Source: Bacillus sp. ISL-37 (GTDB lineage Bacteria > Bacillota > Bacilli > Bacillales > Cytobacillaceae). From it: a DNA stretch of 49,905 nt. The translations under genes and the position numbers were made by a program. The stretch spans positions 220,288-270,192 of the forward strand of contig NZ_JAGGQL010000005.1 of NCBI RefSeq assembly GCF_018613315.1. The letters are read 5' to 3'. The notes under the pieces are model-generated. The model made no database searches. It was not told the DNA's origin and worked only from the letters and a program-made list of their open reading frames with translations. This document shows, piece after piece, positions 1-49,905 of the stretch (positions are counted from its first letter, which is position 1; every line of letters starts with the position of its first letter).

Positions 1-124
1 TGAAGTTTCGGAGTTTCTAGGAGGCGACACTAGACAAGCGACTCGAGGGGCTAGGCGCTGGAGCTGGATTAAGAAAACCCGTATAGTTATCCACATTTAA
101 ATTTTTTTATAATTTCCTAGCAAA
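1..124 (+). repeat. Right end of a dispersed structured repeat with a DnaA box (partial copy)
   Basis: Nearly identical to 22618-22733, in the same orientation. Identity runs from the first base of the window to about base 79, is weaker around 80-100, and includes the perfect DnaA box TTATCCACA at 87-95. The left part of the element is cut off by the window edge. It ends just before the terminator of the response regulator gene. See the fuller copy at 22385-22733. Confidence 0.85.
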
Positions 125-130
125 CAAAAA

Positions 131-154
131 AGCAAGACATCGGTATGTCCTGCT
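131..154 (-). terminator. Rho-independent terminator of the two-component operon
   Basis: On the minus strand the stem AGCAGGACAT / ATGTCTTGCT with loop ACCG is followed by a run of T. It lies directly after the response regulator stop codon. Confidence 0.8.
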
Positions 155-155
155 T

Positions 156-782
156 CTAAGGTTGAAATACATTATATTTCCGTGCTGTTTCTACCCATTC
201 ATATCGCTTGTGTGTTCCGAGCTTCTCGCCAATTTTTTGGCGATGGTTTTCAACTGTTTTGACTGATATATCAAGCCTTTCAGCTATGTCTTTCTGGGAA
301 TATCCTTTAACCGTAAGGACGAATACCTCCTTTTCACGCTTGGTGATCGGAAGGTCGACCAGATTGAATTGGTCACCCTCTGTCTCATCTTCCCATATAT
401 GTGTATCGAAGACCTTCTGGTTCGCTAAAATTTTATCCAGAGATTGAATGAGATCGTCGCGCTTCAGTTGCTTGATTAGATACCCGTCAGCTCCCGCTTC
501 ATAAGCCTTCTTTTGATACCCGATATCATCATGCATCGAGAAAATGACTATTTTCGCGTCCGGGAGAAGTTTCCGAAGCCTTTCCAATGTCGTCATTCCA
601 TCCAGGCCGCCTGGCATCGAAAGGTCCAGAAGTACCAGGTCGGCAGGGAAGTCAACCGCAGCTTTAACAGCTTCATAGCCATCGCAGGCACAAATCCTCC
701 CATCAATGCAAAAGGATTGCTGCAAAAGCATGCTCAGCCCATCCCTGACGATTTCATGATCATCGATGATCATTAGGTTCAT
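156..782 (-). CDS. NarL/FixJ-family response regulator (NreC/LuxR type)
   Basis: Cytoplasmic transcription regulator of 208 residues. The receiver domain (about 1-120) shows the acidic pair D7-D8, phosphoacceptor D53 in LLDLSMPG and conserved K104. The C-terminal LuxR-type helix-turn-helix (about 145-205) contains ITKREKEVF and the recognition region DISVKTVENHRQKI. The ATG is preceded by GGGGAGAGGAAAG. Its start lies 23 bases inside the end of the histidine kinase gene, so the two are translationally coupled. By family and partner it is likely to be phosphorylated by that kinase and to control anaerobic respiratory genes. The nearby molybdoenzyme operon is the obvious candidate target, but this is inferred from proximity. 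Confidence 0.9.
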   Translation of the reverse strand: MNLMIIDDHEIVRDGLSMLLQQSFCIDGRICACDGYEAVKAAVDFPADLVLLDLSMPGGLDGMTTLERLRKLLPDAKIVIFSMHDDIGYQKKAYEAGADGYLIKQLKRDDLIQSLDKILANQKVFDTHIWEDETEGDQFNLVDLPITKREKEVFVLTVKGYSQKDIAERLDISVKTVENHRQKIGEKLGTHKRYEWVETARKYNVFQP

Positions 783-1803
783 CTTTCCTCTCCCCTTCCA
801 CTTTTATTAAAGACACAAACCCTTCCACCCGTGTAGGTCCGCCTTCCTTGCTGATCCACTTAATGTCCCCATCAAGCATTTTGCAGCGCTCGTACATATG
901 CTTCAAGCCGAGCCCTTTCGTTTTACATCCTCCTGCAATAAAGCCATTGCCATTATCATATAACTGAAAAAAGATATATTGATAGTAAGTCTTTAAATGA
1001 ATGGAGAAATAGGTTGCTTTGCCATGGCGAACCGAATTTGTGATGCTCTCCTGGATGATCCTGAATAGATGAAGTTCTTTTTCTGGATCCAGTTTCTGTT
1101 CCTTATCGAGCTCCATCTCCAAAAAGATTTCTATCTGGTATAGTTTTCTCCAGTCCTTTACTGCTTGCCGAAGTGATTTTTCCAAACCAATGTCATAAAC
1201 GATCTCAGGCCTGAGGCTTTTTGTCAGGCGTTTAATATCTTCAAGAGTTTTCCTCATGACATTAACCATGTTGGTGACATGATTTTGATACTTATCTTCG
1301 CTAATGTTCTGTTTAATAACCTCGAGTCCAAGAAATATGCTATAGACACTTTGTCCAATATGGTCATGCAGTTCCATGGCAATCCTTTTACGCTCTGCCT
1401 CCTGAGCGAGCAGCGTTTCTTGTACAAGCAGCTCATGGAATCGTGCCCGCTCACTATTTTCATTCTGGACTGGAGGCCGTATTCTTAGGACATAATATAC
1501 CTCTTCGGTTATAGTCATTTTTTTTAAAGACATCTCAAATTCTTCAAGTCCCTCATACACTGCCAGATGGGAGTTGAAAGAAGGAATAGGATTATCAGAG
1601 GTTAAGATACAGCGATTCTCACCCTCTTCCAGTTCTCTTTCCTGGCAATAAGTACAGTAAGGTACCTTCTCTCCAAGCTTCCAGCCGGTCATGTCAACTG
1701 CTTTTTCATTAAGATAATGTATCGTACGATCTTTATTCATAACAATCATACCCTCAGGCAGATGGTCGACAATTTCCTCCAAAAATTCTGTTTGCATCAA
1801 CAT
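760..1803 (-). CDS. NreB-like sensor histidine kinase with Cys-bearing PAS domain
   Basis: Histidine kinase of 347 residues with no membrane segment, so a cytoplasmic sensor. The N-terminal PAS domain (about 5-110) contains C50, C53 and C65. HisKA_3 dimerisation domain: H146 in ELHDHIGQ. The C-terminal ATPase shows the N box (NSVRHG), DNGNGF and GLGLKHM. The spacing CxxC-x11-C matches the iron-sulfur site of the oxygen sensor NreB, but the fourth cysteine position (68) is threonine. ATG start with upstream GCGAGGG; the third codon is also ATG and could be the start. It overlaps the response regulator gene. An oxygen- or redox-sensing role is inferred from the cysteine pattern and the neighbouring respiratory operon. 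Confidence 0.88.
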   Translation of the reverse strand: MLMQTEFLEEIVDHLPEGMIVMNKDRTIHYLNEKAVDMTGWKLGEKVPYCTYCQERELEEGENRCILTSDNPIPSFNSHLAVYEGLEEFEMSLKKMTITEEVYYVLRIRPPVQNENSERARFHELLVQETLLAQEAERKRIAMELHDHIGQSVYSIFLGLEVIKQNISEDKYQNHVTNMVNVMRKTLEDIKRLTKSLRPEIVYDIGLEKSLRQAVKDWRKLYQIEIFLEMELDKEQKLDPEKELHLFRIIQESITNSVRHGKATYFSIHLKTYYQYIFFQLYDNGNGFIAGGCKTKGLGLKHMYERCKMLDGDIKWISKEGGPTRVEGFVSLIKVEGERKDEPNDHR

Positions 1804-1927
1804 ATTTGATCCCTCGCTAAAACATCTCTTCGTCGCAACTCCATTTTAACCTCTATTTCAGCTGATCCTTCGCCATGTTTATTAACATTAAGTGAAATCT
1901 CCATCTGTTTATATCTCCATAAAAAAA

Positions 1928-1942
1928 GACCCAATAAGGGTC
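1928..1942 (-). terminator. Terminator of the acetyltransferase gene
   Basis: On the minus strand GACCC-TTATT-GGGTC is followed by seven T (1921-1927). Confidence 0.8.
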
Positions 1943-1946
1943 AGAG

Positions 1947-2450
1947 TTAAGAAAATAACTTTTTTTCGTATTTACTGTGATGATCTGTTTCACCGAGATA
2001 GTGAAAACCGTTGGCTAAATAAAACTGATTCAATTTGCTGTTGTCTGCCACACAGTCTAATTTTAGATATGTTTTGTCCGATGAGAAATTTTTCTCAATC
2101 CAATTTAATAGTTCTTTTCCAAGACCTTTGCCTATATATACTGGTAATACTGCAAGCCTATGCAAATACACTGAATCTCTTTCAGTATCAACCCCAAAAA
2201 TATGTCTGTCCCAATCACTTTGGATTGTCGAGAGGGTGAATGTTGCGATTAATTCTTCACCTTTGAGAACTATGAATGTTTCTTTTTGTTTAATCGCTTC
2301 CAGAATTTCCTCATCATCCCCTCCATTCAATAGATATTGCCACTGATTGATCTCATTTTCTTGCATCCACTGTGCGACTTTTTTCAGCATCTCAATGACC
2401 TTTGTTCCGTCTTCTTTTACAGCAAGTCTTATCTGAGTATTTTCTAACAA
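1947..2450 (-). CDS. GNAT-family N-acetyltransferase
   Basis: Protein of 167 residues with a single GNAT fold. Visible are the beta4 region [11 protein letters not shown], the acetyl-CoA binding loop written here as YIGKGLGKELL (Q/RxxGxG/A type), and the C-terminal LDCVADNSKLNQFYLANGFHYLG segment typical of the family. The acetyl acceptor cannot be told from sequence. The start is TTG, with AGGAG five bases upstream. It is a single-gene unit with its own terminator. Confidence 0.85.
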   Translation of the reverse strand: MLENTQIRLAVKEDGTKVIEMLKKVAQWMQENEINQWQYLLNGGDDEEILEAIKQKETFIVLKGEELIATFTLSTIQSDWDRHIFGVDTERDSVYLHRLAVLPVYIGKGLGKELLNWIEKNFSSDKTYLKLDCVADNSKLNQFYLANGFHYLGETDHHSKYEKKLFS

Positions 2451-2519
2451 AATTACTCCTGCTTTCTATTATTTTATTTATCTATTCGATAATACAATTG
2501 TTTTTCCTTCAAAAAAAAC

Positions 2520-2535
2520 AGGCTGAGCTCAGCCT
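2520..2535 (-). terminator. Terminator of the DnaD-like gene
   Basis: Perfect palindrome AGGCTGAGCTCAGCCT followed on the minus strand by eight T. Confidence 0.85.
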
Positions 2536-2552
2536 ATTCAAAAGTAATAACA

Positions 2553-2879
2553 TCATTTCAACGTTTTAAGAACTTCCTCAATATCTTCATTGGTCATTTC
2601 AGCTGCCTGAGTCATTGTCCTGACATCCTTCGATGCCCAATAATCATATAAACGTGCCAGGTCATTACGATTATATACCTGATTACCATAGTGGCTGTAG
2701 AAATAGGCAACCAATAGATTGACGACATTGGCCGGTAGTTTGTTTCGGGTTGAAATTGACCTTAGTGCAATATTCTCAAGTCCGCGGATGTTATTATCAG
2801 TGAATTTTTCTACCACGTCAATTGGCATAGCGTTTTCACAAAATGAAAGGAATTCTGGATCGGTTAATTGTTTATTCAT
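2553..2879 (-). CDS. Stand-alone DnaD/DnaB C-terminal-like domain protein
   Basis: Protein of 108 residues, about the size of one domain. The segment LPANVVNLLVAYF ... NDLARLYDYWASKDVRTMTQA (about 49-92) resembles the DnaB_2/DnaD C-terminal motif of Gram-positive replication initiation proteins, where LPxGVINVLIDY is followed by an aromatic-rich helix ending in W(A/V)R..V.T..EA. No N-terminal winged helix is present, so it is not DnaB, DnaD or a phage DnaD-like protein of usual length. ATG with GCAGGAGA upstream. It appears to be the last gene of a small operon. Function unknown; the domain call is moderate. Confidence 0.6.
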   Translation of the reverse strand: MNKQLTDPEFLSFCENAMPIDVVEKFTDNNIRGLENIALRSISTRNKLPANVVNLLVAYFYSHYGNQVYNRNDLARLYDYWASKDVRTMTQAAEMTNEDIEEVLKTLK

Positions 2880-2907
2880 TTGAAAATCTCCTGCTTAATT
2901 TAATTAT

Positions 2908-3051
2908 TCAGATTGCTTCCAGCGCGTCCTCTATAAGTTCAATGTCCTTTGATATTGATTGTTTTAGTGTGGCACTTTCACACCGCTGGTATTCTTTATG
3001 AAGTCTTCTTAGTTCCTCGTAAAAGATCCGATACTCAAAGTTGTTAATCAT
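2908..3051 (-). CDS. Small hypothetical protein, 47 residues
   Basis: ATG start inside the end of the upstream 68-residue frame, with GAGGG seven bases before it and a stop 28 bases before the DnaD-like gene. The product is charged and probably helical (FYEELRRLHKEYQR and KDIELIEDALEAI) and is rich in Glu, Lys and Arg. No family recognised. Support comes from the ribosome binding site, tight packing between neighbours and a coding-like composition. Confidence 0.5.
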   Translation of the reverse strand: MINNFEYRIFYEELRRLHKEYQRCESATLKQSISKDIELIEDALEAI

Positions 3052-3250
3052 AATCGCCCTCATTACTTTTTACTGTTCTAAGAAATATTTTCCCAGTTAT
3101 ACCTATTGTCAAACAAATAAATAATGAGGATGTGATTAAACTAACATTACCATTAAGCAGGCGAGAAAGGGAAGAGGTAATTTGGTTCATTTGATTTTCC
3201 CAACAAAGCTGATTACAGACTTGTACTAAGGTGACTTTTTCATCAAGCAA
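3044..3250 (-). CDS. Possible small membrane protein, 68 residues
   Basis: Frame opening with TTG 17 bases after the natural end of the NUDIX reading frame; an in-frame stop lies just upstream, so it cannot start much earlier. AGGTGA lies 12 bases before the TTG, a long spacing. One hydrophobic segment is seen near the C terminus (SLITSSLFICLTIGITGKIFL). Its stop overlaps the ATG of the next small frame, which suggests coupling. Not recognised; it may be spurious. Confidence 0.3.
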   Translation of the reverse strand: MLDEKVTLVQVCNQLCWENQMNQITSSLSRLLNGNVSLITSSLFICLTIGITGKIFLRTVKSNEGDYD

Positions 3251-3267
3251 GGCAGAGATATTTCACC

Positions 3268-3723
3268 TTATATTTCCTCATTTTTTTCAATCAAAGCCAA
3301 AGCCTTTTGAAGGGCCCAGCTCTGATGTTCATGAAATAACATTTTCACTGCTGCCCCAGTTTCAACCTATCTAAGTTGATGGTCAGCTTCCACAGGTTCC
3401 CCCGCCTCTCCGGCTATCTCCGCAAAATAAAAATACCCTTCACCAAGATAATATTCAGAATCCTTCTCCGAATAAAAATAACGCTGTGCTTTTCCAATCC
3501 ATTCTCCAATTTTAAGCAGCTTTCCCATTTCTTCAATGCCTTCCCTAACTAGACACTCTTCATGACTTTCACTTCCTTCCAACCCACCGCCTGGAAGGAA
3601 GTACTTCCCATCACCCGTCTCAATCAAGGCAATCAAATTCTTATGTTCATTAAAAATTATTCCATAGACACCCGGCCGCAGGGTATAGCTAGTCCCTAAA
3701 TCCATATCACCAAAAGTGATCAT
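3268..3723 (-). pseudogene. NUDIX hydrolase interrupted by an in-frame amber codon
   Basis: The NUDIX box GGGLEGSESHEECLVREG.EE is present around residues 45-67, and the frame begins with ATG after AAGGG. Translation stops at a TAG (3367-3369) after 118 residues. Without that codon the same frame continues 32 more codons to TAA at 3268 and gives a normal NUDIX C terminus (FHEHQSWALQKAL). One TGG-to-TAG change explains this, because a tryptophan after DHQLR is common there. The shorter form (3367-3723) lacks the last helix and may be inactive. Strain pseudogene, sequencing error or readthrough cannot be separated here. Confidence 0.75.
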
Positions 3724-4122
3724 ATATTCATCCCTTCATTCTAAAAAGTCATTATAATCCACTCAAAAAATCGAATCTGGAGGAATCGAGGCCCACTTCG
3801 ATTAGGATAACTCCAGGGTACGGTAAATTGCACCTCCATCAACATCGCTCTTTTACATAACGTTGGAAATATAATTCTGTATTATTGTCTGATATCCCTT
3901 TTTTAGGTTCAATTATGCTTTTAATATATGTTTATATCTTTCGTGAGTCTTACATTGCTTTAGTAGCGGGCGATGTAAAATCACATTTACATGTTCAACG
4001 ACCACTGTAAAGCATCCCATAAGCTTTGAAACTACTCTTTTTCCCAGGACAATTCAGTTTACAGAAGGATTTTTCCATATTTTAAAGATTTATAGATTAA
4101 ATATTTGAAAGGATAATTTGCT
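3724..4122. other. Intergenic region with no recognised gene
   Basis: AT-rich spacer between the NUDIX gene and the small frame at 4123. Only short frames without good ribosome binding sites were seen. I found no tandem repeat or stable hairpin beyond minor dyads. Confidence 0.5.
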
Positions 4123-4331
4123 ATGTTAATTAGACTGGAAAGCATAACTCGCATTATTGTATTTATTTTCGTTTTTATTCTTTAGTCGATTACTTTTTTG
4201 AGCTAACCTGGATTAACCAGGGAAGTCCATACTTTTTTATGCCAATCCTGATTTTGGTGGTCATTAATATAACGCTTCAAATCATAAATTTTTCTATAAA
4301 GAAAAAGCGGAAGAGTTCAATTGATACATAA
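4123..4331 (+). pseudogene. Probable frameshifted small two-TM membrane protein gene
   Basis: ATG at 4123 is preceded by GAAAGGA. The first frame gives 20 residues ending in a hydrophobic stretch (RIIVFIFVFIL) and stops at 4185. Another frame then continues with FELTWINQGSPYFFMP, a second hydrophobic helix (ILILVVINITLQII) and a basic tail (KKKRK), and stops at 4331, two bases before a terminator hairpin. One added base near 4180 would fuse the two into about 69 residues with two membrane segments. No family is recognised. It lies convergent to the molybdoenzyme operon. Confidence 0.4.
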
Positions 4332-4332
4332 A

Positions 4333-4359
4333 AGACCTGGACGTGTTTCGTCCAGGTCT
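4333..4359. terminator. Bidirectional terminator after the NrfD-like gene
   Basis: Stem AGACCTGGACG / CGTCCAGGTCT with a five-base loop. T-rich tails lie on both strands (TTTTAT on minus; CTTGCTTTTTT on plus), so it can serve both the molybdoenzyme operon and the small plus-strand frame. Confidence 0.85.
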
Positions 4360-4369
4360 GCTTGCTTTT

Positions 4370-5266
4370 TTATAAAAATATTACCGGTACTGCTGCTGCT
4401 AGCAATATATAGCGTAGAATGAAACCGCCTGCGAGTACGGCACTTTCTGTGATCAAGGTAGCTGTAATTCCGTGAGATCCAGAAGCTGCTACTTCCAGTC
4501 CCGCCTGGCTCTGATGAAGTTTTCTTGAATTCCATAATTCGAGAGCCTCAATACCAATTGGAACCATCAATCCGATAACAATCAGACCCACCCAGAATAA
4601 AGGGCTATACTCACCGGAGAGAATCATGGCAACGGATTGTGCTGCTGACTCATTGGTCGATGAAGTGATCAGGAACATTGTGAAAATCAGGAATACTTCG
4701 GAAATCAGCAATGTTAAGTGAATTTTTTTGATCGACATCACATGATGGATCACCTTTTTATCCAAGATTGCTGACACGAGCATTGTACCGGCAATTCCCG
4801 TTGAGAATGCCGACACGACGAACAGGATTGGCAAAATTGCAGTATTCCATAGTGGCACAGCCCCAATGACACCAATCAGGAAGCCGGTGTAAATGGCTGT
4901 AGCGACAGCAAATACGATGCCGACATACTCCACAATTTTGTTGGTATCTTTTTTCAGCAATTCCATCAGGGCGATATAAGCTGCAGCCATCATGAAAAAG
5001 CTAATGAAATAAGTACCGATTGTCATGACAGAACTAAAATTTGTAAATAAATAGATGAACCGCAAAGGATCCTTCAGACCTGCTTCAGCATCGACAATTA
5101 AAAGCAATAGTCCTATTCCCATAAGAATCGGGCTGATTAACCTTCCGACAATCCTGACTGTTTTGGCATCAGGATATTTCCTTGCTGCATAGGAAGATGT
5201 TAAAAACGCACCGGCACTAAGTCCAGCAAGGAATAAATAGGCAGCGATAATTGTTCCCCAAACCAT
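4370..5266 (-). CDS. NrfD/PsrC-type membrane subunit of molybdoenzyme complex
   Basis: Integral membrane protein of 298 residues with about eight hydrophobic helices. It begins VWGTIIAAYLFLAGLSAGAFL, the usual first helix of the NrfD/PsrC family. This subunit anchors the A and B subunits and passes quinol electrons to the FeS subunit. The start is the ATG at 5266; the upstream in-frame GTG is part of the GAGGTGA ribosome binding site, which overlaps the stop of the FeS gene. It is the last gene of the operon and is followed by a strong terminator. The substrate of the complex cannot be read from this subunit. Confidence 0.9.
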   Translation of the reverse strand: MVWGTIIAAYLFLAGLSAGAFLTSSYAARKYPDAKTVRIVGRLISPILMGIGLLLLIVDAEAGLKDPLRFIYLFTNFSSVMTIGTYFISFFMMAAAYIALMELLKKDTNKIVEYVGIVFAVATAIYTGFLIGVIGAVPLWNTAILPILFVVSAFSTGIAGTMLVSAILDKKVIHHVMSIKKIHLTLLISEVFLIFTMFLITSSTNESAAQSVAMILSGEYSPLFWVGLIVIGLMVPIGIEALELWNSRKLHQSQAGLEVAASGSHGITATLITESAVLAGGFILRYILLAAAVPVIFL

Positions 5267-5271
5267 TATAA

Positions 5272-5808
5272 TCACCTCACGTAGTAAATTTTTGCCTTGC
5301 CTAAGTCCGGCCTTAAAGGCTGGGCATTCATTTTAACGATTGCTTTTGAAACTTCACTGTTCGGATCATCTAGGTCACCGAATATACGGGCATTGCTGAT
5401 GCATGTGCTGACACAGGCTGGCTGTTTACCCTCTGCCACAAGCTCGGCACAGAAGCGGCATTTTTCAACTACCCCGGTATTATGATCCTGTGTTCTGGCC
5501 CCGTAATGGCAAGCCACCATACAATACTTGCAGCCGATACACTTATCAGCGTCAACTAGCACGATGCCTTCTTTTGTCGTGTAGGTAGCCTTTGTTGGGC
5601 AGACACTCACACATGGGGCATCCTCACAGTGCTGGCATTGTACCGGGATGATTTCATTCTTGACGTTTGGGAATACACCCGTTTCTTTTTCGTAAAACTT
5701 AATATACGACTCCTCTACCGGAAGCTCATTCTGCATCTGGCAGCTTACCCGGCAAGCATAACAGCCGACGCATTTTCTTGTGTCTATTACCATTCCATAG
5801 CGTGCCAT
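5272..5808 (-). CDS. 4Fe-4S electron-transfer subunit (PsrB/PhsB/DmsB type)
   Basis: Protein of 178 residues with four cysteine clusters for [4Fe-4S] centres: CVGCYACRVSC near 13-23, CQHCEDAPCVSVCP near 58-71, CIGCKYCMVACH near 91-102 and CRFCAELVAEGKQPACVSTC near 117-136. It relays electrons between the membrane quinol subunit and the molybdenum subunit. It has no signal peptide of its own, as expected for a partner carried out by the Tat signal of the A subunit. Its ATG overlaps the stop of the upstream gene (TGATG), so the two are coupled. Confidence 0.93.
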   Translation of the reverse strand: MARYGMVIDTRKCVGCYACRVSCQMQNELPVEESYIKFYEKETGVFPNVKNEIIPVQCQHCEDAPCVSVCPTKATYTTKEGIVLVDADKCIGCKYCMVACHYGARTQDHNTGVVEKCRFCAELVAEGKQPACVSTCISNARIFGDLDDPNSEVSKAIVKMNAQPLRPDLGKAKIYYVR

Positions 5809-8003
5809 CAGCTCTTCACCTTCCTAACCTTCACGATTACTTCGTGGATATTTCCCGATCCACTCCATTTTTCAAAATCGAATGGTACGTGTTCCATATA
5901 GCCAAATCCTATGCCCTGTCCTGTCTTTAAATCCTTTGAAGTGATTCCATAATGACTTGGCACAAAAATCGCTTCTGGGTGGATTCTTTCTGTTACCTTC
6001 ACTCGAATTTTGCTTGTTGCTTCACTGGATTTCAATTCAACCATATCGCCGTCCTTGATTCCCAGCGCTTTGGCTCGAATAGGGTTGATCCAGATTCTCT
6101 CTAAATCATAATCTTTTGTAATCTGCATCAAGATTGGTATATTCGCAGTTTGAGTATGGCTGTGGATTGCCTGTTTACCAGTGATCAGACGGAAAGAATC
6201 GTCTGCCGGGCTTACCTTTGGCTCAATCCATTCAACGATCGGTTTAAACCCTGCTTCTTTATATGTTTCACTGTAAAACTCAACCTTGCCAGAAGGCGTT
6301 TTCAGTTCTTTCATCTTACCTAAGGTGATTTCTTCATTAGGGAACATGATGGTTCCTTTTTCCCTTAGCTGTTTATAAGTAATACCTGTAGGCGCAAGCA
6401 TCGCTTCGTTCAATTTATCAAGGGTGAAATTGAAATACTGACCAACTCCGCAAGCTTTAGCTAACTCAGTATAGATTTCATGTATTGGTTTTGTCTCCGG
6501 ATGAACCTTCTCAACCATTTGTTGACGGAGAGCAATTCCTGGTATTTTTCCTGATAAACCTTCAATTACCTCATCACGTTCAATATAAGTCACTTCCGGA
6601 AGGACATAATGTGCCAGTTGTGCCGTTTCAGACATTTGTACATCGATGGCCACAACGAGATCCATTTTAGAAAGAGCTTCCTTCATTACTTTCGGATTTC
6701 CATAGCCTAGCGCTGCATTAGAATGGTAATAAATTGCCGCCTTCATTTTTCCTTCCAATGCTTCTTTTGCCACGATTGTTGCAACACCATTCTCTGGGTA
6801 GGCAATAGGGAACTCCTTGGAACCAGCCTTAGGAACTTCTGGTTCCTTTGGACTTGGATATTTTTCCTTATCCAGTTTTCCTAGTGTTGGTTTTCCGCCA
6901 AATATACTACCGCCTTTTTGCTGGTAGTTACCAAGTAAAGCATTGAACATCGCAACGGCACGACCGGTTTCAGTGCTATTTTCATAGTTGCAGCCGAAAG
7001 CACCTCTCCAAGATTGCTCAATCAATGCCTTTGGTTTGGCTTTGCCCATATCCATGGCAATCCGTGTGATTGCATCAGCAGGGAGACCGGTGATTTTTGC
7101 TGCCCATTCTGGTGTATATTTTTTTAGTTCTTTTGCATATTCTTCAAATCCAATTGTGTAGTTCTTAATGAATTCCATATCGTGAAGATTTTCTTTAATC
7201 AACACATGTGACATAGCCAGCACAAGAGCCAAGTCAGTGCCTGGTCGGATTGCCAGCCACTCTGTCGCAAGATTGCCTGTGTTATTCAATCGTGGATCCA
7301 CAATGACAATCTTGGCTCCATTGTCTTTTGCAGATGCCAATGCCTGCACGGAGCTTGGCCTAATTCCGTCTCCATAACTTCTGCCAATGAACATAATGTA
7401 TTTCGCATTACTGATGTCTGCACTCGTTGCCGTTACTCCTACTGTATGAAGGAAACCTGCATCCCTTGAGTTTGAACAAACAACATGGTGTGTATAATAG
7501 TTCGACGAACCAAGCGCATTAATGAATCTAGGAGAATAGAATTTCCCTGAAGCCCGTGGGTCCTCCGTCAGTGCTACTGACTGTGGGCCATGCTCTTTTA
7601 TGATCTTGTTCAATTTTTCTGCAATTTCCTTGTAAGCTTGTTCCCAAGTAATCGGCTCGAATTTCTTTTCACCAACACGCTTTAAAGGCTGTGTTAGCCT
7701 ATCCTGGGAATAAACAACTGTCGCGTAACCATGACCCCTGGCACATAGCTTCCCTTTCGAATAAGGATGATCAGGGTGCCCTGTGAGCTTCCATAATCGC
7801 CCGTTTTTAACATGGCCTATCATTCCGCATTTACTTGAACATGCATTGCATGTACTTGGTATTTCTTTTATTTCAGAATTTGCTCCTGCTTTTACATATT
7901 CATTGGACCATGCATTAAAGCCTACTGGTCCCGCGGATGCCAATGCAGCAGTTGCTGCAGAGGCCTTAATGAATCCTCGACGTGATAGTTTTGTATCCAC
8001 CAT
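5808..8003 (-). CDS. Molybdopterin oxidoreductase catalytic subunit (PsrA/PhsA-like), Tat-exported
   Basis: Protein of 731 residues from ATG 8003; the GTG two codons upstream is too close to AGGAGGG. The Tat signal is LSRRGFIKASAATAAL. An N-terminal [4Fe-4S] motif C-x2-C-x3-C-x27-C begins at TCNACSSKCG. The probable Mo ligand is the Cys in HHVVCSNSRDAG, which places it with polysulfide, thiosulfate, selenate and related S/Se/As-oxyanion reductases of the DMSO reductase family. The C-terminal domain ends with the dinucleotide-binding region (GDMVELKS). It would act outside the membrane with the FeS and NrfD subunits. The real electron acceptor is undetermined. Gene order A-B-C with TorD upstream fits a respiratory operon. 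Confidence 0.9.
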   Translation of the reverse strand: MVDTKLSRRGFIKASAATAALASAGPVGFNAWSNEYVKAGANSEIKEIPSTCNACSSKCGMIGHVKNGRLWKLTGHPDHPYSKGKLCARGHGYATVVYSQDRLTQPLKRVGEKKFEPITWEQAYKEIAEKLNKIIKEHGPQSVALTEDPRASGKFYSPRFINALGSSNYYTHHVVCSNSRDAGFLHTVGVTATSADISNAKYIMFIGRSYGDGIRPSSVQALASAKDNGAKIVIVDPRLNNTGNLATEWLAIRPGTDLALVLAMSHVLIKENLHDMEFIKNYTIGFEEYAKELKKYTPEWAAKITGLPADAITRIAMDMGKAKPKALIEQSWRGAFGCNYENSTETGRAVAMFNALLGNYQQKGGSIFGGKPTLGKLDKEKYPSPKEPEVPKAGSKEFPIAYPENGVATIVAKEALEGKMKAAIYYHSNAALGYGNPKVMKEALSKMDLVVAIDVQMSETAQLAHYVLPEVTYIERDEVIEGLSGKIPGIALRQQMVEKVHPETKPIHEIYTELAKACGVGQYFNFTLDKLNEAMLAPTGITYKQLREKGTIMFPNEEITLGKMKELKTPSGKVEFYSETYKEAGFKPIVEWIEPKVSPADDSFRLITGKQAIHSHTQTANIPILMQITKDYDLERIWINPIRAKALGIKDGDMVELKSSEATSKIRVKVTERIHPEAIFVPSHYGITSKDLKTGQGIGFGYMEHVPFDFEKWSGSGNIHEVIVKVRKVKS

Positions 8004-8055
8004 TTTCACTAGCCCTCCTTTTACTCCAGACCGATAAAAAATTTATTTTTTTGCT

Positions 8056-8214
8056 TCAGCTATTTATGCCAGGCCATTTTTGTGGTTGATGCTTTCTTCC
8101 ATTACTTTTGAATGTAGAACTGATTAAGTCTTTGACAGAATATCCGGTCTCTTTAATGGAATCTGTTATTATAGCTCTTTTTAAAAGAATGTCCTTCACT
8201 AAAAGCACCACCAC
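8056..8214 (-). CDS. Small hypothetical protein between torD-like and molybdoenzyme genes, 52 residues
   Basis: Frame beginning with three consecutive GTG codons directly after AAAAGGT, 19 bases downstream of the TorD stop; it ends 52 bases before the molybdoenzyme start. The product has a hydrophobic start (VVVLLVKDILLKRAI), then a polar basic tail with TFKSNGRKHQPQKW. A later GTG (8199) could also be the start. It fills an otherwise unexplained gap inside the operon. No family recognised; it may be an operon-specific small subunit, or chance. Confidence 0.4.
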   Translation of the reverse strand: MVVLLVKDILLKRAIITDSIKETGYSVKDLISSTFKSNGRKHQPQKWPGINS

Positions 8215-8233
8215 ACCTTTTAATATTGAAGCC

Positions 8234-8848
8234 TTACAGGTAACTATTTCGTTGCGCCTTGATCATTTCGATTAATGCTCTCGTCAGTCTCTGATAAAAT
8301 GGGTGAACACTTACTTTCGAAAGCTGCGACTCGAATTCATCGAGCCAATCGAAATGATCATCCAAAAATTCAGCAGTAGAACTTTCAGGGGCATGCTCAA
8401 TGAAATAAGCCAACAATTCCAACAGGATTGCAAGATGGTCAGGCATACCCTGTAATTCATTAGGGATTTCGATCTTAAGCTTTTCTAACAGGTAATTGAT
8501 ATGTAACGCCGAATCTCCCAATATATAACCTTTGTCCCTAGCAAAGGGTAGAGTGCACGTTTCATCCAGTGTCCACTGTTTATATAAAGACTCAATCGGA
8601 AGTGCAGCCTCCTTTTGCGTGCTGCCAATAGAGGTCATGTATAATTCTGCAAATTCTTCATAGTTCTCTGGCAGGACTTCCTCTATTGAAAAGTCGATAC
8701 TAAAAAATTCGTTGACCGATCCTTCCAGCTTCTTCAGTAGATCCTGCTGCTGAATCTCATGCCAGATCTCTCTAGTTGGTTGTTTATATAAATCTGCAAG
8801 AACTATAAAAACATCCGCACATTCTGTTTTTTTATCTAATCCAATCAC
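8234..8848 (-). CDS. TorD/DmsD-family molybdoenzyme chaperone
   Basis: Protein of 204 residues, the usual length. The family features PDHLAILLELLAYF (about 131-144) and FLDDHFDWLDEFESQL followed by HPFYQRLTRAL are visible. Such proteins bind the Tat signal and apo-form of the molybdenum subunit in the cytoplasm and guide cofactor insertion before export. The start is GTG with AAAGGTGGTGAA upstream; no nearby ATG fits. It is the first gene of the molybdoenzyme operon, downstream of the Fnr-type box at 8939. Confidence 0.88.
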   Translation of the reverse strand: MIGLDKKTECADVFIVLADLYKQPTREIWHEIQQQDLLKKLEGSVNEFFSIDFSIEEVLPENYEEFAELYMTSIGSTQKEAALPIESLYKQWTLDETCTLPFARDKGYILGDSALHINYLLEKLKIEIPNELQGMPDHLAILLELLAYFIEHAPESSTAEFLDDHFDWLDEFESQLSKVSVHPFYQRLTRALIEMIKAQRNSYL

Positions 8849-8938
8849 CGGGATTCACCACCTTTCGATTACAACTTCACTATATGGCAATCAAGTTTGT
8901 GAAACAATATACATTCTGTGGATATTCCCCCAAGCGTA

Positions 8939-8954
8939 TGTGAAGGATTTCACC
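8939..8954. promoter_or_regulatory. Fnr/Crp-type operator upstream of the molybdoenzyme operon
   Basis: TGTGA-AGGATT-TCACC is a 5-6-5 arrangement close to the Bacillus Fnr consensus TGTGA-N6-TCACA. It lies about 98 bases upstream of the TorD start codon. A possible -10 (TATATT on the minus strand at 8906-8911) lies about 38 bases from the box centre. It could also influence the divergent ferredoxin gene. A weaker half site TGTGA lies at 9048-9052. Confidence 0.6.
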
Positions 8955-9020
8955 TAATTTAATTGTTTATTTTTTTGTGCTGATTATAGAAAACTATTAA
9001 AAGACACTGAAACAAAGGCT

Positions 9021-9034
9021 CTATAACGCTTACA
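9021..9034. promoter_or_regulatory. Possible CcpA cre-like site upstream of the polyferredoxin gene
   Basis: On the minus strand TGTAAGCGTTATAG resembles the cre consensus TGWAANCGNTNWCA but misses the final CA. Position about 120 bases upstream of the ferredoxin start. Weak evidence. Confidence 0.25.
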
Positions 9035-9155
9035 GCCGGTCAGGAAATGTGAACATTCCTTTAAATATGTTTGAATATCCAGCAAACTCGCCACTTATCA
9101 TGAACTTTAGTCGTAGAATAGAGGTATATGAATTATCACTCTTGAGGTGACCTAT

Positions 9156-10067
9156 ATGTCGCTACTAACCAATTGGCTCGAAAGCTTGAGCTATGAACTG
9201 GAAATATCAGAAGCGTGTTCAAAAAAGAAAAGTCCGTTGAGTACCTGTACAGCTTGTATGGATGAATGTCCACAAGGTGCACTAATTATTGAAGAAGGAA
9301 CTCTTAAATTAGATGAAAAGGCTTGTTCTCTCTGCGGTATCTGCATAACGGTATGCCCGCAGCAGGCAATAAAAGGGCAGTCGCCAGCAAGGAAGGTCAT
9401 CCAGGGTCACCTTTTATTACAAGATGATTCCCCGCTTCCAAGCTTCTTGGAATTGCTTTATTTCCATAAAAAAGGAGTCCGCTTTATTCAAAAAGCTGCT
9501 CCTGATGAGGAGTTAGAAAAACGCATAGGGAAAGTCAATGAAGTTTTGAACGTCATGGAACTTAATCCAATATTGATCACCAAAACCCTATCACTTAAGG
9601 AAGATGTTCAACCTAAACTATCAAGACGTGGTTTTTTCACAAAACTCTCGATGGATGGCAAAAAAACTGTTCTGTCTTCAGTAACGCCAGTAAAATGGCG
9701 GTTCAATGAGGACAGCTTTAAGTCTTCTAACCTATATAATGAATGGTCGTTACATGAAGTAAGGATACATGAGGAGAAATGCACATTATGTGAAGCCTGT
9801 TTTAACATCTGCCCTACACAGATTTTTACACTGGAGAACGATACACTAAGCATTGATGATAAAAATTGTTCCGGGTGCAACCTTTGCATGGACATTTGTC
9901 AGCACAGCGGAATTCAGGTTGCTCATAGGATCCACAAGGTAAGTGAAGTTGCCTATCATGTGTATGAAAATGAATGTACTACTTGCAGAAGCAGTTTTTA
10001 TTCCTGGGAAGAATCAAATGAATGTGAAATCTGCAAAAAAATCGAGAAACCAAATTTTTTCCTGTAA
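9156..10067 (+). CDS. Polyferredoxin (multiple 4Fe-4S) with internal twin-arginine-like motif
   Basis: Protein of 303 residues. The start is the ATG at 9156; the GTG at 9147 lies inside the GAGGTGA ribosome binding site. Two N-terminal clusters (CTACMDECPQ and CSLCGICITVCP) and two C-terminal clusters (CTLCEACFNICP and CSGCNLCMDIC) fit [4Fe-4S] centres. The end has a CxxC...CxxC pair (CTTC, CEIC) like a small zinc ribbon. Between the halves lies LSRRGFFTKLS, which looks like a Tat motif but is internal, near residue 150. It is divergent from the molybdoenzyme operon and shares its promoter region. By analogy with NapF it may help electron supply or enzyme maturation; this is inference. Confidence 0.82.
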   Translation: MSLLTNWLESLSYELEISEACSKKKSPLSTCTACMDECPQGALIIEEGTLKLDEKACSLCGICITVCPQQAIKGQSPARKVIQGHLLLQDDSPLPSFLELLYFHKKGVRFIQKAAPDEELEKRIGKVNEVLNVMELNPILITKTLSLKEDVQPKLSRRGFFTKLSMDGKKTVLSSVTPVKWRFNEDSFKSSNLYNEWSLHEVRIHEEKCTLCEACFNICPTQIFTLENDTLSIDDKNCSGCNLCMDICQHSGIQVAHRIHKVSEVAYHVYENECTTCRSSFYSWEESNECEICKKIEKPNFFL

Positions 10068-10088
10068 CTCCCTCTAAAAATAAAGAAT

Positions 10089-10146
10089 GAAGCACCGGAA
10101 CCAAAGCTGCTGCAGTTGCCTAAACAGCTTCGAAACCGGTGCCTTC
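10089..10146 (+). terminator. Likely terminator structure after the polyferredoxin gene
   Basis: Long hairpin with outer stem GAAGCACCGG / CCGGTGCCTTC and inner stem AAGCTG / CAGCTT. No clear T-run follows, so termination is likely but not certain. Confidence 0.5.
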
Positions 10147-10168
10147 TCATTGTTCACTTACAAAAAAA

Positions 10169-10194
10169 AACTAGGAAGTGAAAGCTTCCTAGTT
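10169..10194 (-). terminator. cotE terminator
   Basis: Stem AACTAGGAAG / CTTCCTAGTT followed on the minus strand by nine T. Confidence 0.9.
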
Positions 10195-10199
10195 CGATG

Positions 10200-10742
10200 T
10201 TATTCTTCCTCTCCAAGGAGGAAGTCTGGGTTCAAGTCTTCGAATTCGTCATCATCGATGCCATGACCCCACTCGTCATCATCGCAATCGCATCCGCCTG
10301 GATGAGTGACAACACATACCTTCGTTTCACCAATGACTTCTACAAGGAATTCCCTCTCGACGTGAACGATGATTTTGTTGCCATTAGGCGAAATGACTGC
10401 TTCAATGCAGTTAGGCTGCTGCAGGACCTCTACAAGGACATCATGGTCATCCATGCAGTCAGGGTCACGGTACTTCAGCTTGATGACATCGCAGTAAGTT
10501 ACTTTCTCCGTCACTACTTCAGTTTTTGTATTATCATCAAAGGAGTACCAGATGTTGGCTTCGTAAGACCCGTTTACTTCAACCACTTTCCCTACCTTTT
10601 TTGCCTTATACTTATGGTTTATGACCCAAGCGCCCAGAATGCTGCTCGGATTATGCGCTGGGTTGATCGTATGATTGGACTGCGTGAATTTGCGTCCTTT
10701 CGCTACGACGGCTTTCGTAATAATCTCTCTGTAATCTCCCAT
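10200..10742 (-). CDS. cotE: Outer spore coat morphogenetic protein CotE
   Basis: Protein of 180 residues, matching the family length. It begins [20 protein letters not shown], has the conserved centre [14 protein letters not shown] and [16 protein letters not shown], and ends in a very acidic tail ([18 protein letters not shown]). CotE forms the layer on which the outer coat is built around the forespore. The ATG at 10742 has GAGGAGG about ten bases upstream; an earlier in-frame ATG would put that site inside the coding region. A sigma-E-like -10 lies upstream. In B. subtilis the next gene upstream is ricA, as here, but the following mutS gene is missing from this position. Confidence 0.96.
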
Positions 10743-10774
10743 TGCGAGCGAAACCTCCTCAATCTTTTTCAATT

Positions 10775-10853
10775 CATCCTATGCGTGATATTAGACTAGT
10801 GTGCGATTAATTTTAGAACCGCTGGTAAAAACTTAGGCATAGTTCATTGTATG
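10775..10853 (-). promoter_or_regulatory. Candidate cotE sporulation promoters
   Basis: On the minus strand CATACAAT (10846-10853) matches the sigma-E -10 consensus well, but the -35 is weak (around GAACATT). CATAGGATG (10775-10783) resembles a sigma-K -10, with an AC pair about 16 bases upstream. B. subtilis cotE is known to have both types. Assigned by motif only. Confidence 0.4.
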
Positions 10854-10986
10854 CCCATATGCCCTGAATGTTCCCGATTGATGAAAGTTGGTGGGGATTT
10901 AGATTGCATTAAAGTGACACGCACGGGGGAGGTACTTGCGAAGACTAATCAAAATTCGGGATTCGATGGTTCGCTATAAATAAAAA

Positions 10987-11012
10987 ATGGCACCTGAATA
11001 TTCAGGTACCAT
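10987..11012 (-). terminator. ricA terminator
   Basis: Stem ATGGTACCTGAA / TTCAGGTGCCAT followed on the minus strand by a T-run. Confidence 0.85.
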
Positions 11013-11026
11013 TTACTGATCGATAA

Positions 11027-11464
11027 TTAATGGTTGTGTGTATGGCAGCTTGCTTCGTTTTTCAGAGCTGCTCCTGTTTCACCGCGAAGTATATCTCCAC
11101 CAGTTGATGCGACTACTTCATCTGTAACCGTATTTGAAATTGTTGTGGCCACTAGCTGAAGCAATTCATTTACATCGATTTGCGACTGCTTGAATTCCTG
11201 GACCACCGGGATTTCATCAAGTTGTTGTTCTAGAGAAGCAATTTTTGCTTCAGTCTTCTTCAACGCTTCTGTTTTTCCATAATGTTGGAAGTTAACAGCC
11301 TGTTTTTGGAGACCTTTAATAGAAGAAATAAGTGTTTTCACTTTTTCATTCTCATGGATTTGTGCTTCTGCACGCTTGAAGAAGTCAACTTCTTCTGTTT
11401 CCGCAATCATTCTTGCGATTTCTCTTGAACGCTGGATAATGTCATCTTTATTATATTTTGCCAA
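11027..11464 (-). CDS. ricA: RicA (YmcA) regulator of the RicAFT complex
   Basis: Protein of 145 residues of the YmcA/YlbF family, mostly helical and rich in Lys, Glu and Gln. It opens with YNKDDIIQRSREIARMIAETEEVDFFKRAE and ends in a Cys/His tail, CHTHNH. With RicF and RicT it forms an FeS-binding complex that works with RNase Y in mRNA processing and in biofilm, competence and sporulation control. The start is TTG with GAGGTGA inside the end of miaB, and only one base separates the two genes. Interestingly rny itself lies about 8 kb away. Confidence 0.93.
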   Translation of the reverse strand: MAKYNKDDIIQRSREIARMIAETEEVDFFKRAEAQIHENEKVKTLISSIKGLQKQAVNFQHYGKTEALKKTEAKIASLEQQLDEIPVVQEFKQSQIDVNELLQLVATTISNTVTDEVVASTGGDILRGETGAALKNEASCHTHNH

Positions 11465-11465
11465 C

Positions 11466-13010
11466 TTAGTTCACCTCAACTGGTTCGATTTCTTCTACCA
11501 TTTCCCCGTTTAAAGACCATGTTTTTGCATCAGTAATCCTTACCTTGACGATTTTGCCGATTGCCGTTTTAGGTCCAACAAAATTGACAAGTTTCAACTT
11601 GCTTGTATACCCTGCAAGAACATCTGGATTGTTTTTGCTTTCGCCTTCAACCAGGACCTCAACAATCTGATCCTGATATTTCTTCATAGACTGTGCGGAT
11701 TGCTCATTCACAAGTGCGTTCAGCCGCTGCAGGCGCTCCTTTTTCACTTCCATTGGGATATTATCCTGCATTTTTGCAGCAGGAGTTCCCTCCCTTGGAG
11801 AGTATATGAACGTATAGGCTGACTCATAGCCAACCTCACGAACAAGAGACATTGTTTCCTCGAACTGCTCATCCGTTTCATTCGGATATCCTACGATAAT
11901 ATCAGTAGTCAATGTAACATTAGGAATTGCTGCTTTGATCTTGCGGACGAGTTCGAGATATTCTTCCCGAGTGTACTTCCGGGCCATTATTTTCAGTACA
12001 TCAGTAGAACCTGATTGTACTGGAAGATGGATGTGGTCCATCAGGTTACCGCCCTTTGCCAGCACTTCAATCAAGTGATCATCAAAGTCACGCGGGTGGC
12101 TGGTTGTAAAACGAATGCGCGGGATATCGATTTTACGGATTTCATCCATCAAGTCACCAAGACCATATTTCATATCTTCCAAGTCTTTTCCATAGGCGTT
12201 TACATTCTGGCCAAGAAGGGTAATTTCCTGATAGCCCTGTGCAGCAAGCTGACGGACTTCCTGAATGATATCCTCAGGACGGCGGCTGCGTTCTTTGCCT
12301 CGTGTATAAGGAACGATGCAGTATGTGCAGAATTTATCACAGCCATACATAATGTTTACCCATGCCTTAATATTGCCTTTGCGCACCTTCGGAAGGTTTT
12401 CAATTACGTCCCCTTCCTTAGACCAAACTTCTACGACCATTTCTTTGGACATGTATGCTTCCTGGAGAATATGTGGCAGGCGATGGATATTATGCGTACC
12501 AAAAATCATATCAACCTGGTTATACGTTTTTAGAATTTTGTTAACGACGGATTCTTCCTGGGACATGCAGCCGCAAACTCCCAATAGAAGATCTGGCTTT
12601 TCCCTTTTAAGATGCTTCAAATGTCCAAGTTCACCGAACACCTTGTTCTCAGCATTTTCCCTGATCGCGCATGTATTCAAGAGGATGACATTCGCGTCCT
12701 CGACACTGTCAGTAGGTTCATAGCCAAGACCAAGGAAAATACCTGCCATGACTTCTGTGTCGTGCTCATTCATCTGGCAGCCAAAAGTGCGGATGTAGAA
12801 TTTGCGCCCCTGTCCCATACCAATGAATTCTTCGGGGATGTCGAAGTCTTTATGATACTGGACTTCTTCCTTGCCGCGTTTTTTTGCATCCTTCAGGGAA
12901 GGAGCTGTATATACTGTTTCAAAGTACTTGCTGTAATCCTTGCTGGATTTTTTGTCCGAAGAATTTTCAGTTTGTACTTGTTGTCCTTCCAAGCGTTGAT
13001 TTTCGTTCAT
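11466..13010 (-). CDS. miaB: tRNA-2-methylthio-N6-dimethylallyladenosine synthase MiaB
   Basis: Radical-SAM methylthiotransferase of 514 residues. The N-terminal UPF0004 domain contains [23 protein letters not shown] and GCMSQEE, whose three cysteines bind the auxiliary cluster. The radical-SAM motif is CDKFCTYC near 222-229. A C-terminal TRAM domain follows (about 440-505). It adds the methylthio group at A37 of tRNAs reading UNN codons. ATG after AAAGGAG. Operon with ricA. Confidence 0.97.
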
Positions 13011-13141
13011 TATAGATCTCCTTTCATTAGAAAGCGAGCAGGCAGATTGATCGAGCCTGGAGCCGGTGCTAGCTTCACAAACAGTTCTGCTTCCAACTTT
13101 TAAAAGGGCTATATTTCACCCTGAAAATATAAAATATACAC

Positions 13142-13169
13142 ATTATAATAGTATAAACTCTTCAATCAA
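13142..13169 (-). promoter_or_regulatory. Sigma-A promoter of miaB-ricA
   Basis: On the minus strand TTGATT, 16 bases, TATAAT. Confidence 0.55.
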
Positions 13170-13304
13170 TGAACACAATAGCAGGCACTGGAAATACAGC
13201 GTTCTTGGTAAAAAAAGCCGACTTAATAAATTATATTACCTAACAGATTATTAATTTGTAGTGATGCTTGTCACTAATTCTAGCAATTGTTTTAAAAGTA
13301 ACAA

Positions 13305-13330
13305 AACCCCAATCTTGGTCGATTGGGGTT
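13305..13330 (-). terminator. korAB terminator
   Basis: Stem AACCCCAATC / GATTGGGGTT with a six-base loop; on the minus strand TTTTG follows. Confidence 0.85.
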
Positions 13331-13363
13331 TTATTTCATTCCGGTTTGATTTCCGGATTTATA

Positions 13364-14230
13364 TTACATGAATTCAGCAACTAGCTTATCAAAGTGAGCT
13401 TGATCTAGCTTCAGGTCAGCTTGAGATAGCGGAGTTTCAGAATAACCGCTGACTAGCTCCTGATAAGATTTACGCTCTGTATTTTGATAAATTAATCCAG
13501 TAACAAGACCGTTGTGCTGCATCAATGTCTGCATTGCTGCTTCACGGTTTGATGGATCATATCCTTCGATGTCGCCTAGCTTTGTCAAGTTTTCCTTGAA
13601 CCAGTCGTAAGTGTTTACCTTGTTGTAAGTTACACAAGGGCTGAATACATTGATTAAAGAGAAACCTTCATGCTTGATTCCAGCCTCGATCAGCGCAGTC
13701 AAGTCTTTCAGGTCTGTTGAGAAGCTTTGTGCCACGAAAGTAGCTCCAGCTGTCAAAGCCAATTCCATTGGGGAAATGGCCTGCTCGATGGAACCTGCAG
13801 GAGTTGATTTTGTCTTGAATCCAGCAGCCGAACGAGGGGAAGTTTGTCCCTTTGTCAGACCGTAAATCTGGTTGTCCATGACAATGTATGTGATATTGAT
13901 GTTACGGCGGATCGCATGGACTGTATGTCCCATACCGATCGCGAATCCGTCTCCGTCACCACCAGAAGCGATAACAGTTAGATCACGGTTAGCCATCTTA
14001 ACTCCCTGCGCAATAGGAAGCGCACGACCATGGATTCCGTGGAAACCATATGAGTTGATATATCCGGAGATTCGGCCTGAACAGCCGATACCAGAGATTA
14101 CAGCCAGGTTCTCAGGCTCTAAACCGACATTGGCAGCAGCACGCTGCATGGCTGCCTGTACAGAGAAGTCGCCACAGCCAGGGCACCAGTTTGGTTTTAC
14201 ATTATTGCGAAATTCTTTAAAAGTCGCCAT
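13364..14230 (-). CDS. korB: 2-oxoacid:ferredoxin oxidoreductase beta subunit
   Basis: Thiamine-diphosphate subunit of 288 residues. WCPGCGDFSV lies near the N terminus, GIGCSGR follows, and the ThDP/Mg motif is GDGDGFAIGMGH with later DNQIYGLTKGQ. Together with the alpha/gamma subunit it oxidatively decarboxylates a 2-oxoacid, probably 2-oxoglutarate, to the CoA ester with ferredoxin as acceptor. The start is the ATG at 14230, one base after the korA stop, with AAGGAG inside the korA end; longer in-frame extensions would be korA sequence in another frame. It has no cysteines for a ferredoxin domain, which is usual for the Bacillus type. Confidence 0.93.
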   Translation of the reverse strand: MATFKEFRNNVKPNWCPGCGDFSVQAAMQRAAANVGLEPENLAVISGIGCSGRISGYINSYGFHGIHGRALPIAQGVKMANRDLTVIASGGDGDGFAIGMGHTVHAIRRNINITYIVMDNQIYGLTKGQTSPRSAAGFKTKSTPAGSIEQAISPMELALTAGATFVAQSFSTDLKDLTALIEAGIKHEGFSLINVFSPCVTYNKVNTYDWFKENLTKLGDIEGYDPSNREAAMQTLMQHNGLVTGLIYQNTERKSYQELVSGYSETPLSQADLKLDQAHFDKLVAEFM

Positions 14231-14231
14231 C

Positions 14232-15965
14232 CTAGAACAACTCCTTGCATTTTGTGTGGACTTCCTGCGGCAAGAATGGATTTCCGTCATACTTGAGGAT
14301 CTTATGGATCTTCTCATGACTTCCGACATTCATCTTCATGATGTTTGCCAGCTGTCCTGTCGCATTGTTTTCAATAACTGCAACTTTCTTTGCAGATTTT
14401 ACAAGCTGCATCATCTCATCAGCCGGGAATGGATGTACCAGGCGCACATGTGCGTGGTTTACTTTCAGGCCATCCTTCTCAAGTCTTCCCATTGCCTCTT
14501 CAATTGCACCTCTTGTAGAGTTGAAACCTACGATCAACAGATCAGCTTCCTCATGCGGAGCATTCTTGTGGATTGGCGTATTGAACTTCAGATTACTGAT
14601 TTTACGCATACGCTTATCCATTTGCGCAATACGGTTAGCAGCAGATTCCGAAGGTTTTCCTGTTTCATCATGCTCAACACCAGTAACATGGTGGATACCG
14701 TTCTTCATTCCTGGGATAACACGTGGTGAAACACCATCTTCAGTCACTTCATAACGCTTGAAGTAGCCTTTATTATCAATTTCAGGAAGAGCTTCTGTAG
14801 CCAATTTACCGCGGCGGATTTCTACTTTATCAAACTCAAGCGGTTCAACTGTCTGCTTTCCTAAAGATAATTGCAGGTCAGTCAGCATAATGACAGGACA
14901 CTGATATTCCTCAGCAAGGTTGAATGCTTCCGCTGCATCGTAGAATGCTTCCTGAACAGTACTTGGAGCAAAGACGATTTTAGGAATCTCACCGTGAGTT
15001 CCATAAATCATCGCCATTAAATCTGACTGTTCCTGTTTTGTAGGAAGTCCTGTTGATGGGCCGCCACGCTGTGTATCAACAATGACAAGCGGTGTTTCAG
15101 TGATACCTGAAAGGCCGATTGCTTCCATCTTCAATGAAAGACCTGGTCCAGCAGAAGCTGTAATGGCACGTACGCCGCCATAGTTAGCGCCGATTGTCAT
15201 AGTCACAGCAGCGATTTCATCTTCAGTCTGGATAACTGTTCCGCCAAGAGCAGGTAGTTTCTTGATCAGATATTCCATGATTTCAGAAGCAGGTGTGATT
15301 GGATATGCAGCCATGAAGCGGCATCCTGCTGCTACTGCTCCAAGAGCGATTGCATCATTGCCAATCATGAACAGGCGTTTCTGGCCATCAGCCTTTTCAA
15401 GCTGCATTGTCTCAGTGCCGCCTAATTGTTCTTTCGTATATTCGTAGCCAGCTTTGATGGATTCCATATTTTTATCGACAACTTGTTGTCCTTTGCGTCC
15501 GAAAATCTCCTGGACGACTTCTTCAAAAACTTGGATATCCAAGTCTAGAACTGCACTAGTTGCACCGATGGCAACCATGTTTTTCATAAGAGATGTTCCC
15601 AATTCAGTAGCCATTTCCGTAAATGGAACCGCATACATCGCAGCTTGAGTATCCTCAGGCTTTTTCGGGTCAAACTTCGCATCAGCAATAATTACGCCGT
15701 TCTCATGCAATTCTTTGTAGTTTACATCGATTGTTTCCTGATCGAAAGCTACAAGAATATCTAAATCGTCAGAAATAGATCGAACCTCAGTAGTGCTTAC
15801 TCGAATCTTGTTATTTGTGTGTCCGCCCTTGATACGTGATGAAAAGTGACGGTAGCCATACAAGTAGTAGCCTAGACGGTTCAACGCAATAGAGAAAATT
15901 TCCCCGGTAGATTCAATTCCTTCTCCCTGCTGTCCGCCAACTTTCCATGAAAGTTGATTGATCAT
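14232..15965 (-). CDS. korA: 2-oxoacid:ferredoxin oxidoreductase alpha subunit (gamma-alpha fusion)
   Basis: Protein of 577 residues. The first ~190 residues are a gamma domain (WKVGGQQGEGIESTGEIF), fused to the pyruvate:ferredoxin oxidoreductase alpha domains (GNDAIALGAVAAGCRFMAAYPITPASEI near 200, then SAGPGLSLKMEAIGL and DTQRGGPSTGLPT). The C-terminal domain II lies about 470-577. It has an ATG with AAGGGGTG upstream and is the first gene of the korAB operon. Substrate (2-oxoglutarate versus pyruvate) is inferred from family; not proven. Confidence 0.93.
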   Translation of the reverse strand: MINQLSWKVGGQQGEGIESTGEIFSIALNRLGYYLYGYRHFSSRIKGGHTNNKIRVSTTEVRSISDDLDILVAFDQETIDVNYKELHENGVIIADAKFDPKKPEDTQAAMYAVPFTEMATELGTSLMKNMVAIGATSAVLDLDIQVFEEVVQEIFGRKGQQVVDKNMESIKAGYEYTKEQLGGTETMQLEKADGQKRLFMIGNDAIALGAVAAGCRFMAAYPITPASEIMEYLIKKLPALGGTVIQTEDEIAAVTMTIGANYGGVRAITASAGPGLSLKMEAIGLSGITETPLVIVDTQRGGPSTGLPTKQEQSDLMAMIYGTHGEIPKIVFAPSTVQEAFYDAAEAFNLAEEYQCPVIMLTDLQLSLGKQTVEPLEFDKVEIRRGKLATEALPEIDNKGYFKRYEVTEDGVSPRVIPGMKNGIHHVTGVEHDETGKPSESAANRIAQMDKRMRKISNLKFNTPIHKNAPHEEADLLIVGFNSTRGAIEEAMGRLEKDGLKVNHAHVRLVHPFPADEMMQLVKSAKKVAVIENNATGQLANIMKMNVGSHEKIHKILKYDGNPFLPQEVHTKCKELF

Positions 15966-16262
15966 CTCTTACACCCCTTTAGATACGTAAAAAAATATGT
16001 AAAAACGCTTCGTTATTAAGTGTAGCACTTTTCCAAGTAATTCACTAGAAATAAGCGGTTTATATCTCGCATTTATTGCTGAAATCTAGCAAATGGATGG
16101 TACTAAACGCTTACAATTCTAGACCTATGTGTAAAAAAAAGCAACCCTTTCAGAATAATTATTGACGAAAATATGAATATTTTTTTATTTATTAAAATAT
16201 TATAAGTTTCTTACACTGCAACCCTTCGATTACTAAGCAGAAATTCGCTGTCTCCATGGAAT
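15966..16262. other. Intergenic region upstream of korA
   Basis: Holds the korA promoter region, the cre-like site at 16102-16115 and the AT-rich downstream region of the dipeptidase gene. No gene or clear terminator hairpin was seen. Confidence 0.5.
16102..16115. promoter_or_regulatory. Possible CcpA cre-like site upstream of korA
   Basis: On the minus strand TGTAAGCGTTTAGT matches cre (TGWAANCGNTNWCA) except the last CA. It lies about 140 bases upstream of the korA start codon. Carbon control of korAB would make sense but is only a motif match. Confidence 0.3.
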
Positions 16263-17198
16263 TTACGACCTTTGCACAGATAATCTGGTGGCCATATTCC
16301 CATATAGGAACTTACTCACTTGTATATCAGAATAATATTTTTGCAATTCATTACAAAGGTTTTCATATTGTTCGTTACCTTTGAGACTTTTTACAGAGAA
16401 TTCAATTCCATCAAAGTCTGATCCAAATCCCACATGATTTTCTCCCCCAAGAGAGCAAATGTGATCAAGGTGGCGGATGACATCATCTATTGAAGCAGAA
16501 TCCTTTTTACCTGATAAGAATTCTGGCACAAAGGTAACACCAATGACTGAATCTCGGTCAATCAGCGCTTTGATCTGTTTATCCTTAAGGTTGCGGGGAT
16601 GGTGGCAAAGTGAATAACAGTTTGAATGGGATGCGAATACTCGGTCAGCTGCTTCTATTACATCCCAGAAGCCCTGTTCAGATAAATGTGAAACATCGCA
16701 GATTGTACTGGTTTCATTCAGAAGCTGGACAACCTGACGTCCAAACCTTGAAAGACCCGCTCCTCGTTCCTCCAGGGCACCATCAGCCACATAATTCCCA
16801 AAATTCCACGTTAATCCCACAGACCGTACTCCCAACCTCAACAAAGTGCGTAATTTCAATAAATCCTGCCCAATCGCATCACAACCTTCCAGGGTCAGCA
16901 CTGCACCAATTTCATCATCGGCTAGCAGGTCAATGTCCAACTTGTCCTTAATCAGCCTAATTTGAGGATGAGGCCTTAAGACTTTTTCATAAAATAAATC
17001 CGCCATTCGCAGTGCTGCTTCAAATTTCAGATCAGGGTGAACTGATTCAGGTACATAGATGGCGAATAATTGAATTTTGGTAGACGATGCCTTCAGCCGT
17101 TCAAGATTGACTTGCAATTCAGGGGATTTGGCAAAATCAAGCGTTGGGTCCATGAATAATTTAAATAGAACATCACAATGAGCGTCATAGATTTTCAC
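16263..17198 (-). CDS. Membrane dipeptidase family (peptidase M19) protein
   Basis: Zinc hydrolase of 311 residues related to renal dipeptidase. Visible metal-ligand regions: the N-terminal DAHCDVL (HxD), LTLEGCD (Glu ligand), DVSHLSEQGFWDV and SHSNC (His ligands), then GFGSDFDG near the C terminus. It is cytoplasmic, with no signal peptide. It cleaves dipeptides, probably with D- or dehydro-residues. ATG start with an AGGAGG-type site. It lies between spoVS and korA, a place where many Bacillus species carry such a gene and B. subtilis has tdh-kbl. Confidence 0.88.
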   Translation of the reverse strand: MKIYDAHCDVLFKLFMDPTLDFAKSPELQVNLERLKASSTKIQLFAIYVPESVHPDLKFEAALRMADLFYEKVLRPHPQIRLIKDKLDIDLLADDEIGAVLTLEGCDAIGQDLLKLRTLLRLGVRSVGLTWNFGNYVADGALEERGAGLSRFGRQVVQLLNETSTICDVSHLSEQGFWDVIEAADRVFASHSNCYSLCHHPRNLKDKQIKALIDRDSVIGVTFVPEFLSGKKDSASIDDVIRHLDHICSLGGENHVGFGSDFDGIEFSVKSLKGNEQYENLCNELQKYYSDIQVSKFLYGNMATRLSVQRS

Positions 17199-17246
17199 GA
17201 AAATACCTCCTCTTTACATTCATAATACTCTATTCAATAAAATAAA

Positions 17247-17268
17247 CCTGCTTGCATAAGCAAACAGG
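17247..17268 (-). terminator. spoVS terminator
   Basis: On the minus strand CCTGTTTGC-TTAT-GCAAGCAGG followed by TTTATTTT. Confidence 0.8.
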
Positions 17269-17326
17269 CTGAAAGTGACTATTGAAAATTCTTTAGATTG
17301 CTAATCTATCTATAGCGCTGACGCTT

Positions 17327-17587
17327 TCATCTGGGTTCAACAATCAGTTTAATGGCTGTACGTTCCTCGCCATCAATCAGGATATCAGTAAATGCCGGGA
17401 TGCAAATTAAATCGACTCCGCTAGGTGCTACGAACCCTCTTGCGATCGCTACTGCCTTAACGGCCTGATTCAATGCACCCGCCCCGATAGCCTGAATTTC
17501 TGCGCCCCCTCTTTCGCGCAGTACTCCAGCAAGCGCACCAGCTACAGAATTAGGATTAGATTTTGCTGAAACTTTTAATATATCCAT
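17327..17587 (-). CDS. spoVS: Stage V sporulation protein S
   Basis: 86 residues, the exact family length, with hallmark sequences KVSAKSNPNSVAGALAGVLRE and GAGALNQAVKA. A small Alba-like nucleic-acid binding fold. Needed for spore coat and cortex completion and for dehydration resistance in B. subtilis. ATG with AGGAGGAG upstream. Upstream lies tandem array A rather than another gene, so it has its own promoter, expected to be sigma-H dependent though I could not assign it firmly. Confidence 0.97.
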   Translation of the reverse strand: MDILKVSAKSNPNSVAGALAGVLRERGGAEIQAIGAGALNQAVKAVAIARGFVAPSGVDLICIPAFTDILIDGEERTAIKLIVEPR

Positions 17588-17830
17588 TCCTGGCTCCTCC
17601 TTATTTTATCCCGTCCTGGACGTCTTAGCTGGACATCCAGTTTAGTCTGTTCCACTGCTACTATATTCAGGAGGAGGCCCACATATGACCTTCATTAGAA
17701 AAAAGGATTGCAATTGATGATAATGATCCTGTGTGTTAGAGTGAATTGTTTTTTTGGGGAAAGAACCCTTTTGTCTAGTACTTCCCTCTTGCATAGATTT
17801 GTCTCTTTTTCAGGCTGCCTTCAATGGGAC
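17588..17830. other. spoVS upstream region
   Basis: Non-coding region between spoVS and tandem array A. Contains the spoVS ribosome binding site and presumably its promoter; CTGAAT and similar sigma-H-like -10 words occur, but no convincing -35/-10 pair was found. Confidence 0.4.
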
Positions 17831-18040
17831 TGGAATGGTACCCTTATGTGGGCTTCTGGTGCGTCATAAGGGTACCTTTCAGCAAGAATAGTGTCCTTAT
17901 GCGCTTTTCTTCCTCTTCATAAGGGTGCCTTTCAGCAGGAATAGTACCCTTATGCATTCTTCTTCCTCTTCATAAGGGTACCTTTCAGCGGGAAAAGCAC
18001 CCTTATGCGCTCTTCTTCCTTTTCATAAGGGTACCTTTAC
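17831..18040. repeat. Tandem array A: four ~53 bp units with inverted arms
   Basis: Units at 17831-17880, 17881-17933, 17934-17986 and 17987-18040. Each has arm ACCCTTATG (up to GGTACCCTTATG), a 16-nt loop and arm CATAAGGGT (up to CATAAGGGTACC), with a linker such as CTTTCAGCAGGAATA between units. Unit 1 has 12-bp perfect arms but a loop unlike units 2-4, with the same loop length. The array lies between the ymdB terminator and spoVS. No coding frame runs through it. Confidence 0.95.
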
Positions 18041-18110
18041 TCCCGCTGCTCCCTGATATTGCCAACTCACACTGAAAACGCCTCCCATAACTAATTCCGT
18101 GCAAATAAAA

Positions 18111-18148
18111 AGACTGCAGAAAAACTCAAATGAGTTCACCTGCAGCCT
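18111..18148 (-). terminator. ymdB terminator
   Basis: On the minus strand AGGCTGCAG ... CTGCAGTCT with an inner ACTC-ATTT-GAGT stem, then TTTTTATTT. Confidence 0.85.
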
Positions 18149-18169
18149 AAAAAAGGTTATCCATATATT

Positions 18170-18967
18170 CTAGTCATAAAAAGGATGGTCTTCATTAACA
18201 AGGATTTTTTGGATTTTCACCGCTTTGCCGGTCTTCTTATCCAAATCTATCAGTACTGCTGATAGCTGATTCCTTCCATCCTTAGCCACTTCGAATCGGG
18301 TTGGGAGACTCGTCATGAACCTTCTAAGCACCGCTTCTTTTTCCACTCCCAATATTCCATCATATGGCCCGGTCATGCCAACGTCGGTCAAATAAGCTGT
18401 TCCAGATGGCAAAATCCTCTCATCTGCTGTCTGTACGTGAGTATGCGTTCCTACTACAGCGGAAACTCTCCCATCAAGATACCAGCCCATGGCCTGCTTT
18501 TCGCTAGTTGCCTCTGCATGGAAATCTACAAAAATGAGGGATGTGCGCTTTCTTGCTTCTTCAATCAATTCATCTGCTTTTTTAAATGGGCAATCAATTG
18601 GCGTCAAGAAAGTACGGCCTTGCAAGTTGATTATTGCCAGCTCTTCCTGGTTAATCTTTAAATAGACAATCCCAGTTCCAGGGACTTCTTCTGGAAAATT
18701 CGCGGGCCTGACCAGATATTTAGCATTATCGATGAATTCAAAAATGTCACGATTATCCCATGCATGGTTTCCTAAAGTTACCGCTTGAGCACCCTGCTCA
18801 AGAAACTGACGATAAATCTTTTCGGTAATCCCTTTACCACTCGCTGCATTCTCACCATTTATGATCGTGACAGTCGGACGAAATTTCCCCTTTAACTTTG
18901 GCAGGTATTCCGTAACCATATCCCTGCCCGGGGAACCTACAACATCCCCTACGAATAAAATTCTCAT
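18170..18967 (-). CDS. ymdB: YmdB metallophosphoesterase (cyclic nucleotide phosphodiesterase)
   Basis: Protein of 265 residues of the TIGR00282 family. Visible metal-binding motifs: GDVVGSPGRD, NGENAASGKG, GNHAWD, DFHAEATSEKQA and GTHTHVQTAD. In B. subtilis YmdB hydrolyses 2',3'-cyclic nucleotides in vitro and affects biofilm versus motility gene expression. The chosen start is the ATG at 18967 after AGGAAAG; an in-frame GTG three codons earlier is possible. Order rny-ymdB-spoVS is conserved. Confidence 0.94.
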   Translation of the reverse strand: MRILFVGDVVGSPGRDMVTEYLPKLKGKFRPTVTIINGENAASGKGITEKIYRQFLEQGAQAVTLGNHAWDNRDIFEFIDNAKYLVRPANFPEEVPGTGIVYLKINQEELAIINLQGRTFLTPIDCPFKKADELIEEARKRTSLIFVDFHAEATSEKQAMGWYLDGRVSAVVGTHTHVQTADERILPSGTAYLTDVGMTGPYDGILGVEKEAVLRRFMTSLPTRFEVAKDGRNQLSAVLIDLDKKTGKAVKIQKILVNEDHPFYD

Positions 18968-19171
18968 TGCATTCACTTTCCTGTCTATAAATTAAGATAT
19001 TTAAGTGTACTCTTCTCAAACACTATCGTATTAAAATCCAGATCTTATGGACCGCCTAGAAATTAAAGCCCCGAACCTTTAACACATGTAAAACAACCAT
19101 TATTAAAATTGTACCATAACATCGAGATTAGAGGAAAATCATCGGAACAGAACTTACCGGACCAATATAAA

Positions 19172-19193
19172 AAGCGGCGCCGAAGCACCGCTT
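19172..19193 (-). terminator. rny terminator (overlaps stop codon)
   Basis: On the minus strand AAGCGGTGC-TTCG-GCGCCGCTT followed by TTT; the first stem base is the last base of the rny stop. Confidence 0.85.
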
Positions 19194-20758
19194 TATTTTG
19201 CATATTCAACTGCCCGTGTCTCACGGATGACTGTTACTTTGATATGTCCAGGATAATCGAGCTCTTCCTCGATTTTCTTACGAATATCACGTGCGAGGCG
19301 GTGTGCCTGCAAGTCATCGATTTGATCAGGCTTAACCATGATCCTGATTTCTCTACCCGCCTGAATTGCGAATGATTTTTCGACTCCTTCATAGGATTCA
19401 GAAATCTCTTCCAGCCTTTCGAGACGGCGGATATAGTTTTCAAGAGCTTCGCTGCGGGCACCAGGCCTTGCAGCTGACAATGCATCAGCAGCAGCAACAA
19501 GTACTGCAATGATCGAAGTTGGCTCAGTATCACCATGGTGGGAAGCAATACTGTTGATAACAACAGGATGTTCCTTGTACTTGGTAGCTAGCTCTACGCC
19601 AATTTCAACGTGGCTTCCTTCTACCTCATGGTCAATCGCCTTTCCGATGTCATGCAGGAGTCCTGCGCGTCGAGCTAATGTCTCATCTTCACCTAACTCA
19701 GCGGCAAGCAATCCGGACAATTGGGCTACTTCCATTGAATGCTTAAGTACATTCTGTCCGTAACTTGTACGATATTTCAAGCGGCCAAGAATTTTAATAA
19801 GATCTGGATGCAGTCCGTGCACTCCCACTTCGAAGGTTGTCTGTTCCCCAACCTCACGAATGTGTTCATCTACTTCACGGCGCGCTTTCTCAACCATTTC
19901 CTCAATTCGAGCCGGATGAATACGTCCATCCTGGACAAGCTTGTCTAGAGCTAGACGGGCTGTTTCACGTCTGATTGGGTCAAATCCAGAAAGGATAACG
20001 GCTTCCGGAGTGTCATCAATAATGAGATCAATTCCCGTCAACGTTTCCAGGGTGCGGATATTCCGTCCCTCACGTCCGATAATACGCCCTTTCATTTCAT
20101 CATTCGGAAGATTTACAACTGATACAGTCGTTTCAGCAACATGATCTGCTGCACATCTTTGAATGGCCAGTGAAAGTACTTCTTTCGCTTTCTTATCGGA
20201 TTCTTCTTTCGCCCTGTTTTCGTTTTCCTTAATCATTAGTGCAATGTCGTGAGCAAGTTCTTGCTCAGTTCGCTCCAAAATGATGGATTTAGCCTCATCA
20301 CGCGTTAAGCCCGAGATGCGTTCTAGTTCAGTCTGCTGATTTCGTACCATCTCGTCCACTTTGCTTTCCATCTCTTCAATATGCTGTTGTCTTTTGGAAA
20401 GAGCGTCATCTTTTTTCTCTAAAAGATTCTCACGTTTGTTCAACGACTCATCTTTACGATCAAGATTCTCCTCTTTTTGCAATAAACGATTTTCTTGTTT
20501 TTGCAGTTCATTTCTTCGTTCACGAATTTCACGCTCTGCTTCTGAACGCAGTTTGTGATTTTCATCCTTAGCCTCCAGCAGGGATTCTTTTTTCATAGCC
20601 TCTGCTTCACGCTTCGCATCTTCAACAATTTGTTCTGCGGCGTTTTTGGCACCTGCAATTTTTGCTTCCGCAACGGATTTACGATAAAAATAGCCAACAA
20701 CTGCACCGACGAATAGGCCAAGCAAAATGGAGATGATTGAAATAATTAGATCCATCAT
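19193..20758 (-). CDS. rny: Ribonuclease Y
   Basis: Membrane-anchored endoribonuclease of 521 residues. One N-terminal transmembrane helix (about 3-25), then a long Glu/Lys/Arg-rich coiled coil (about 30-200), a KH domain with [15 protein letters not shown], and an HD domain with the HD pair in [12 protein letters not shown]. It starts mRNA decay and is a degradosome scaffold in B. subtilis. The start is the ATG at 20758, after AGGAGGTGAAA; an upstream GTG is part of that site. Two overlapping sigma-A promoters lie about 130 bases upstream. Confidence 0.97.
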
Positions 20759-20879
20759 TTTCACCTCCTCTTGCTATGAACTTGTGTTACGTTTTTTAAA
20801 GTGTCGGCATGTACATTGTTACAAGCATCAATATACAGCTCAAATGCTTTTAAACGTTTTTAATACCATGAAAATGTAA

Positions 20880-20922
20880 AATATACATTTTTAATTGTAA
20901 AGCTGTCAAATTTTATTGTCAA
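20880..20922 (-). promoter_or_regulatory. Two overlapping sigma-A promoters of rny
   Basis: Minus strand: TTGACA (20917-20922), 17 bases, TACAAT (20894-20899); and TTGACA (20904-20909), 18 bases, TATATT (20880-20885). Both have a consensus -35, so strong constitutive expression is likely. Confidence 0.65.
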
Positions 20923-21036
20923 GGGTTTGTCCCATAACGGTTCTATTGGTTTGATTAATTATTCAATCAATTGTTATTTTTGTGCTGCGCCGGAAGATTT
21001 TCGTTCCAGGCACTTCACTGTAAGCAAAAACACAAA

Positions 21037-21065
21037 CAAGGTCTCCTAGCTTTCAGGAGACCTTG
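21037..21065 (-). terminator. recA terminator
   Basis: CAAGGTCTCCT / AGGAGACCTTG with a seven-base loop; on the minus strand the tail is TTTGTGTTTTT. Confidence 0.85.
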
Positions 21066-21086
21066 ATCATAAACATAGATAATCTA

Positions 21087-22127
21087 TTAATCCAATTTGA
21101 GTTCTTCCTGATCTTCATCAGTTTCAGTTACAGTGATCTCGCCATCAAGACCATAGTGATTACGGATCTTCTGTTTGACTTCAAGACGAATGGACGGATT
21201 CTCTTTAAGGAAAAGCTTCGCATTTTCCCTTCCCTGTCCAAGACGCTCACCATTATAGGAATACCATGAACCGCTCTTATCGACGATATCAAGGTCTGAA
21301 CCCATGTCGATGATTTCTCCCTCTTGGGAAATCCCTTCACCATACATGATGTCCACTTCTGCTGTACGGAACGGAGGAGCTACCTTGTTCTTAACAACTT
21401 TAATCCTTGTTTTGTTACCAACCATGTCGTTACCCTGCTTCAATGTTTCTGCACGGCGCACTTCAAGACGCACGCTTGAATAGAACTTCAATGCACGGCC
21501 GCCTGGTGTTGTTTCAGGGTTACCGAACATAACACCGACTTTTTCACGAATCTGGTTAATGAAGATTGCAATAGTCTTTGACTTGTTGATTGCACCAGAA
21601 AGCTTACGCAATGCCTGGGACATCAAACGCGCCTGAAGACCAACGTGGGCGTCACCCATCTCACCTTCGATTTCAGCCTTAGGAACAAGAGCTGCAACGG
21701 AGTCAACAACAATAATGTCAATTGCTCCACTTCGCACAAGTGCTTCTGCGATTTCCAAAGCCTGTTCTCCTGTGTCCGGCTGTGAAAGAAGAAGTTCATC
21801 GATATTTACACCAAGCTTCTGTGCATATACAGGATCCAGAGCATGTTCAGCATCAATGAATGCCGCCTGACCGCCATTAGCCTGTACTTCTGCAATCGCA
21901 TGAAGCGCAACAGTTGTCTTACCTGAACTTTCAGGTCCATAGATTTCAACAACACGTCCGCGAGGGTATCCGCCTATTCCCAGTGCGACATCCAGTGCAA
22001 GGGATCCGCTTGGAGAAGTAGAAATCTTTGTGTCTGTCTTCTCTCCTAATTTCATAACTGAGCCTTTACCAAATTGCTTTTCAATCTGTTTTAACGCCAT
22101 ATCTAAGGCAGCTTGACGATCACTCAC
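21087..22127 (-). CDS. recA: Recombinase RecA
   Basis: Protein of 346 residues. Walker A GPESSGKT at 64-71, Walker B region [14 protein letters not shown], loop L2 [26 protein letters not shown] region, acidic tail [10 protein letters not shown]. It forms the strand-exchange filament and triggers LexA self-cleavage. The start is GTG with AAGGAGG upstream. A sigma-A promoter and LexA box are visible upstream, so it is SOS-regulated. In B. subtilis cinA lies just upstream; here the two are split by a dispersed repeat of about 330 bp. Confidence 0.98.
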
Positions 22128-22203
22128 TCAAATTCCTCCTTATTATATAAAAACGAACCAGCATACTGCTTGGCCGCAAATCTCTTATTTAAAGCCTACT
22201 ATT

Positions 22204-22255
22204 ACTATACCTTTTTCCTGGGTGTTTGTCTATTAAAAAATCGAACATTTATTCG
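22204..22255 (-). promoter_or_regulatory. recA promoter with LexA (SOS) box
   Basis: Minus strand: TAGACA (22227-22232), 17 bases, TATAGT (22204-22209). Nine bases upstream of the -35 lies CGAATAAATGTTCG (22242-22255), differing in one core base from the Bacillus LexA consensus CGAAC-N4-GTTCG. This is the usual arrangement for recA. Confidence 0.8.
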
Positions 22256-22384
22256 TTTTTTTTAGAACAAGGGAAATTGAGAAAATTGAATTTCACGTGA
22301 ATGTTTCACTAGTTTTCAAACAGAATATACCCTTTAAAACAGGATTTTCGCAAGAAAACTTTCTATTTAAGAACCGGATAAAGC

Positions 22385-22733
22385 AAAGAACAAAAAGCGC
22401 AAGCGCCTCGTTCAGCCCCGACAAGCGCTGCCCGCCTTAAAACGCCACGTCCTGTGGCTGGCGGGTCTAGCACATCGTGTGCCACGGAGGGCCGCCCAAT
22501 GAATTCGTTCTTTGACTTCAATGGGCGGACCGAAATCGGAAAGTATAGCCGACTGTCCAGAAACGCAGAAACTGGAGACTCCGACAAAGAAGCGCTTTTT
22601 GCTTCTGCCGGCGGAGTTGAAGTTTCGGAGTTTCTAGGAGGCGACACTAGACAAGCGACTCGAGGGGCTAGGCGCTGAAGCTGGATTAAGAAAACCACAT
22701 GCAGTTATCCACACCTAAATAATTTTATAATTT
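22385..22733 (+). repeat. Dispersed structured intergenic repeat with DnaA box (full copy)
   Basis: GC-richer than its surroundings. Left end AGCGCAAGCGCCTCG... (near 22397) and right end ...GGGGCTAGGCGCT (near 22663-22676) are partly inverted: AGCGCCT and AGCCCC appear in both when read toward the centre. Internal stems include AGAAGC / GCTTCT (near 22586-22607) and GGAGACTCCGACA regions. Right flank carries TTATCCACA, a perfect DnaA box, at 22705-22713. The last ~115 bases match 1-124 of the window. Open frames across it are artefacts of GC content. Similar elements are common between Bacillaceae genes as far as I recall; no transposase is seen, so a MITE-like or RNA-structured repeat is likely. 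Confidence 0.8.
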
Positions 22734-22748
22734 CCTTAACAAAAGTAA

Positions 22749-22774
22749 AACACGGAAACTATTGCTTCCGTGTT
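22749..22774 (-). terminator. cinA terminator
   Basis: On the minus strand AACACGGAA ... TTCCGTGTT followed by TTACTTTT; overlaps the end of cinA. Confidence 0.8.
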
Positions 22775-24009
22775 CCTGATAATCTATTAATTATAATCTG
22801 GCAGCCAAACTTTACAGCCCTCTTCCTGATCGCGGCGCGTGAGCCACTCAGGTTAAGTTTTTCTGAATGGACTGGTTGGCCTTTTACGTGTAGCCCGATA
22901 AATACAGTCCCTGGAGGATGACCTTCCAGGCTGTCGGGACCAGCTACTCCGGTAAAACCGATGCCGATGTCAGAGTTGGTAAGCGTTGCAGCATTCATTG
23001 CTAGCTCTTCCGCACATACACTGCTGACAGCCCCATACTTCTCAATTGTTTCCGGGTTAACCTTAACAAGTCCTATTTTGGCTTCATTCGAGTAACAAAC
23101 TAAGCCGCCTTTGAAAAGGCTGCTTGCACCGGAGACTGAAGTCAATTCCTGCTGGAACATTCCGCCTGTCAGGCTTTCAGCCGCTGATACCGTCAAGTTT
23201 TTGTTTTTCAATAGTTTTGAAAGCTCGATCATTAACGAAGTTTCATCGTAACCATAAAAATACTCACCGACTCTGTCCATGATTTCTGCTTCCACTCTAT
23301 CAATCAATGCTTGTGCTGTGTCTTTGGAATCATCCCTGGCCGTAAGCCTCAGTGTAACTTCCCCGTCACCAGCCAAAGGGGCGATGGTTGGATTGCTCTG
23401 CTGGTCAATTAAATCTTCTATTTCCGATTCAAGGGCTGCCTCGCCAATCCCAAAAAACCGCAGGACTCTCGATTCAATTTTAGCCTGATTGCCGGTCATG
23501 CTTTCTATAGCCGGCTGGCCATATTTCAAAAACATTGGCTCCATCTCGGATGGTGGTCCTGGCAAAAGCATGAACTTGTTGTCTGCTGTTGCCAGGAACA
23601 TTCCCGGTGCCATGCCGTGTTCATTTTTCAGGACGGTTGATCCCTCAATCACGAGAGCTTGCTTCCTGTTATTTTCAGTCATTACCCTGTTCGTTTTTTC
23701 AAAATACAATTCGATGGACCTCATCGCTTCTTCATCAAGAACAAGCTGTTTTCCAAGCTGCCCAGCAATTGTATCTTTTGTCAGGTCATCTTTAGTTGGA
23801 CCTAAACCGCCAGTTAAGATAATCAGGTCTGCGCGTTCCCGTGCAATTCCCATCGCGTTCTTCAATCGATCAGGATTATCCCCCACGACCGTATGGTAGA
23901 AGACATTGATTCCCAGGTCGGCAAGCTGCCTGGAAAGGAATCTGGCGTTTGTATTGACGATTTGCCCAAGGAGCAATTCAGATCCCACTGCAATGATTTC
24001 GGCTTTCAT
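22759..24009 (-). CDS. cinA: CinA, competence/damage-inducible protein
   Basis: Protein of 416 residues, the same length as in B. subtilis. N-terminal MoCF-like domain (about 1-170) with [14 protein letters not shown] and [15 protein letters not shown]-terminal amidohydrolase domain (about 255-410) with [10 protein letters not shown] and GFTGVAGP, the nicotinamide-nucleotide deamidase signature. It belongs to NMN recycling and is linked to competence through co-expression with recA. Start ATG 24009 after AGGGGGAC. Confidence 0.95.
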
Positions 24010-24033
24010 ATCTTGTCCCCCTGACAAAATCAA

Positions 24034-24612
24034 TTATTTGGAATTACGGAAAACTTGCATATTTTTAGCGAAGTAATCCCATCCAGACCAAATTGTAAAG
24101 ATCATCGCCACCCATAATGCAATATCTGCAAACGGGATTGAGAATGCTTCAAAAATGATATTGTGCAACAACAACGCGGAAATTGCCACTGTTTGTGCCC
24201 ACATTTTGATTTTGCCAGGCATTTTTGCTGCAACAACCTCACCACCGCCTGCGAGCAGTAAACGAAGTCCTGTGACGGCAAACTCGCGGCTGATAATTAT
24301 GATGACAATCCATGCAGGGGCATACCCTAGTTCAACCAACACAATCAATGCAGAAGATACAAGCAGTTTATCCGCGAGGGGGTCAAGAAATTTCCCAAGA
24401 TTGGTAACTAAATTGTGCTTTCGTGCCAGATAGCCGTCAACCCAGTCTGTCACAGACGCAAATATATAAATTAGCGCTCCAACAAAATGAGTGACCGGCA
24501 TGGTTGTACCTAGAAGGGAAATTTCCCCCCACGAAAATGGGACAATCATAATGATCATGAATAACGGAATCAATAAAATTCGTGAAACCGTAATTTTATT
24601 TGGCAAGTTCAT
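24034..24612 (-). CDS. pgsA: CDP-diacylglycerol--glycerol-3-phosphate 3-phosphatidyltransferase
   Basis: Membrane enzyme of 192 residues with about five hydrophobic helices. The CDP-alcohol phosphotransferase motif DG-x2-AR-x8-G-x3-D-x3-D is complete, beginning at DGYLARK (about 62) and ending in FLDPLAD. It makes phosphatidylglycerol phosphate, an essential step for anionic lipids. The ATG at 24612 follows GGAGG; the upstream in-frame ATG would put that site inside the gene. Just upstream of cinA (24 bases). Confidence 0.97.
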   Translation of the reverse strand: MNLPNKITVSRILLIPLFMIIMIVPFSWGEISLLGTTMPVTHFVGALIYIFASVTDWVDGYLARKHNLVTNLGKFLDPLADKLLVSSALIVLVELGYAPAWIVIIIISREFAVTGLRLLLAGGGEVVAAKMPGKIKMWAQTVAISALLLHNIIFEAFSIPFADIALWVAMIFTIWSGWDYFAKNMQVFRNSK

Positions 24613-24723
24613 ATACTTTTCCTCCAAGGTGAAAAATTGCGAAGGGCAAATAATCCGCCTTCAATTTTTTATGTAGTATGTACACCGAAATAGCCATCAC
24701 CAGAGATGACTATTAAAAGTTTA

Positions 24724-24751
24724 GCCCGTATAAACAATAGTCCATACGGGC
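24724..24751 (-). terminator. rodZ terminator
   Basis: GCCCGTAT / ATACGGGC stem with a long loop; minus-strand tail TAAACTTTTAAT. Confidence 0.7.
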
Positions 24752-24765
24752 AATTGAATTAAAGC

Positions 24766-25650
24766 TTACTTAACAAAATTGATGGTTATATTCTGTGTCG
24801 TAGCATCTGAAGGGGAAATTGCATATTCCAGCTTCTGATCATTTACATATATTTCGGTATCTGGAGCAAAGCCGACTTTGATCAAAGCCTGAGTATCGTT
24901 TGTCAGGTCAGCGGTCTCGCTGACTTTGACATCTTTATTCAACTCTTCACCAAAATAAGTCTTGCCTGACCCGTTTTTAACACTGACCCATGTCCTTCCT
25001 AAAGAAACAACCTTCACGACGAACTTGTCTGTATTTTTTAATTCATAAACAGTGTTGCTGCCGCTGTTCGAAGCTACGGTAAGCTCCTGCGCAGGAGTTT
25101 CAGGCTCGGCTTCCTCTTCAACTGGTTCCTCTTCATCAGCAACATCTTCTTCCTCGCCTGTACCCTCGTCACCGCTATCATCTGTAAACTCTTCAGTCTC
25201 TTCAAAGTTCGGCTTGCTCTTGTCTGTATTTGCAGGCTGGTCAGCTCCATCACCTGCACTCTTGACAATAAGATACCAAACGAGGGCAATCGCACCGATC
25301 ATGAATATGGCAATTAGTATTTTCGGTAAGAAGTCTAAGACTTTCGAAGTCTCCGGAGAGATGCTTTTCCTCGACTGGACACGGGAAAGCTGGTCAGGCA
25401 GCTCTTCGTTGTATGTAGATGGAATTTCATTTTTGTGCTGCTCAAACAGCTGTTCTGGATCAAGCCCGACAGCTTCAGCATATTGCTTGATGAATGCACG
25501 GACATAAAACTTTCCTGGCATCATTGAATAATTGCCCTCTTCAATACCAAGAAGGTAGCGCTTCTGTATTTTCGTGATGGACTGCAGTTCGTCCAGGCTG
25601 AGGCCTCTAGCTTCACGTGCTTCCTTTAAAATATTTCCTAACTCAGTCAC
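24766..25650 (-). CDS. rodZ: RodZ (YmfM), cell-shape protein with HTH domain
   Basis: Protein of 294 residues. N-terminal Xre-type HTH (about 1-75: TELGNILKEAREARGLSLDELQ; ITKIQKRYLLGIEEGNY), one transmembrane helix (IAIFMIGAIALVWYLIV near 115), a very acidic linker (about 145-185) and a C-terminal DUF4115 domain outside the cell. It links MreB filaments to the wall synthesis machinery. The start is GTG 25650 with GGAAGGTG upstream. Conserved position beside pgsA. Confidence 0.94.
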   Translation of the reverse strand: MTELGNILKEAREARGLSLDELQSITKIQKRYLLGIEEGNYSMMPGKFYVRAFIKQYAEAVGLDPEQLFEQHKNEIPSTYNEELPDQLSRVQSRKSISPETSKVLDFLPKILIAIFMIGAIALVWYLIVKSAGDGADQPANTDKSKPNFEETEEFTDDSGDEGTGEEEDVADEEEPVEEEAEPETPAQELTVASNSGSNTVYELKNTDKFVVKVVSLGRTWVSVKNGSGKTYFGEELNKDVKVSETADLTNDTQALIKVGFAPDTEIYVNDQKLEYAISPSDATTQNITINFVK

Positions 25651-25670
25651 GATAACACCTTCCAATACTG

Positions 25671-26462
25671 TTAAAAATCAAATCCTCCAAAATCAGAATC
25701 GGTAAACATGTGATTCTTCTGAACCATGTCATAAACGATTTCTTCATCAGGATTATTGCGAAGTTCAATAATATAATCAAAATCATCCATTGTATATTCT
25801 GTGTTTTGGACAAAAATATCCGGATGTTCCACAACCTTCACCGCAGGCAGGCGCATAATTTCCCTGACAAGCTGCCAGTGCTTTTCATTTGCCCTCCTTG
25901 TGGAAACGATTCCGTCAATGATAAATAGGTTCTCTGCGTTATATTCATCTTCAATCAATTGATTCCGGATTGTCTGTTTCAATAATGTTGAAGAAACAAA
26001 CAACCAGCGCTTATTTGCACAAACGCTTGAAGCCACAACCGATTCTGTCTTGCCAACTCGCGGCATCCCGCGGATCCCAATCAGCTTGTGCCCCTCCTGC
26101 TTAAACAATTCTGCCATAAAATCGACGAGTAGTCCAAGCTCATCCCTTACAAACCGGAATGTTTTTTTATCATCTGCGTCACGCTGTATATACCTGCCGT
26201 GTCTGACCGCCATTCGGTCACGAAGCTTGGGTTCACGGATTTTAATTACCCTTATTGTATCCATTGTATTCAAAATTGACTCTAAACGCTCAATTTGGTC
26301 ATCATCTTTCGCAAGGATCAACAGACCACGCCTACCTTCATCGACTCCATTGATCGTAACAATGTTGATTGACAGCATACCAAGCAAAGAGGATATATCA
26401 CCTAGCAGTCCTGGACGGTTAATCACTATTTCATATTCCAAGTACCATTCTTTCTTTTCCAT
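25671..26462 (-). CDS. ymfK: YmfK, DUF3388 protein with N-terminal ACT-like domain
   Basis: 263 residues. The first ~80 residues look like an ACT fold (EWYLEYEIVINRPGLLGDISSLLG); the remainder includes GMPRVGKTESV near 147, which resembles a P-loop, and VSSTLLKQTIRNQL. The family is restricted to Bacilli and has no firmly known function. The start ATG follows AGGAGGAG. Located between ymfJ and rodZ as in B. subtilis. Confidence 0.88.
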   Translation of the reverse strand: MEKKEWYLEYEIVINRPGLLGDISSLLGMLSINIVTINGVDEGRRGLLILAKDDDQIERLESILNTMDTIRVIKIREPKLRDRMAVRHGRYIQRDADDKKTFRFVRDELGLLVDFMAELFKQEGHKLIGIRGMPRVGKTESVVASSVCANKRWLFVSSTLLKQTIRNQLIEDEYNAENLFIIDGIVSTRRANEKHWQLVREIMRLPAVKVVEHPDIFVQNTEYTMDDFDYIIELRNNPDEEIVYDMVQKNHMFTDSDFGGFDF

Positions 26463-26633
26463 CGTTCTCCTCCTCTGCTATAAGGTCACTTGATTGCGAC
26501 ACATTTTGACATCAAATATCTAGCTACTATATTATATGATTTTCAAGGAAGATGAAAGGAAAAACAAGCCAGAAATTAAAAGTAAAAAAAAGCCGAGTAT
26601 ATGTTTCTATTTCAAGGAAGGGACAATAAAAAA

Positions 26634-26658
26634 AGAGAGGATTCTGGATGTCCTCTCT
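26634..26658 (-). terminator. ymfJ terminator
   Basis: On the minus strand AGAGAGGA ... TCCTCTCT followed by seven T. Confidence 0.85.
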
Positions 26659-26671
26659 CAAATCTAACACA

Positions 26672-26929
26672 TTATTTAGTGCCGTTGTTCTGTACAAGTT
26701 TAACCATCATTGTAGCGATGGCATGCTGTTCTTCCGGGCTTGCAACTGACCAAAGATCTGCAAGGACTCTTTCCTGCTCATTTTTAGGATCGACATTCTG
26801 AGCAAGATAGTCCCCAATTTGGTAAGCAAGGTCTCCCATAACTTCTTTATTCATTCCCTGGTCCTGCGCCTGATGAAGGCGGTCTCCCAAGAAATCCTTC
26901 CACTGATTCCAATTATCCAATACGGACAT
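26672..26929 (-). CDS. ymfJ: YmfJ, DUF3243 protein
   Basis: 85 residues, family-typical: SVLDNWNQWKDFLGDRLHQAQ at the N terminus, then EVMGDLAYQIGDYLA. Small soluble helical protein of unknown function. ATG after AAGGAGG. Its own terminator separates it from ymfK. Confidence 0.93.
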   Translation of the reverse strand: MSVLDNWNQWKDFLGDRLHQAQDQGMNKEVMGDLAYQIGDYLAQNVDPKNEQERVLADLWSVASPEEQHAIATMMVKLVQNNGTK

Positions 26930-27030
26930 ATTGACAACCTCCTTGTCTAAAATAGTACAAGGTTATTTTGCATACGTACGACAATTATTATTCATCACAG
27001 TACATGTTTTGAAAAATTGTCACATGTTCG

Positions 27031-27753
27031 TCACGTTAGCCAGCCACCATTCACTGCCAGGACCTGTCCAGTTATATAGGAGGATTTTTCAGATAATAGG
27101 AATTCAACACTACTTGCTACTTCTTCAGCTGAACCCAAACGTCCTGATGGAATATCCTCGATAATGCCCTTGATCTCCGCATGGGTGAACCCTTCAACCA
27201 TCGGGGTTTGAATGGCACCTGGAGCTATAGCATTCACCCTGATATTGGAGCTTGCCAGCTCTTTGCTCAGAGCTTTGGCGAAGGCTATTTGCGCGCCTTT
27301 CACAGTCGAGTAAGCTACTTCATAGGATGCACCTGTCTGTCCCCATATCGATGACACGATGACGATACTTCCGCTCCCCTTGGCCCTTAACTTTGGAATA
27401 AGCTTTTTTGTCAGCATCAGCGGGGATGTAACGTGAATCTGTATAAGTTCCTCTACATCATTTTCCTCTAAGTCCTCAACAAGGCCGTATAAGGCATTGC
27501 CCGCATTATGTACAATTGCATCAAGCGAAAAGATGTTTGCAGCTAATTCCAAGTATCCTGATTTTGATGCCAGATTTGCCTTGATTGGTAAATACTCACC
27601 GCCAAGGTGTTCAATCTGGTCCACAAGTTCTTTTATCCCTTTTTCATTCTGGTTAAAGTGCAGGTAAAGCGAATAACCTTCTGATGCAAGCTTCATGGAA
27701 ATCTCCTTGCCAATCGCTCCACTTGCTCCTGTTACGAGCGCGAATTTCTTCAT
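27031..27753 (-). CDS. ymfI: YmfI, SDR-family oxidoreductase
   Basis: Short-chain dehydrogenase of 240 residues. NAD(P)-binding TGASGAIGKEI near the N terminus, HNAGNALYG (NAG motif), catalytic S in VIVSSIWG and YxxxK in YSTVKGA. The later APGAIQTPMVEGF loop and C-terminal GQVLAVNGG are typical. It resembles 3-oxoacyl-ACP reductases, but the substrate is unknown. The ATG at 27753 follows GGAGAGG. Adjacent to the ymfF-ymfH peptidase pair. Confidence 0.93.
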   Translation of the reverse strand: MKKFALVTGASGAIGKEISMKLASEGYSLYLHFNQNEKGIKELVDQIEHLGGEYLPIKANLASKSGYLELAANIFSLDAIVHNAGNALYGLVEDLEENDVEELIQIHVTSPLMLTKKLIPKLRAKGSGSIVIVSSIWGQTGASYEVAYSTVKGAQIAFAKALSKELASSNIRVNAIAPGAIQTPMVEGFTHAEIKGIIEDIPSGRLGSAEEVASSVEFLLSEKSSYITGQVLAVNGGWLT

Positions 27754-27783
27754 ATTCTTCCTCTCCAAATACTCATTAAATAA

Positions 27784-27805
27784 TGCGCCGGCTAGGACCG
27801 GCGCA
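27784..27805 (-). terminator. ymfH terminator
   Basis: TGCGCCGG / CCGGCGCA with a six-base loop and minus-strand tail TTATTTAAT; lies between ymfH and ymfI. Confidence 0.85.
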
Positions 27806-27824
27806 CATCTTATTGAATGGTGTG

Positions 27825-29120
27825 TTATTTCTTATCCTTTGGGACTACCTGACAAACCGTGAACCGTTCTTCGGCAATCAGCTTGCCGGCAGCCTGCTTA
27901 ATGTCCTCCAGTGTAAGGCTTTCAAGTACCGGCACAACATCAAACAGATCCATATCATTGAATGCATAGCGTGTAAACTGGTTTGCAATATACTCAGGTG
28001 AATTGACCGCCCTGAGGAAAGCTCCTATTTTTTTCTTTTTTGTTCTTTCGAGGTTATCATCTGTCAATCCTCGGCCGGTCTTTGCATCCAACAGCATGGC
28101 TTCTAACTTGCTGGCAAGGACATCAGGCTCATTTGTATCACCGCCAACCATTGCAAAACCAAAGCCTTGCTCCTCGGTATAATCGTATGAGAACGTATCA
28201 TCGATTAAACCTGAACCATATAACTCGGTGTAGTTTTCAGAACTTTTTCCAAAAAGAATATCAAGCATCACATTGATTGACAGCTCTTTTTTCAGCATCT
28301 CCTTGCCTGATTCAGTTGGGTCGGCCGCCTTGATGCCAACAAGGCACTTGGACGTCTGGACATTCATTTTCAGAACCTGTTTCTTTTCAGCAACCCCCGC
28401 CTGTTCCTCATCAAATATCCGCTTGATTTCTGGCTTGTTTTTGTATTCCTTCTTCCCCTGGTTCTCTTTTATCAAGTCCATAATTTCATCAGGGTTAACT
28501 TGACCAACTACGAACAATAACATATTGCTTGGATGGTAAAAGGTTTCATAGCATTCATAGAGCATATCTTTCGTAATATGGGAAATCGATTCAATCGTAC
28601 CTGCGATATCAATGCTTACCGGATGGTTCTTATACATATTCTGGATCAGGCCAAAATACAATCTCCAATCAGGGTTGTCATCATACATCGTGATCTCTTG
28701 ACCGATGATTCCCTTTTCTTTTTCAACTGTCTTCTCTGTAAAATATGGTTCCTGAACAAAGTCAATCAACGTCTCCAGGTTTTTCTCTACATTGGATGTA
28801 CTTGAGAACAAATAAGCTGTCCTCGTGAAGGAGGTGAATGCGTTCGCAGAAGCACCCTGTTTGCTGAACTGCTGGAAGACGTCCCCATCTTCCTTTTCAA
28901 ACAATTTATGCTCAAGGAAATGAGCGATGCCATCGGGCACCTTCACATAATCATCCTTTCCCGGCGGAAGGAAGTGATTATCGATCGACCCGTATTTAGT
29001 TGTAAAAGTAGCATATGTTTTATTGAAGCCTTTTTTCGGAAGGATGTAGACATCAAGCCCATTATTGAGCTTTTCGTAGTACATTTCTTCCTGAAGCTGT
29101 TCAAAAGTGATTTTCTCCAT
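27825..29120 (-). CDS. ymfH: YmfH, M16-family zinc peptidase (active-type subunit)
   Basis: 431 residues. The inverted zinc motif HFLEH (about 67-71) with a downstream glutamate in EKEKGIIGQEI gives the complete HxxEH-x~76-E site of M16 peptidases. Its ATG overlaps the ymfF stop (TAATG), so the two are co-translated. M16 enzymes often act as a pair of an active and an inactive member; YmfH is the active one here. The natural substrate is not known. Confidence 0.93.
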   Translation of the reverse strand: MEKITFEQLQEEMYYEKLNNGLDVYILPKKGFNKTYATFTTKYGSIDNHFLPPGKDDYVKVPDGIAHFLEHKLFEKEDGDVFQQFSKQGASANAFTSFTRTAYLFSSTSNVEKNLETLIDFVQEPYFTEKTVEKEKGIIGQEITMYDDNPDWRLYFGLIQNMYKNHPVSIDIAGTIESISHITKDMLYECYETFYHPSNMLLFVVGQVNPDEIMDLIKENQGKKEYKNKPEIKRIFDEEQAGVAEKKQVLKMNVQTSKCLVGIKAADPTESGKEMLKKELSINVMLDILFGKSSENYTELYGSGLIDDTFSYDYTEEQGFGFAMVGGDTNEPDVLASKLEAMLLDAKTGRGLTDDNLERTKKKKIGAFLRAVNSPEYIANQFTRYAFNDMDLFDVVPVLESLTLEDIKQAAGKLIAEERFTVCQVVPKDKK

Positions 29121-30397
29121 TATTTGTCCGCCTCCAATCCAGTTAAGAAGTAGACCGTATCAAGCTGAACCTTTTTGGCTACATCAACGATTTCTTCTTT
29201 TGTGGTTTTACTCATGCCCTGAAGCCAGTCATCGAGGCTGACATTTTGTCGTGATACAACATTATGATACAGGACCTCTACCATCCCTCTTGCTGTATCC
29301 ATTGTTTCCAGCATTTGGTTTTCAATCACTGCCTTTGTTTGTTCGATTTCCTGGTCAGTAAAATCGCCAGCTTGCATTGCTTCCATTTGTTCACGAATTA
29401 TTTTTACAGCCAGCTCGAAATTTTCAAATTCAATGCCTGACATAACCATCATCAAACCTTTATGGCTTTCAAGGCGGCTTGCGACATAATAGGCAAGACT
29501 ATTTTTCTCCCGGACATTCAAGAACAGCTTGGAATGAGAAAATCCTCCAAAAATTCCGTTGAAAACCTGGAGAGCATAATAATCGTTATCACCATAAAGT
29601 ACATTTGTTCTGTAGCCTATATTCAGCTTCCCTTGTTTGACATCCTCCTGATCCTTGACAGTTTTCTCTTCGACATGGGCATCTTTAGCAGGCTCAACGA
29701 GTTCCGGTGTACGCTGGTTAAATTGCAGGAGTTCTTCGGCAATCGACTGGACTTCTGTCTCATCAACATCTCCGATAATGAACAAGTCAAGCTCATCTTC
29801 TGCAAAGGCTTTATTATAGTATTCATAGAGATTCTTCTCGTCGATTTGCGGAATGTCATCAATCTCGCCATTGACATGGAGCGCATACGGTTCATCCTTA
29901 CACATTTCCTGGACGAGCCTGAAATTGGAGTATCTCATTTTATCATCATAGACAGCCTGGATTCGCTGCTTTAACGTTCTTTTTTCCTTTTCGACAGTTT
30001 CTTTGTCAAAAGCTTCATTGTCTGCAAGCGGATTTACCAAAATTTCCGCCATCAATTGCATTCCTTTTTTCAGTAAAGGGTCACGGTCGCTTAAAAATTT
30101 TTCATTGGCGATTTCCAATGAAAAACTAATGACCTGATATTCTCCCTTTTTTGAAACATCAACATATAAATTTGCTCCGTATAGCTCATCAAGGTAGGAA
30201 CGAAACTTTGAAGTGGAAGGGTACGCCTTAGAGCTGCTTTGCAGTACGTAAGGGAGCAGCGCCCTTTTTGTTACATCCTCACTGGTAAGCGGTGCCTTCA
30301 TCTTCCAAACAATTGTATTCGTCTTGAATTTTTCGGTTTTTACAATATGGAGCTTGTAGCCTTTCATATCCTTGATACTTTCTGAAATGACAGCCAT
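29120..30397 (-). CDS. ymfF: YmfF, M16-family peptidase-like protein lacking the zinc motif
   Basis: 425 residues, with the overall M16 layout (N-terminal peptidase-like half, C-terminal NIGYRTNVLYGDNDYYALQVFNGIFGG half with the R/Y-containing substrate region). At the place of HxxEH it has LLPYVLQSSSKAYP, so zinc ligands are absent. It is likely the non-catalytic partner of YmfH. ATG after AAAGGAGG. Confidence 0.92.
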   Translation of the reverse strand: MAVISESIKDMKGYKLHIVKTEKFKTNTIVWKMKAPLTSEDVTKRALLPYVLQSSSKAYPSTSKFRSYLDELYGANLYVDVSKKGEYQVISFSLEIANEKFLSDRDPLLKKGMQLMAEILVNPLADNEAFDKETVEKEKRTLKQRIQAVYDDKMRYSNFRLVQEMCKDEPYALHVNGEIDDIPQIDEKNLYEYYNKAFAEDELDLFIIGDVDETEVQSIAEELLQFNQRTPELVEPAKDAHVEEKTVKDQEDVKQGKLNIGYRTNVLYGDNDYYALQVFNGIFGGFSHSKLFLNVREKNSLAYYVASRLESHKGLMMVMSGIEFENFELAVKIIREQMEAMQAGDFTDQEIEQTKAVIENQMLETMDTARGMVEVLYHNVVSRQNVSLDDWLQGMSKTTKEEIVDVAKKVQLDTVYFLTGLEADK

Positions 30398-30585
30398 TGA
30401 AATCCTCCTTTATTTATAACACCAGGACTTGCTTACAATCATTCTTCTTCACATCATTGATGAAAATAAAACATTCTTCTCTATTATGTATACGTTGTGA
30501 AGTCTATATTTAATATTCCAATAAATATACTCTAACTATACCTTTGACATTCAGGCTAATTCAAGGAATTGGCAGCCAATACGGC

Positions 30586-30611
30586 AAAAGCTTCCCAATT
30601 GGGAAGCTTTT
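30586..30611 (-). terminator. Terminator of the GGDEF gene
   Basis: Perfect 26-bp palindrome AAAAGCTTCCCAA / TTGGGAAGCTTTT; overlaps the stop codon region of the diguanylate cyclase. Confidence 0.85.
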
Positions 30612-31698
30612 ATTGCTTTGAAGCGGCTATTTCTTCTTTAGCTTTTGAATAATAATATGTATATCCTGATTCAAATTTCACCTGATTTTTCCCATTTTCT
30701 TTTGCCCTGTACAAAAGCTGGTCTGTGTATCCAAGAAGTTTATCCGGCAAAACTCCAGCTTTTGAAGCAGCAATCCCAAAGCTCATTGTGACACTAATGC
30801 ATTCTTTACTAAACTTCTCAGATGATAACCTTCCATACAGGTCATCAAAAAAGCAAATCTGCCTGTTTTCCTCTGTGTCCGGCAATAGAAAGGCAAACTC
30901 TTCTCCACCATACCGGAAGGCCTGTGCATCGTAATCATCAGCCAGATCCCGAAAAATCCCACCTAAATTTTTTAAGATTTCATCTCCAGTCAAATGGCCA
31001 TACTGGTCGTTGATTTGCTTAAAGTGATCGATATCTCCCATGACAAGCAAGAAATTTTGCCTTGCGCTTGTCATAATCCTTAGTTGTTCCTGGAAATGTC
31101 GATGATTGTATAAGCCTGTTAAGTAATCAGTGAACATCAATTCATGAAAAATTTCCTTCTGTTTCAAATGCTTCCTTTCACGAATGACGATTAACGACCC
31201 AAACACACCGATGATCCAAATGAAAATGAGATTTAAAATAAAGACAAACGTTGTATTAAAATCGAATTGAGCCTGTACAGCAAAAATAGTCGAGTATCCT
31301 GCTGTCAACGAAATCGAGGATATAATTGCCCCTTTCGTCCTCCAGTAGATGGTCGCATGCATGACAACCAAATAAGCAATCGGAAAAAGCGGCGACGAGA
31401 CTCCGTTCGTCAAGGCAAGAAGCCACATCAGCGCAATATAATCAAATACGATTCCGGCTTTCGTAAGCAAATTGAAATACTCGTTTCCCGCCGACATTTT
31501 AATCAAAGCAACCTGAGTCACGGCCATGTAGGCAAATCCTATCGCCAACAATAAGGGAAACGTTTCTTTAGTGAAATTTAGCCTGTCTGCCAGAGGGGGG
31601 AAATAAAATACCATAATCCCTACCAACAAGAATATCCAGCGTAAATAAGAAAAGATTTTTTCTGTTTCACGATCATCCATATATAATGATAGTTTCAT
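30610..31698 (-). CDS. Membrane-bound diguanylate cyclase (GGDEF)
   Basis: 362 residues. About six N-terminal membrane helices (WIFLLVGIMVFYF near 25 to FVFILNLIFIWIIGVFGSLIV near 160), then a GGDEF domain with YGGEEFAFLLPDTE. The signature GGEEF is active-type, while the RxxD inhibitory site expected five residues before it is replaced (DYDA), so product inhibition at the I-site is unlikely. It makes c-di-GMP in response to an unknown membrane signal. The ATG at 31698 fits AAGAGGG better than the ATG two codons earlier. It sits between nupQ and ymfF, where B. subtilis has nothing comparable that I know. Confidence 0.9.
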   Translation of the reverse strand: MKLSLYMDDRETEKIFSYLRWIFLLVGIMVFYFPPLADRLNFTKETFPLLLAIGFAYMAVTQVALIKMSAGNEYFNLLTKAGIVFDYIALMWLLALTNGVSSPLFPIAYLVVMHATIYWRTKGAIISSISLTAGYSTIFAVQAQFDFNTTFVFILNLIFIWIIGVFGSLIVIRERKHLKQKEIFHELMFTDYLTGLYNHRHFQEQLRIMTSARQNFLLVMGDIDHFKQINDQYGHLTGDEILKNLGGIFRDLADDYDAQAFRYGGEEFAFLLPDTEENRQICFFDDLYGRLSSEKFSKECISVTMSFGIAASKAGVLPDKLLGYTDQLLYRAKENGKNQVKFESGYTYYYSKAKEEIAASKQ

Positions 31699-31835
31699 AT
31701 GCATGCCCTCTTGACGATATTATTTTTAGCAAACTTTTCCTTTATATTAACACATATGGAAGATTTATTCTAAAAGGAATATACAATTTTCATAGGATAT
31801 TTTTTTGGTGAATGATATAAAAAGTGACGAAACAA

Positions 31836-31863
31836 AAGAGGTACCCTAAAGCAGGTACCTCTT
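31836..31863 (-). terminator. nup operon terminator
   Basis: GAGGTACC / GGTACCTC stem with an eight-base loop; minus-strand tail TTTTG. Confidence 0.8.
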
Positions 31864-31879
31864 TTTACAGTATAAAAGT

Positions 31880-32833
31880 TTAACGTTTTCCACTGTCAAA
31901 TGTTTCTCCAACAGCCTTTGGTGCTTGTGATGACTTGGAGAATATAACAAGTGCGATTAGCGTCACTACATATGGGAAAATTTTCAACAAGATCGGTGGA
32001 ATAACAGCCAACTCAGGAATTACTTGAGAGACGTTTGCAATCGTACTGGCAAATCCAAAGAATAATGTCGCTGCCAGCACGCCTAACGGTTTCCACTGAC
32101 CGAAAATCAAGGAAGCCAGTGCAAGGAAGCCCAGACCTGCAACAGTCCCTGTGAATTCACCTGACTGCGTGACAATAATCAAGGCTCCGCCCAATCCAGC
32201 GAAAGCTCCAGAGATCAGTACCCCGCTGTAACGGACTTTCCTGACATTAATCCCTGCTGCTTCAGCAGCCTGCGGGAATTCACCACATGATCTTAAACGA
32301 AGTCCAAACCTTGTTTTATATAAAACGAATGAACTTACGAAAAGAATAGCTAATACAAACCATGTTGTTGGATATGTTTTTGTGAAAAATAAATCTCCAA
32401 TCACTGGAATATCAGATAGAAAAGGAACATTTGATGGTGAGAAACCGCTTGAGATCCTTATGTTTCCACTTCCAGTGATATTGCGTGCCAGGAACACGGT
32501 CAGGGCAGTGGCAATCATATTGATTGCCGTACCACTGATGATTTGGTTTGCGTTAAGATTAATGCTCGCAAACGCATGCAAGATTGAGAAAAGTATACCA
32601 GCAAGTACAGCAGCCAGCAATCCAAGCCAGAGTACCAATGTGTGGTTGTCCAATACGCCGCTCAGGTAATGGATGGATAGAGCGCCAGAGAAGGCACCAA
32701 TGACCATCAATCCCTCAAGGGCAATATTAACAATACCGCTTCTTTCACTAAATAGTCCGCCTAGTGCTGTAATAAGAAGAGGAATTGTAAAGATAATCGC
32801 GTAAGGAAAAATTTGTTCTATTATATGCCACAT
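31880..32833 (-). CDS. nupQ: Nucleoside ABC transporter permease NupQ
   Basis: 317 residues, about eight to nine membrane helices, BPD_transp_2 family (motif GAFSGALSIHYLSG and later CGEFPQAAEAAGINVRKVRYSGVLISGAFAGLGGA region). It forms the channel with NupP. It begins one base after the nupP stop with GGGAGA upstream. Substrate nucleosides such as guanosine, by orthology with B. subtilis nupNOPQ. Confidence 0.92.
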   Translation of the reverse strand: MWHIIEQIFPYAIIFTIPLLITALGGLFSERSGIVNIALEGLMVIGAFSGALSIHYLSGVLDNHTLVLWLGLLAAVLAGILFSILHAFASINLNANQIISGTAINMIATALTVFLARNITGSGNIRISSGFSPSNVPFLSDIPVIGDLFFTKTYPTTWFVLAILFVSSFVLYKTRFGLRLRSCGEFPQAAEAAGINVRKVRYSGVLISGAFAGLGGALIIVTQSGEFTGTVAGLGFLALASLIFGQWKPLGVLAATLFFGFASTIANVSQVIPELAVIPPILLKIFPYVVTLIALVIFSKSSQAPKAVGETFDSGKR

Positions 32834-32834
32834 C

Positions 32835-33914
32835 TTATGAATCTCCCTTCTCGACTACAGGACCACTTTTATCTGCTTTGTTTGATTTTCTTGCCTTGAA
32901 TCTGTTTAACAGACGCTCAATCATAACACTTGTTGCAGCAAAATAAATGATGATCGCGATAATGGTATTTGCCAATTCAGGTGGAATTTCAGTCATAGCA
33001 TTCATGAAACCAGTACCTGAGTACAAAATCCCGAACAGCACTGCTGCGAAGAATACACCTACAGGATGATTTGCGCCGAGAAGAGCGACCGCGATGCCAT
33101 CGTAACCCTGCGCAGGCAGAATACCAATTTGAATGCTTGAAGCATTTCCTGTGTACAATGCTACCCCGCCGACTCCAGCAAGTGCACCTGAAATCAACAT
33201 GGACAGTATGATGTTGCGGTTTACTTTCATACCCGCATATTCTGCAGCGAACCTGTTAAATCCAACTGCCTTCAATTCAAATCCAAGAGTTGTCTTTTCG
33301 ATGATGAAGGCAATAATGATTACCGCGATGACTGCAAGAAACAGACCTAAGTTAATATATGATCCATCAAACATCTCTGTAAGGAATGGAGTTCTCAAAG
33401 TATCTGATTCTGCTAGTTTTTTAGATTCTGTCTCAAGGAATTCTCCCTTAAAATAACCTGGTACAACATAATAAATCGTCCAGTAGGCGATCCAGTTCAT
33501 CATGATTGTCGAAACAACCTCATGAACATTGAATTTTGCTTTCAGTAAACCTGGAACGAAAGCCCATAATCCACCTGCTACCAGACCTGCAAGGACCATA
33601 ACCAAAAGAAGGATGGGCCGGGATAAATCGAAAGTCAAGGCAACTGCTGTCGCAGCAAGGCCCCCAACCAGCATCTGTCCTGATGCCCCAATGTTAAAAA
33701 GACCTGTACGGAAAGCAAATGCAACAGACAAACCAGTGAATATAAGCGGAGTTGCTGTTGCTAAAGTATTACCGATACGCTCCAGGTTTTTCAATGCTCC
33801 TTGAAGCAAGTAAGAATAGCCTTCAATCGGATTGCTGCCGATGAACAGCATCAAAATGCCACCGGCCACCAGACCTAGAATAATAGATATTAATGATACG
33901 ATGGTATTTCTCAT
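32835..33914 (-). CDS. nupP: Nucleoside ABC transporter permease NupP
   Basis: 359 residues, many hydrophobic helices, BPD_transp_2 family (FNIGASGQMLVGGLAA; GFNRFAAEYAGMKVNRNIILSM region). It is partner to NupQ. Its ATG overlaps the nupO stop (ATGA), showing translational coupling. Hydrophilic basic C terminus (RFKARKSNKADK). Confidence 0.92.
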   Translation of the reverse strand: MRNTIVSLISIILGLVAGGILMLFIGSNPIEGYSYLLQGALKNLERIGNTLATATPLIFTGLSVAFAFRTGLFNIGASGQMLVGGLAATAVALTFDLSRPILLLVMVLAGLVAGGLWAFVPGLLKAKFNVHEVVSTIMMNWIAYWTIYYVVPGYFKGEFLETESKKLAESDTLRTPFLTEMFDGSYINLGLFLAVIAVIIIAFIIEKTTLGFELKAVGFNRFAAEYAGMKVNRNIILSMLISGALAGVGGVALYTGNASSIQIGILPAQGYDGIAVALLGANHPVGVFFAAVLFGILYSGTGFMNAMTEIPPELANTIIAIIIYFAATSVMIERLLNRFKARKSNKADKSGPVVEKGDS

Positions 33915-35434
33915 ATGCTTCTCTCCTTAGCCACGCCTGCCATCATAAGACCAACTTCATTTTCATTTGTTTCCGCAGCGATTACCTCGCCTACAAGCTC
34001 ACCATTATTTACGATGGCGATACGGTCTGAAAGCTGCAGAACCTCGTCAAGCTCCAATGAAATAAGCAGTACTGCATTCCCTTTGTCACGATGCTCAATA
34101 ATCCTTCTATGGATATATTCAATGGAACCTACATCCAAACCACGAGTCGGTTGTACTGCAATCAAGAGCTTTGGATCAAGTTCGAGCTCTCGTCCGATGA
34201 TTGCTTTCTGTTGATTACCCCCAGAAAGAGTCCTGGCAATCGATGAAGCACCTTCACCTGAACGCACATCGAAGTTTTCGATGATATTTTGAGCATACGC
34301 TTTCATAGCAGGAAAATTTAATAGTCCGCGCTTTGAGAAAGGCTGCTTGTTATAGATTTGAAGCACCATATTTGATACAAGTGAGTAATCCAAGACAAGA
34401 CCGCGCTTTTGCCTGTCTTCTGGAATGTGGCTAATTCCTTTTTCATTCCGCTGACGGATTGGAAGGTTTGTGATTTCTTCACCACCGATTAAAATCGTCC
34501 CAGACTCAGCTTTCCTTAAGCCAGTGATTGCTTCAACAATTTCTGTCTGTCCATTGCCTTCAACACCAGCAATACCGACTATTTCGCCAGCTCTGACTTC
34601 CAATGAAAAGTCCTTCAAACCCATAACTTTTCTATTATTCTTGACTGATAAAGAATCTATTTTAAGTACCACTTCACCAGGAGTACTTTCTTTCTTATCC
34701 ACTTTGAAAGAGACATGACGTCCGACCATCATTTCGGCAAGACTTGCCTCACTCGATTCTGCCACATTGACAGTGCCTATTCCTTTTCCGCGACGGATTA
34801 CCGTACAGCGGTCAGCAACTGCTTTAATTTCCTTCAGTTTATGTGTGATAATAATAATAGACTTACCTTCATTAATAAGATTACGCATGATTTTCATCAA
34901 TTCATCGATTTCTGCTGGTGTAAGAACAGCTGTTGGCTCATCCAAAATCAGTACATCTGCTTCGCGATAAAGCATCTTCAAAATTTCTACCCTTTGCTGC
35001 ATACCTACTGAAATATCCTCGATTTTCGCATGAGGATCTACATTCAAACCGTAATGCTTTGATAATTCTGCAATTCTTTTTGCAGCTTTATCAATATCGA
35101 GTACCATGCCCTTAAGAGGCTCACTGCCCAATATGATGTTTTCTGTTACAGTGAAATTTTCAACCAGTTTAAAATGCTGGTGAACCATCCCAATTCCCAA
35201 ACGGTTTGCAACATTAGGATTAGTAATCTTCACTTCTTCGCCATTTACCTTTATTAATCCTCGTTCAGGCTGATACATGCCGAACAGAACACCCATCAGG
35301 GTTGACTTCCCTGCACCGTTTTCACCTAGTAGTGCATGTATTTCCCCTTTTTTTAGGGTAAGGGTAATATTATCGTTGGCTACGATACCCGGAAACTCTT
35401 TCCGAATATTCAACATCTCAACTACATAACTCAT
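33911..35434 (-). CDS. nupO: Nucleoside ABC transporter ATP-binding protein NupO
   Basis: 507 residues with two fused ABC domains. N-terminal: Walker A GENGAGKST, signature VGMQQRVEI, Walker B VLILDEPTAVL. C-terminal: degenerate Walker A GVEGNGQTEI, signature LSGGNQQKA and LLIAVQPTRGLDVGS, which has lost the Walker B Asp-Glu pair, as in sugar/nucleoside importers. The start is the ATG at 35434 after AAAGGTGAG; a longer in-frame reading upstream runs into a degenerate repeat and lacks a good ribosome binding site. Confidence 0.93.
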   Translation of the reverse strand: MSYVVEMLNIRKEFPGIVANDNITLTLKKGEIHALLGENGAGKSTLMGVLFGMYQPERGLIKVNGEEVKITNPNVANRLGIGMVHQHFKLVENFTVTENIILGSEPLKGMVLDIDKAAKRIAELSKHYGLNVDPHAKIEDISVGMQQRVEILKMLYREADVLILDEPTAVLTPAEIDELMKIMRNLINEGKSIIIITHKLKEIKAVADRCTVIRRGKGIGTVNVAESSEASLAEMMVGRHVSFKVDKKESTPGEVVLKIDSLSVKNNRKVMGLKDFSLEVRAGEIVGIAGVEGNGQTEIVEAITGLRKAESGTILIGGEEITNLPIRQRNEKGISHIPEDRQKRGLVLDYSLVSNMVLQIYNKQPFSKRGLLNFPAMKAYAQNIIENFDVRSGEGASSIARTLSGGNQQKAIIGRELELDPKLLIAVQPTRGLDVGSIEYIHRRIIEHRDKGNAVLLISLELDEVLQLSDRIAIVNNGELVGEVIAAETNENEVGLMMAGVAKERSI

Positions 35435-35477
35435 AGTAGCACTCACCTTTGTATTAGACTCTATACCTATTAAGAAT

Positions 35478-35587
35478 AGCGTAAGCGCCTTGATCAGCTT
35501 CATAAGAATAGGCCGGGATACCATGGGGAAGTGATGAAACAAATCCCTGGGAAGGCCGATCGATTGGAAGCCAGGCTCTGGAGCTGT
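35478..35587. repeat. Short diverged relative of the dispersed structured repeat
   Basis: AGCGTAAGCGCCTTGATCAG resembles the left end of the repeat at 22385 (AGCGCAAGCGCCTCGTTCAG), and CCAGGCTCTGGAGCTG resembles its right end (CTAGGCGCTGGAGCTG at the window start). Between them lie GGCCGGGAT and ATCCCTGGGAAGGCC, which pair. The similarity was read by eye and is not certain. Confidence 0.45.
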
Positions 35588-35666
35588 ACATTTCTATATC
35601 GAAATGGAAAATTGCTAACCACATTATCGATATTTTCTAATATTTTCCGTTTTGAGTTTGATAGAC

Positions 35667-35694
35667 AAAAGAGACGGAAGAGACCGTCTCTTTT
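35667..35694 (-). terminator. nupN terminator / partial readthrough site
   Basis: AAAAGAGACGG / CCGTCTCTTTT stem with a six-base loop on the minus strand, then TTTGTCT. It lies between nupN and nupO, which allows more binding protein than transporter, common in ABC operons. Confidence 0.8.
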
Positions 35695-35702
35695 GCACTT
35701 TT

Positions 35703-36797
35703 TTACTTGAATAAATCTCCTTGTTCAGCAGAAACCTTGATTTCTTCAGACTTGATCTTTTCGTAAGCTTCCTTTACCTTGCCAGTAGTTTCTTCGCTTA
35801 GGTTAGGGTTCTTCTCAGGAAGACCAATTCCATCGTTCTTAGCATCGAAAGTCAATGTTTTTCCGCCTGGGAATTCGCCATCAATCTCAGCTTGGACCAT
35901 ATCGAAAGCAACCTGGTCAAGCTTCTTCATTGCTGAAGTCAGGATAACTGACTTATCGCCATCGTACTTACCATCTTCAAACTGGTCAACGTCAACACCA
36001 ACGATCCAGACGTTATCTCCAGCCTTTGCACGGTTCTTAGCTTCGTTGATCGCTCCAACACCAACACCACCTGCAGCAGTGAAGATGACATCTACGCCAC
36101 GGTCATAGAATTGAGCCGCGATTTGTCCACCAGCAGCCGCGTTGTCGAATGAACCTTGATATACAACGTTCTCAGCTTTCATTGTTACATTAGTGTCAAG
36201 ATTTTCATTTGCATATTTAAGTCCTTGCTGGAAACCCCAGTTGAACTTTTGTACTGCTGGAATTTCCATACCGCCGATGAATCCAGCTTCGCCTTCCTTC
36301 AATTCAACCGCTGCAGCGACACCAGCTAGGAAACCAGACTCATGCTCAGCAAAGAATACTGCAACAGTGTTGTCTTTAACAACTGGATTATAGTCGCCAT
36401 TGTGTGGGTTTCCGTCAATGATGACGAATTTAGCATCTTCATATTTATCTTGGGCTTGGAAAACTGCTGTTTCGAATTTAAAGCCCGGTGTAATGATAAA
36501 CTTATATTCTGCATCATATAAGTTGCCGATTTCTTTTAGATATTCAGCTTCAGTCGTTCCAGCTGGCTTAAGGTACTTTGTCTTAACGCCAAGATCTTCC
36601 TCAGCCTTCAGGATTCCTTCCCAAGTGCCCTGGTTGAAAGATTTGTCATCAATCGTACCTGCGTCAGTAACCATACCAACTCTTAAGTCTGACTCCTTGC
36701 CCTTAGAACTGTCGCCTTCGTCACTTCCGCAACCTGCCAACATTGTACCTGCCGCTAAAAGCAATGACATTACCAAACCAAATTTACGCTTTTTCAA
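35703..36797 (-). CDS. nupN: Nucleoside-binding lipoprotein NupN (BmpA/Med family)
   Basis: 364 residues. Lipoprotein signal with lipobox LAGC, lipidated Cys23. BmpA/PnrA-type substrate-binding domain follows (RVGMVTDAGTIDDKSFNQGTW; VDVIFTAAGGVGVGAINEA; WIVGVDVDQ). It captures nucleosides for NupOPQ. Start TTG 36797 with a G-rich site (GGGGGG) upstream. A CodY-like box lies 39-53 bases upstream. Its terminator separates it from nupO. Confidence 0.92.
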   Translation of the reverse strand: MKKRKFGLVMSLLLAAGTMLAGCGSDEGDSSKGKESDLRVGMVTDAGTIDDKSFNQGTWEGILKAEEDLGVKTKYLKPAGTTEAEYLKEIGNLYDAEYKFIITPGFKFETAVFQAQDKYEDAKFVIIDGNPHNGDYNPVVKDNTVAVFFAEHESGFLAGVAAAVELKEGEAGFIGGMEIPAVQKFNWGFQQGLKYANENLDTNVTMKAENVVYQGSFDNAAAGGQIAAQFYDRGVDVIFTAAGGVGVGAINEAKNRAKAGDNVWIVGVDVDQFEDGKYDGDKSVILTSAMKKLDQVAFDMVQAEIDGEFPGGKTLTFDAKNDGIGLPEKNPNLSEETTGKVKEAYEKIKSEEIKVSAEQGDLFK

Positions 36798-36835
36798 GGT
36801 TTGTACCCCCCAGAGAATGTTTGTGATTTCGCAGG

Positions 36836-36850
36836 AATGTTCTGAAAAAC
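36836..36850. promoter_or_regulatory. CodY-box-like site upstream of nupN
   Basis: AATGTTCTGAAAAAC matches 12 of 15 positions of the CodY consensus AATTTTCWGAAAATT. The B. subtilis nup operon is known to be repressed by CodY, which supports the site. Confidence 0.55.
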
Positions 36851-36883
36851 CAATCAGTTAGCGTTTTCATTTCATTAAAAAAA

Positions 36884-37609
36884 TTAAATTCTTCTTCTAA
36901 GGACATGAAAACTGAACTTGTCGGCTTTAAAGTAATTGACCGAATAAAGAATTGGAACATCGTTTTCGTCGAAATGCATCTGCTTCAAAACAAGCAGTGC
37001 TGTTTCCGGCGCGCATTCAAGGATGGGTGAAATCTTCTCATGGTAGCCGATTGGCTCGATTTGAGCCACTGCATATGTCACCTTCCGGTTCGATTTTACC
37101 TCAAGAAGATGAAGCAATGACTCATCCTCAAAAGAAGAATCTTCTGGCAGGATGCTTGCGGGAATCTTGTCCAGACAATAGACAACAGGTTCACCGTTTG
37201 CAGTTCTGACCCTTTCGACGAGTGTGATTTCATCATCAAGCGAGCATGAAAAACGACGAATATCTTCTTCGGTTGGCCCAGTAGTCGTTGAGTTTAAGAA
37301 GATTGTACCAGGCTTCATCCCTGCCTGCTCAATCATGCCCGTCACGCTGTTAAGCTGTTCAATGCCTGACTCAAACAATGGTTTGGCGTTGACAAAGGTT
37401 CCTACACCATGCCTGCGAACAATGACGTTTTCTTCTTCAAGGATTCGCAATGCTTCGCGGAGAGTCGCTCTGCTAACTCCAAGTTGTTTGGCAAGATCGA
37501 ATTCTGAAGGTAATTTCTCTCTCTCTTTATATATACCTTTTTGAATATCTTGCTTCAGGTGATCGATTACTTGTAAATACAGGTGCCGGTTATCTGACTT
37601 GATCGACAT
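36884..37609 (-). CDS. ymfC: YmfC, GntR-family regulator with UTRA domain
   Basis: 241 residues, as in B. subtilis YmfC. N-terminal winged HTH (about 8-72: [43 protein letters not shown]) and a C-terminal UTRA ligand-binding domain (about 90-238). HutC subfamily. The ATG at 37609 follows GGAGGAA; an upstream start would be inside that site. An 18-bp palindrome just upstream is its probable operator. It lies directly upstream of nupN, but B. subtilis has no such proven link, so control of the nup genes is inference. Confidence 0.92.
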
Positions 37610-37636
37610 GAGGCGTTCCTCCAACCTTTGCTCAAG

Positions 37637-37654
37637 ACATCAGACATCTGATGT
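37637..37654. promoter_or_regulatory. Palindromic operator candidate for YmfC
   Basis: ACATCAGACATCTGATGT is an 18-bp palindrome apart from the central pair, positioned 28-45 bases upstream of the ymfC start codon, overlapping the expected promoter. Fits GntR/HutC autoregulation. Confidence 0.55.
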
Positions 37655-37867
37655 ATAGCATTCCTACTAATCGAAAATACTATAACACTTTTTCTGACAT
37701 AAATAAATAGTGTTTCATCATTTTGTCGAAAAAAGCTAGAATAACCAAAATTGTCACTTTTTCCAGGACAATAAACCTATGTTTTTGATATAATAGTAAT
37801 TTGTAAGCGGTTTTAATAGTATGACACTATTATTTCTACTGCAGGAGTTATGTCCTATATGATAAGC

Positions 37868-37895
37868 AAAAGCCGGATGTGACCATCCGGCTTTT
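37868..37895. terminator. spoIIIE terminator
   Basis: AAAAGCCGGATG / CATCCGGCTTTT with a four-base loop; symmetrical tails. Confidence 0.85.
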
Positions 37896-37916
37896 GTCTC
37901 TTTTCAAATATCGATC

Positions 37917-40253
37917 TTATGCTTCTTCTGACTTAGCCACCAGTACGGTCCTTGGTTTACTTCCTTCATAAGGACCAACGACACCGCGCAGCTCCATTTC
38001 ATCAATCAGCCTTGCCGCGCGTGAATATCCTATCCTGAATCTCCTTTGCAGCATGGATACAGAAGCTGTTTGCATTTCCACCACAAGGTTTACAGCATCA
38101 CCGTACAATTCATCTTCAACCTCAGACGTGTTCTCAGGTATATCTTCTGGAATCATTTCCTCCTGATACTGTGCCTTTTGTTGGCCAATGACGAAGTTTA
38201 CAACCTCTTCAACCTCTTCATCGGATAAGAAAGCTCCCTGCACCCTGACAGGCTTGGATGCACCGACCGGCAGGAACAGCATATCTCCTCTTCCTAGCAG
38301 CTTTTCGGCGCCGCCCATATCAAGAATCGTCCGTGAGTCTGTCATCGAAGAAACCGCAAATGCAATTCTAGACGGAATATTTGCTTTGATTACCCCTGTA
38401 ATGACATCTACAGACGGTCTCTGCGTAGCAATGATCAGGTGGATCCCCGCAGCTCGTGCCATCTGAGCGAGTCTGGTGATTGAATCTTCAACATCAGAAG
38501 ATGCGACCATCATTAAGTCAGCTAGCTCGTCCACAATTACGACAATGAATGGTAGCAGAGGCTGGTTTGCTTCTTCCTCGCTATTATACCTCTTAATATA
38601 TTCATTGTAGCCTTCTATGTTCCTTGTACCAGTGTGTGAGAAGAGCTCATAGCGCCTTTCCATCTCACTGACCACTTTTTTCAGTGCCTGGGATGCTTTC
38701 TTAGCATCGGTGACGACAGGGGCCAGCAGATGAGGAACTCCATTATAAACATTCAACTCTACCATTTTCGGATCAATCATCATCAGTTTGACTTCATGAG
38801 GCTTTGCCTTCATGAGAATACTAGTGATGATCCCGTTAATACATACACTCTTGCCGCTTCCCGTAGCACCAGCAACAAGAAGGTGGGGCATTTTATTCAA
38901 TTCTGCAAGTACTGCTTCACCAGTAATATCGCGTCCTAAACCAATTTGCAGTTTTGACCCAGGTTTGTTGTGCTGCTTTGAATCAATAACTTCCCGTAAA
39001 GAAACCATTGCCACCTCGGAATTAGGCACCTCTATTCCAATGGCTGATTTCCCTGGTATAGGCGCTTCGATCCTGATATCCTTCGCAGCCAAAGCTAGTG
39101 CCAGATCATCGTTCAGACTTACAATTCTGCTGACCTTGACACCGACGTCCGGGTGCACTTCATATTTCGTAACAGCAGGACCAAGGTGCACCTGGGTAAC
39201 CCTTGCCTTTACACCAAAGCTATGGAATGTACGTTCGAGCTTGGCCGCATTGGCATGAATCATTTCGTATTCTCCACTCTGGTCGGTTTTATTCGGCAGC
39301 TTCAATATGTCGATTGGCGGCAGCTCATATGAGGTATTCTCTACCTCAGTAAAAGTAATGGGCTGTGGCAATTCGTCACCGCCATCTTCTTTGTCAGTTG
39401 CAGGTTTAGCCTTCTTCTCCGGCTGCTGTGGCTGTGCTTCAGCAGAGTTTGCATAAGCTCGCTCCGCAAAGCTGGAGATGATTGGCTCCGGAGCTGGTTC
39501 TGAGTTAAGGTCAATTGTTTCTTCAACAGACGCTTCCCGCGTATCAGCCTGTTTGCTCTCGGTTTTTGCCTGTTTCGCTTCGAGCGTCTTGGCTTCCCTT
39601 CTATACTGTTGATCTTCTTTCCACTGTTTTAGATCATCAATGAATGAAATCCATTGGCCTCTGATAAAACTGCCAATCGGTGTAAGTATTTTCCCCGCAA
39701 CTTCACTAAAGGTTTTCCCTGTAACGAGAATCGCTCCAATGATGATTAGTAGAAAAGCAATCAATTGAGATCCTGCTGCATCAAACAAAAAGTAAAACAG
39801 CGCAAACATCACAGCCCCGATCATCCCGCCTCCGAGGTCTGTCGTGCTTGTCTCTCCTTTTGCTTCCATGACATATAGCTCAAAAGTATTTTTAATGACA
39901 CTAGGATCCTCAAACTTGCCTCCATTGGATAATAGTTCGAATAACGTCACGTGACTTAATAACAAGATTGCACCAACAATCAGATATGTACCAAGCAATT
40001 TGGTATGGAATATAAATGGGAGACTGCGTTTCCACATAATATAGATACTGAACACGACCAGCCCTACCAGACTGAGCATATACCATTCCCCGAAGAAAAA
40101 GCGGAAAAACATAACTACCGCCCTTCCTACTGCACCCAAATCCGCCATCGCTATGATGGCCAACGCGAGCAGTGCTAACCCGGCAAGTTCATATTGAACT
40201 GTTGTTTTCAATGTACTCTTCTTTCTCGATTGCCGTCTTTTCTTTTTGGCCAT
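37917..40253 (-). CDS. spoIIIE: DNA translocase SpoIIIE (FtsK family)
   Basis: 778 residues. Four N-terminal membrane helices (about 25-175), a Glu/Gln/Pro-rich linker (about 200-290), the alpha/beta motor with Walker [11 protein letters not shown] (about 455) and Walker [14 protein letters not shown], and a C-terminal gamma winged helix (about 705-770: [24 protein letters not shown]). It pumps the chromosome into the forespore across the septum. ATG after AGGTGATAAA. Conserved next to ymfC and ylzJ-tepA. Confidence 0.96.
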
Positions 40254-40330
40254 TTTATCACCTGAATATTTATAGCTTCACTATCAGCATAAACAACGAG
40301 TCCTGTTCTCAAACTTCAGTAAGAAGAAAA

Positions 40331-40348
40331 GCAGCCCTATTCGGCTGC
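40331..40348 (-). terminator. tepA-ylzJ terminator
   Basis: GCAGCC / GGCTGC stem with minus-strand tail TTTTCTTCTT. Confidence 0.7.
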
Positions 40349-40512
40349 CAATGCTTTAGTGTAACCATATTATATCATATTTGCCAATAGAATCGGCACA
40401 ATCGTTTTTTTTAAATAGCTGGTGCTGGAGCACTTTTCGAGGTTGCATCTAAACTGTTTACATTTTTAGCACTCGTACTGACCGTTTTACTTAAGTCAAG
40501 AAATCAACTTAT

Positions 40513-40722
40513 CTAAGATAGTGTAATTGTCGAACCCGGTAAACATGTAGGTTCCATGTAATGGTTTGGATCAGTACTCATTACCCTAACTACCCGATAC
40601 TCGTGATTCTCGGTCAATTCAGCCATGATAGGGATTCCGTTATAACTAACCATAACCTGATTTACGGCTCCCTCTTCTGGAGGGAATACCTGTTCATGCG
40701 GCATCATAGTGTAAAGGATCAT
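40513..40722 (-). CDS. ylzJ: YlzJ-like protein
   Basis: 69 residues, beginning [13 protein letters not shown] as in the YlzJ family, with a beta-rich centre. Function unknown. Its ATG overlaps the tepA stop (ATGA), so it is co-translated. The same small gene follows tepA in B. subtilis. Confidence 0.9.
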
Positions 40723-41459
40723 TGTACAATCACTTCAGACTTTTGTTTATTCAAATCAATTAATTCATTTAACTTCTTCATCGCCTGTCCTATGCCGCCA
40801 ACTTCGTGGATGAGACCGGTCTCTACTGCATCATGGCCGACAACGTTCGTTCCAATGTCCCTTGTCAGGTTTCCTTTGGCAAACATCAACTCTTTGAAGG
40901 TTTCTTCAGGGATATTGGAATGCTTCGTAACAAAGTTAACGACTCTTTCCTGCATTTTATCGAGATATTCAAAAGTTTGCGGCACTCCAATGACAAGTCC
41001 AGTCAACCTGATCGGATGAATCGTCATCGTGGCCGTCTCCGCAATGAACGAATAATCACATGAAACCGCTATTGGCACTCCGATGGAATGTCCGCCGCCC
41101 AGGACAATTGAAACTGTCGGCTTTGAGAGTGAAGCCAGCATCTCCGATATAGCCAATCCTGCCTCCACATCCCCTCCAACAGTATTCAAGATAACAAGCA
41201 ACCCTTCAATATTCTGGTTTTGTTCAATGGCTACAATTTGAGGAATCAAATGTTCATATTTCGTCGTTTTATTATGAGGCGGAAGCTGCATATGCCCTTC
41301 GATTTGACCGACAATCGTCAAACAATGAATTTTTGAATCCTGAGACAGCTGGGGTACATTCGTCTGACCAAGCTGTTGGATCTTCTCAAGAAGACCAGAT
41401 GGTTTGTTCTCCTTATCCCCTTGCTGACCTTCCTGGTTTTCTGAACTGAATTTATTCAT
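40719..41459 (-). CDS. tepA: TepA, ClpP-like serine protease (translocation-enhancing protein)
   Basis: 246 residues. ClpP/crotonase fold (about 45-225) with catalytic serine in GGGHSIGVP (about 124) and the early [13 protein letters not shown] loop. N-terminal 40 residues polar and low complexity ([15 protein letters not shown]). It is reported to act in protein secretion or forespore protein turnover in B. subtilis. ATG after GAAGGGAGCATAAGGA. Between rnjB and spoIIIE, as in B. subtilis. Confidence 0.92.
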
Positions 41460-41558
41460 ATCCTTATGCTCCCTTCAGGCATGATAATTTTAGTATGAAC
41501 ATCATCATCAATTTCATTCCAGAGCGAAAAGAGACATAAACATTTATAATTAAAAAAC

Positions 41559-41575
41559 ACTGACATTGAGCCAGT
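41559..41575 (-). terminator. rnjB terminator
   Basis: ACTGGC / GTCAGT stem with one mismatch; minus-strand tail GTTTTTT. Confidence 0.65.
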
Positions 41576-41587
41576 ACTTTATCGTGC

Positions 41588-43258
41588 TTATTTAACTTCC
41601 ATTATGATTGGCATGATCATTGGACGGCGTTTTGTTTTTTCATATAGGTATTGGCTCAGTGAATCACGTATATCTTGTTTTAGACTGTTCCAATCGAATG
41701 ACTCTTTATTAGTATTTTTCTCTACGACCTCTTTTACCAGGGTAGTTGAATCCGCCATCAGCTTTTCTGATTCACGTACATAGACGAAACCGCGGGATAT
41801 AATTTCAGGACCGGCAGCAATTTTTCTGTCTGCTTTATTCAGTGTGACGACTACAATTAAAACACCGTCCTGCGAGAGCAGCCTGCGATCACGTAGAACA
41901 ATATTGCCTACATCCCCTACTCCGATTCCGTCAATCAATGTATTCCCTGCCTGTACCTTCTCTGTGGACTTTAGTTTTCCACCAGAAATTTCAATAACGT
42001 CACCGCGGTCCGGGATGTAAATATTCTCTTCCAAAATTCCGCATGACTGCGCTAACTTTTTGTGGGCCTTGAGCATTTTGTATTCACCGTGAACAGGAAT
42101 GAAAAACTTTGGGTTCATCAAATTGATCATGAATTTCAGTTCTTCCTGACTTCCATGGCTTGAAACCTGAACATTCTTTTTGCTTGATACTACGTTTGCT
42201 CCGGCTCGGTAAAGCATATCCATTGTCTTAAAAATAAATACTTCACTTCCCCTTAATGGAGATGCAGCAAACAATACTGTGTCCCCTTCCTGGATATTCA
42301 CCTGGGGATGTACTTGTTTAGCCATTTTTTGAAGGGCTTCAATTGGCTCGCCCTGATTTCCCGTGGTTAAAATAACTACCTGATTATCTTCATAGTTCTC
42401 CAAATCATTTACCGATATAATCAAGTCCTTTTCAACCTGTATGTAGCCAAGTTGTAATGCTATGTCATAGACACGTTTCAGGCTTTTCCCTGCCACAGCT
42501 ACCTTACGGGCATTTGCCGCCGCACTGTCAAAGAGATGCTGGATTCTGTTTAGGTCAGAGGCAAAGCAGGCAGCAATGATTCTGCCCTGTGCATTATGAA
42601 ATACATTAGACAACTCAGAAACCACGGTTGATTCAGATGGAGTATATCCTGGTCTCTCAGCCTCTGTACTGTCAGAAAGCAGGCAGAGAACTCCTTTTTC
42701 ACCAATTGCGGCCATCTTGCCTATTTCAGGCTTGTATAGTGGGGCAGCAGCCTGATCGAATTTAAAATCCCCGGTATGTACGATTGCACCTTCTGAGGTA
42801 TTGATGCTGATGCCAACTGAATCAGGGATACTGTGATTGGTCTTGAAGAAGGAAACAGAAACACTGTCGAAATTCAAAACAGTATCTGCATTGATTTCAT
42901 GAAAGTCAACTGTACCAGAGAATTCCTGTTCTTTCATCTTCTCCTTCGCAAGGGCAATAGTAAGCTTTGTTCCATAAACAGGAACATTTATTTTTCTCAA
43001 AACATAAGTTAATGCGCCAATGTGGTCTTCATGCCCATGCGTCAGTAGAATTGCCTTTACCCTTTCACTATTAGAAGTTAAATAAGAAAAATCGGGAATG
43101 ACAATATCGATCCCCAGCATCTCATCTTCGGGGAACATTAATCCTGCATCAACCACAAAAATATCACCGTCCACTTCGGTGACGTACATATTCTTACCGA
43201 TTTCCCCTACTCCACCAAGTGCGATGATTTTTATATTTTCATTTTTCTTCGTATTCAA
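41588..43258 (-). CDS. rnjB: Ribonuclease J2
   Basis: 556 residues of the beta-CASP metallo-beta-lactamase family. Metal site HGHEDHIG (about 74-81), then HTGDFKFDQ and beta-CASP motifs (LLSDSTEAERPGYTPSE; GNQGEPIEAL; SSHGSQEELK). C-terminal MIMPIIMEVK. By position between dapA and tepA it is RnjB. Here the zinc motif looks complete, while I recall the B. subtilis J2 motif as degenerate. Start TTG 43258 after AGGAGGAG. It works with RNase J1 and RNase Y in mRNA turnover. Confidence 0.9.
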   Translation of the reverse strand: MNTKKNENIKIIALGGVGEIGKNMYVTEVDGDIFVVDAGLMFPEDEMLGIDIVIPDFSYLTSNSERVKAILLTHGHEDHIGALTYVLRKINVPVYGTKLTIALAKEKMKEQEFSGTVDFHEINADTVLNFDSVSVSFFKTNHSIPDSVGISINTSEGAIVHTGDFKFDQAAAPLYKPEIGKMAAIGEKGVLCLLSDSTEAERPGYTPSESTVVSELSNVFHNAQGRIIAACFASDLNRIQHLFDSAAANARKVAVAGKSLKRVYDIALQLGYIQVEKDLIISVNDLENYEDNQVVILTTGNQGEPIEALQKMAKQVHPQVNIQEGDTVLFAASPLRGSEVFIFKTMDMLYRAGANVVSSKKNVQVSSHGSQEELKFMINLMNPKFFIPVHGEYKMLKAHKKLAQSCGILEENIYIPDRGDVIEISGGKLKSTEKVQAGNTLIDGIGVGDVGNIVLRDRRLLSQDGVLIVVVTLNKADRKIAAGPEIISRGFVYVRESEKLMADSTTLVKEVVEKNTNKESFDWNSLKQDIRDSLSQYLYEKTKRRPMIMPIIMEVK

Positions 43259-43309
43259 GTCTACGCTCCTCCTATGCTGTTATATCTCCGTCCGTGACCA
43301 ATTAATAAC

Positions 43310-43339
43310 ATTATACTTGATGACAGAAAATCTTGACAA
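43310..43339 (-). promoter_or_regulatory. Sigma-A promoter of rnjB
   Basis: Minus strand TTGTCA (43334-43339), 18 bases, TATAAT (43310-43315), about 50 bases upstream of the start codon. Confidence 0.55.
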
Positions 43340-43453
43340 CTTAATATCCTTAGCTATTTTTTGGCTGACAGAAACCCGATTTTTCATTAATCTGCTTTTA
43401 TCCTTTAGAACCAGCATTAGTGTTTATTTTACATTTTAGGTCAGGAGGGTGGC

Positions 43454-43802
43454 AAAATGTCTAAATAACTGTACTTAATAGACATTTCGGGCCGTGTGTT
43501 CTTTCAAAATGTCCTGGAAAATGCATTTAATGGACATTTCGGAGCATGAGCACTTTCAAAATGTCCAAGAAGCATTATTTATTAGACATTTCAGAGCATG
43601 AGCACTTTCAAAATGTCCAAGAAACTGTGTTTATTAGACATTTCAGAGCATGAGCACTTTCGAAATGTCCAAGAAGCATTATTTATTAGACATTTCGGAG
43701 CATGAGCACTTTCAAAATGTCCAAGAAGCATTATTTATTAGACATTTCGGAGCATGAGCACATTTTATATGTTCAATAAGGAAGACATAATGACATTTCG
43801 GA
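43454..43802. repeat. Tandem array B: seven 52-bp units with inverted arms
   Basis: Units start at 43454, 43506, 43558, 43610, 43662, 43714 and 43766 (last one degenerate). Each has arm AAATGTC, a 19-nt loop, arm GACATTT and a 19-nt linker such as CGGAGCATGAGCACTTTCA. So arms alternate in direction every 26 bases. Unit 1 has 9-bp arms AAATGTCTA / TAGACATTT and unit 2 has AAATGTCC / GGACATTT, a compensatory change. The array lies between the dapA terminator and the rnjB promoter. Confidence 0.95.
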
Positions 43803-43840
43803 AATTCTATAGGTCAAAAATTGCTTTTTTTACATTTCAA

Positions 43841-43865
43841 AGGCCAACCCCGAAAAGGTTGGCCT
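43841..43865 (-). terminator. dapA terminator
   Basis: AGGCCAACC / GGTTGGCCT stem with a seven-base loop; minus-strand tail TTTG. Confidence 0.8.
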
Positions 43866-43873
43866 AACACAAT

Positions 43874-44740
43874 TTATTGAAATAGTTTAGCTACTGCGGA
43901 TCTTTCTTGTTCAGTCAATGGCACCATTGGCAAGCGTACAGATCCAACATCAAGTCCTTTTAGCTGCAATGCCGTTTTGACTGGTGCAGGGCTTGGAGCC
44001 GCGAAGAGTCCTTGCATGATTGGCAGCAGGCGCTGGTGCAGTTTCGCTGCGTCCGCATTTCTTCCGCTGAAGAATGCATCGACCATAGCTTGCATTTCAT
44101 TTCCAATTACATGTGAAGCTACAGATACAATTCCAGTACCGCCGATTGCAAGCACTGGCAGAGTCAATCCATCATCTCCACTGTATAGAAGGAAATCGTC
44201 CGGTGTATTCGCGATGATTTGCGTCATGGCGTTCAAGTCACCGCTCGCTTCTTTTACAGCGACAATGTTCGGGATTTCAGCAAGCCTGATGATTGTTTCT
44301 GGCAGAATGTTGACTACTGACCTGCCCGGAATATTATACACCATTACTGGCAGTGAGGTAGCTGCAGCAGCTGCCTTAAAATGCTGGTAAAGTCCCTCTT
44401 GGTTTGGCTTATTATAGTATGGTGCTACGATCATGATCGCGTCCGCACCAATCTCTTCTGCTTTTTTAGTCAGTTCGATGGTAGCATAAGTGTTGTTGCT
44501 GCCCGTTCCGGCAATGACGGGAATCCTCTTGTCAACAACTTTCACGACGTGCTGGAATAATGCGATTTTCTCTTCTTTAGATAGAGTCGGGGATTCACCT
44601 GTTGTCCCTGCAACAACAAGCGAATCTGTCCCGTTATCGATCAAATGGTTTACTAGCTGGGTCGTTTTATTGAAATCAATGTGACCTTTGTGGTCAAATG
44701 GGGTCACCATTGCTGTGGATACTCTTCCGAATTGAACCAT
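43874..44740 (-). CDS. dapA: 4-hydroxy-tetrahydrodipicolinate synthase
   Basis: 288 residues. Schiff-base lysine in IVAVKEASGD (about 163) and catalytic Tyr in VYNIPGRS; GTTGESPTL near 44 is the signature loop. It condenses aspartate semialdehyde with pyruvate at the start of the lysine/DAP branch; its product also feeds dipicolinate. ATG after GAGGAGTG. Last gene of the asd-dapG-dapA cluster. Confidence 0.97.
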   Translation of the reverse strand: MVQFGRVSTAMVTPFDHKGHIDFNKTTQLVNHLIDNGTDSLVVAGTTGESPTLSKEEKIALFQHVVKVVDKRIPVIAGTGSNNTYATIELTKKAEEIGADAIMIVAPYYNKPNQEGLYQHFKAAAAATSLPVMVYNIPGRSVVNILPETIIRLAEIPNIVAVKEASGDLNAMTQIIANTPDDFLLYSGDDGLTLPVLAIGGTGIVSVASHVIGNEMQAMVDAFFSGRNADAAKLHQRLLPIMQGLFAAPSPAPVKTALQLKGLDVGSVRLPMVPLTEQERSAVAKLFQ

Positions 44741-44798
44741 TCCTGTTCACTCCTCTTCTGAAAGGCTTCCGGCTTCAGAGGCTGGAAGCAAAATCTTT

Positions 44799-46043
44799 TT
44801 AAATATCTTGACGCTCGAAATCTGCTGTTTCCTCTTCGAGTTGGAAGGCATCATGCAACGCATTTACTGCCTTTCCTAAATCCTCTTGTTTGACCAATAC
44901 CCAAATGGTTGTATGGCTGTCAGCAGACTGAAGGATGCGGATCCCTTTTTCAGATAAAGCTGTAACAATTTTTGAGGTTACACCCGGGACTCCTGCCATT
45001 CCTGCTCCGACAACCGATACCTTCGCACAATGTTTCTCAATTTGCGGAGTGTGTCCCAATCCTTCTAATACTCTTAAAGCCCGGTCCGTCATTTCGTCTA
45101 AGACAGTGTAGACCACTCCATTTGGAGAAATATTAATAAAATCTACGCTGATATTTTCATTGGCCATTGCCTTGAAAACTTCAGATTGGAGATTGTATTG
45201 GTCTTTTTTTGCAAAAACCTTTATTTGGCTTACATTTGAAACATGCGCAATTCCTGTTACAGGTCGTTCCTTAATGTCAGTTCCTTTATTTTCACGATTA
45301 AGGGTAGTAACCAGCGTGCCAAGTCCTTCCGAATAGGTAGACCTGATCCTGATCGGAACTTTTGCCTGCATGGCGATCTCAACGGCACGAGGGTGGATTA
45401 CCTTCGCCCCCTGGTAAGCCATATTGCAAACTTCGGTATATGTTACCACGGAAAGTGGCCGTGCGTTATCAGCAATTCTCGGATCAGCAGTCATGATTCC
45501 TTCGACATCGGTAAAGATGTCAATCCACTCCGCGTTTAACGCTGCGCCAAGTGCTGCTGCCGATGTGTCACTGCCGCCCCTGCCGATTGTTGTCACGTCC
45601 CCATTTTTTGCAGCACCCTGGAATCCTGCAACGACGACTACGTCGACCTGATCCAGTTCTCTCAGCAATCGGTCGCACTTCATATCCAGAATTCTTGCGT
45701 TCGTATGCTCACTATTTGTCCTGAATCCCGCCTGGGCACCTGTAAGCGCAGCCGCATTAATGCCATTATCAAGCAGCATATTGGTAAAAACGACACTTGA
45801 AATCGTTTCTCCGCACGATAGCAGCAGATCATGCTCCCGTTTGCTGATCTTGCTGTCACTTCCTCCAAGCAGGCTGAGGAGAGTGTCAGTAGCGTATGGA
45901 TCTCCCTTCCTGCCCATCGCAGAAACGACTACCACCGCTTTGTACCCATCCGCGATTGCCTTCTTAATATGACTCATCGCTTGGATGCGGCTTTGTTCAT
46001 CTCGGACAGATGTACCGCCAAATTTTTGAACGATTATTTTCAT
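44799..46043 (-). CDS. dapG: Aspartokinase I (DapG)
   Basis: 414 residues. Kinase domain begins IIVQKFGGTSVRDE (KFGGTSV), with TIGRGGSDTSAAALGAAL near 157. Two C-terminal ACT domains (about 265-400) carry feedback control, in B. subtilis by meso-diaminopimelate. It phosphorylates aspartate at the start of lysine, methionine and threonine synthesis; Asd next to it makes the following step. ATG after GAGGTG. Confidence 0.95.
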   Translation of the reverse strand: MKIIVQKFGGTSVRDEQSRIQAMSHIKKAIADGYKAVVVVSAMGRKGDPYATDTLLSLLGGSDSKISKREHDLLLSCGETISSVVFTNMLLDNGINAAALTGAQAGFRTNSEHTNARILDMKCDRLLRELDQVDVVVVAGFQGAAKNGDVTTIGRGGSDTSAAALGAALNAEWIDIFTDVEGIMTADPRIADNARPLSVVTYTEVCNMAYQGAKVIHPRAVEIAMQAKVPIRIRSTYSEGLGTLVTTLNRENKGTDIKERPVTGIAHVSNVSQIKVFAKKDQYNLQSEVFKAMANENISVDFINISPNGVVYTVLDEMTDRALRVLEGLGHTPQIEKHCAKVSVVGAGMAGVPGVTSKIVTALSEKGIRILQSADSHTTIWVLVKQEDLGKAVNALHDAFQLEEETADFERQDI

Positions 46044-46084
46044 CGTAACACCTCAGAATTTCTGTCATTAAATCAATTATGTGT

Positions 46085-47134
46085 TTACTTTACTATTCCA
46101 AGCTTTACAAGACTTTCAGCAATCTGGACTGAGTTCCATGCTGCACCTTTTAACAGGTTGTCAGAAACGACCCACATATGGAAGCCTTTGTCATTGTCTA
46201 GATCCTTCCTGATTCTGCCGACAAAAACGTCATTTTTGCCAACGCAGAATGCAGGCATTGGATACAGCTGCTGATCAGGATCGTCCTGCAGGACAACTCC
46301 AGGTGCGTCAGTCAATAGTTCTTTTACTTCAGCTGCAGAAACACCCTCCTGGCCAATTTCAACATACACCGATTCTGAATGACCTGTGCCTACAGGCAGA
46401 CGTACGCATGTTGCCGCTACCTGCAGTCCAGGCATGTGCATGATTTTCTTAGTTTCATTGATCATCTTCATTTCTTCATACGTAAAACCGTTATCTACGA
46501 ATGTATCGATCTGTGGAATGGCGTTGAATGCAATCTGGTAGTGCTTATCCGCTGACTTGACCGGAAGGATCTTTGGTTCGTATTCTTCTCCGTTCAGGAT
46601 TGCCTGAGTCTGCTCCTCCAGCTCCTCGACAGCAGCAGCACCTGCACCAGATACTGCCTGGTAAGTGGATACGATAATCTTTTCCAGGCCGAACTTTTTC
46701 CGTAACGGCTCCAATGCAACGACCATCTGGATCGTAGAGCAGTTCGGGTTAGCGATGATTCCATTATGTGAATGCAGATCCTCCTCATTTACTTCAGGCA
46801 CGACAAGTGGAGTGTTTTCATCCATACGGAATGCACTTGTGTTATCCACAACGATTGCACCGCGTTTGACTGCTTCTGGTGCCAGTTCCTTGGAAACACT
46901 TCCTCCTGCGCTGAACAAGGCGATATCTACACCTTCAAAGCTTTCTGGCTTGGCTTCCTGTACTGTCAGCTCTTCGCCTTTATATTGGACCTTTGTACCA
47001 GCTGATCTTGATGATGACAGCAATAATAGCTCAGACACAGGGAAGTCCCTGCTCTCAAGCGTCTGGATCATCTGCTGCCCTACTGCTCCTGTTGCTCCAA
47101 CTACTGCTACACGGTAACCTTTTCTCTCTGACAT
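46085..47134 (-). CDS. asd: Aspartate-semialdehyde dehydrogenase
   Basis: 349 residues. NADP-binding [12 protein letters not shown] at the N terminus, active-site cysteine in NPNCSTIQ (about 130), [11 protein letters not shown], and C-terminal [10 protein letters not shown] region. It makes aspartate semialdehyde for DapA and dipicolinate. The ATG at 47134 follows GGAAGGGG; 15 extra upstream codons lack a ribosome binding site. Confidence 0.96.
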
Positions 47135-47504
47135 TGCTGTTTCCCCTTCCACTACCATTATCGTTTTAATACCCCGCATATTTGCTGAGGCTGATTAACC
47201 ATAAGTATAAAACGGCGGTCTATAGAAAAACCGCCTAGTATATTATCCTATATTTTATCATAATCAATCATTAAGAAAAGAAACATTTTGCTTCACTGCC
47301 GGAGAAAAGCATTTCCAAGTAAAAATATGCTGTAAAATTGACCGTTTTCACTAAACTGGGGCTATCCGGAACCACTTTGTCTCTACTCACTTAGAGTCAA
47401 TGCTCTTTTACAAGATGCCTCTGAACAGATAATGCTTTTCTTGCGCAAATTCAATTTTCGCTCCAAAAAGCAACAATGGTTTCGAAAAGAGCCAGATATT
47501 TGCA
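47135..47504. other. Intergenic region between dpaB and asd
   Basis: Contains the dpaB terminator (47214-47235). Beyond it 47236-47504 is AT-rich spacer downstream of dpaB, with no gene, repeat or strong promoter recognised. An asd promoter must lie in 47140-47213, but none is convincing. Confidence 0.5.
47214..47235 (-). terminator. Terminator between dpaAB and asd
   Basis: GGCGGT / ACCGCC stem with minus-strand tail GTTTTAT. It would insulate dpaAB from the biosynthetic asd-dapG-dapA genes. Confidence 0.65.
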
Positions 47505-48101
47505 TTAGTTATCCTTATAGCGCTCGACTAATACTGGCTGTAACTGTTTTCCATTCATTGCCTCAACGATTGTTTCGGAAAGCATCTCCATTCTAGCAAC
47601 CATTGAGTTTGGCTTTTTCACTGGATCATCCTGGCCAAAAGGAATCATGTAAATATTCTTGGTTGCCATCAGCCTCATAAGGTTTACGCCGTTAAGCCCC
47701 AATGCATCGTTAGTAGAAATACCAAGGACAACTGGCTTTTGGTTCCTTAATGTTGCTTTCGCAGCCATCAAAACTGGCGAATCTGTCATTGCATTTGCAA
47801 ACTTGCTCATGGAGTTACCTGTCAGCGGCGCAATGACCATGCAATCCAGAGGGATTTTTGGACCTAGAGGTTCTGCCTTTACAATCGAATCAATCACTTT
47901 ATTACCTGTTAGCTCTTCAATCCGCTGTACCCAATCTTCACCTTTTCCAAAACGTGTTTCTGTATTTTTAACAGTGAATGTGACAACAGGTAAAACTTCA
48001 GCGCCTGCATTCACTAGCTTTTCAATTTCCGGAAAAACAGCGTCGTACGTACAATGTGAGCCTGTTAATCCAAAACCAATCTTCCTACCTTTTAAACTCA
48101 T
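47505..48101 (-). CDS. dpaB: Dipicolinate synthase subunit B (SpoVFB)
   Basis: 198 residues of the flavoprotein-like family (LKGRKIGFGLTGSHCTYDAVFPEIEKLV; MVIAPLTGNSMSKFANAMTDSPVLMAAKATLRN). Flavin-type fold, together with DpaA makes dipicolinic acid for spore heat resistance in the mother cell. Its ATG overlaps the dpaA stop (ATGA). Confidence 0.96.
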   Translation of the reverse strand: MSLKGRKIGFGLTGSHCTYDAVFPEIEKLVNAGAEVLPVVTFTVKNTETRFGKGEDWVQRIEELTGNKVIDSIVKAEPLGPKIPLDCMVIAPLTGNSMSKFANAMTDSPVLMAAKATLRNQKPVVLGISTNDALGLNGVNLMRLMATKNIYMIPFGQDDPVKKPNSMVARMEMLSETIVEAMNGKQLQPVLVERYKDN

Positions 48102-49000
48102 ACTTCTTTCTCCTTTCGATTTATAAAGTCTTCCATAAGCAGCTGAGAAAGAACATTCGCCAAAATTTGTCCCGCTGTTTTCGGGGCAACGATTCCTGGC
48201 AATCCAGGTGCAAGCAAGGCTTTAATTCCACGTTTTTCCGCATAGCGAAAATCCGTTCCACCTGGTTTGGATGCAAGGTCGATGATCAAAGTATGAGCAG
48301 GCATCCTCGAAATGACGGAGGCAGTAACGATTTGATGAGGAATCGTATTGATGCAAATATCGGAATCAGAGACCGCCTTGCCTATATCGGATAAAAGGAA
48401 CGGCTCTAATCCCATTTCCGTAATCCTTGCAATGTGTTCACTTTTCCGGGCTCCTACCTTCACTTTTGCTCCAAGGGCATGGAAGGTTCTCGCGACACTC
48501 ATCCCAACTCTTCCAAGACCGAGAACAGCTACCCTTGAGCCATGGATGGTGAAATCCGTATGTTGGATTGCCATCATGATCGTTCCTTCGACCGTTGGGA
48601 TCGAGTTATATATTGCAACATCATCACGAGCAAATAACTGTACGAGTTTCCTGTTTGCTTGATTTGTAATCCCAGTTAAATAGGAATTACTGATGCCTGA
48701 ATAAACTGTGCAATGTTCAAGAGTCTTGCCAAGCATTTCTTTTATAAGGACTACTTTTTCATTCGAGAAAATGGTCTCGACCTGGCCCTCCATACTCGTA
48801 CCTGGTACAGGCAGGATCAAAGCATCCTGTACGGAAAAATCAACTTCATCTATCTTTTCTTTTGAGGCACCTGTAAAAGCATGGTCCAACTGCTCGAAGC
48901 CTATTAAAGAAAGCTTTGCATCAAGCTCTGTCAGCTTGCGAATAATCTCCAGCTGTCTCGCATCACCGCCGATAACCGCGATTTGCATTCCTGTCAGCAT
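48098..49000 (-). CDS. dpaA: Dipicolinate synthase subunit A (SpoVFA)
   Basis: 300 residues. N-terminal domain begins MQIAVIGGDARQLEIIRKL; Rossmann NAD(P)-binding motif VAVLGLGRVGMSVARTF (about 155-175), and C-terminal LLAPGLPGIVAPKTAGQILANVL. It oxidises the DapA product to dipicolinate. The start ATG 49000 has GAAGGTGA at eight bases; an upstream in-frame ATG 17 codons earlier is less fitting. A sigma-K-like promoter lies about 70 bases upstream. Confidence 0.96.
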   Translation of the reverse strand: MLTGMQIAVIGGDARQLEIIRKLTELDAKLSLIGFEQLDHAFTGASKEKIDEVDFSVQDALILPVPGTSMEGQVETIFSNEKVVLIKEMLGKTLEHCTVYSGISNSYLTGITNQANRKLVQLFARDDVAIYNSIPTVEGTIMMAIQHTDFTIHGSRVAVLGLGRVGMSVARTFHALGAKVKVGARKSEHIARITEMGLEPFLLSDIGKAVSDSDICINTIPHQIVTASVISRMPAHTLIIDLASKPGGTDFRYAEKRGIKALLAPGLPGIVAPKTAGQILANVLSQLLMEDFINRKEKEV

Positions 49001-49066
49001 GAGAACAATCACCTTCTTTTCCATTAATCCTGGAATATATATTTCATTCAAATTGAACTACTTCAA

Positions 49067-49095
49067 CATCATATGTATCAGACTTGGAATAGGTG
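49067..49095 (-). promoter_or_regulatory. Candidate sigma-K promoter of dpaAB
   Basis: Minus strand: CACC (49092-49095), 16 bases, CATATGATG (49067-49075), close to the sigma-K pattern mACm-N16-CATAnnnTA. B. subtilis spoVF is sigma-K controlled, which supports it. Confidence 0.5.
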
Positions 49096-49113
49096 AGTTT
49101 TCCATAAAAGAAA

Positions 49114-49136
49114 AGCGCCGGCCATTGGCCAGCGCT
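49114..49136 (-). terminator. Second terminator after ymxH
   Basis: AGCGCTGGCC-AAT-GGCCGGCGCT with minus-strand tail TTTTCTTTTAT; lies just upstream of the dpaA promoter. Confidence 0.8.
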
Positions 49137-49212
49137 GAAAATTCATGAATGATGCAAAGGGTTCATCTGTTGAATTAAAATCAAAAATACCCAAATACAG
49201 AGGCAAAAAAAT

Positions 49213-49236
49213 AAAGCCGGCTTTGCGCCCGGTTTT
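49213..49236 (-). terminator. ymxH terminator (overlaps stop codon)
   Basis: AAAACCGG / CCGGCTTT stem with minus-strand tail ATTTTTTTG. Confidence 0.65.
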
Positions 49237-49480
49237 ACTCTTCGTCCTCTGGGATGTCAATGATAATCATGTCTGATCCTATTTTTTTGATATGCTTCCA
49301 TGGAACCCTTACTTCTCCTGATTGTTTGCGGAGGCCGAACCACTTTAAAGACGGAATGATCAAGGCCTCTATTTGTCCGGTTCTTTCATTGATTTCCAAA
49401 TCTGTCTGACCAAGTACGCCCAATCTTTCTGCCCTCTTTACATCGACGATTTCTTTTCCTCCAAGTTCACTTAATTTCAT
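49235..49480 (-). CDS. ymxH: YlmC/YmxH-family sporulation protein
   Basis: 81 residues, PRC-barrel-like: MKLSELGGKEIVDVKRAERLG, then LEINERTGQIEALIIPS and WKHIKKIGSDMIIIDI. The family has members linked to sporulation; no biochemical role is known. ATG after GGGGGAGGG. Position next to dpaA matches ymxH of B. subtilis. Upstream lies tandem array C. Confidence 0.92.
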   Translation of the reverse strand: MKLSELGGKEIVDVKRAERLGVLGQTDLEINERTGQIEALIIPSLKWFGLRKQSGEVRVPWKHIKKIGSDMIIIDIPEDEE

Positions 49481-49596
49481 GATGCCCTCCCCCTGTCACT
49501 TTGTCCTTATTCTATATGTATCAATCCGGGAAGTTTTTTAGAATACATATCCGTGAAAAAAAAGCGGTATTGTTGCCAAGAATCTACTGTTATTTA

Positions 49597-49905
49597 GACA
49601 GCTTTTCAGGAGTACAAGCTCAACCTGTCATGATTCCTTCGTTTTCTTGACAGCTTTTCTGCAGCAGAGACCAAAGCTGTCATGATTCCTTCGTTTTCTT
49701 GACAGCCTTTCTGCAGCAGAGCCCAAAGCTGTCATGATTCCTTCGTTTTCTTGACATCCTTTCTGCAGCAGAGACCAAACCTGTCAGGATTCCTTCGTTT
49801 TCTTGACAGCTTTTCTGAAATAGAGATCAAAGCTGTCATGATTCCTTTGTTTTCTTGACAGCTTTTCTGGTGTAGAGGACAAAGCTGTCATGATTCCTTC
49901 ATTTT
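49597..49905. repeat. Tandem array C: at least six 52-bp units with inverted arms
   Basis: Units start at 49597, 49649, 49701, 49753, 49805 and 49857; the last is cut by the window end. Each has arm TGACAGCTTT, a 15-nt loop such as TCTGCAGCAGAGACC, arm AAAGCTGTCA and a 17-nt linker such as TGATTCCTTCGTTTTCT. Units 1 and 4 have degenerate arms. The array lies upstream of ymxH. No coding frame runs through it. Confidence 0.95.

Follow-up and report, generated by a model that had tools for sequence, protein, structure and literature searches.

Why some bacteria carry many tandem repeats that agree in length but not in sequence is a published puzzle, and a single stretch of a Bacillus chromosome poses it in miniature. 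The window analysed here (49,905 nucleotides from Bacillus sp. ISL-37) contains three arrays of nearly identical unit length in gaps between genes, and the question is what they have in common. A first-pass annotation, made from the letters alone, had proposed one design with changing arms. The proposal is supported, and it can be narrowed to a fixed register of a short core that is common to other genera as well. The 52-bp class follows a common rule: core, spacing and period are constant, and arms and spacers vary by family.

Three arrays and their relatives in the genome

Tandem repeats in the window were called with TRF, which returns three long-period arrays (A, B and C; Table 1), with units of 53 bp in A and 52 bp in B and C, in agreement with the 52-53 bp first noted; beyond these it lists just one repeat, 20 bases long with a period of 9. 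Array A (locus L235) lies between ymdB and a spoVS-like gene, array B (locus L212) between dapA and rnjB, and array C adjoins ymxH. The window end cuts array C, and its copy number is a lower bound because the array enters a gap of Ns just past that end, with one further site beyond the gap. The pattern TGTC-N19-GACA-N25-TGTC has 20 matches in the window (both strands), all of them in B and C, and none in 100 shuffles. The sites start at 43458, 43510, 43562, 43614, 43666 and 43718 in B, and at 49626, 49678, 49730, 49782 and 49834 in C. Unlike CRISPR spacers, which are unique, those of all three arrays recur from unit to unit, and a search for plasmid relatives of array B gave no match.

Table 1. 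Arrays, core sites and neighbouring genes in the window
Feature	Position	Strand	Basis
Array A, 53-bp unit, about 3.9 copies, family F4 (ACCC core)	17832..18038		TRF; family by motif
Array A, 27-bp site, one core altered (GTCC)	17870..17896		sequence and core positions
Array A, 27-bp site core'-N19-core	17923..17949		core positions
Array A, 27-bp site core'-N19-core	17976..18002		core positions
Metallophosphoesterase gene, presumably ymdB; upstream neighbour of array A	18170..18976	-	TIGR00282
RNase J family gene, which we take from gene order to be rnjB; downstream neighbour of array B	41588..43258	-	NCBIfam TIGR00649
Array B, six TGTC-N19-GACA sites, 27 bp each, 52 bp apart	43458..43744		pattern match
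Array B, 52-bp unit, about 5.5 copies, family F3 (GACATTT arms, GACA core)	43475..43761		TRF; arms
dapA, upstream neighbour of array B	43874..44740	-	NCBIfam TIGR00674
81-aa gene beside array C, assumed to be ymxH	49235..49480	-	ORF; full-length orthologues in 20 genus genomes
Array C, 52-bp unit, at least 5.4 copies, family F2 (TTGACAGC arms, GACA core)	49625..49905		TRF
Array C, five TGTC-N19-GACA sites	49626..49860		pattern match

Across 850 kb of the window's genome (Mesobacillus), 36 of 72 TRF arrays have a period of 51-53 or 104, which extrapolates to some 200 such arrays per Mesobacillus genome; of the 24 other non-coding arrays, 18 have a period of 20-21 or 41-42. A broad spread of periods without inverted arms, the outcome that the first-pass annotation had set against a shared design, is therefore absent. 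In two genomes, 52 arrays sort into about nine motif families, with three arrays fitting none, and 48 of the 52 are free of overlap with genes predicted by a home-made gene caller (the remaining four overlap by 1-31%). In a thin TRF sampling of the B. infantis, P. kribbensis and Bacillus sp. J33 genomes, 340 kb held no 50-54-bp array, although 52-53-bp arrays are present at the dapA loci of all three.

Constant length (51-53 nt), variety of families and non-coding position are the three traits of the 52-nt tandem repeats described in Bacillus, M. selenatarsenatis included (Subirana and Messeguer 2021, PMC8161180), and the window's genome has all three. The arrays of the window belong to this already published, unexplained class, whose detection limit is at least four repeats; TRF gives 3.9 copies for A and over five for both B and C.

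A core at a fixed distance from the centre of symmetry

The common element is a core, N-[A/C]-C-[A/C], that starts at base 10 from the symmetry centre on both sides. It is mostly GACA, and ACCC, GCCC, GACC and TACC also occur; the resulting spacing is core'-N19-core within a unit and N25 or N26 between units. Located by symmetry alone, the core falls at base 10 in 102 of 142 arms and at any other base in at most three. Within arrays, the inner spacing is N19 in 339 of 360 cases and the outer spacing N25 in 352 of 386, counts that come from arrays preselected for the register on their consensus. Of 397 genomes of the order, 69 contain the extended pattern TGTC-N19-GACA-N25-TGTC-N19-GACA and one contains its one-base shift; the pattern detects the GACA class only, and the 328 pattern-negative genomes may hold other cores. 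Among 25 repeats published for other species, eight fall outside the register. The earlier statement that the three arrays share no sequence holds only in part: GACA is the core in B and C, and ACCC takes its place in A, equally far from the centre. Our literature search found no earlier report of the N19 core register, which may nevertheless be mentioned in Subirana and Messeguer (J Bacteriol 2020).

The inverted arms themselves are borne out, with complementarity far above chance. In a mismatch-tolerant test of 96 unique 50-54-bp (or 104-bp) arrays of the genus, which include orthologous loci and so are not independent, the best arms of the consensus unit reach p<=0.05 in 76 arrays (mean z 3.8 against 40 shuffles; z 7.2 for array A) and remain above 0.05 in 20. 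This test supersedes weaker shuffles of single units with exact arms, which left many units above p = 0.05. Loop and linker lengths of 15-19 nt, also part of the first description, are not general, as arm-to-arm gaps range from 3 to 34 in other families; the constant feature across families is the core-to-core spacing, not the length of loop or linker.

Half-site variation and the reading of the arrays

We define a half-site as bases 4-17 on either side of the centre base (14 bp). Within arrays, half-sites vary at 4.4% and spacers at 14.8%, a 3.3-fold difference; half-sites are the less variable part in seven of seven family groups, and variation is lowest at bases 12-13. Among the mechanisms first suggested, helix-phased protein sites fit best and hairpin arrays are disfavoured; a pure by-product of replication or repair would not predict the half-site footprint.

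The arrays could instead be a self-propagating minisatellite without host use, spreading by slippage and recombination, with half-sites kept for amplification or through template switching that copies arms. At the same gap in different species, array presence, family and copy number all change; some arrays are built of 104- or 156-bp higher-order units; and arrays seldom occur in divergent gaps (3 of 75), as expected of tolerated insertions. Neutral slippage, however, predicts even variation rather than one footprint in seven groups, and arm copying leaves unexplained both the lasting non-complementary A/C and A/T differences between arms and the single core register across many genera. We consider this account unlikely.

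RNA hairpins are another candidate: transcribed units would fold into stems and act as small RNA, protein sponge or protection of mRNA ends. Besides the complementarity of the arms, their co-variation points this way, with 180 of 246 positions identical at 41 cross-genus sites against about 100 by shuffling (29 of the 66 differences are transitions). Published reads cover 52-nt arrays of B. coagulans, according to the accessible text of PMC8625621. At independent co-directional loci, F3 units run along transcription at six of seven and F2 units against it at four of five, in both cases with replication direction not separated. In complete genomes the strands of F2 and F3, judged by eye among the matches listed, mostly flip between chromosome halves, with exceptions; the flip cannot single out replication as the cause, because genes flip too, and the array at locus L295, among lagging-strand genes, follows transcription. 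Against stems, half-site differences between arms in Mesobacillus are mainly transversions (206 of 274), so that pairing is broken, and at base 11 a total of 17 of 87 arrays have A in one arm and C in the other. Nor is there an excess of G-T pairs on the sense strand of 57 arrays (185, against 273 A-C). The antisense strand as RNA would swap these totals, but counted by array the split is only 29 to 20, with eight ties. The window is without an Rfam match, and arrays also lie in convergent gaps (12 of 55). On balance, hairpins seem to us improbable as the main explanation.

The arrays had also been placed between a terminator and the following promoter. A promoter-like site (11/12) does lie between array B and rnjB, one of five such sites against 2.6 in shuffles, but over all arrays the gene ends that face one carry a terminator no more often than other gene ends do (25 of 53 and 165 of 345). 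A terminator scan found none near B or C and one near A, outside the array's gap; a laxer scan gave one between gene and array at A. In the 20 sequences compared, inspection by eye shows an inverted repeat directly behind dapA. Arms followed by CTTTTC at first resembled terminator hairpins. Tandem terminators are unsupported by the facing-end rates, the G-T test and the terminator scans.

The best explanation, in which we place moderate confidence, is that the arrays are helix-phased DNA sites read by a putative protein or protein family. Each 52-bp unit would be a pair of inverted 14-bp half-sites with the core at bases 10-13, and the candidate protein may bind each pair as a dimer. Within a unit the distance from one half-site centre to the next would be 21 bp, or two helical turns, and from unit to unit 31 bp, or three; the two add up to 52, so that all half-sites would face one side of the helix. 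The first-pass annotation had put equivalent arms on one face; the period of 52 and the rigid spacing are seen, and the one-face placement depends on a half-site centre at 10.5, the core-to-core distances being 23 and 29 bp. Proteins bound to an array could then form a row, as they do on plasmid iterons. From species to species, arrays change in copy number and appear in or drop out of intergenic gaps. A possible use is nucleoid shaping, which published authors also suggest, or insulation of neighbouring transcription units. Against protein reading, the cross-genus co-variation of arms is also expected of a stem, several arm families per genome need one tolerant protein or several, and the arrays of B. 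coagulans are transcribed (as described in PMC8625621).

More tentatively, the order's 52-nt families may be one system, in which one protein family reads the core in inverted half-sites spaced by two and three turns, and the 20-21-bp arrays are a direct-repeat form. If so, arm sequences may drift or be swapped while the geometry of the array persists. The fixed register makes the published puzzle directly testable: it specifies a probe together with its exact controls (N18/N26 spacing and core mutants) and a sequence-free pattern for genome surveys, whose bearers and non-bearers can be compared to seek a co-occurring protein.

Comparison with known systems

Plasmid iterons and centromere repeats are short helix-phased sites on which a protein assembles in a row. 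The arrays here differ in being chromosomal, numerous (the extrapolated 200 or so per genome), built of inverted pairs and divided into many families, and we know of no protein that binds them. REP/BIME elements are clustered intergenic palindromes, and mobile palindromes of this kind, spread by a Y1 (IS200/RAYT-type) transposase, would likewise be intergenic, dispersed and in several families. The strict 52-bp period sets the arrays apart, and Pfam Y1_Tnp (PF01797) has no match in the three genomes searched out of 21 of the genus, the window's among them; all three bear arrays. A Y1 transposase as a requirement for array spread is thereby rejected, although the transposase may have been lost; a REP-like origin is very improbable.

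STAR elements of Staphylococcus aureus, as far as described in the accessible text of PMC3532100, resemble the arrays in being intergenic, with a conserved short element, locus-specific spacers and copy number variation, but are 14-bp direct repeats that follow a single consensus and stand at least 40 bp apart. The STAR consensus is not enriched in the window (two matches with up to two mismatches, 2.6 expected, neither in an array).

Closest is the published 52-nt class, which, in the accessible text of PMC8161180, shares the 51-53-nt period, the several unrelated-looking families per genome, the non-coding position and the accompanying 20-21-nt class. Its authors note short signals and their reverse within one repeat, propose protein polymerisation and small RNA, and report no sequence conservation, whereas the arrays here have a core at base 10 common to families. 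Relative to that text, what is new is the core register across families and genera with its fixed N19/N25 spacing, the footprint over the half-sites, a sequence-free pattern for searching, controlled by its shifted version, and the history traced at three orthologous loci.

A core register shared by three arrays

The window belongs to a 4.74 Mb genome in 62 contigs, and its dapA shares 98% identity with the one in Mesobacillus selenatarsenatis SF-1. The dapA of a record titled Chryseobacterium sp. ISL-80 (L030, JAGGQZ010000001.1) matches this Mesobacillus protein at 94% identity; the record is probably mislabelled. The first-pass annotation was right in seeing three arrays, all recovered by TRF. 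Array C runs into Ns just beyond window base 49905 (from L001:1847 on), where part of the array has probably been collapsed or left unresolved in the assembly; one further site lies beyond the gap.

Coordinates of the window arrays (window positions) and of 20-21-bp direct-repeat arrays, among others, at compared loci (L-numbers)
Feature	Place	Coordinates	Unit x copies	Method
Array A	between ymdB and spoVS-like gene	17832-18038	53 bp x 3.9	TRF
Array B	between dapA and rnjB	43475-43761	52 bp x 5.5	TRF
Array C	beside ymxH	49625-49905	52 bp x 5.4	TRF
20-21-bp array		L289:13609-13882		
20-21-bp array		L122:13251-13410		
20-21-bp array		L303:11077-11188		
20-21-bp array		L145:12818-12923		

Inverted arms were evaluated in 97 unique arrays at Mesobacillus loci, less one with under two whole units. 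Tested against 40 shuffles, the consensus unit's best arms are at p<=0.05 in 76 of the 96 (mean z 3.8), which are not independent because many are orthologues. Arm-to-arm gaps vary by arm family (e.g. 7/25, 11/23, 15/17, 19/19, 16/15 and 3/34); thus, the loops of 15-19 nt described earlier are not the shared constant.

Units were then aligned on their symmetry centre without any core information, and bases counted outward from it; the centre is a base in 84/96 arrays and lies between bases in 12/96. For the 71 arrays that combine p<=0.05 with a base as top-scoring centre, 102 of 142 arms have G[AC]C[AC] beginning at base 10, and no other base is the start in more than three. Adding ACCC, TCCC and TACC raises the base-10 starts to 125, and base 9 then has 22, which are probably TACC matches within TACCC. 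If core matches may also guide the placement of the centre, the register holds in both arms of 87 of 96 arrays, in one arm of seven and in neither arm of two; shuffled units show it in both arms in 189/1920. The pairs in the 87 arrays are GACA/GACA (55), ACCC/ACCC (10), GACC/GCCC (8), GCCC/TACC (6), ACCC/GCCC (5) and three others (1 each). Arrays B and C (GACA) and array A (ACCC) therefore stand in one frame despite differing arms.

Spacing was counted in arrays pre-selected by the register of their consensus: among neighbours in the 55 arrays of GACA type, x is 19 in 339/360 for TGTC-Nx-GACA and 25 in 352/386 for GACA-Nx-TGTC, while 15 arrays of ACCC/GCCC type have the corresponding inner spacing in 75/77 and an outer spacing one base longer in 70/79. 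The symmetry-only count, the genome searches and the window pattern search (20 matches versus 0 in 100 shuffles) are free of this selection. The proposed design behind arrays with changing arms is real and goes deeper than described, to a common core at base 10 and fixed spacing.

Half-sites as DNA sites or RNA stems

Among the 70 arrays that have both cores and four or more units, mismatches of the units to their consensus affect 4.4% of positions in bases 4-17 (649/14616), the half-site, versus 14.8% in the rest (1855/12528). The direction is the same in 7/7 family groups, with ratios of 1.9 (F5/6/9), 2.1 (F7), 3.0, 3.1, 3.9, 4.7 and 4.9. Neutral slippage predicts no half-site footprint of this kind. 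Bases 12 and 13 are least variable (1.6 and 1.8%); base 8 is poorly kept in families F1, F2, F4 and F7 but not so in F3, and has the lowest symmetry among bases 4-9 in a cross-genus sample.

Between arms, bases 4-17 differ by 206 transversions and 68 transitions, and base 11 is A in one arm and C in the other in 17/87 arrays, breaking pairing. An A/C exchange retains a major-groove amino group. No wobble excess is seen on the sense strand in 57 arrays flanked by co-directional genes (G-T 185, A-C 273, Watson-Crick 3445, others 1081); antisense reading swaps the G-T and A-C figures, and 29 arrays have more A-C, 20 more G-T and 8 are ties. Counting against a protein site, the arms of 41 cross-genus sites picked by hand are identical at 180/246 positions, versus about 100 (maximum 134) with shuffled partners, and 29 of their 66 differences are transitions. 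Arm co-variation is expected from a dimer site as well as from a stem. Passages of PMC8625621 report transcription of B. coagulans arrays, which fits both DNA-site and RNA readings.

The likeliest reading, which we favour with moderate confidence, is a helix-phased DNA array bound by a putative protein. Half-sites centred at 10.5 would be spaced by 21 bp inside a unit and by 31 bp from one unit to the next; two plus three turns, 52 in total, would place them on one helix face. Core-to-core distances are 23 and 29, and the one-face geometry therefore depends on the chosen centre.

Genomic place and history

Arrays occupy 44 of the 418 intervals, about 150-3000 bp long, that separate predicted genes: 12/55 convergent (commoner than the rest, Fisher p 0.008), 29/288 co-directional and 3/75 divergent (rarer, p 0.04). 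In the window's genome and the complete genome G010 of this genus, 48 of 52 arrays have no predicted-gene overlap and four overlap by 1-31%. These 52 form nine families, with motifs picked by eye and three arrays unassigned.

By TRF, the dapA-rnjB gap of 20 genomes has F3 arrays in six, F7 arrays in two and none in 12; inspected by eye, these 12 divide into one genome with F3-like sites, five in which F7-like units are isolated or decayed, and six lacking anything similar. F4 arrays occupy the ymdB gap in 12/21 genomes (2.0 to 17.5 copies) and F2 arrays the ymxH gap in 8/20 loci, some truncated where a contig stops and the window's own by Ns (3.2 to 14.0 copies); no other family was seen in either set. 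Loci therefore keep or swap families, and copy number changes. In G008 (L241) a single in-frame TAA lies inside the match of the ymdB orthologue, which in G004 (L255/L256) is covered by two separate matches.

At independent co-directional loci, F3 units run along transcription in 6/7 (array B is the exception) and F2 units against it in 4/5, replication direction not being separated from transcription in these counts. Three genomes that bear arrays yield no Y1 transposase match, so the enzyme is ruled out as a requirement for unit spread. G010 has five Y1 matches in several places, probably recent copies since their scores are equal.

Occurrence across genomes and the published class

In 849,905 bp of the window's genome (the window plus 40 stretches, mostly out of two contigs; TRF score 60), 36 of 72 arrays have a period of 51-53 or 104, extrapolating to about 200 per genome, and 18 of 24 other non-coding arrays have one of 20-21 or 41-42. 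These counts are therefore not the broad range of periods without inverted arms that would have made the shared design chance. Twenty evenly spaced samples of G010 give 16/29 arrays of the 51-53 or 104 class. Density is uneven within the genus (G011, two in 119 kb; G007, none in 100 kb), and two genomes from outside it have 0/9 in 327 kb by TRF.

Only cores and spacing are fixed in the pattern TGTC-N19-GACA-N25-TGTC-N19-GACA, which covers the GACA class alone; it matches exactly in 69/397 genomes of the order (30/135 genera). It occurs in 10/10 drawn genomes of the genus, at 63 to 584 places (506 in the window's genome), and in 59/387 outside it, seven of the 59 with a single place. A backward control has one place among the matches listed, in G013, and an N18/N26 control one place in 1/397 genomes. 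Across 398 genomes sampled from the phylum, the pattern is found in the window's genome only (0/391 outside the order).

Among 25 consensus repeats published for other species, our own reading of the printed arms puts N[AC]C[AC] at base 10 on both sides of the best centre in 10, of which 8 have arm p<0.1. Another 3 deviate by a single letter of one arm, 3 carry the core at base 9, 1 agrees when its second-best centre is used, and the remaining 8 fail to fit.

Other repeats were also seen. A second intergenic class has direct repeats at 20-21 bp spacing with many cores (TTATTGGCGA, CAACTGGTATTA, GTGGTCGATA and more), three of which adjoin one another in L289. Another repeat, GC-rich and about 122-125 bp long, is present in two genera (L136:1496-2085, G010; L192:17346-17738, B. 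infantis), with a resembling sequence, by eye, in the dapA-rnjB gap of G013 (L229). Adjoining tandem repeats of 21, 30, 42 and 84 bp at L128:8506-10371 lie in a predicted coding sequence for a repetitive protein.

The class of arrays A-C is the one published by Subirana and Messeguer (PMC8161180). Table 4 there lists, for B. selenatarsenatis, 49 arrays of 51-53 nt and 30 of 20-21 nt; the 20-21-bp class is reported there too. The authors describe sequence conservation as absent, and the same repeat as often holding both a short signal and its reverse.
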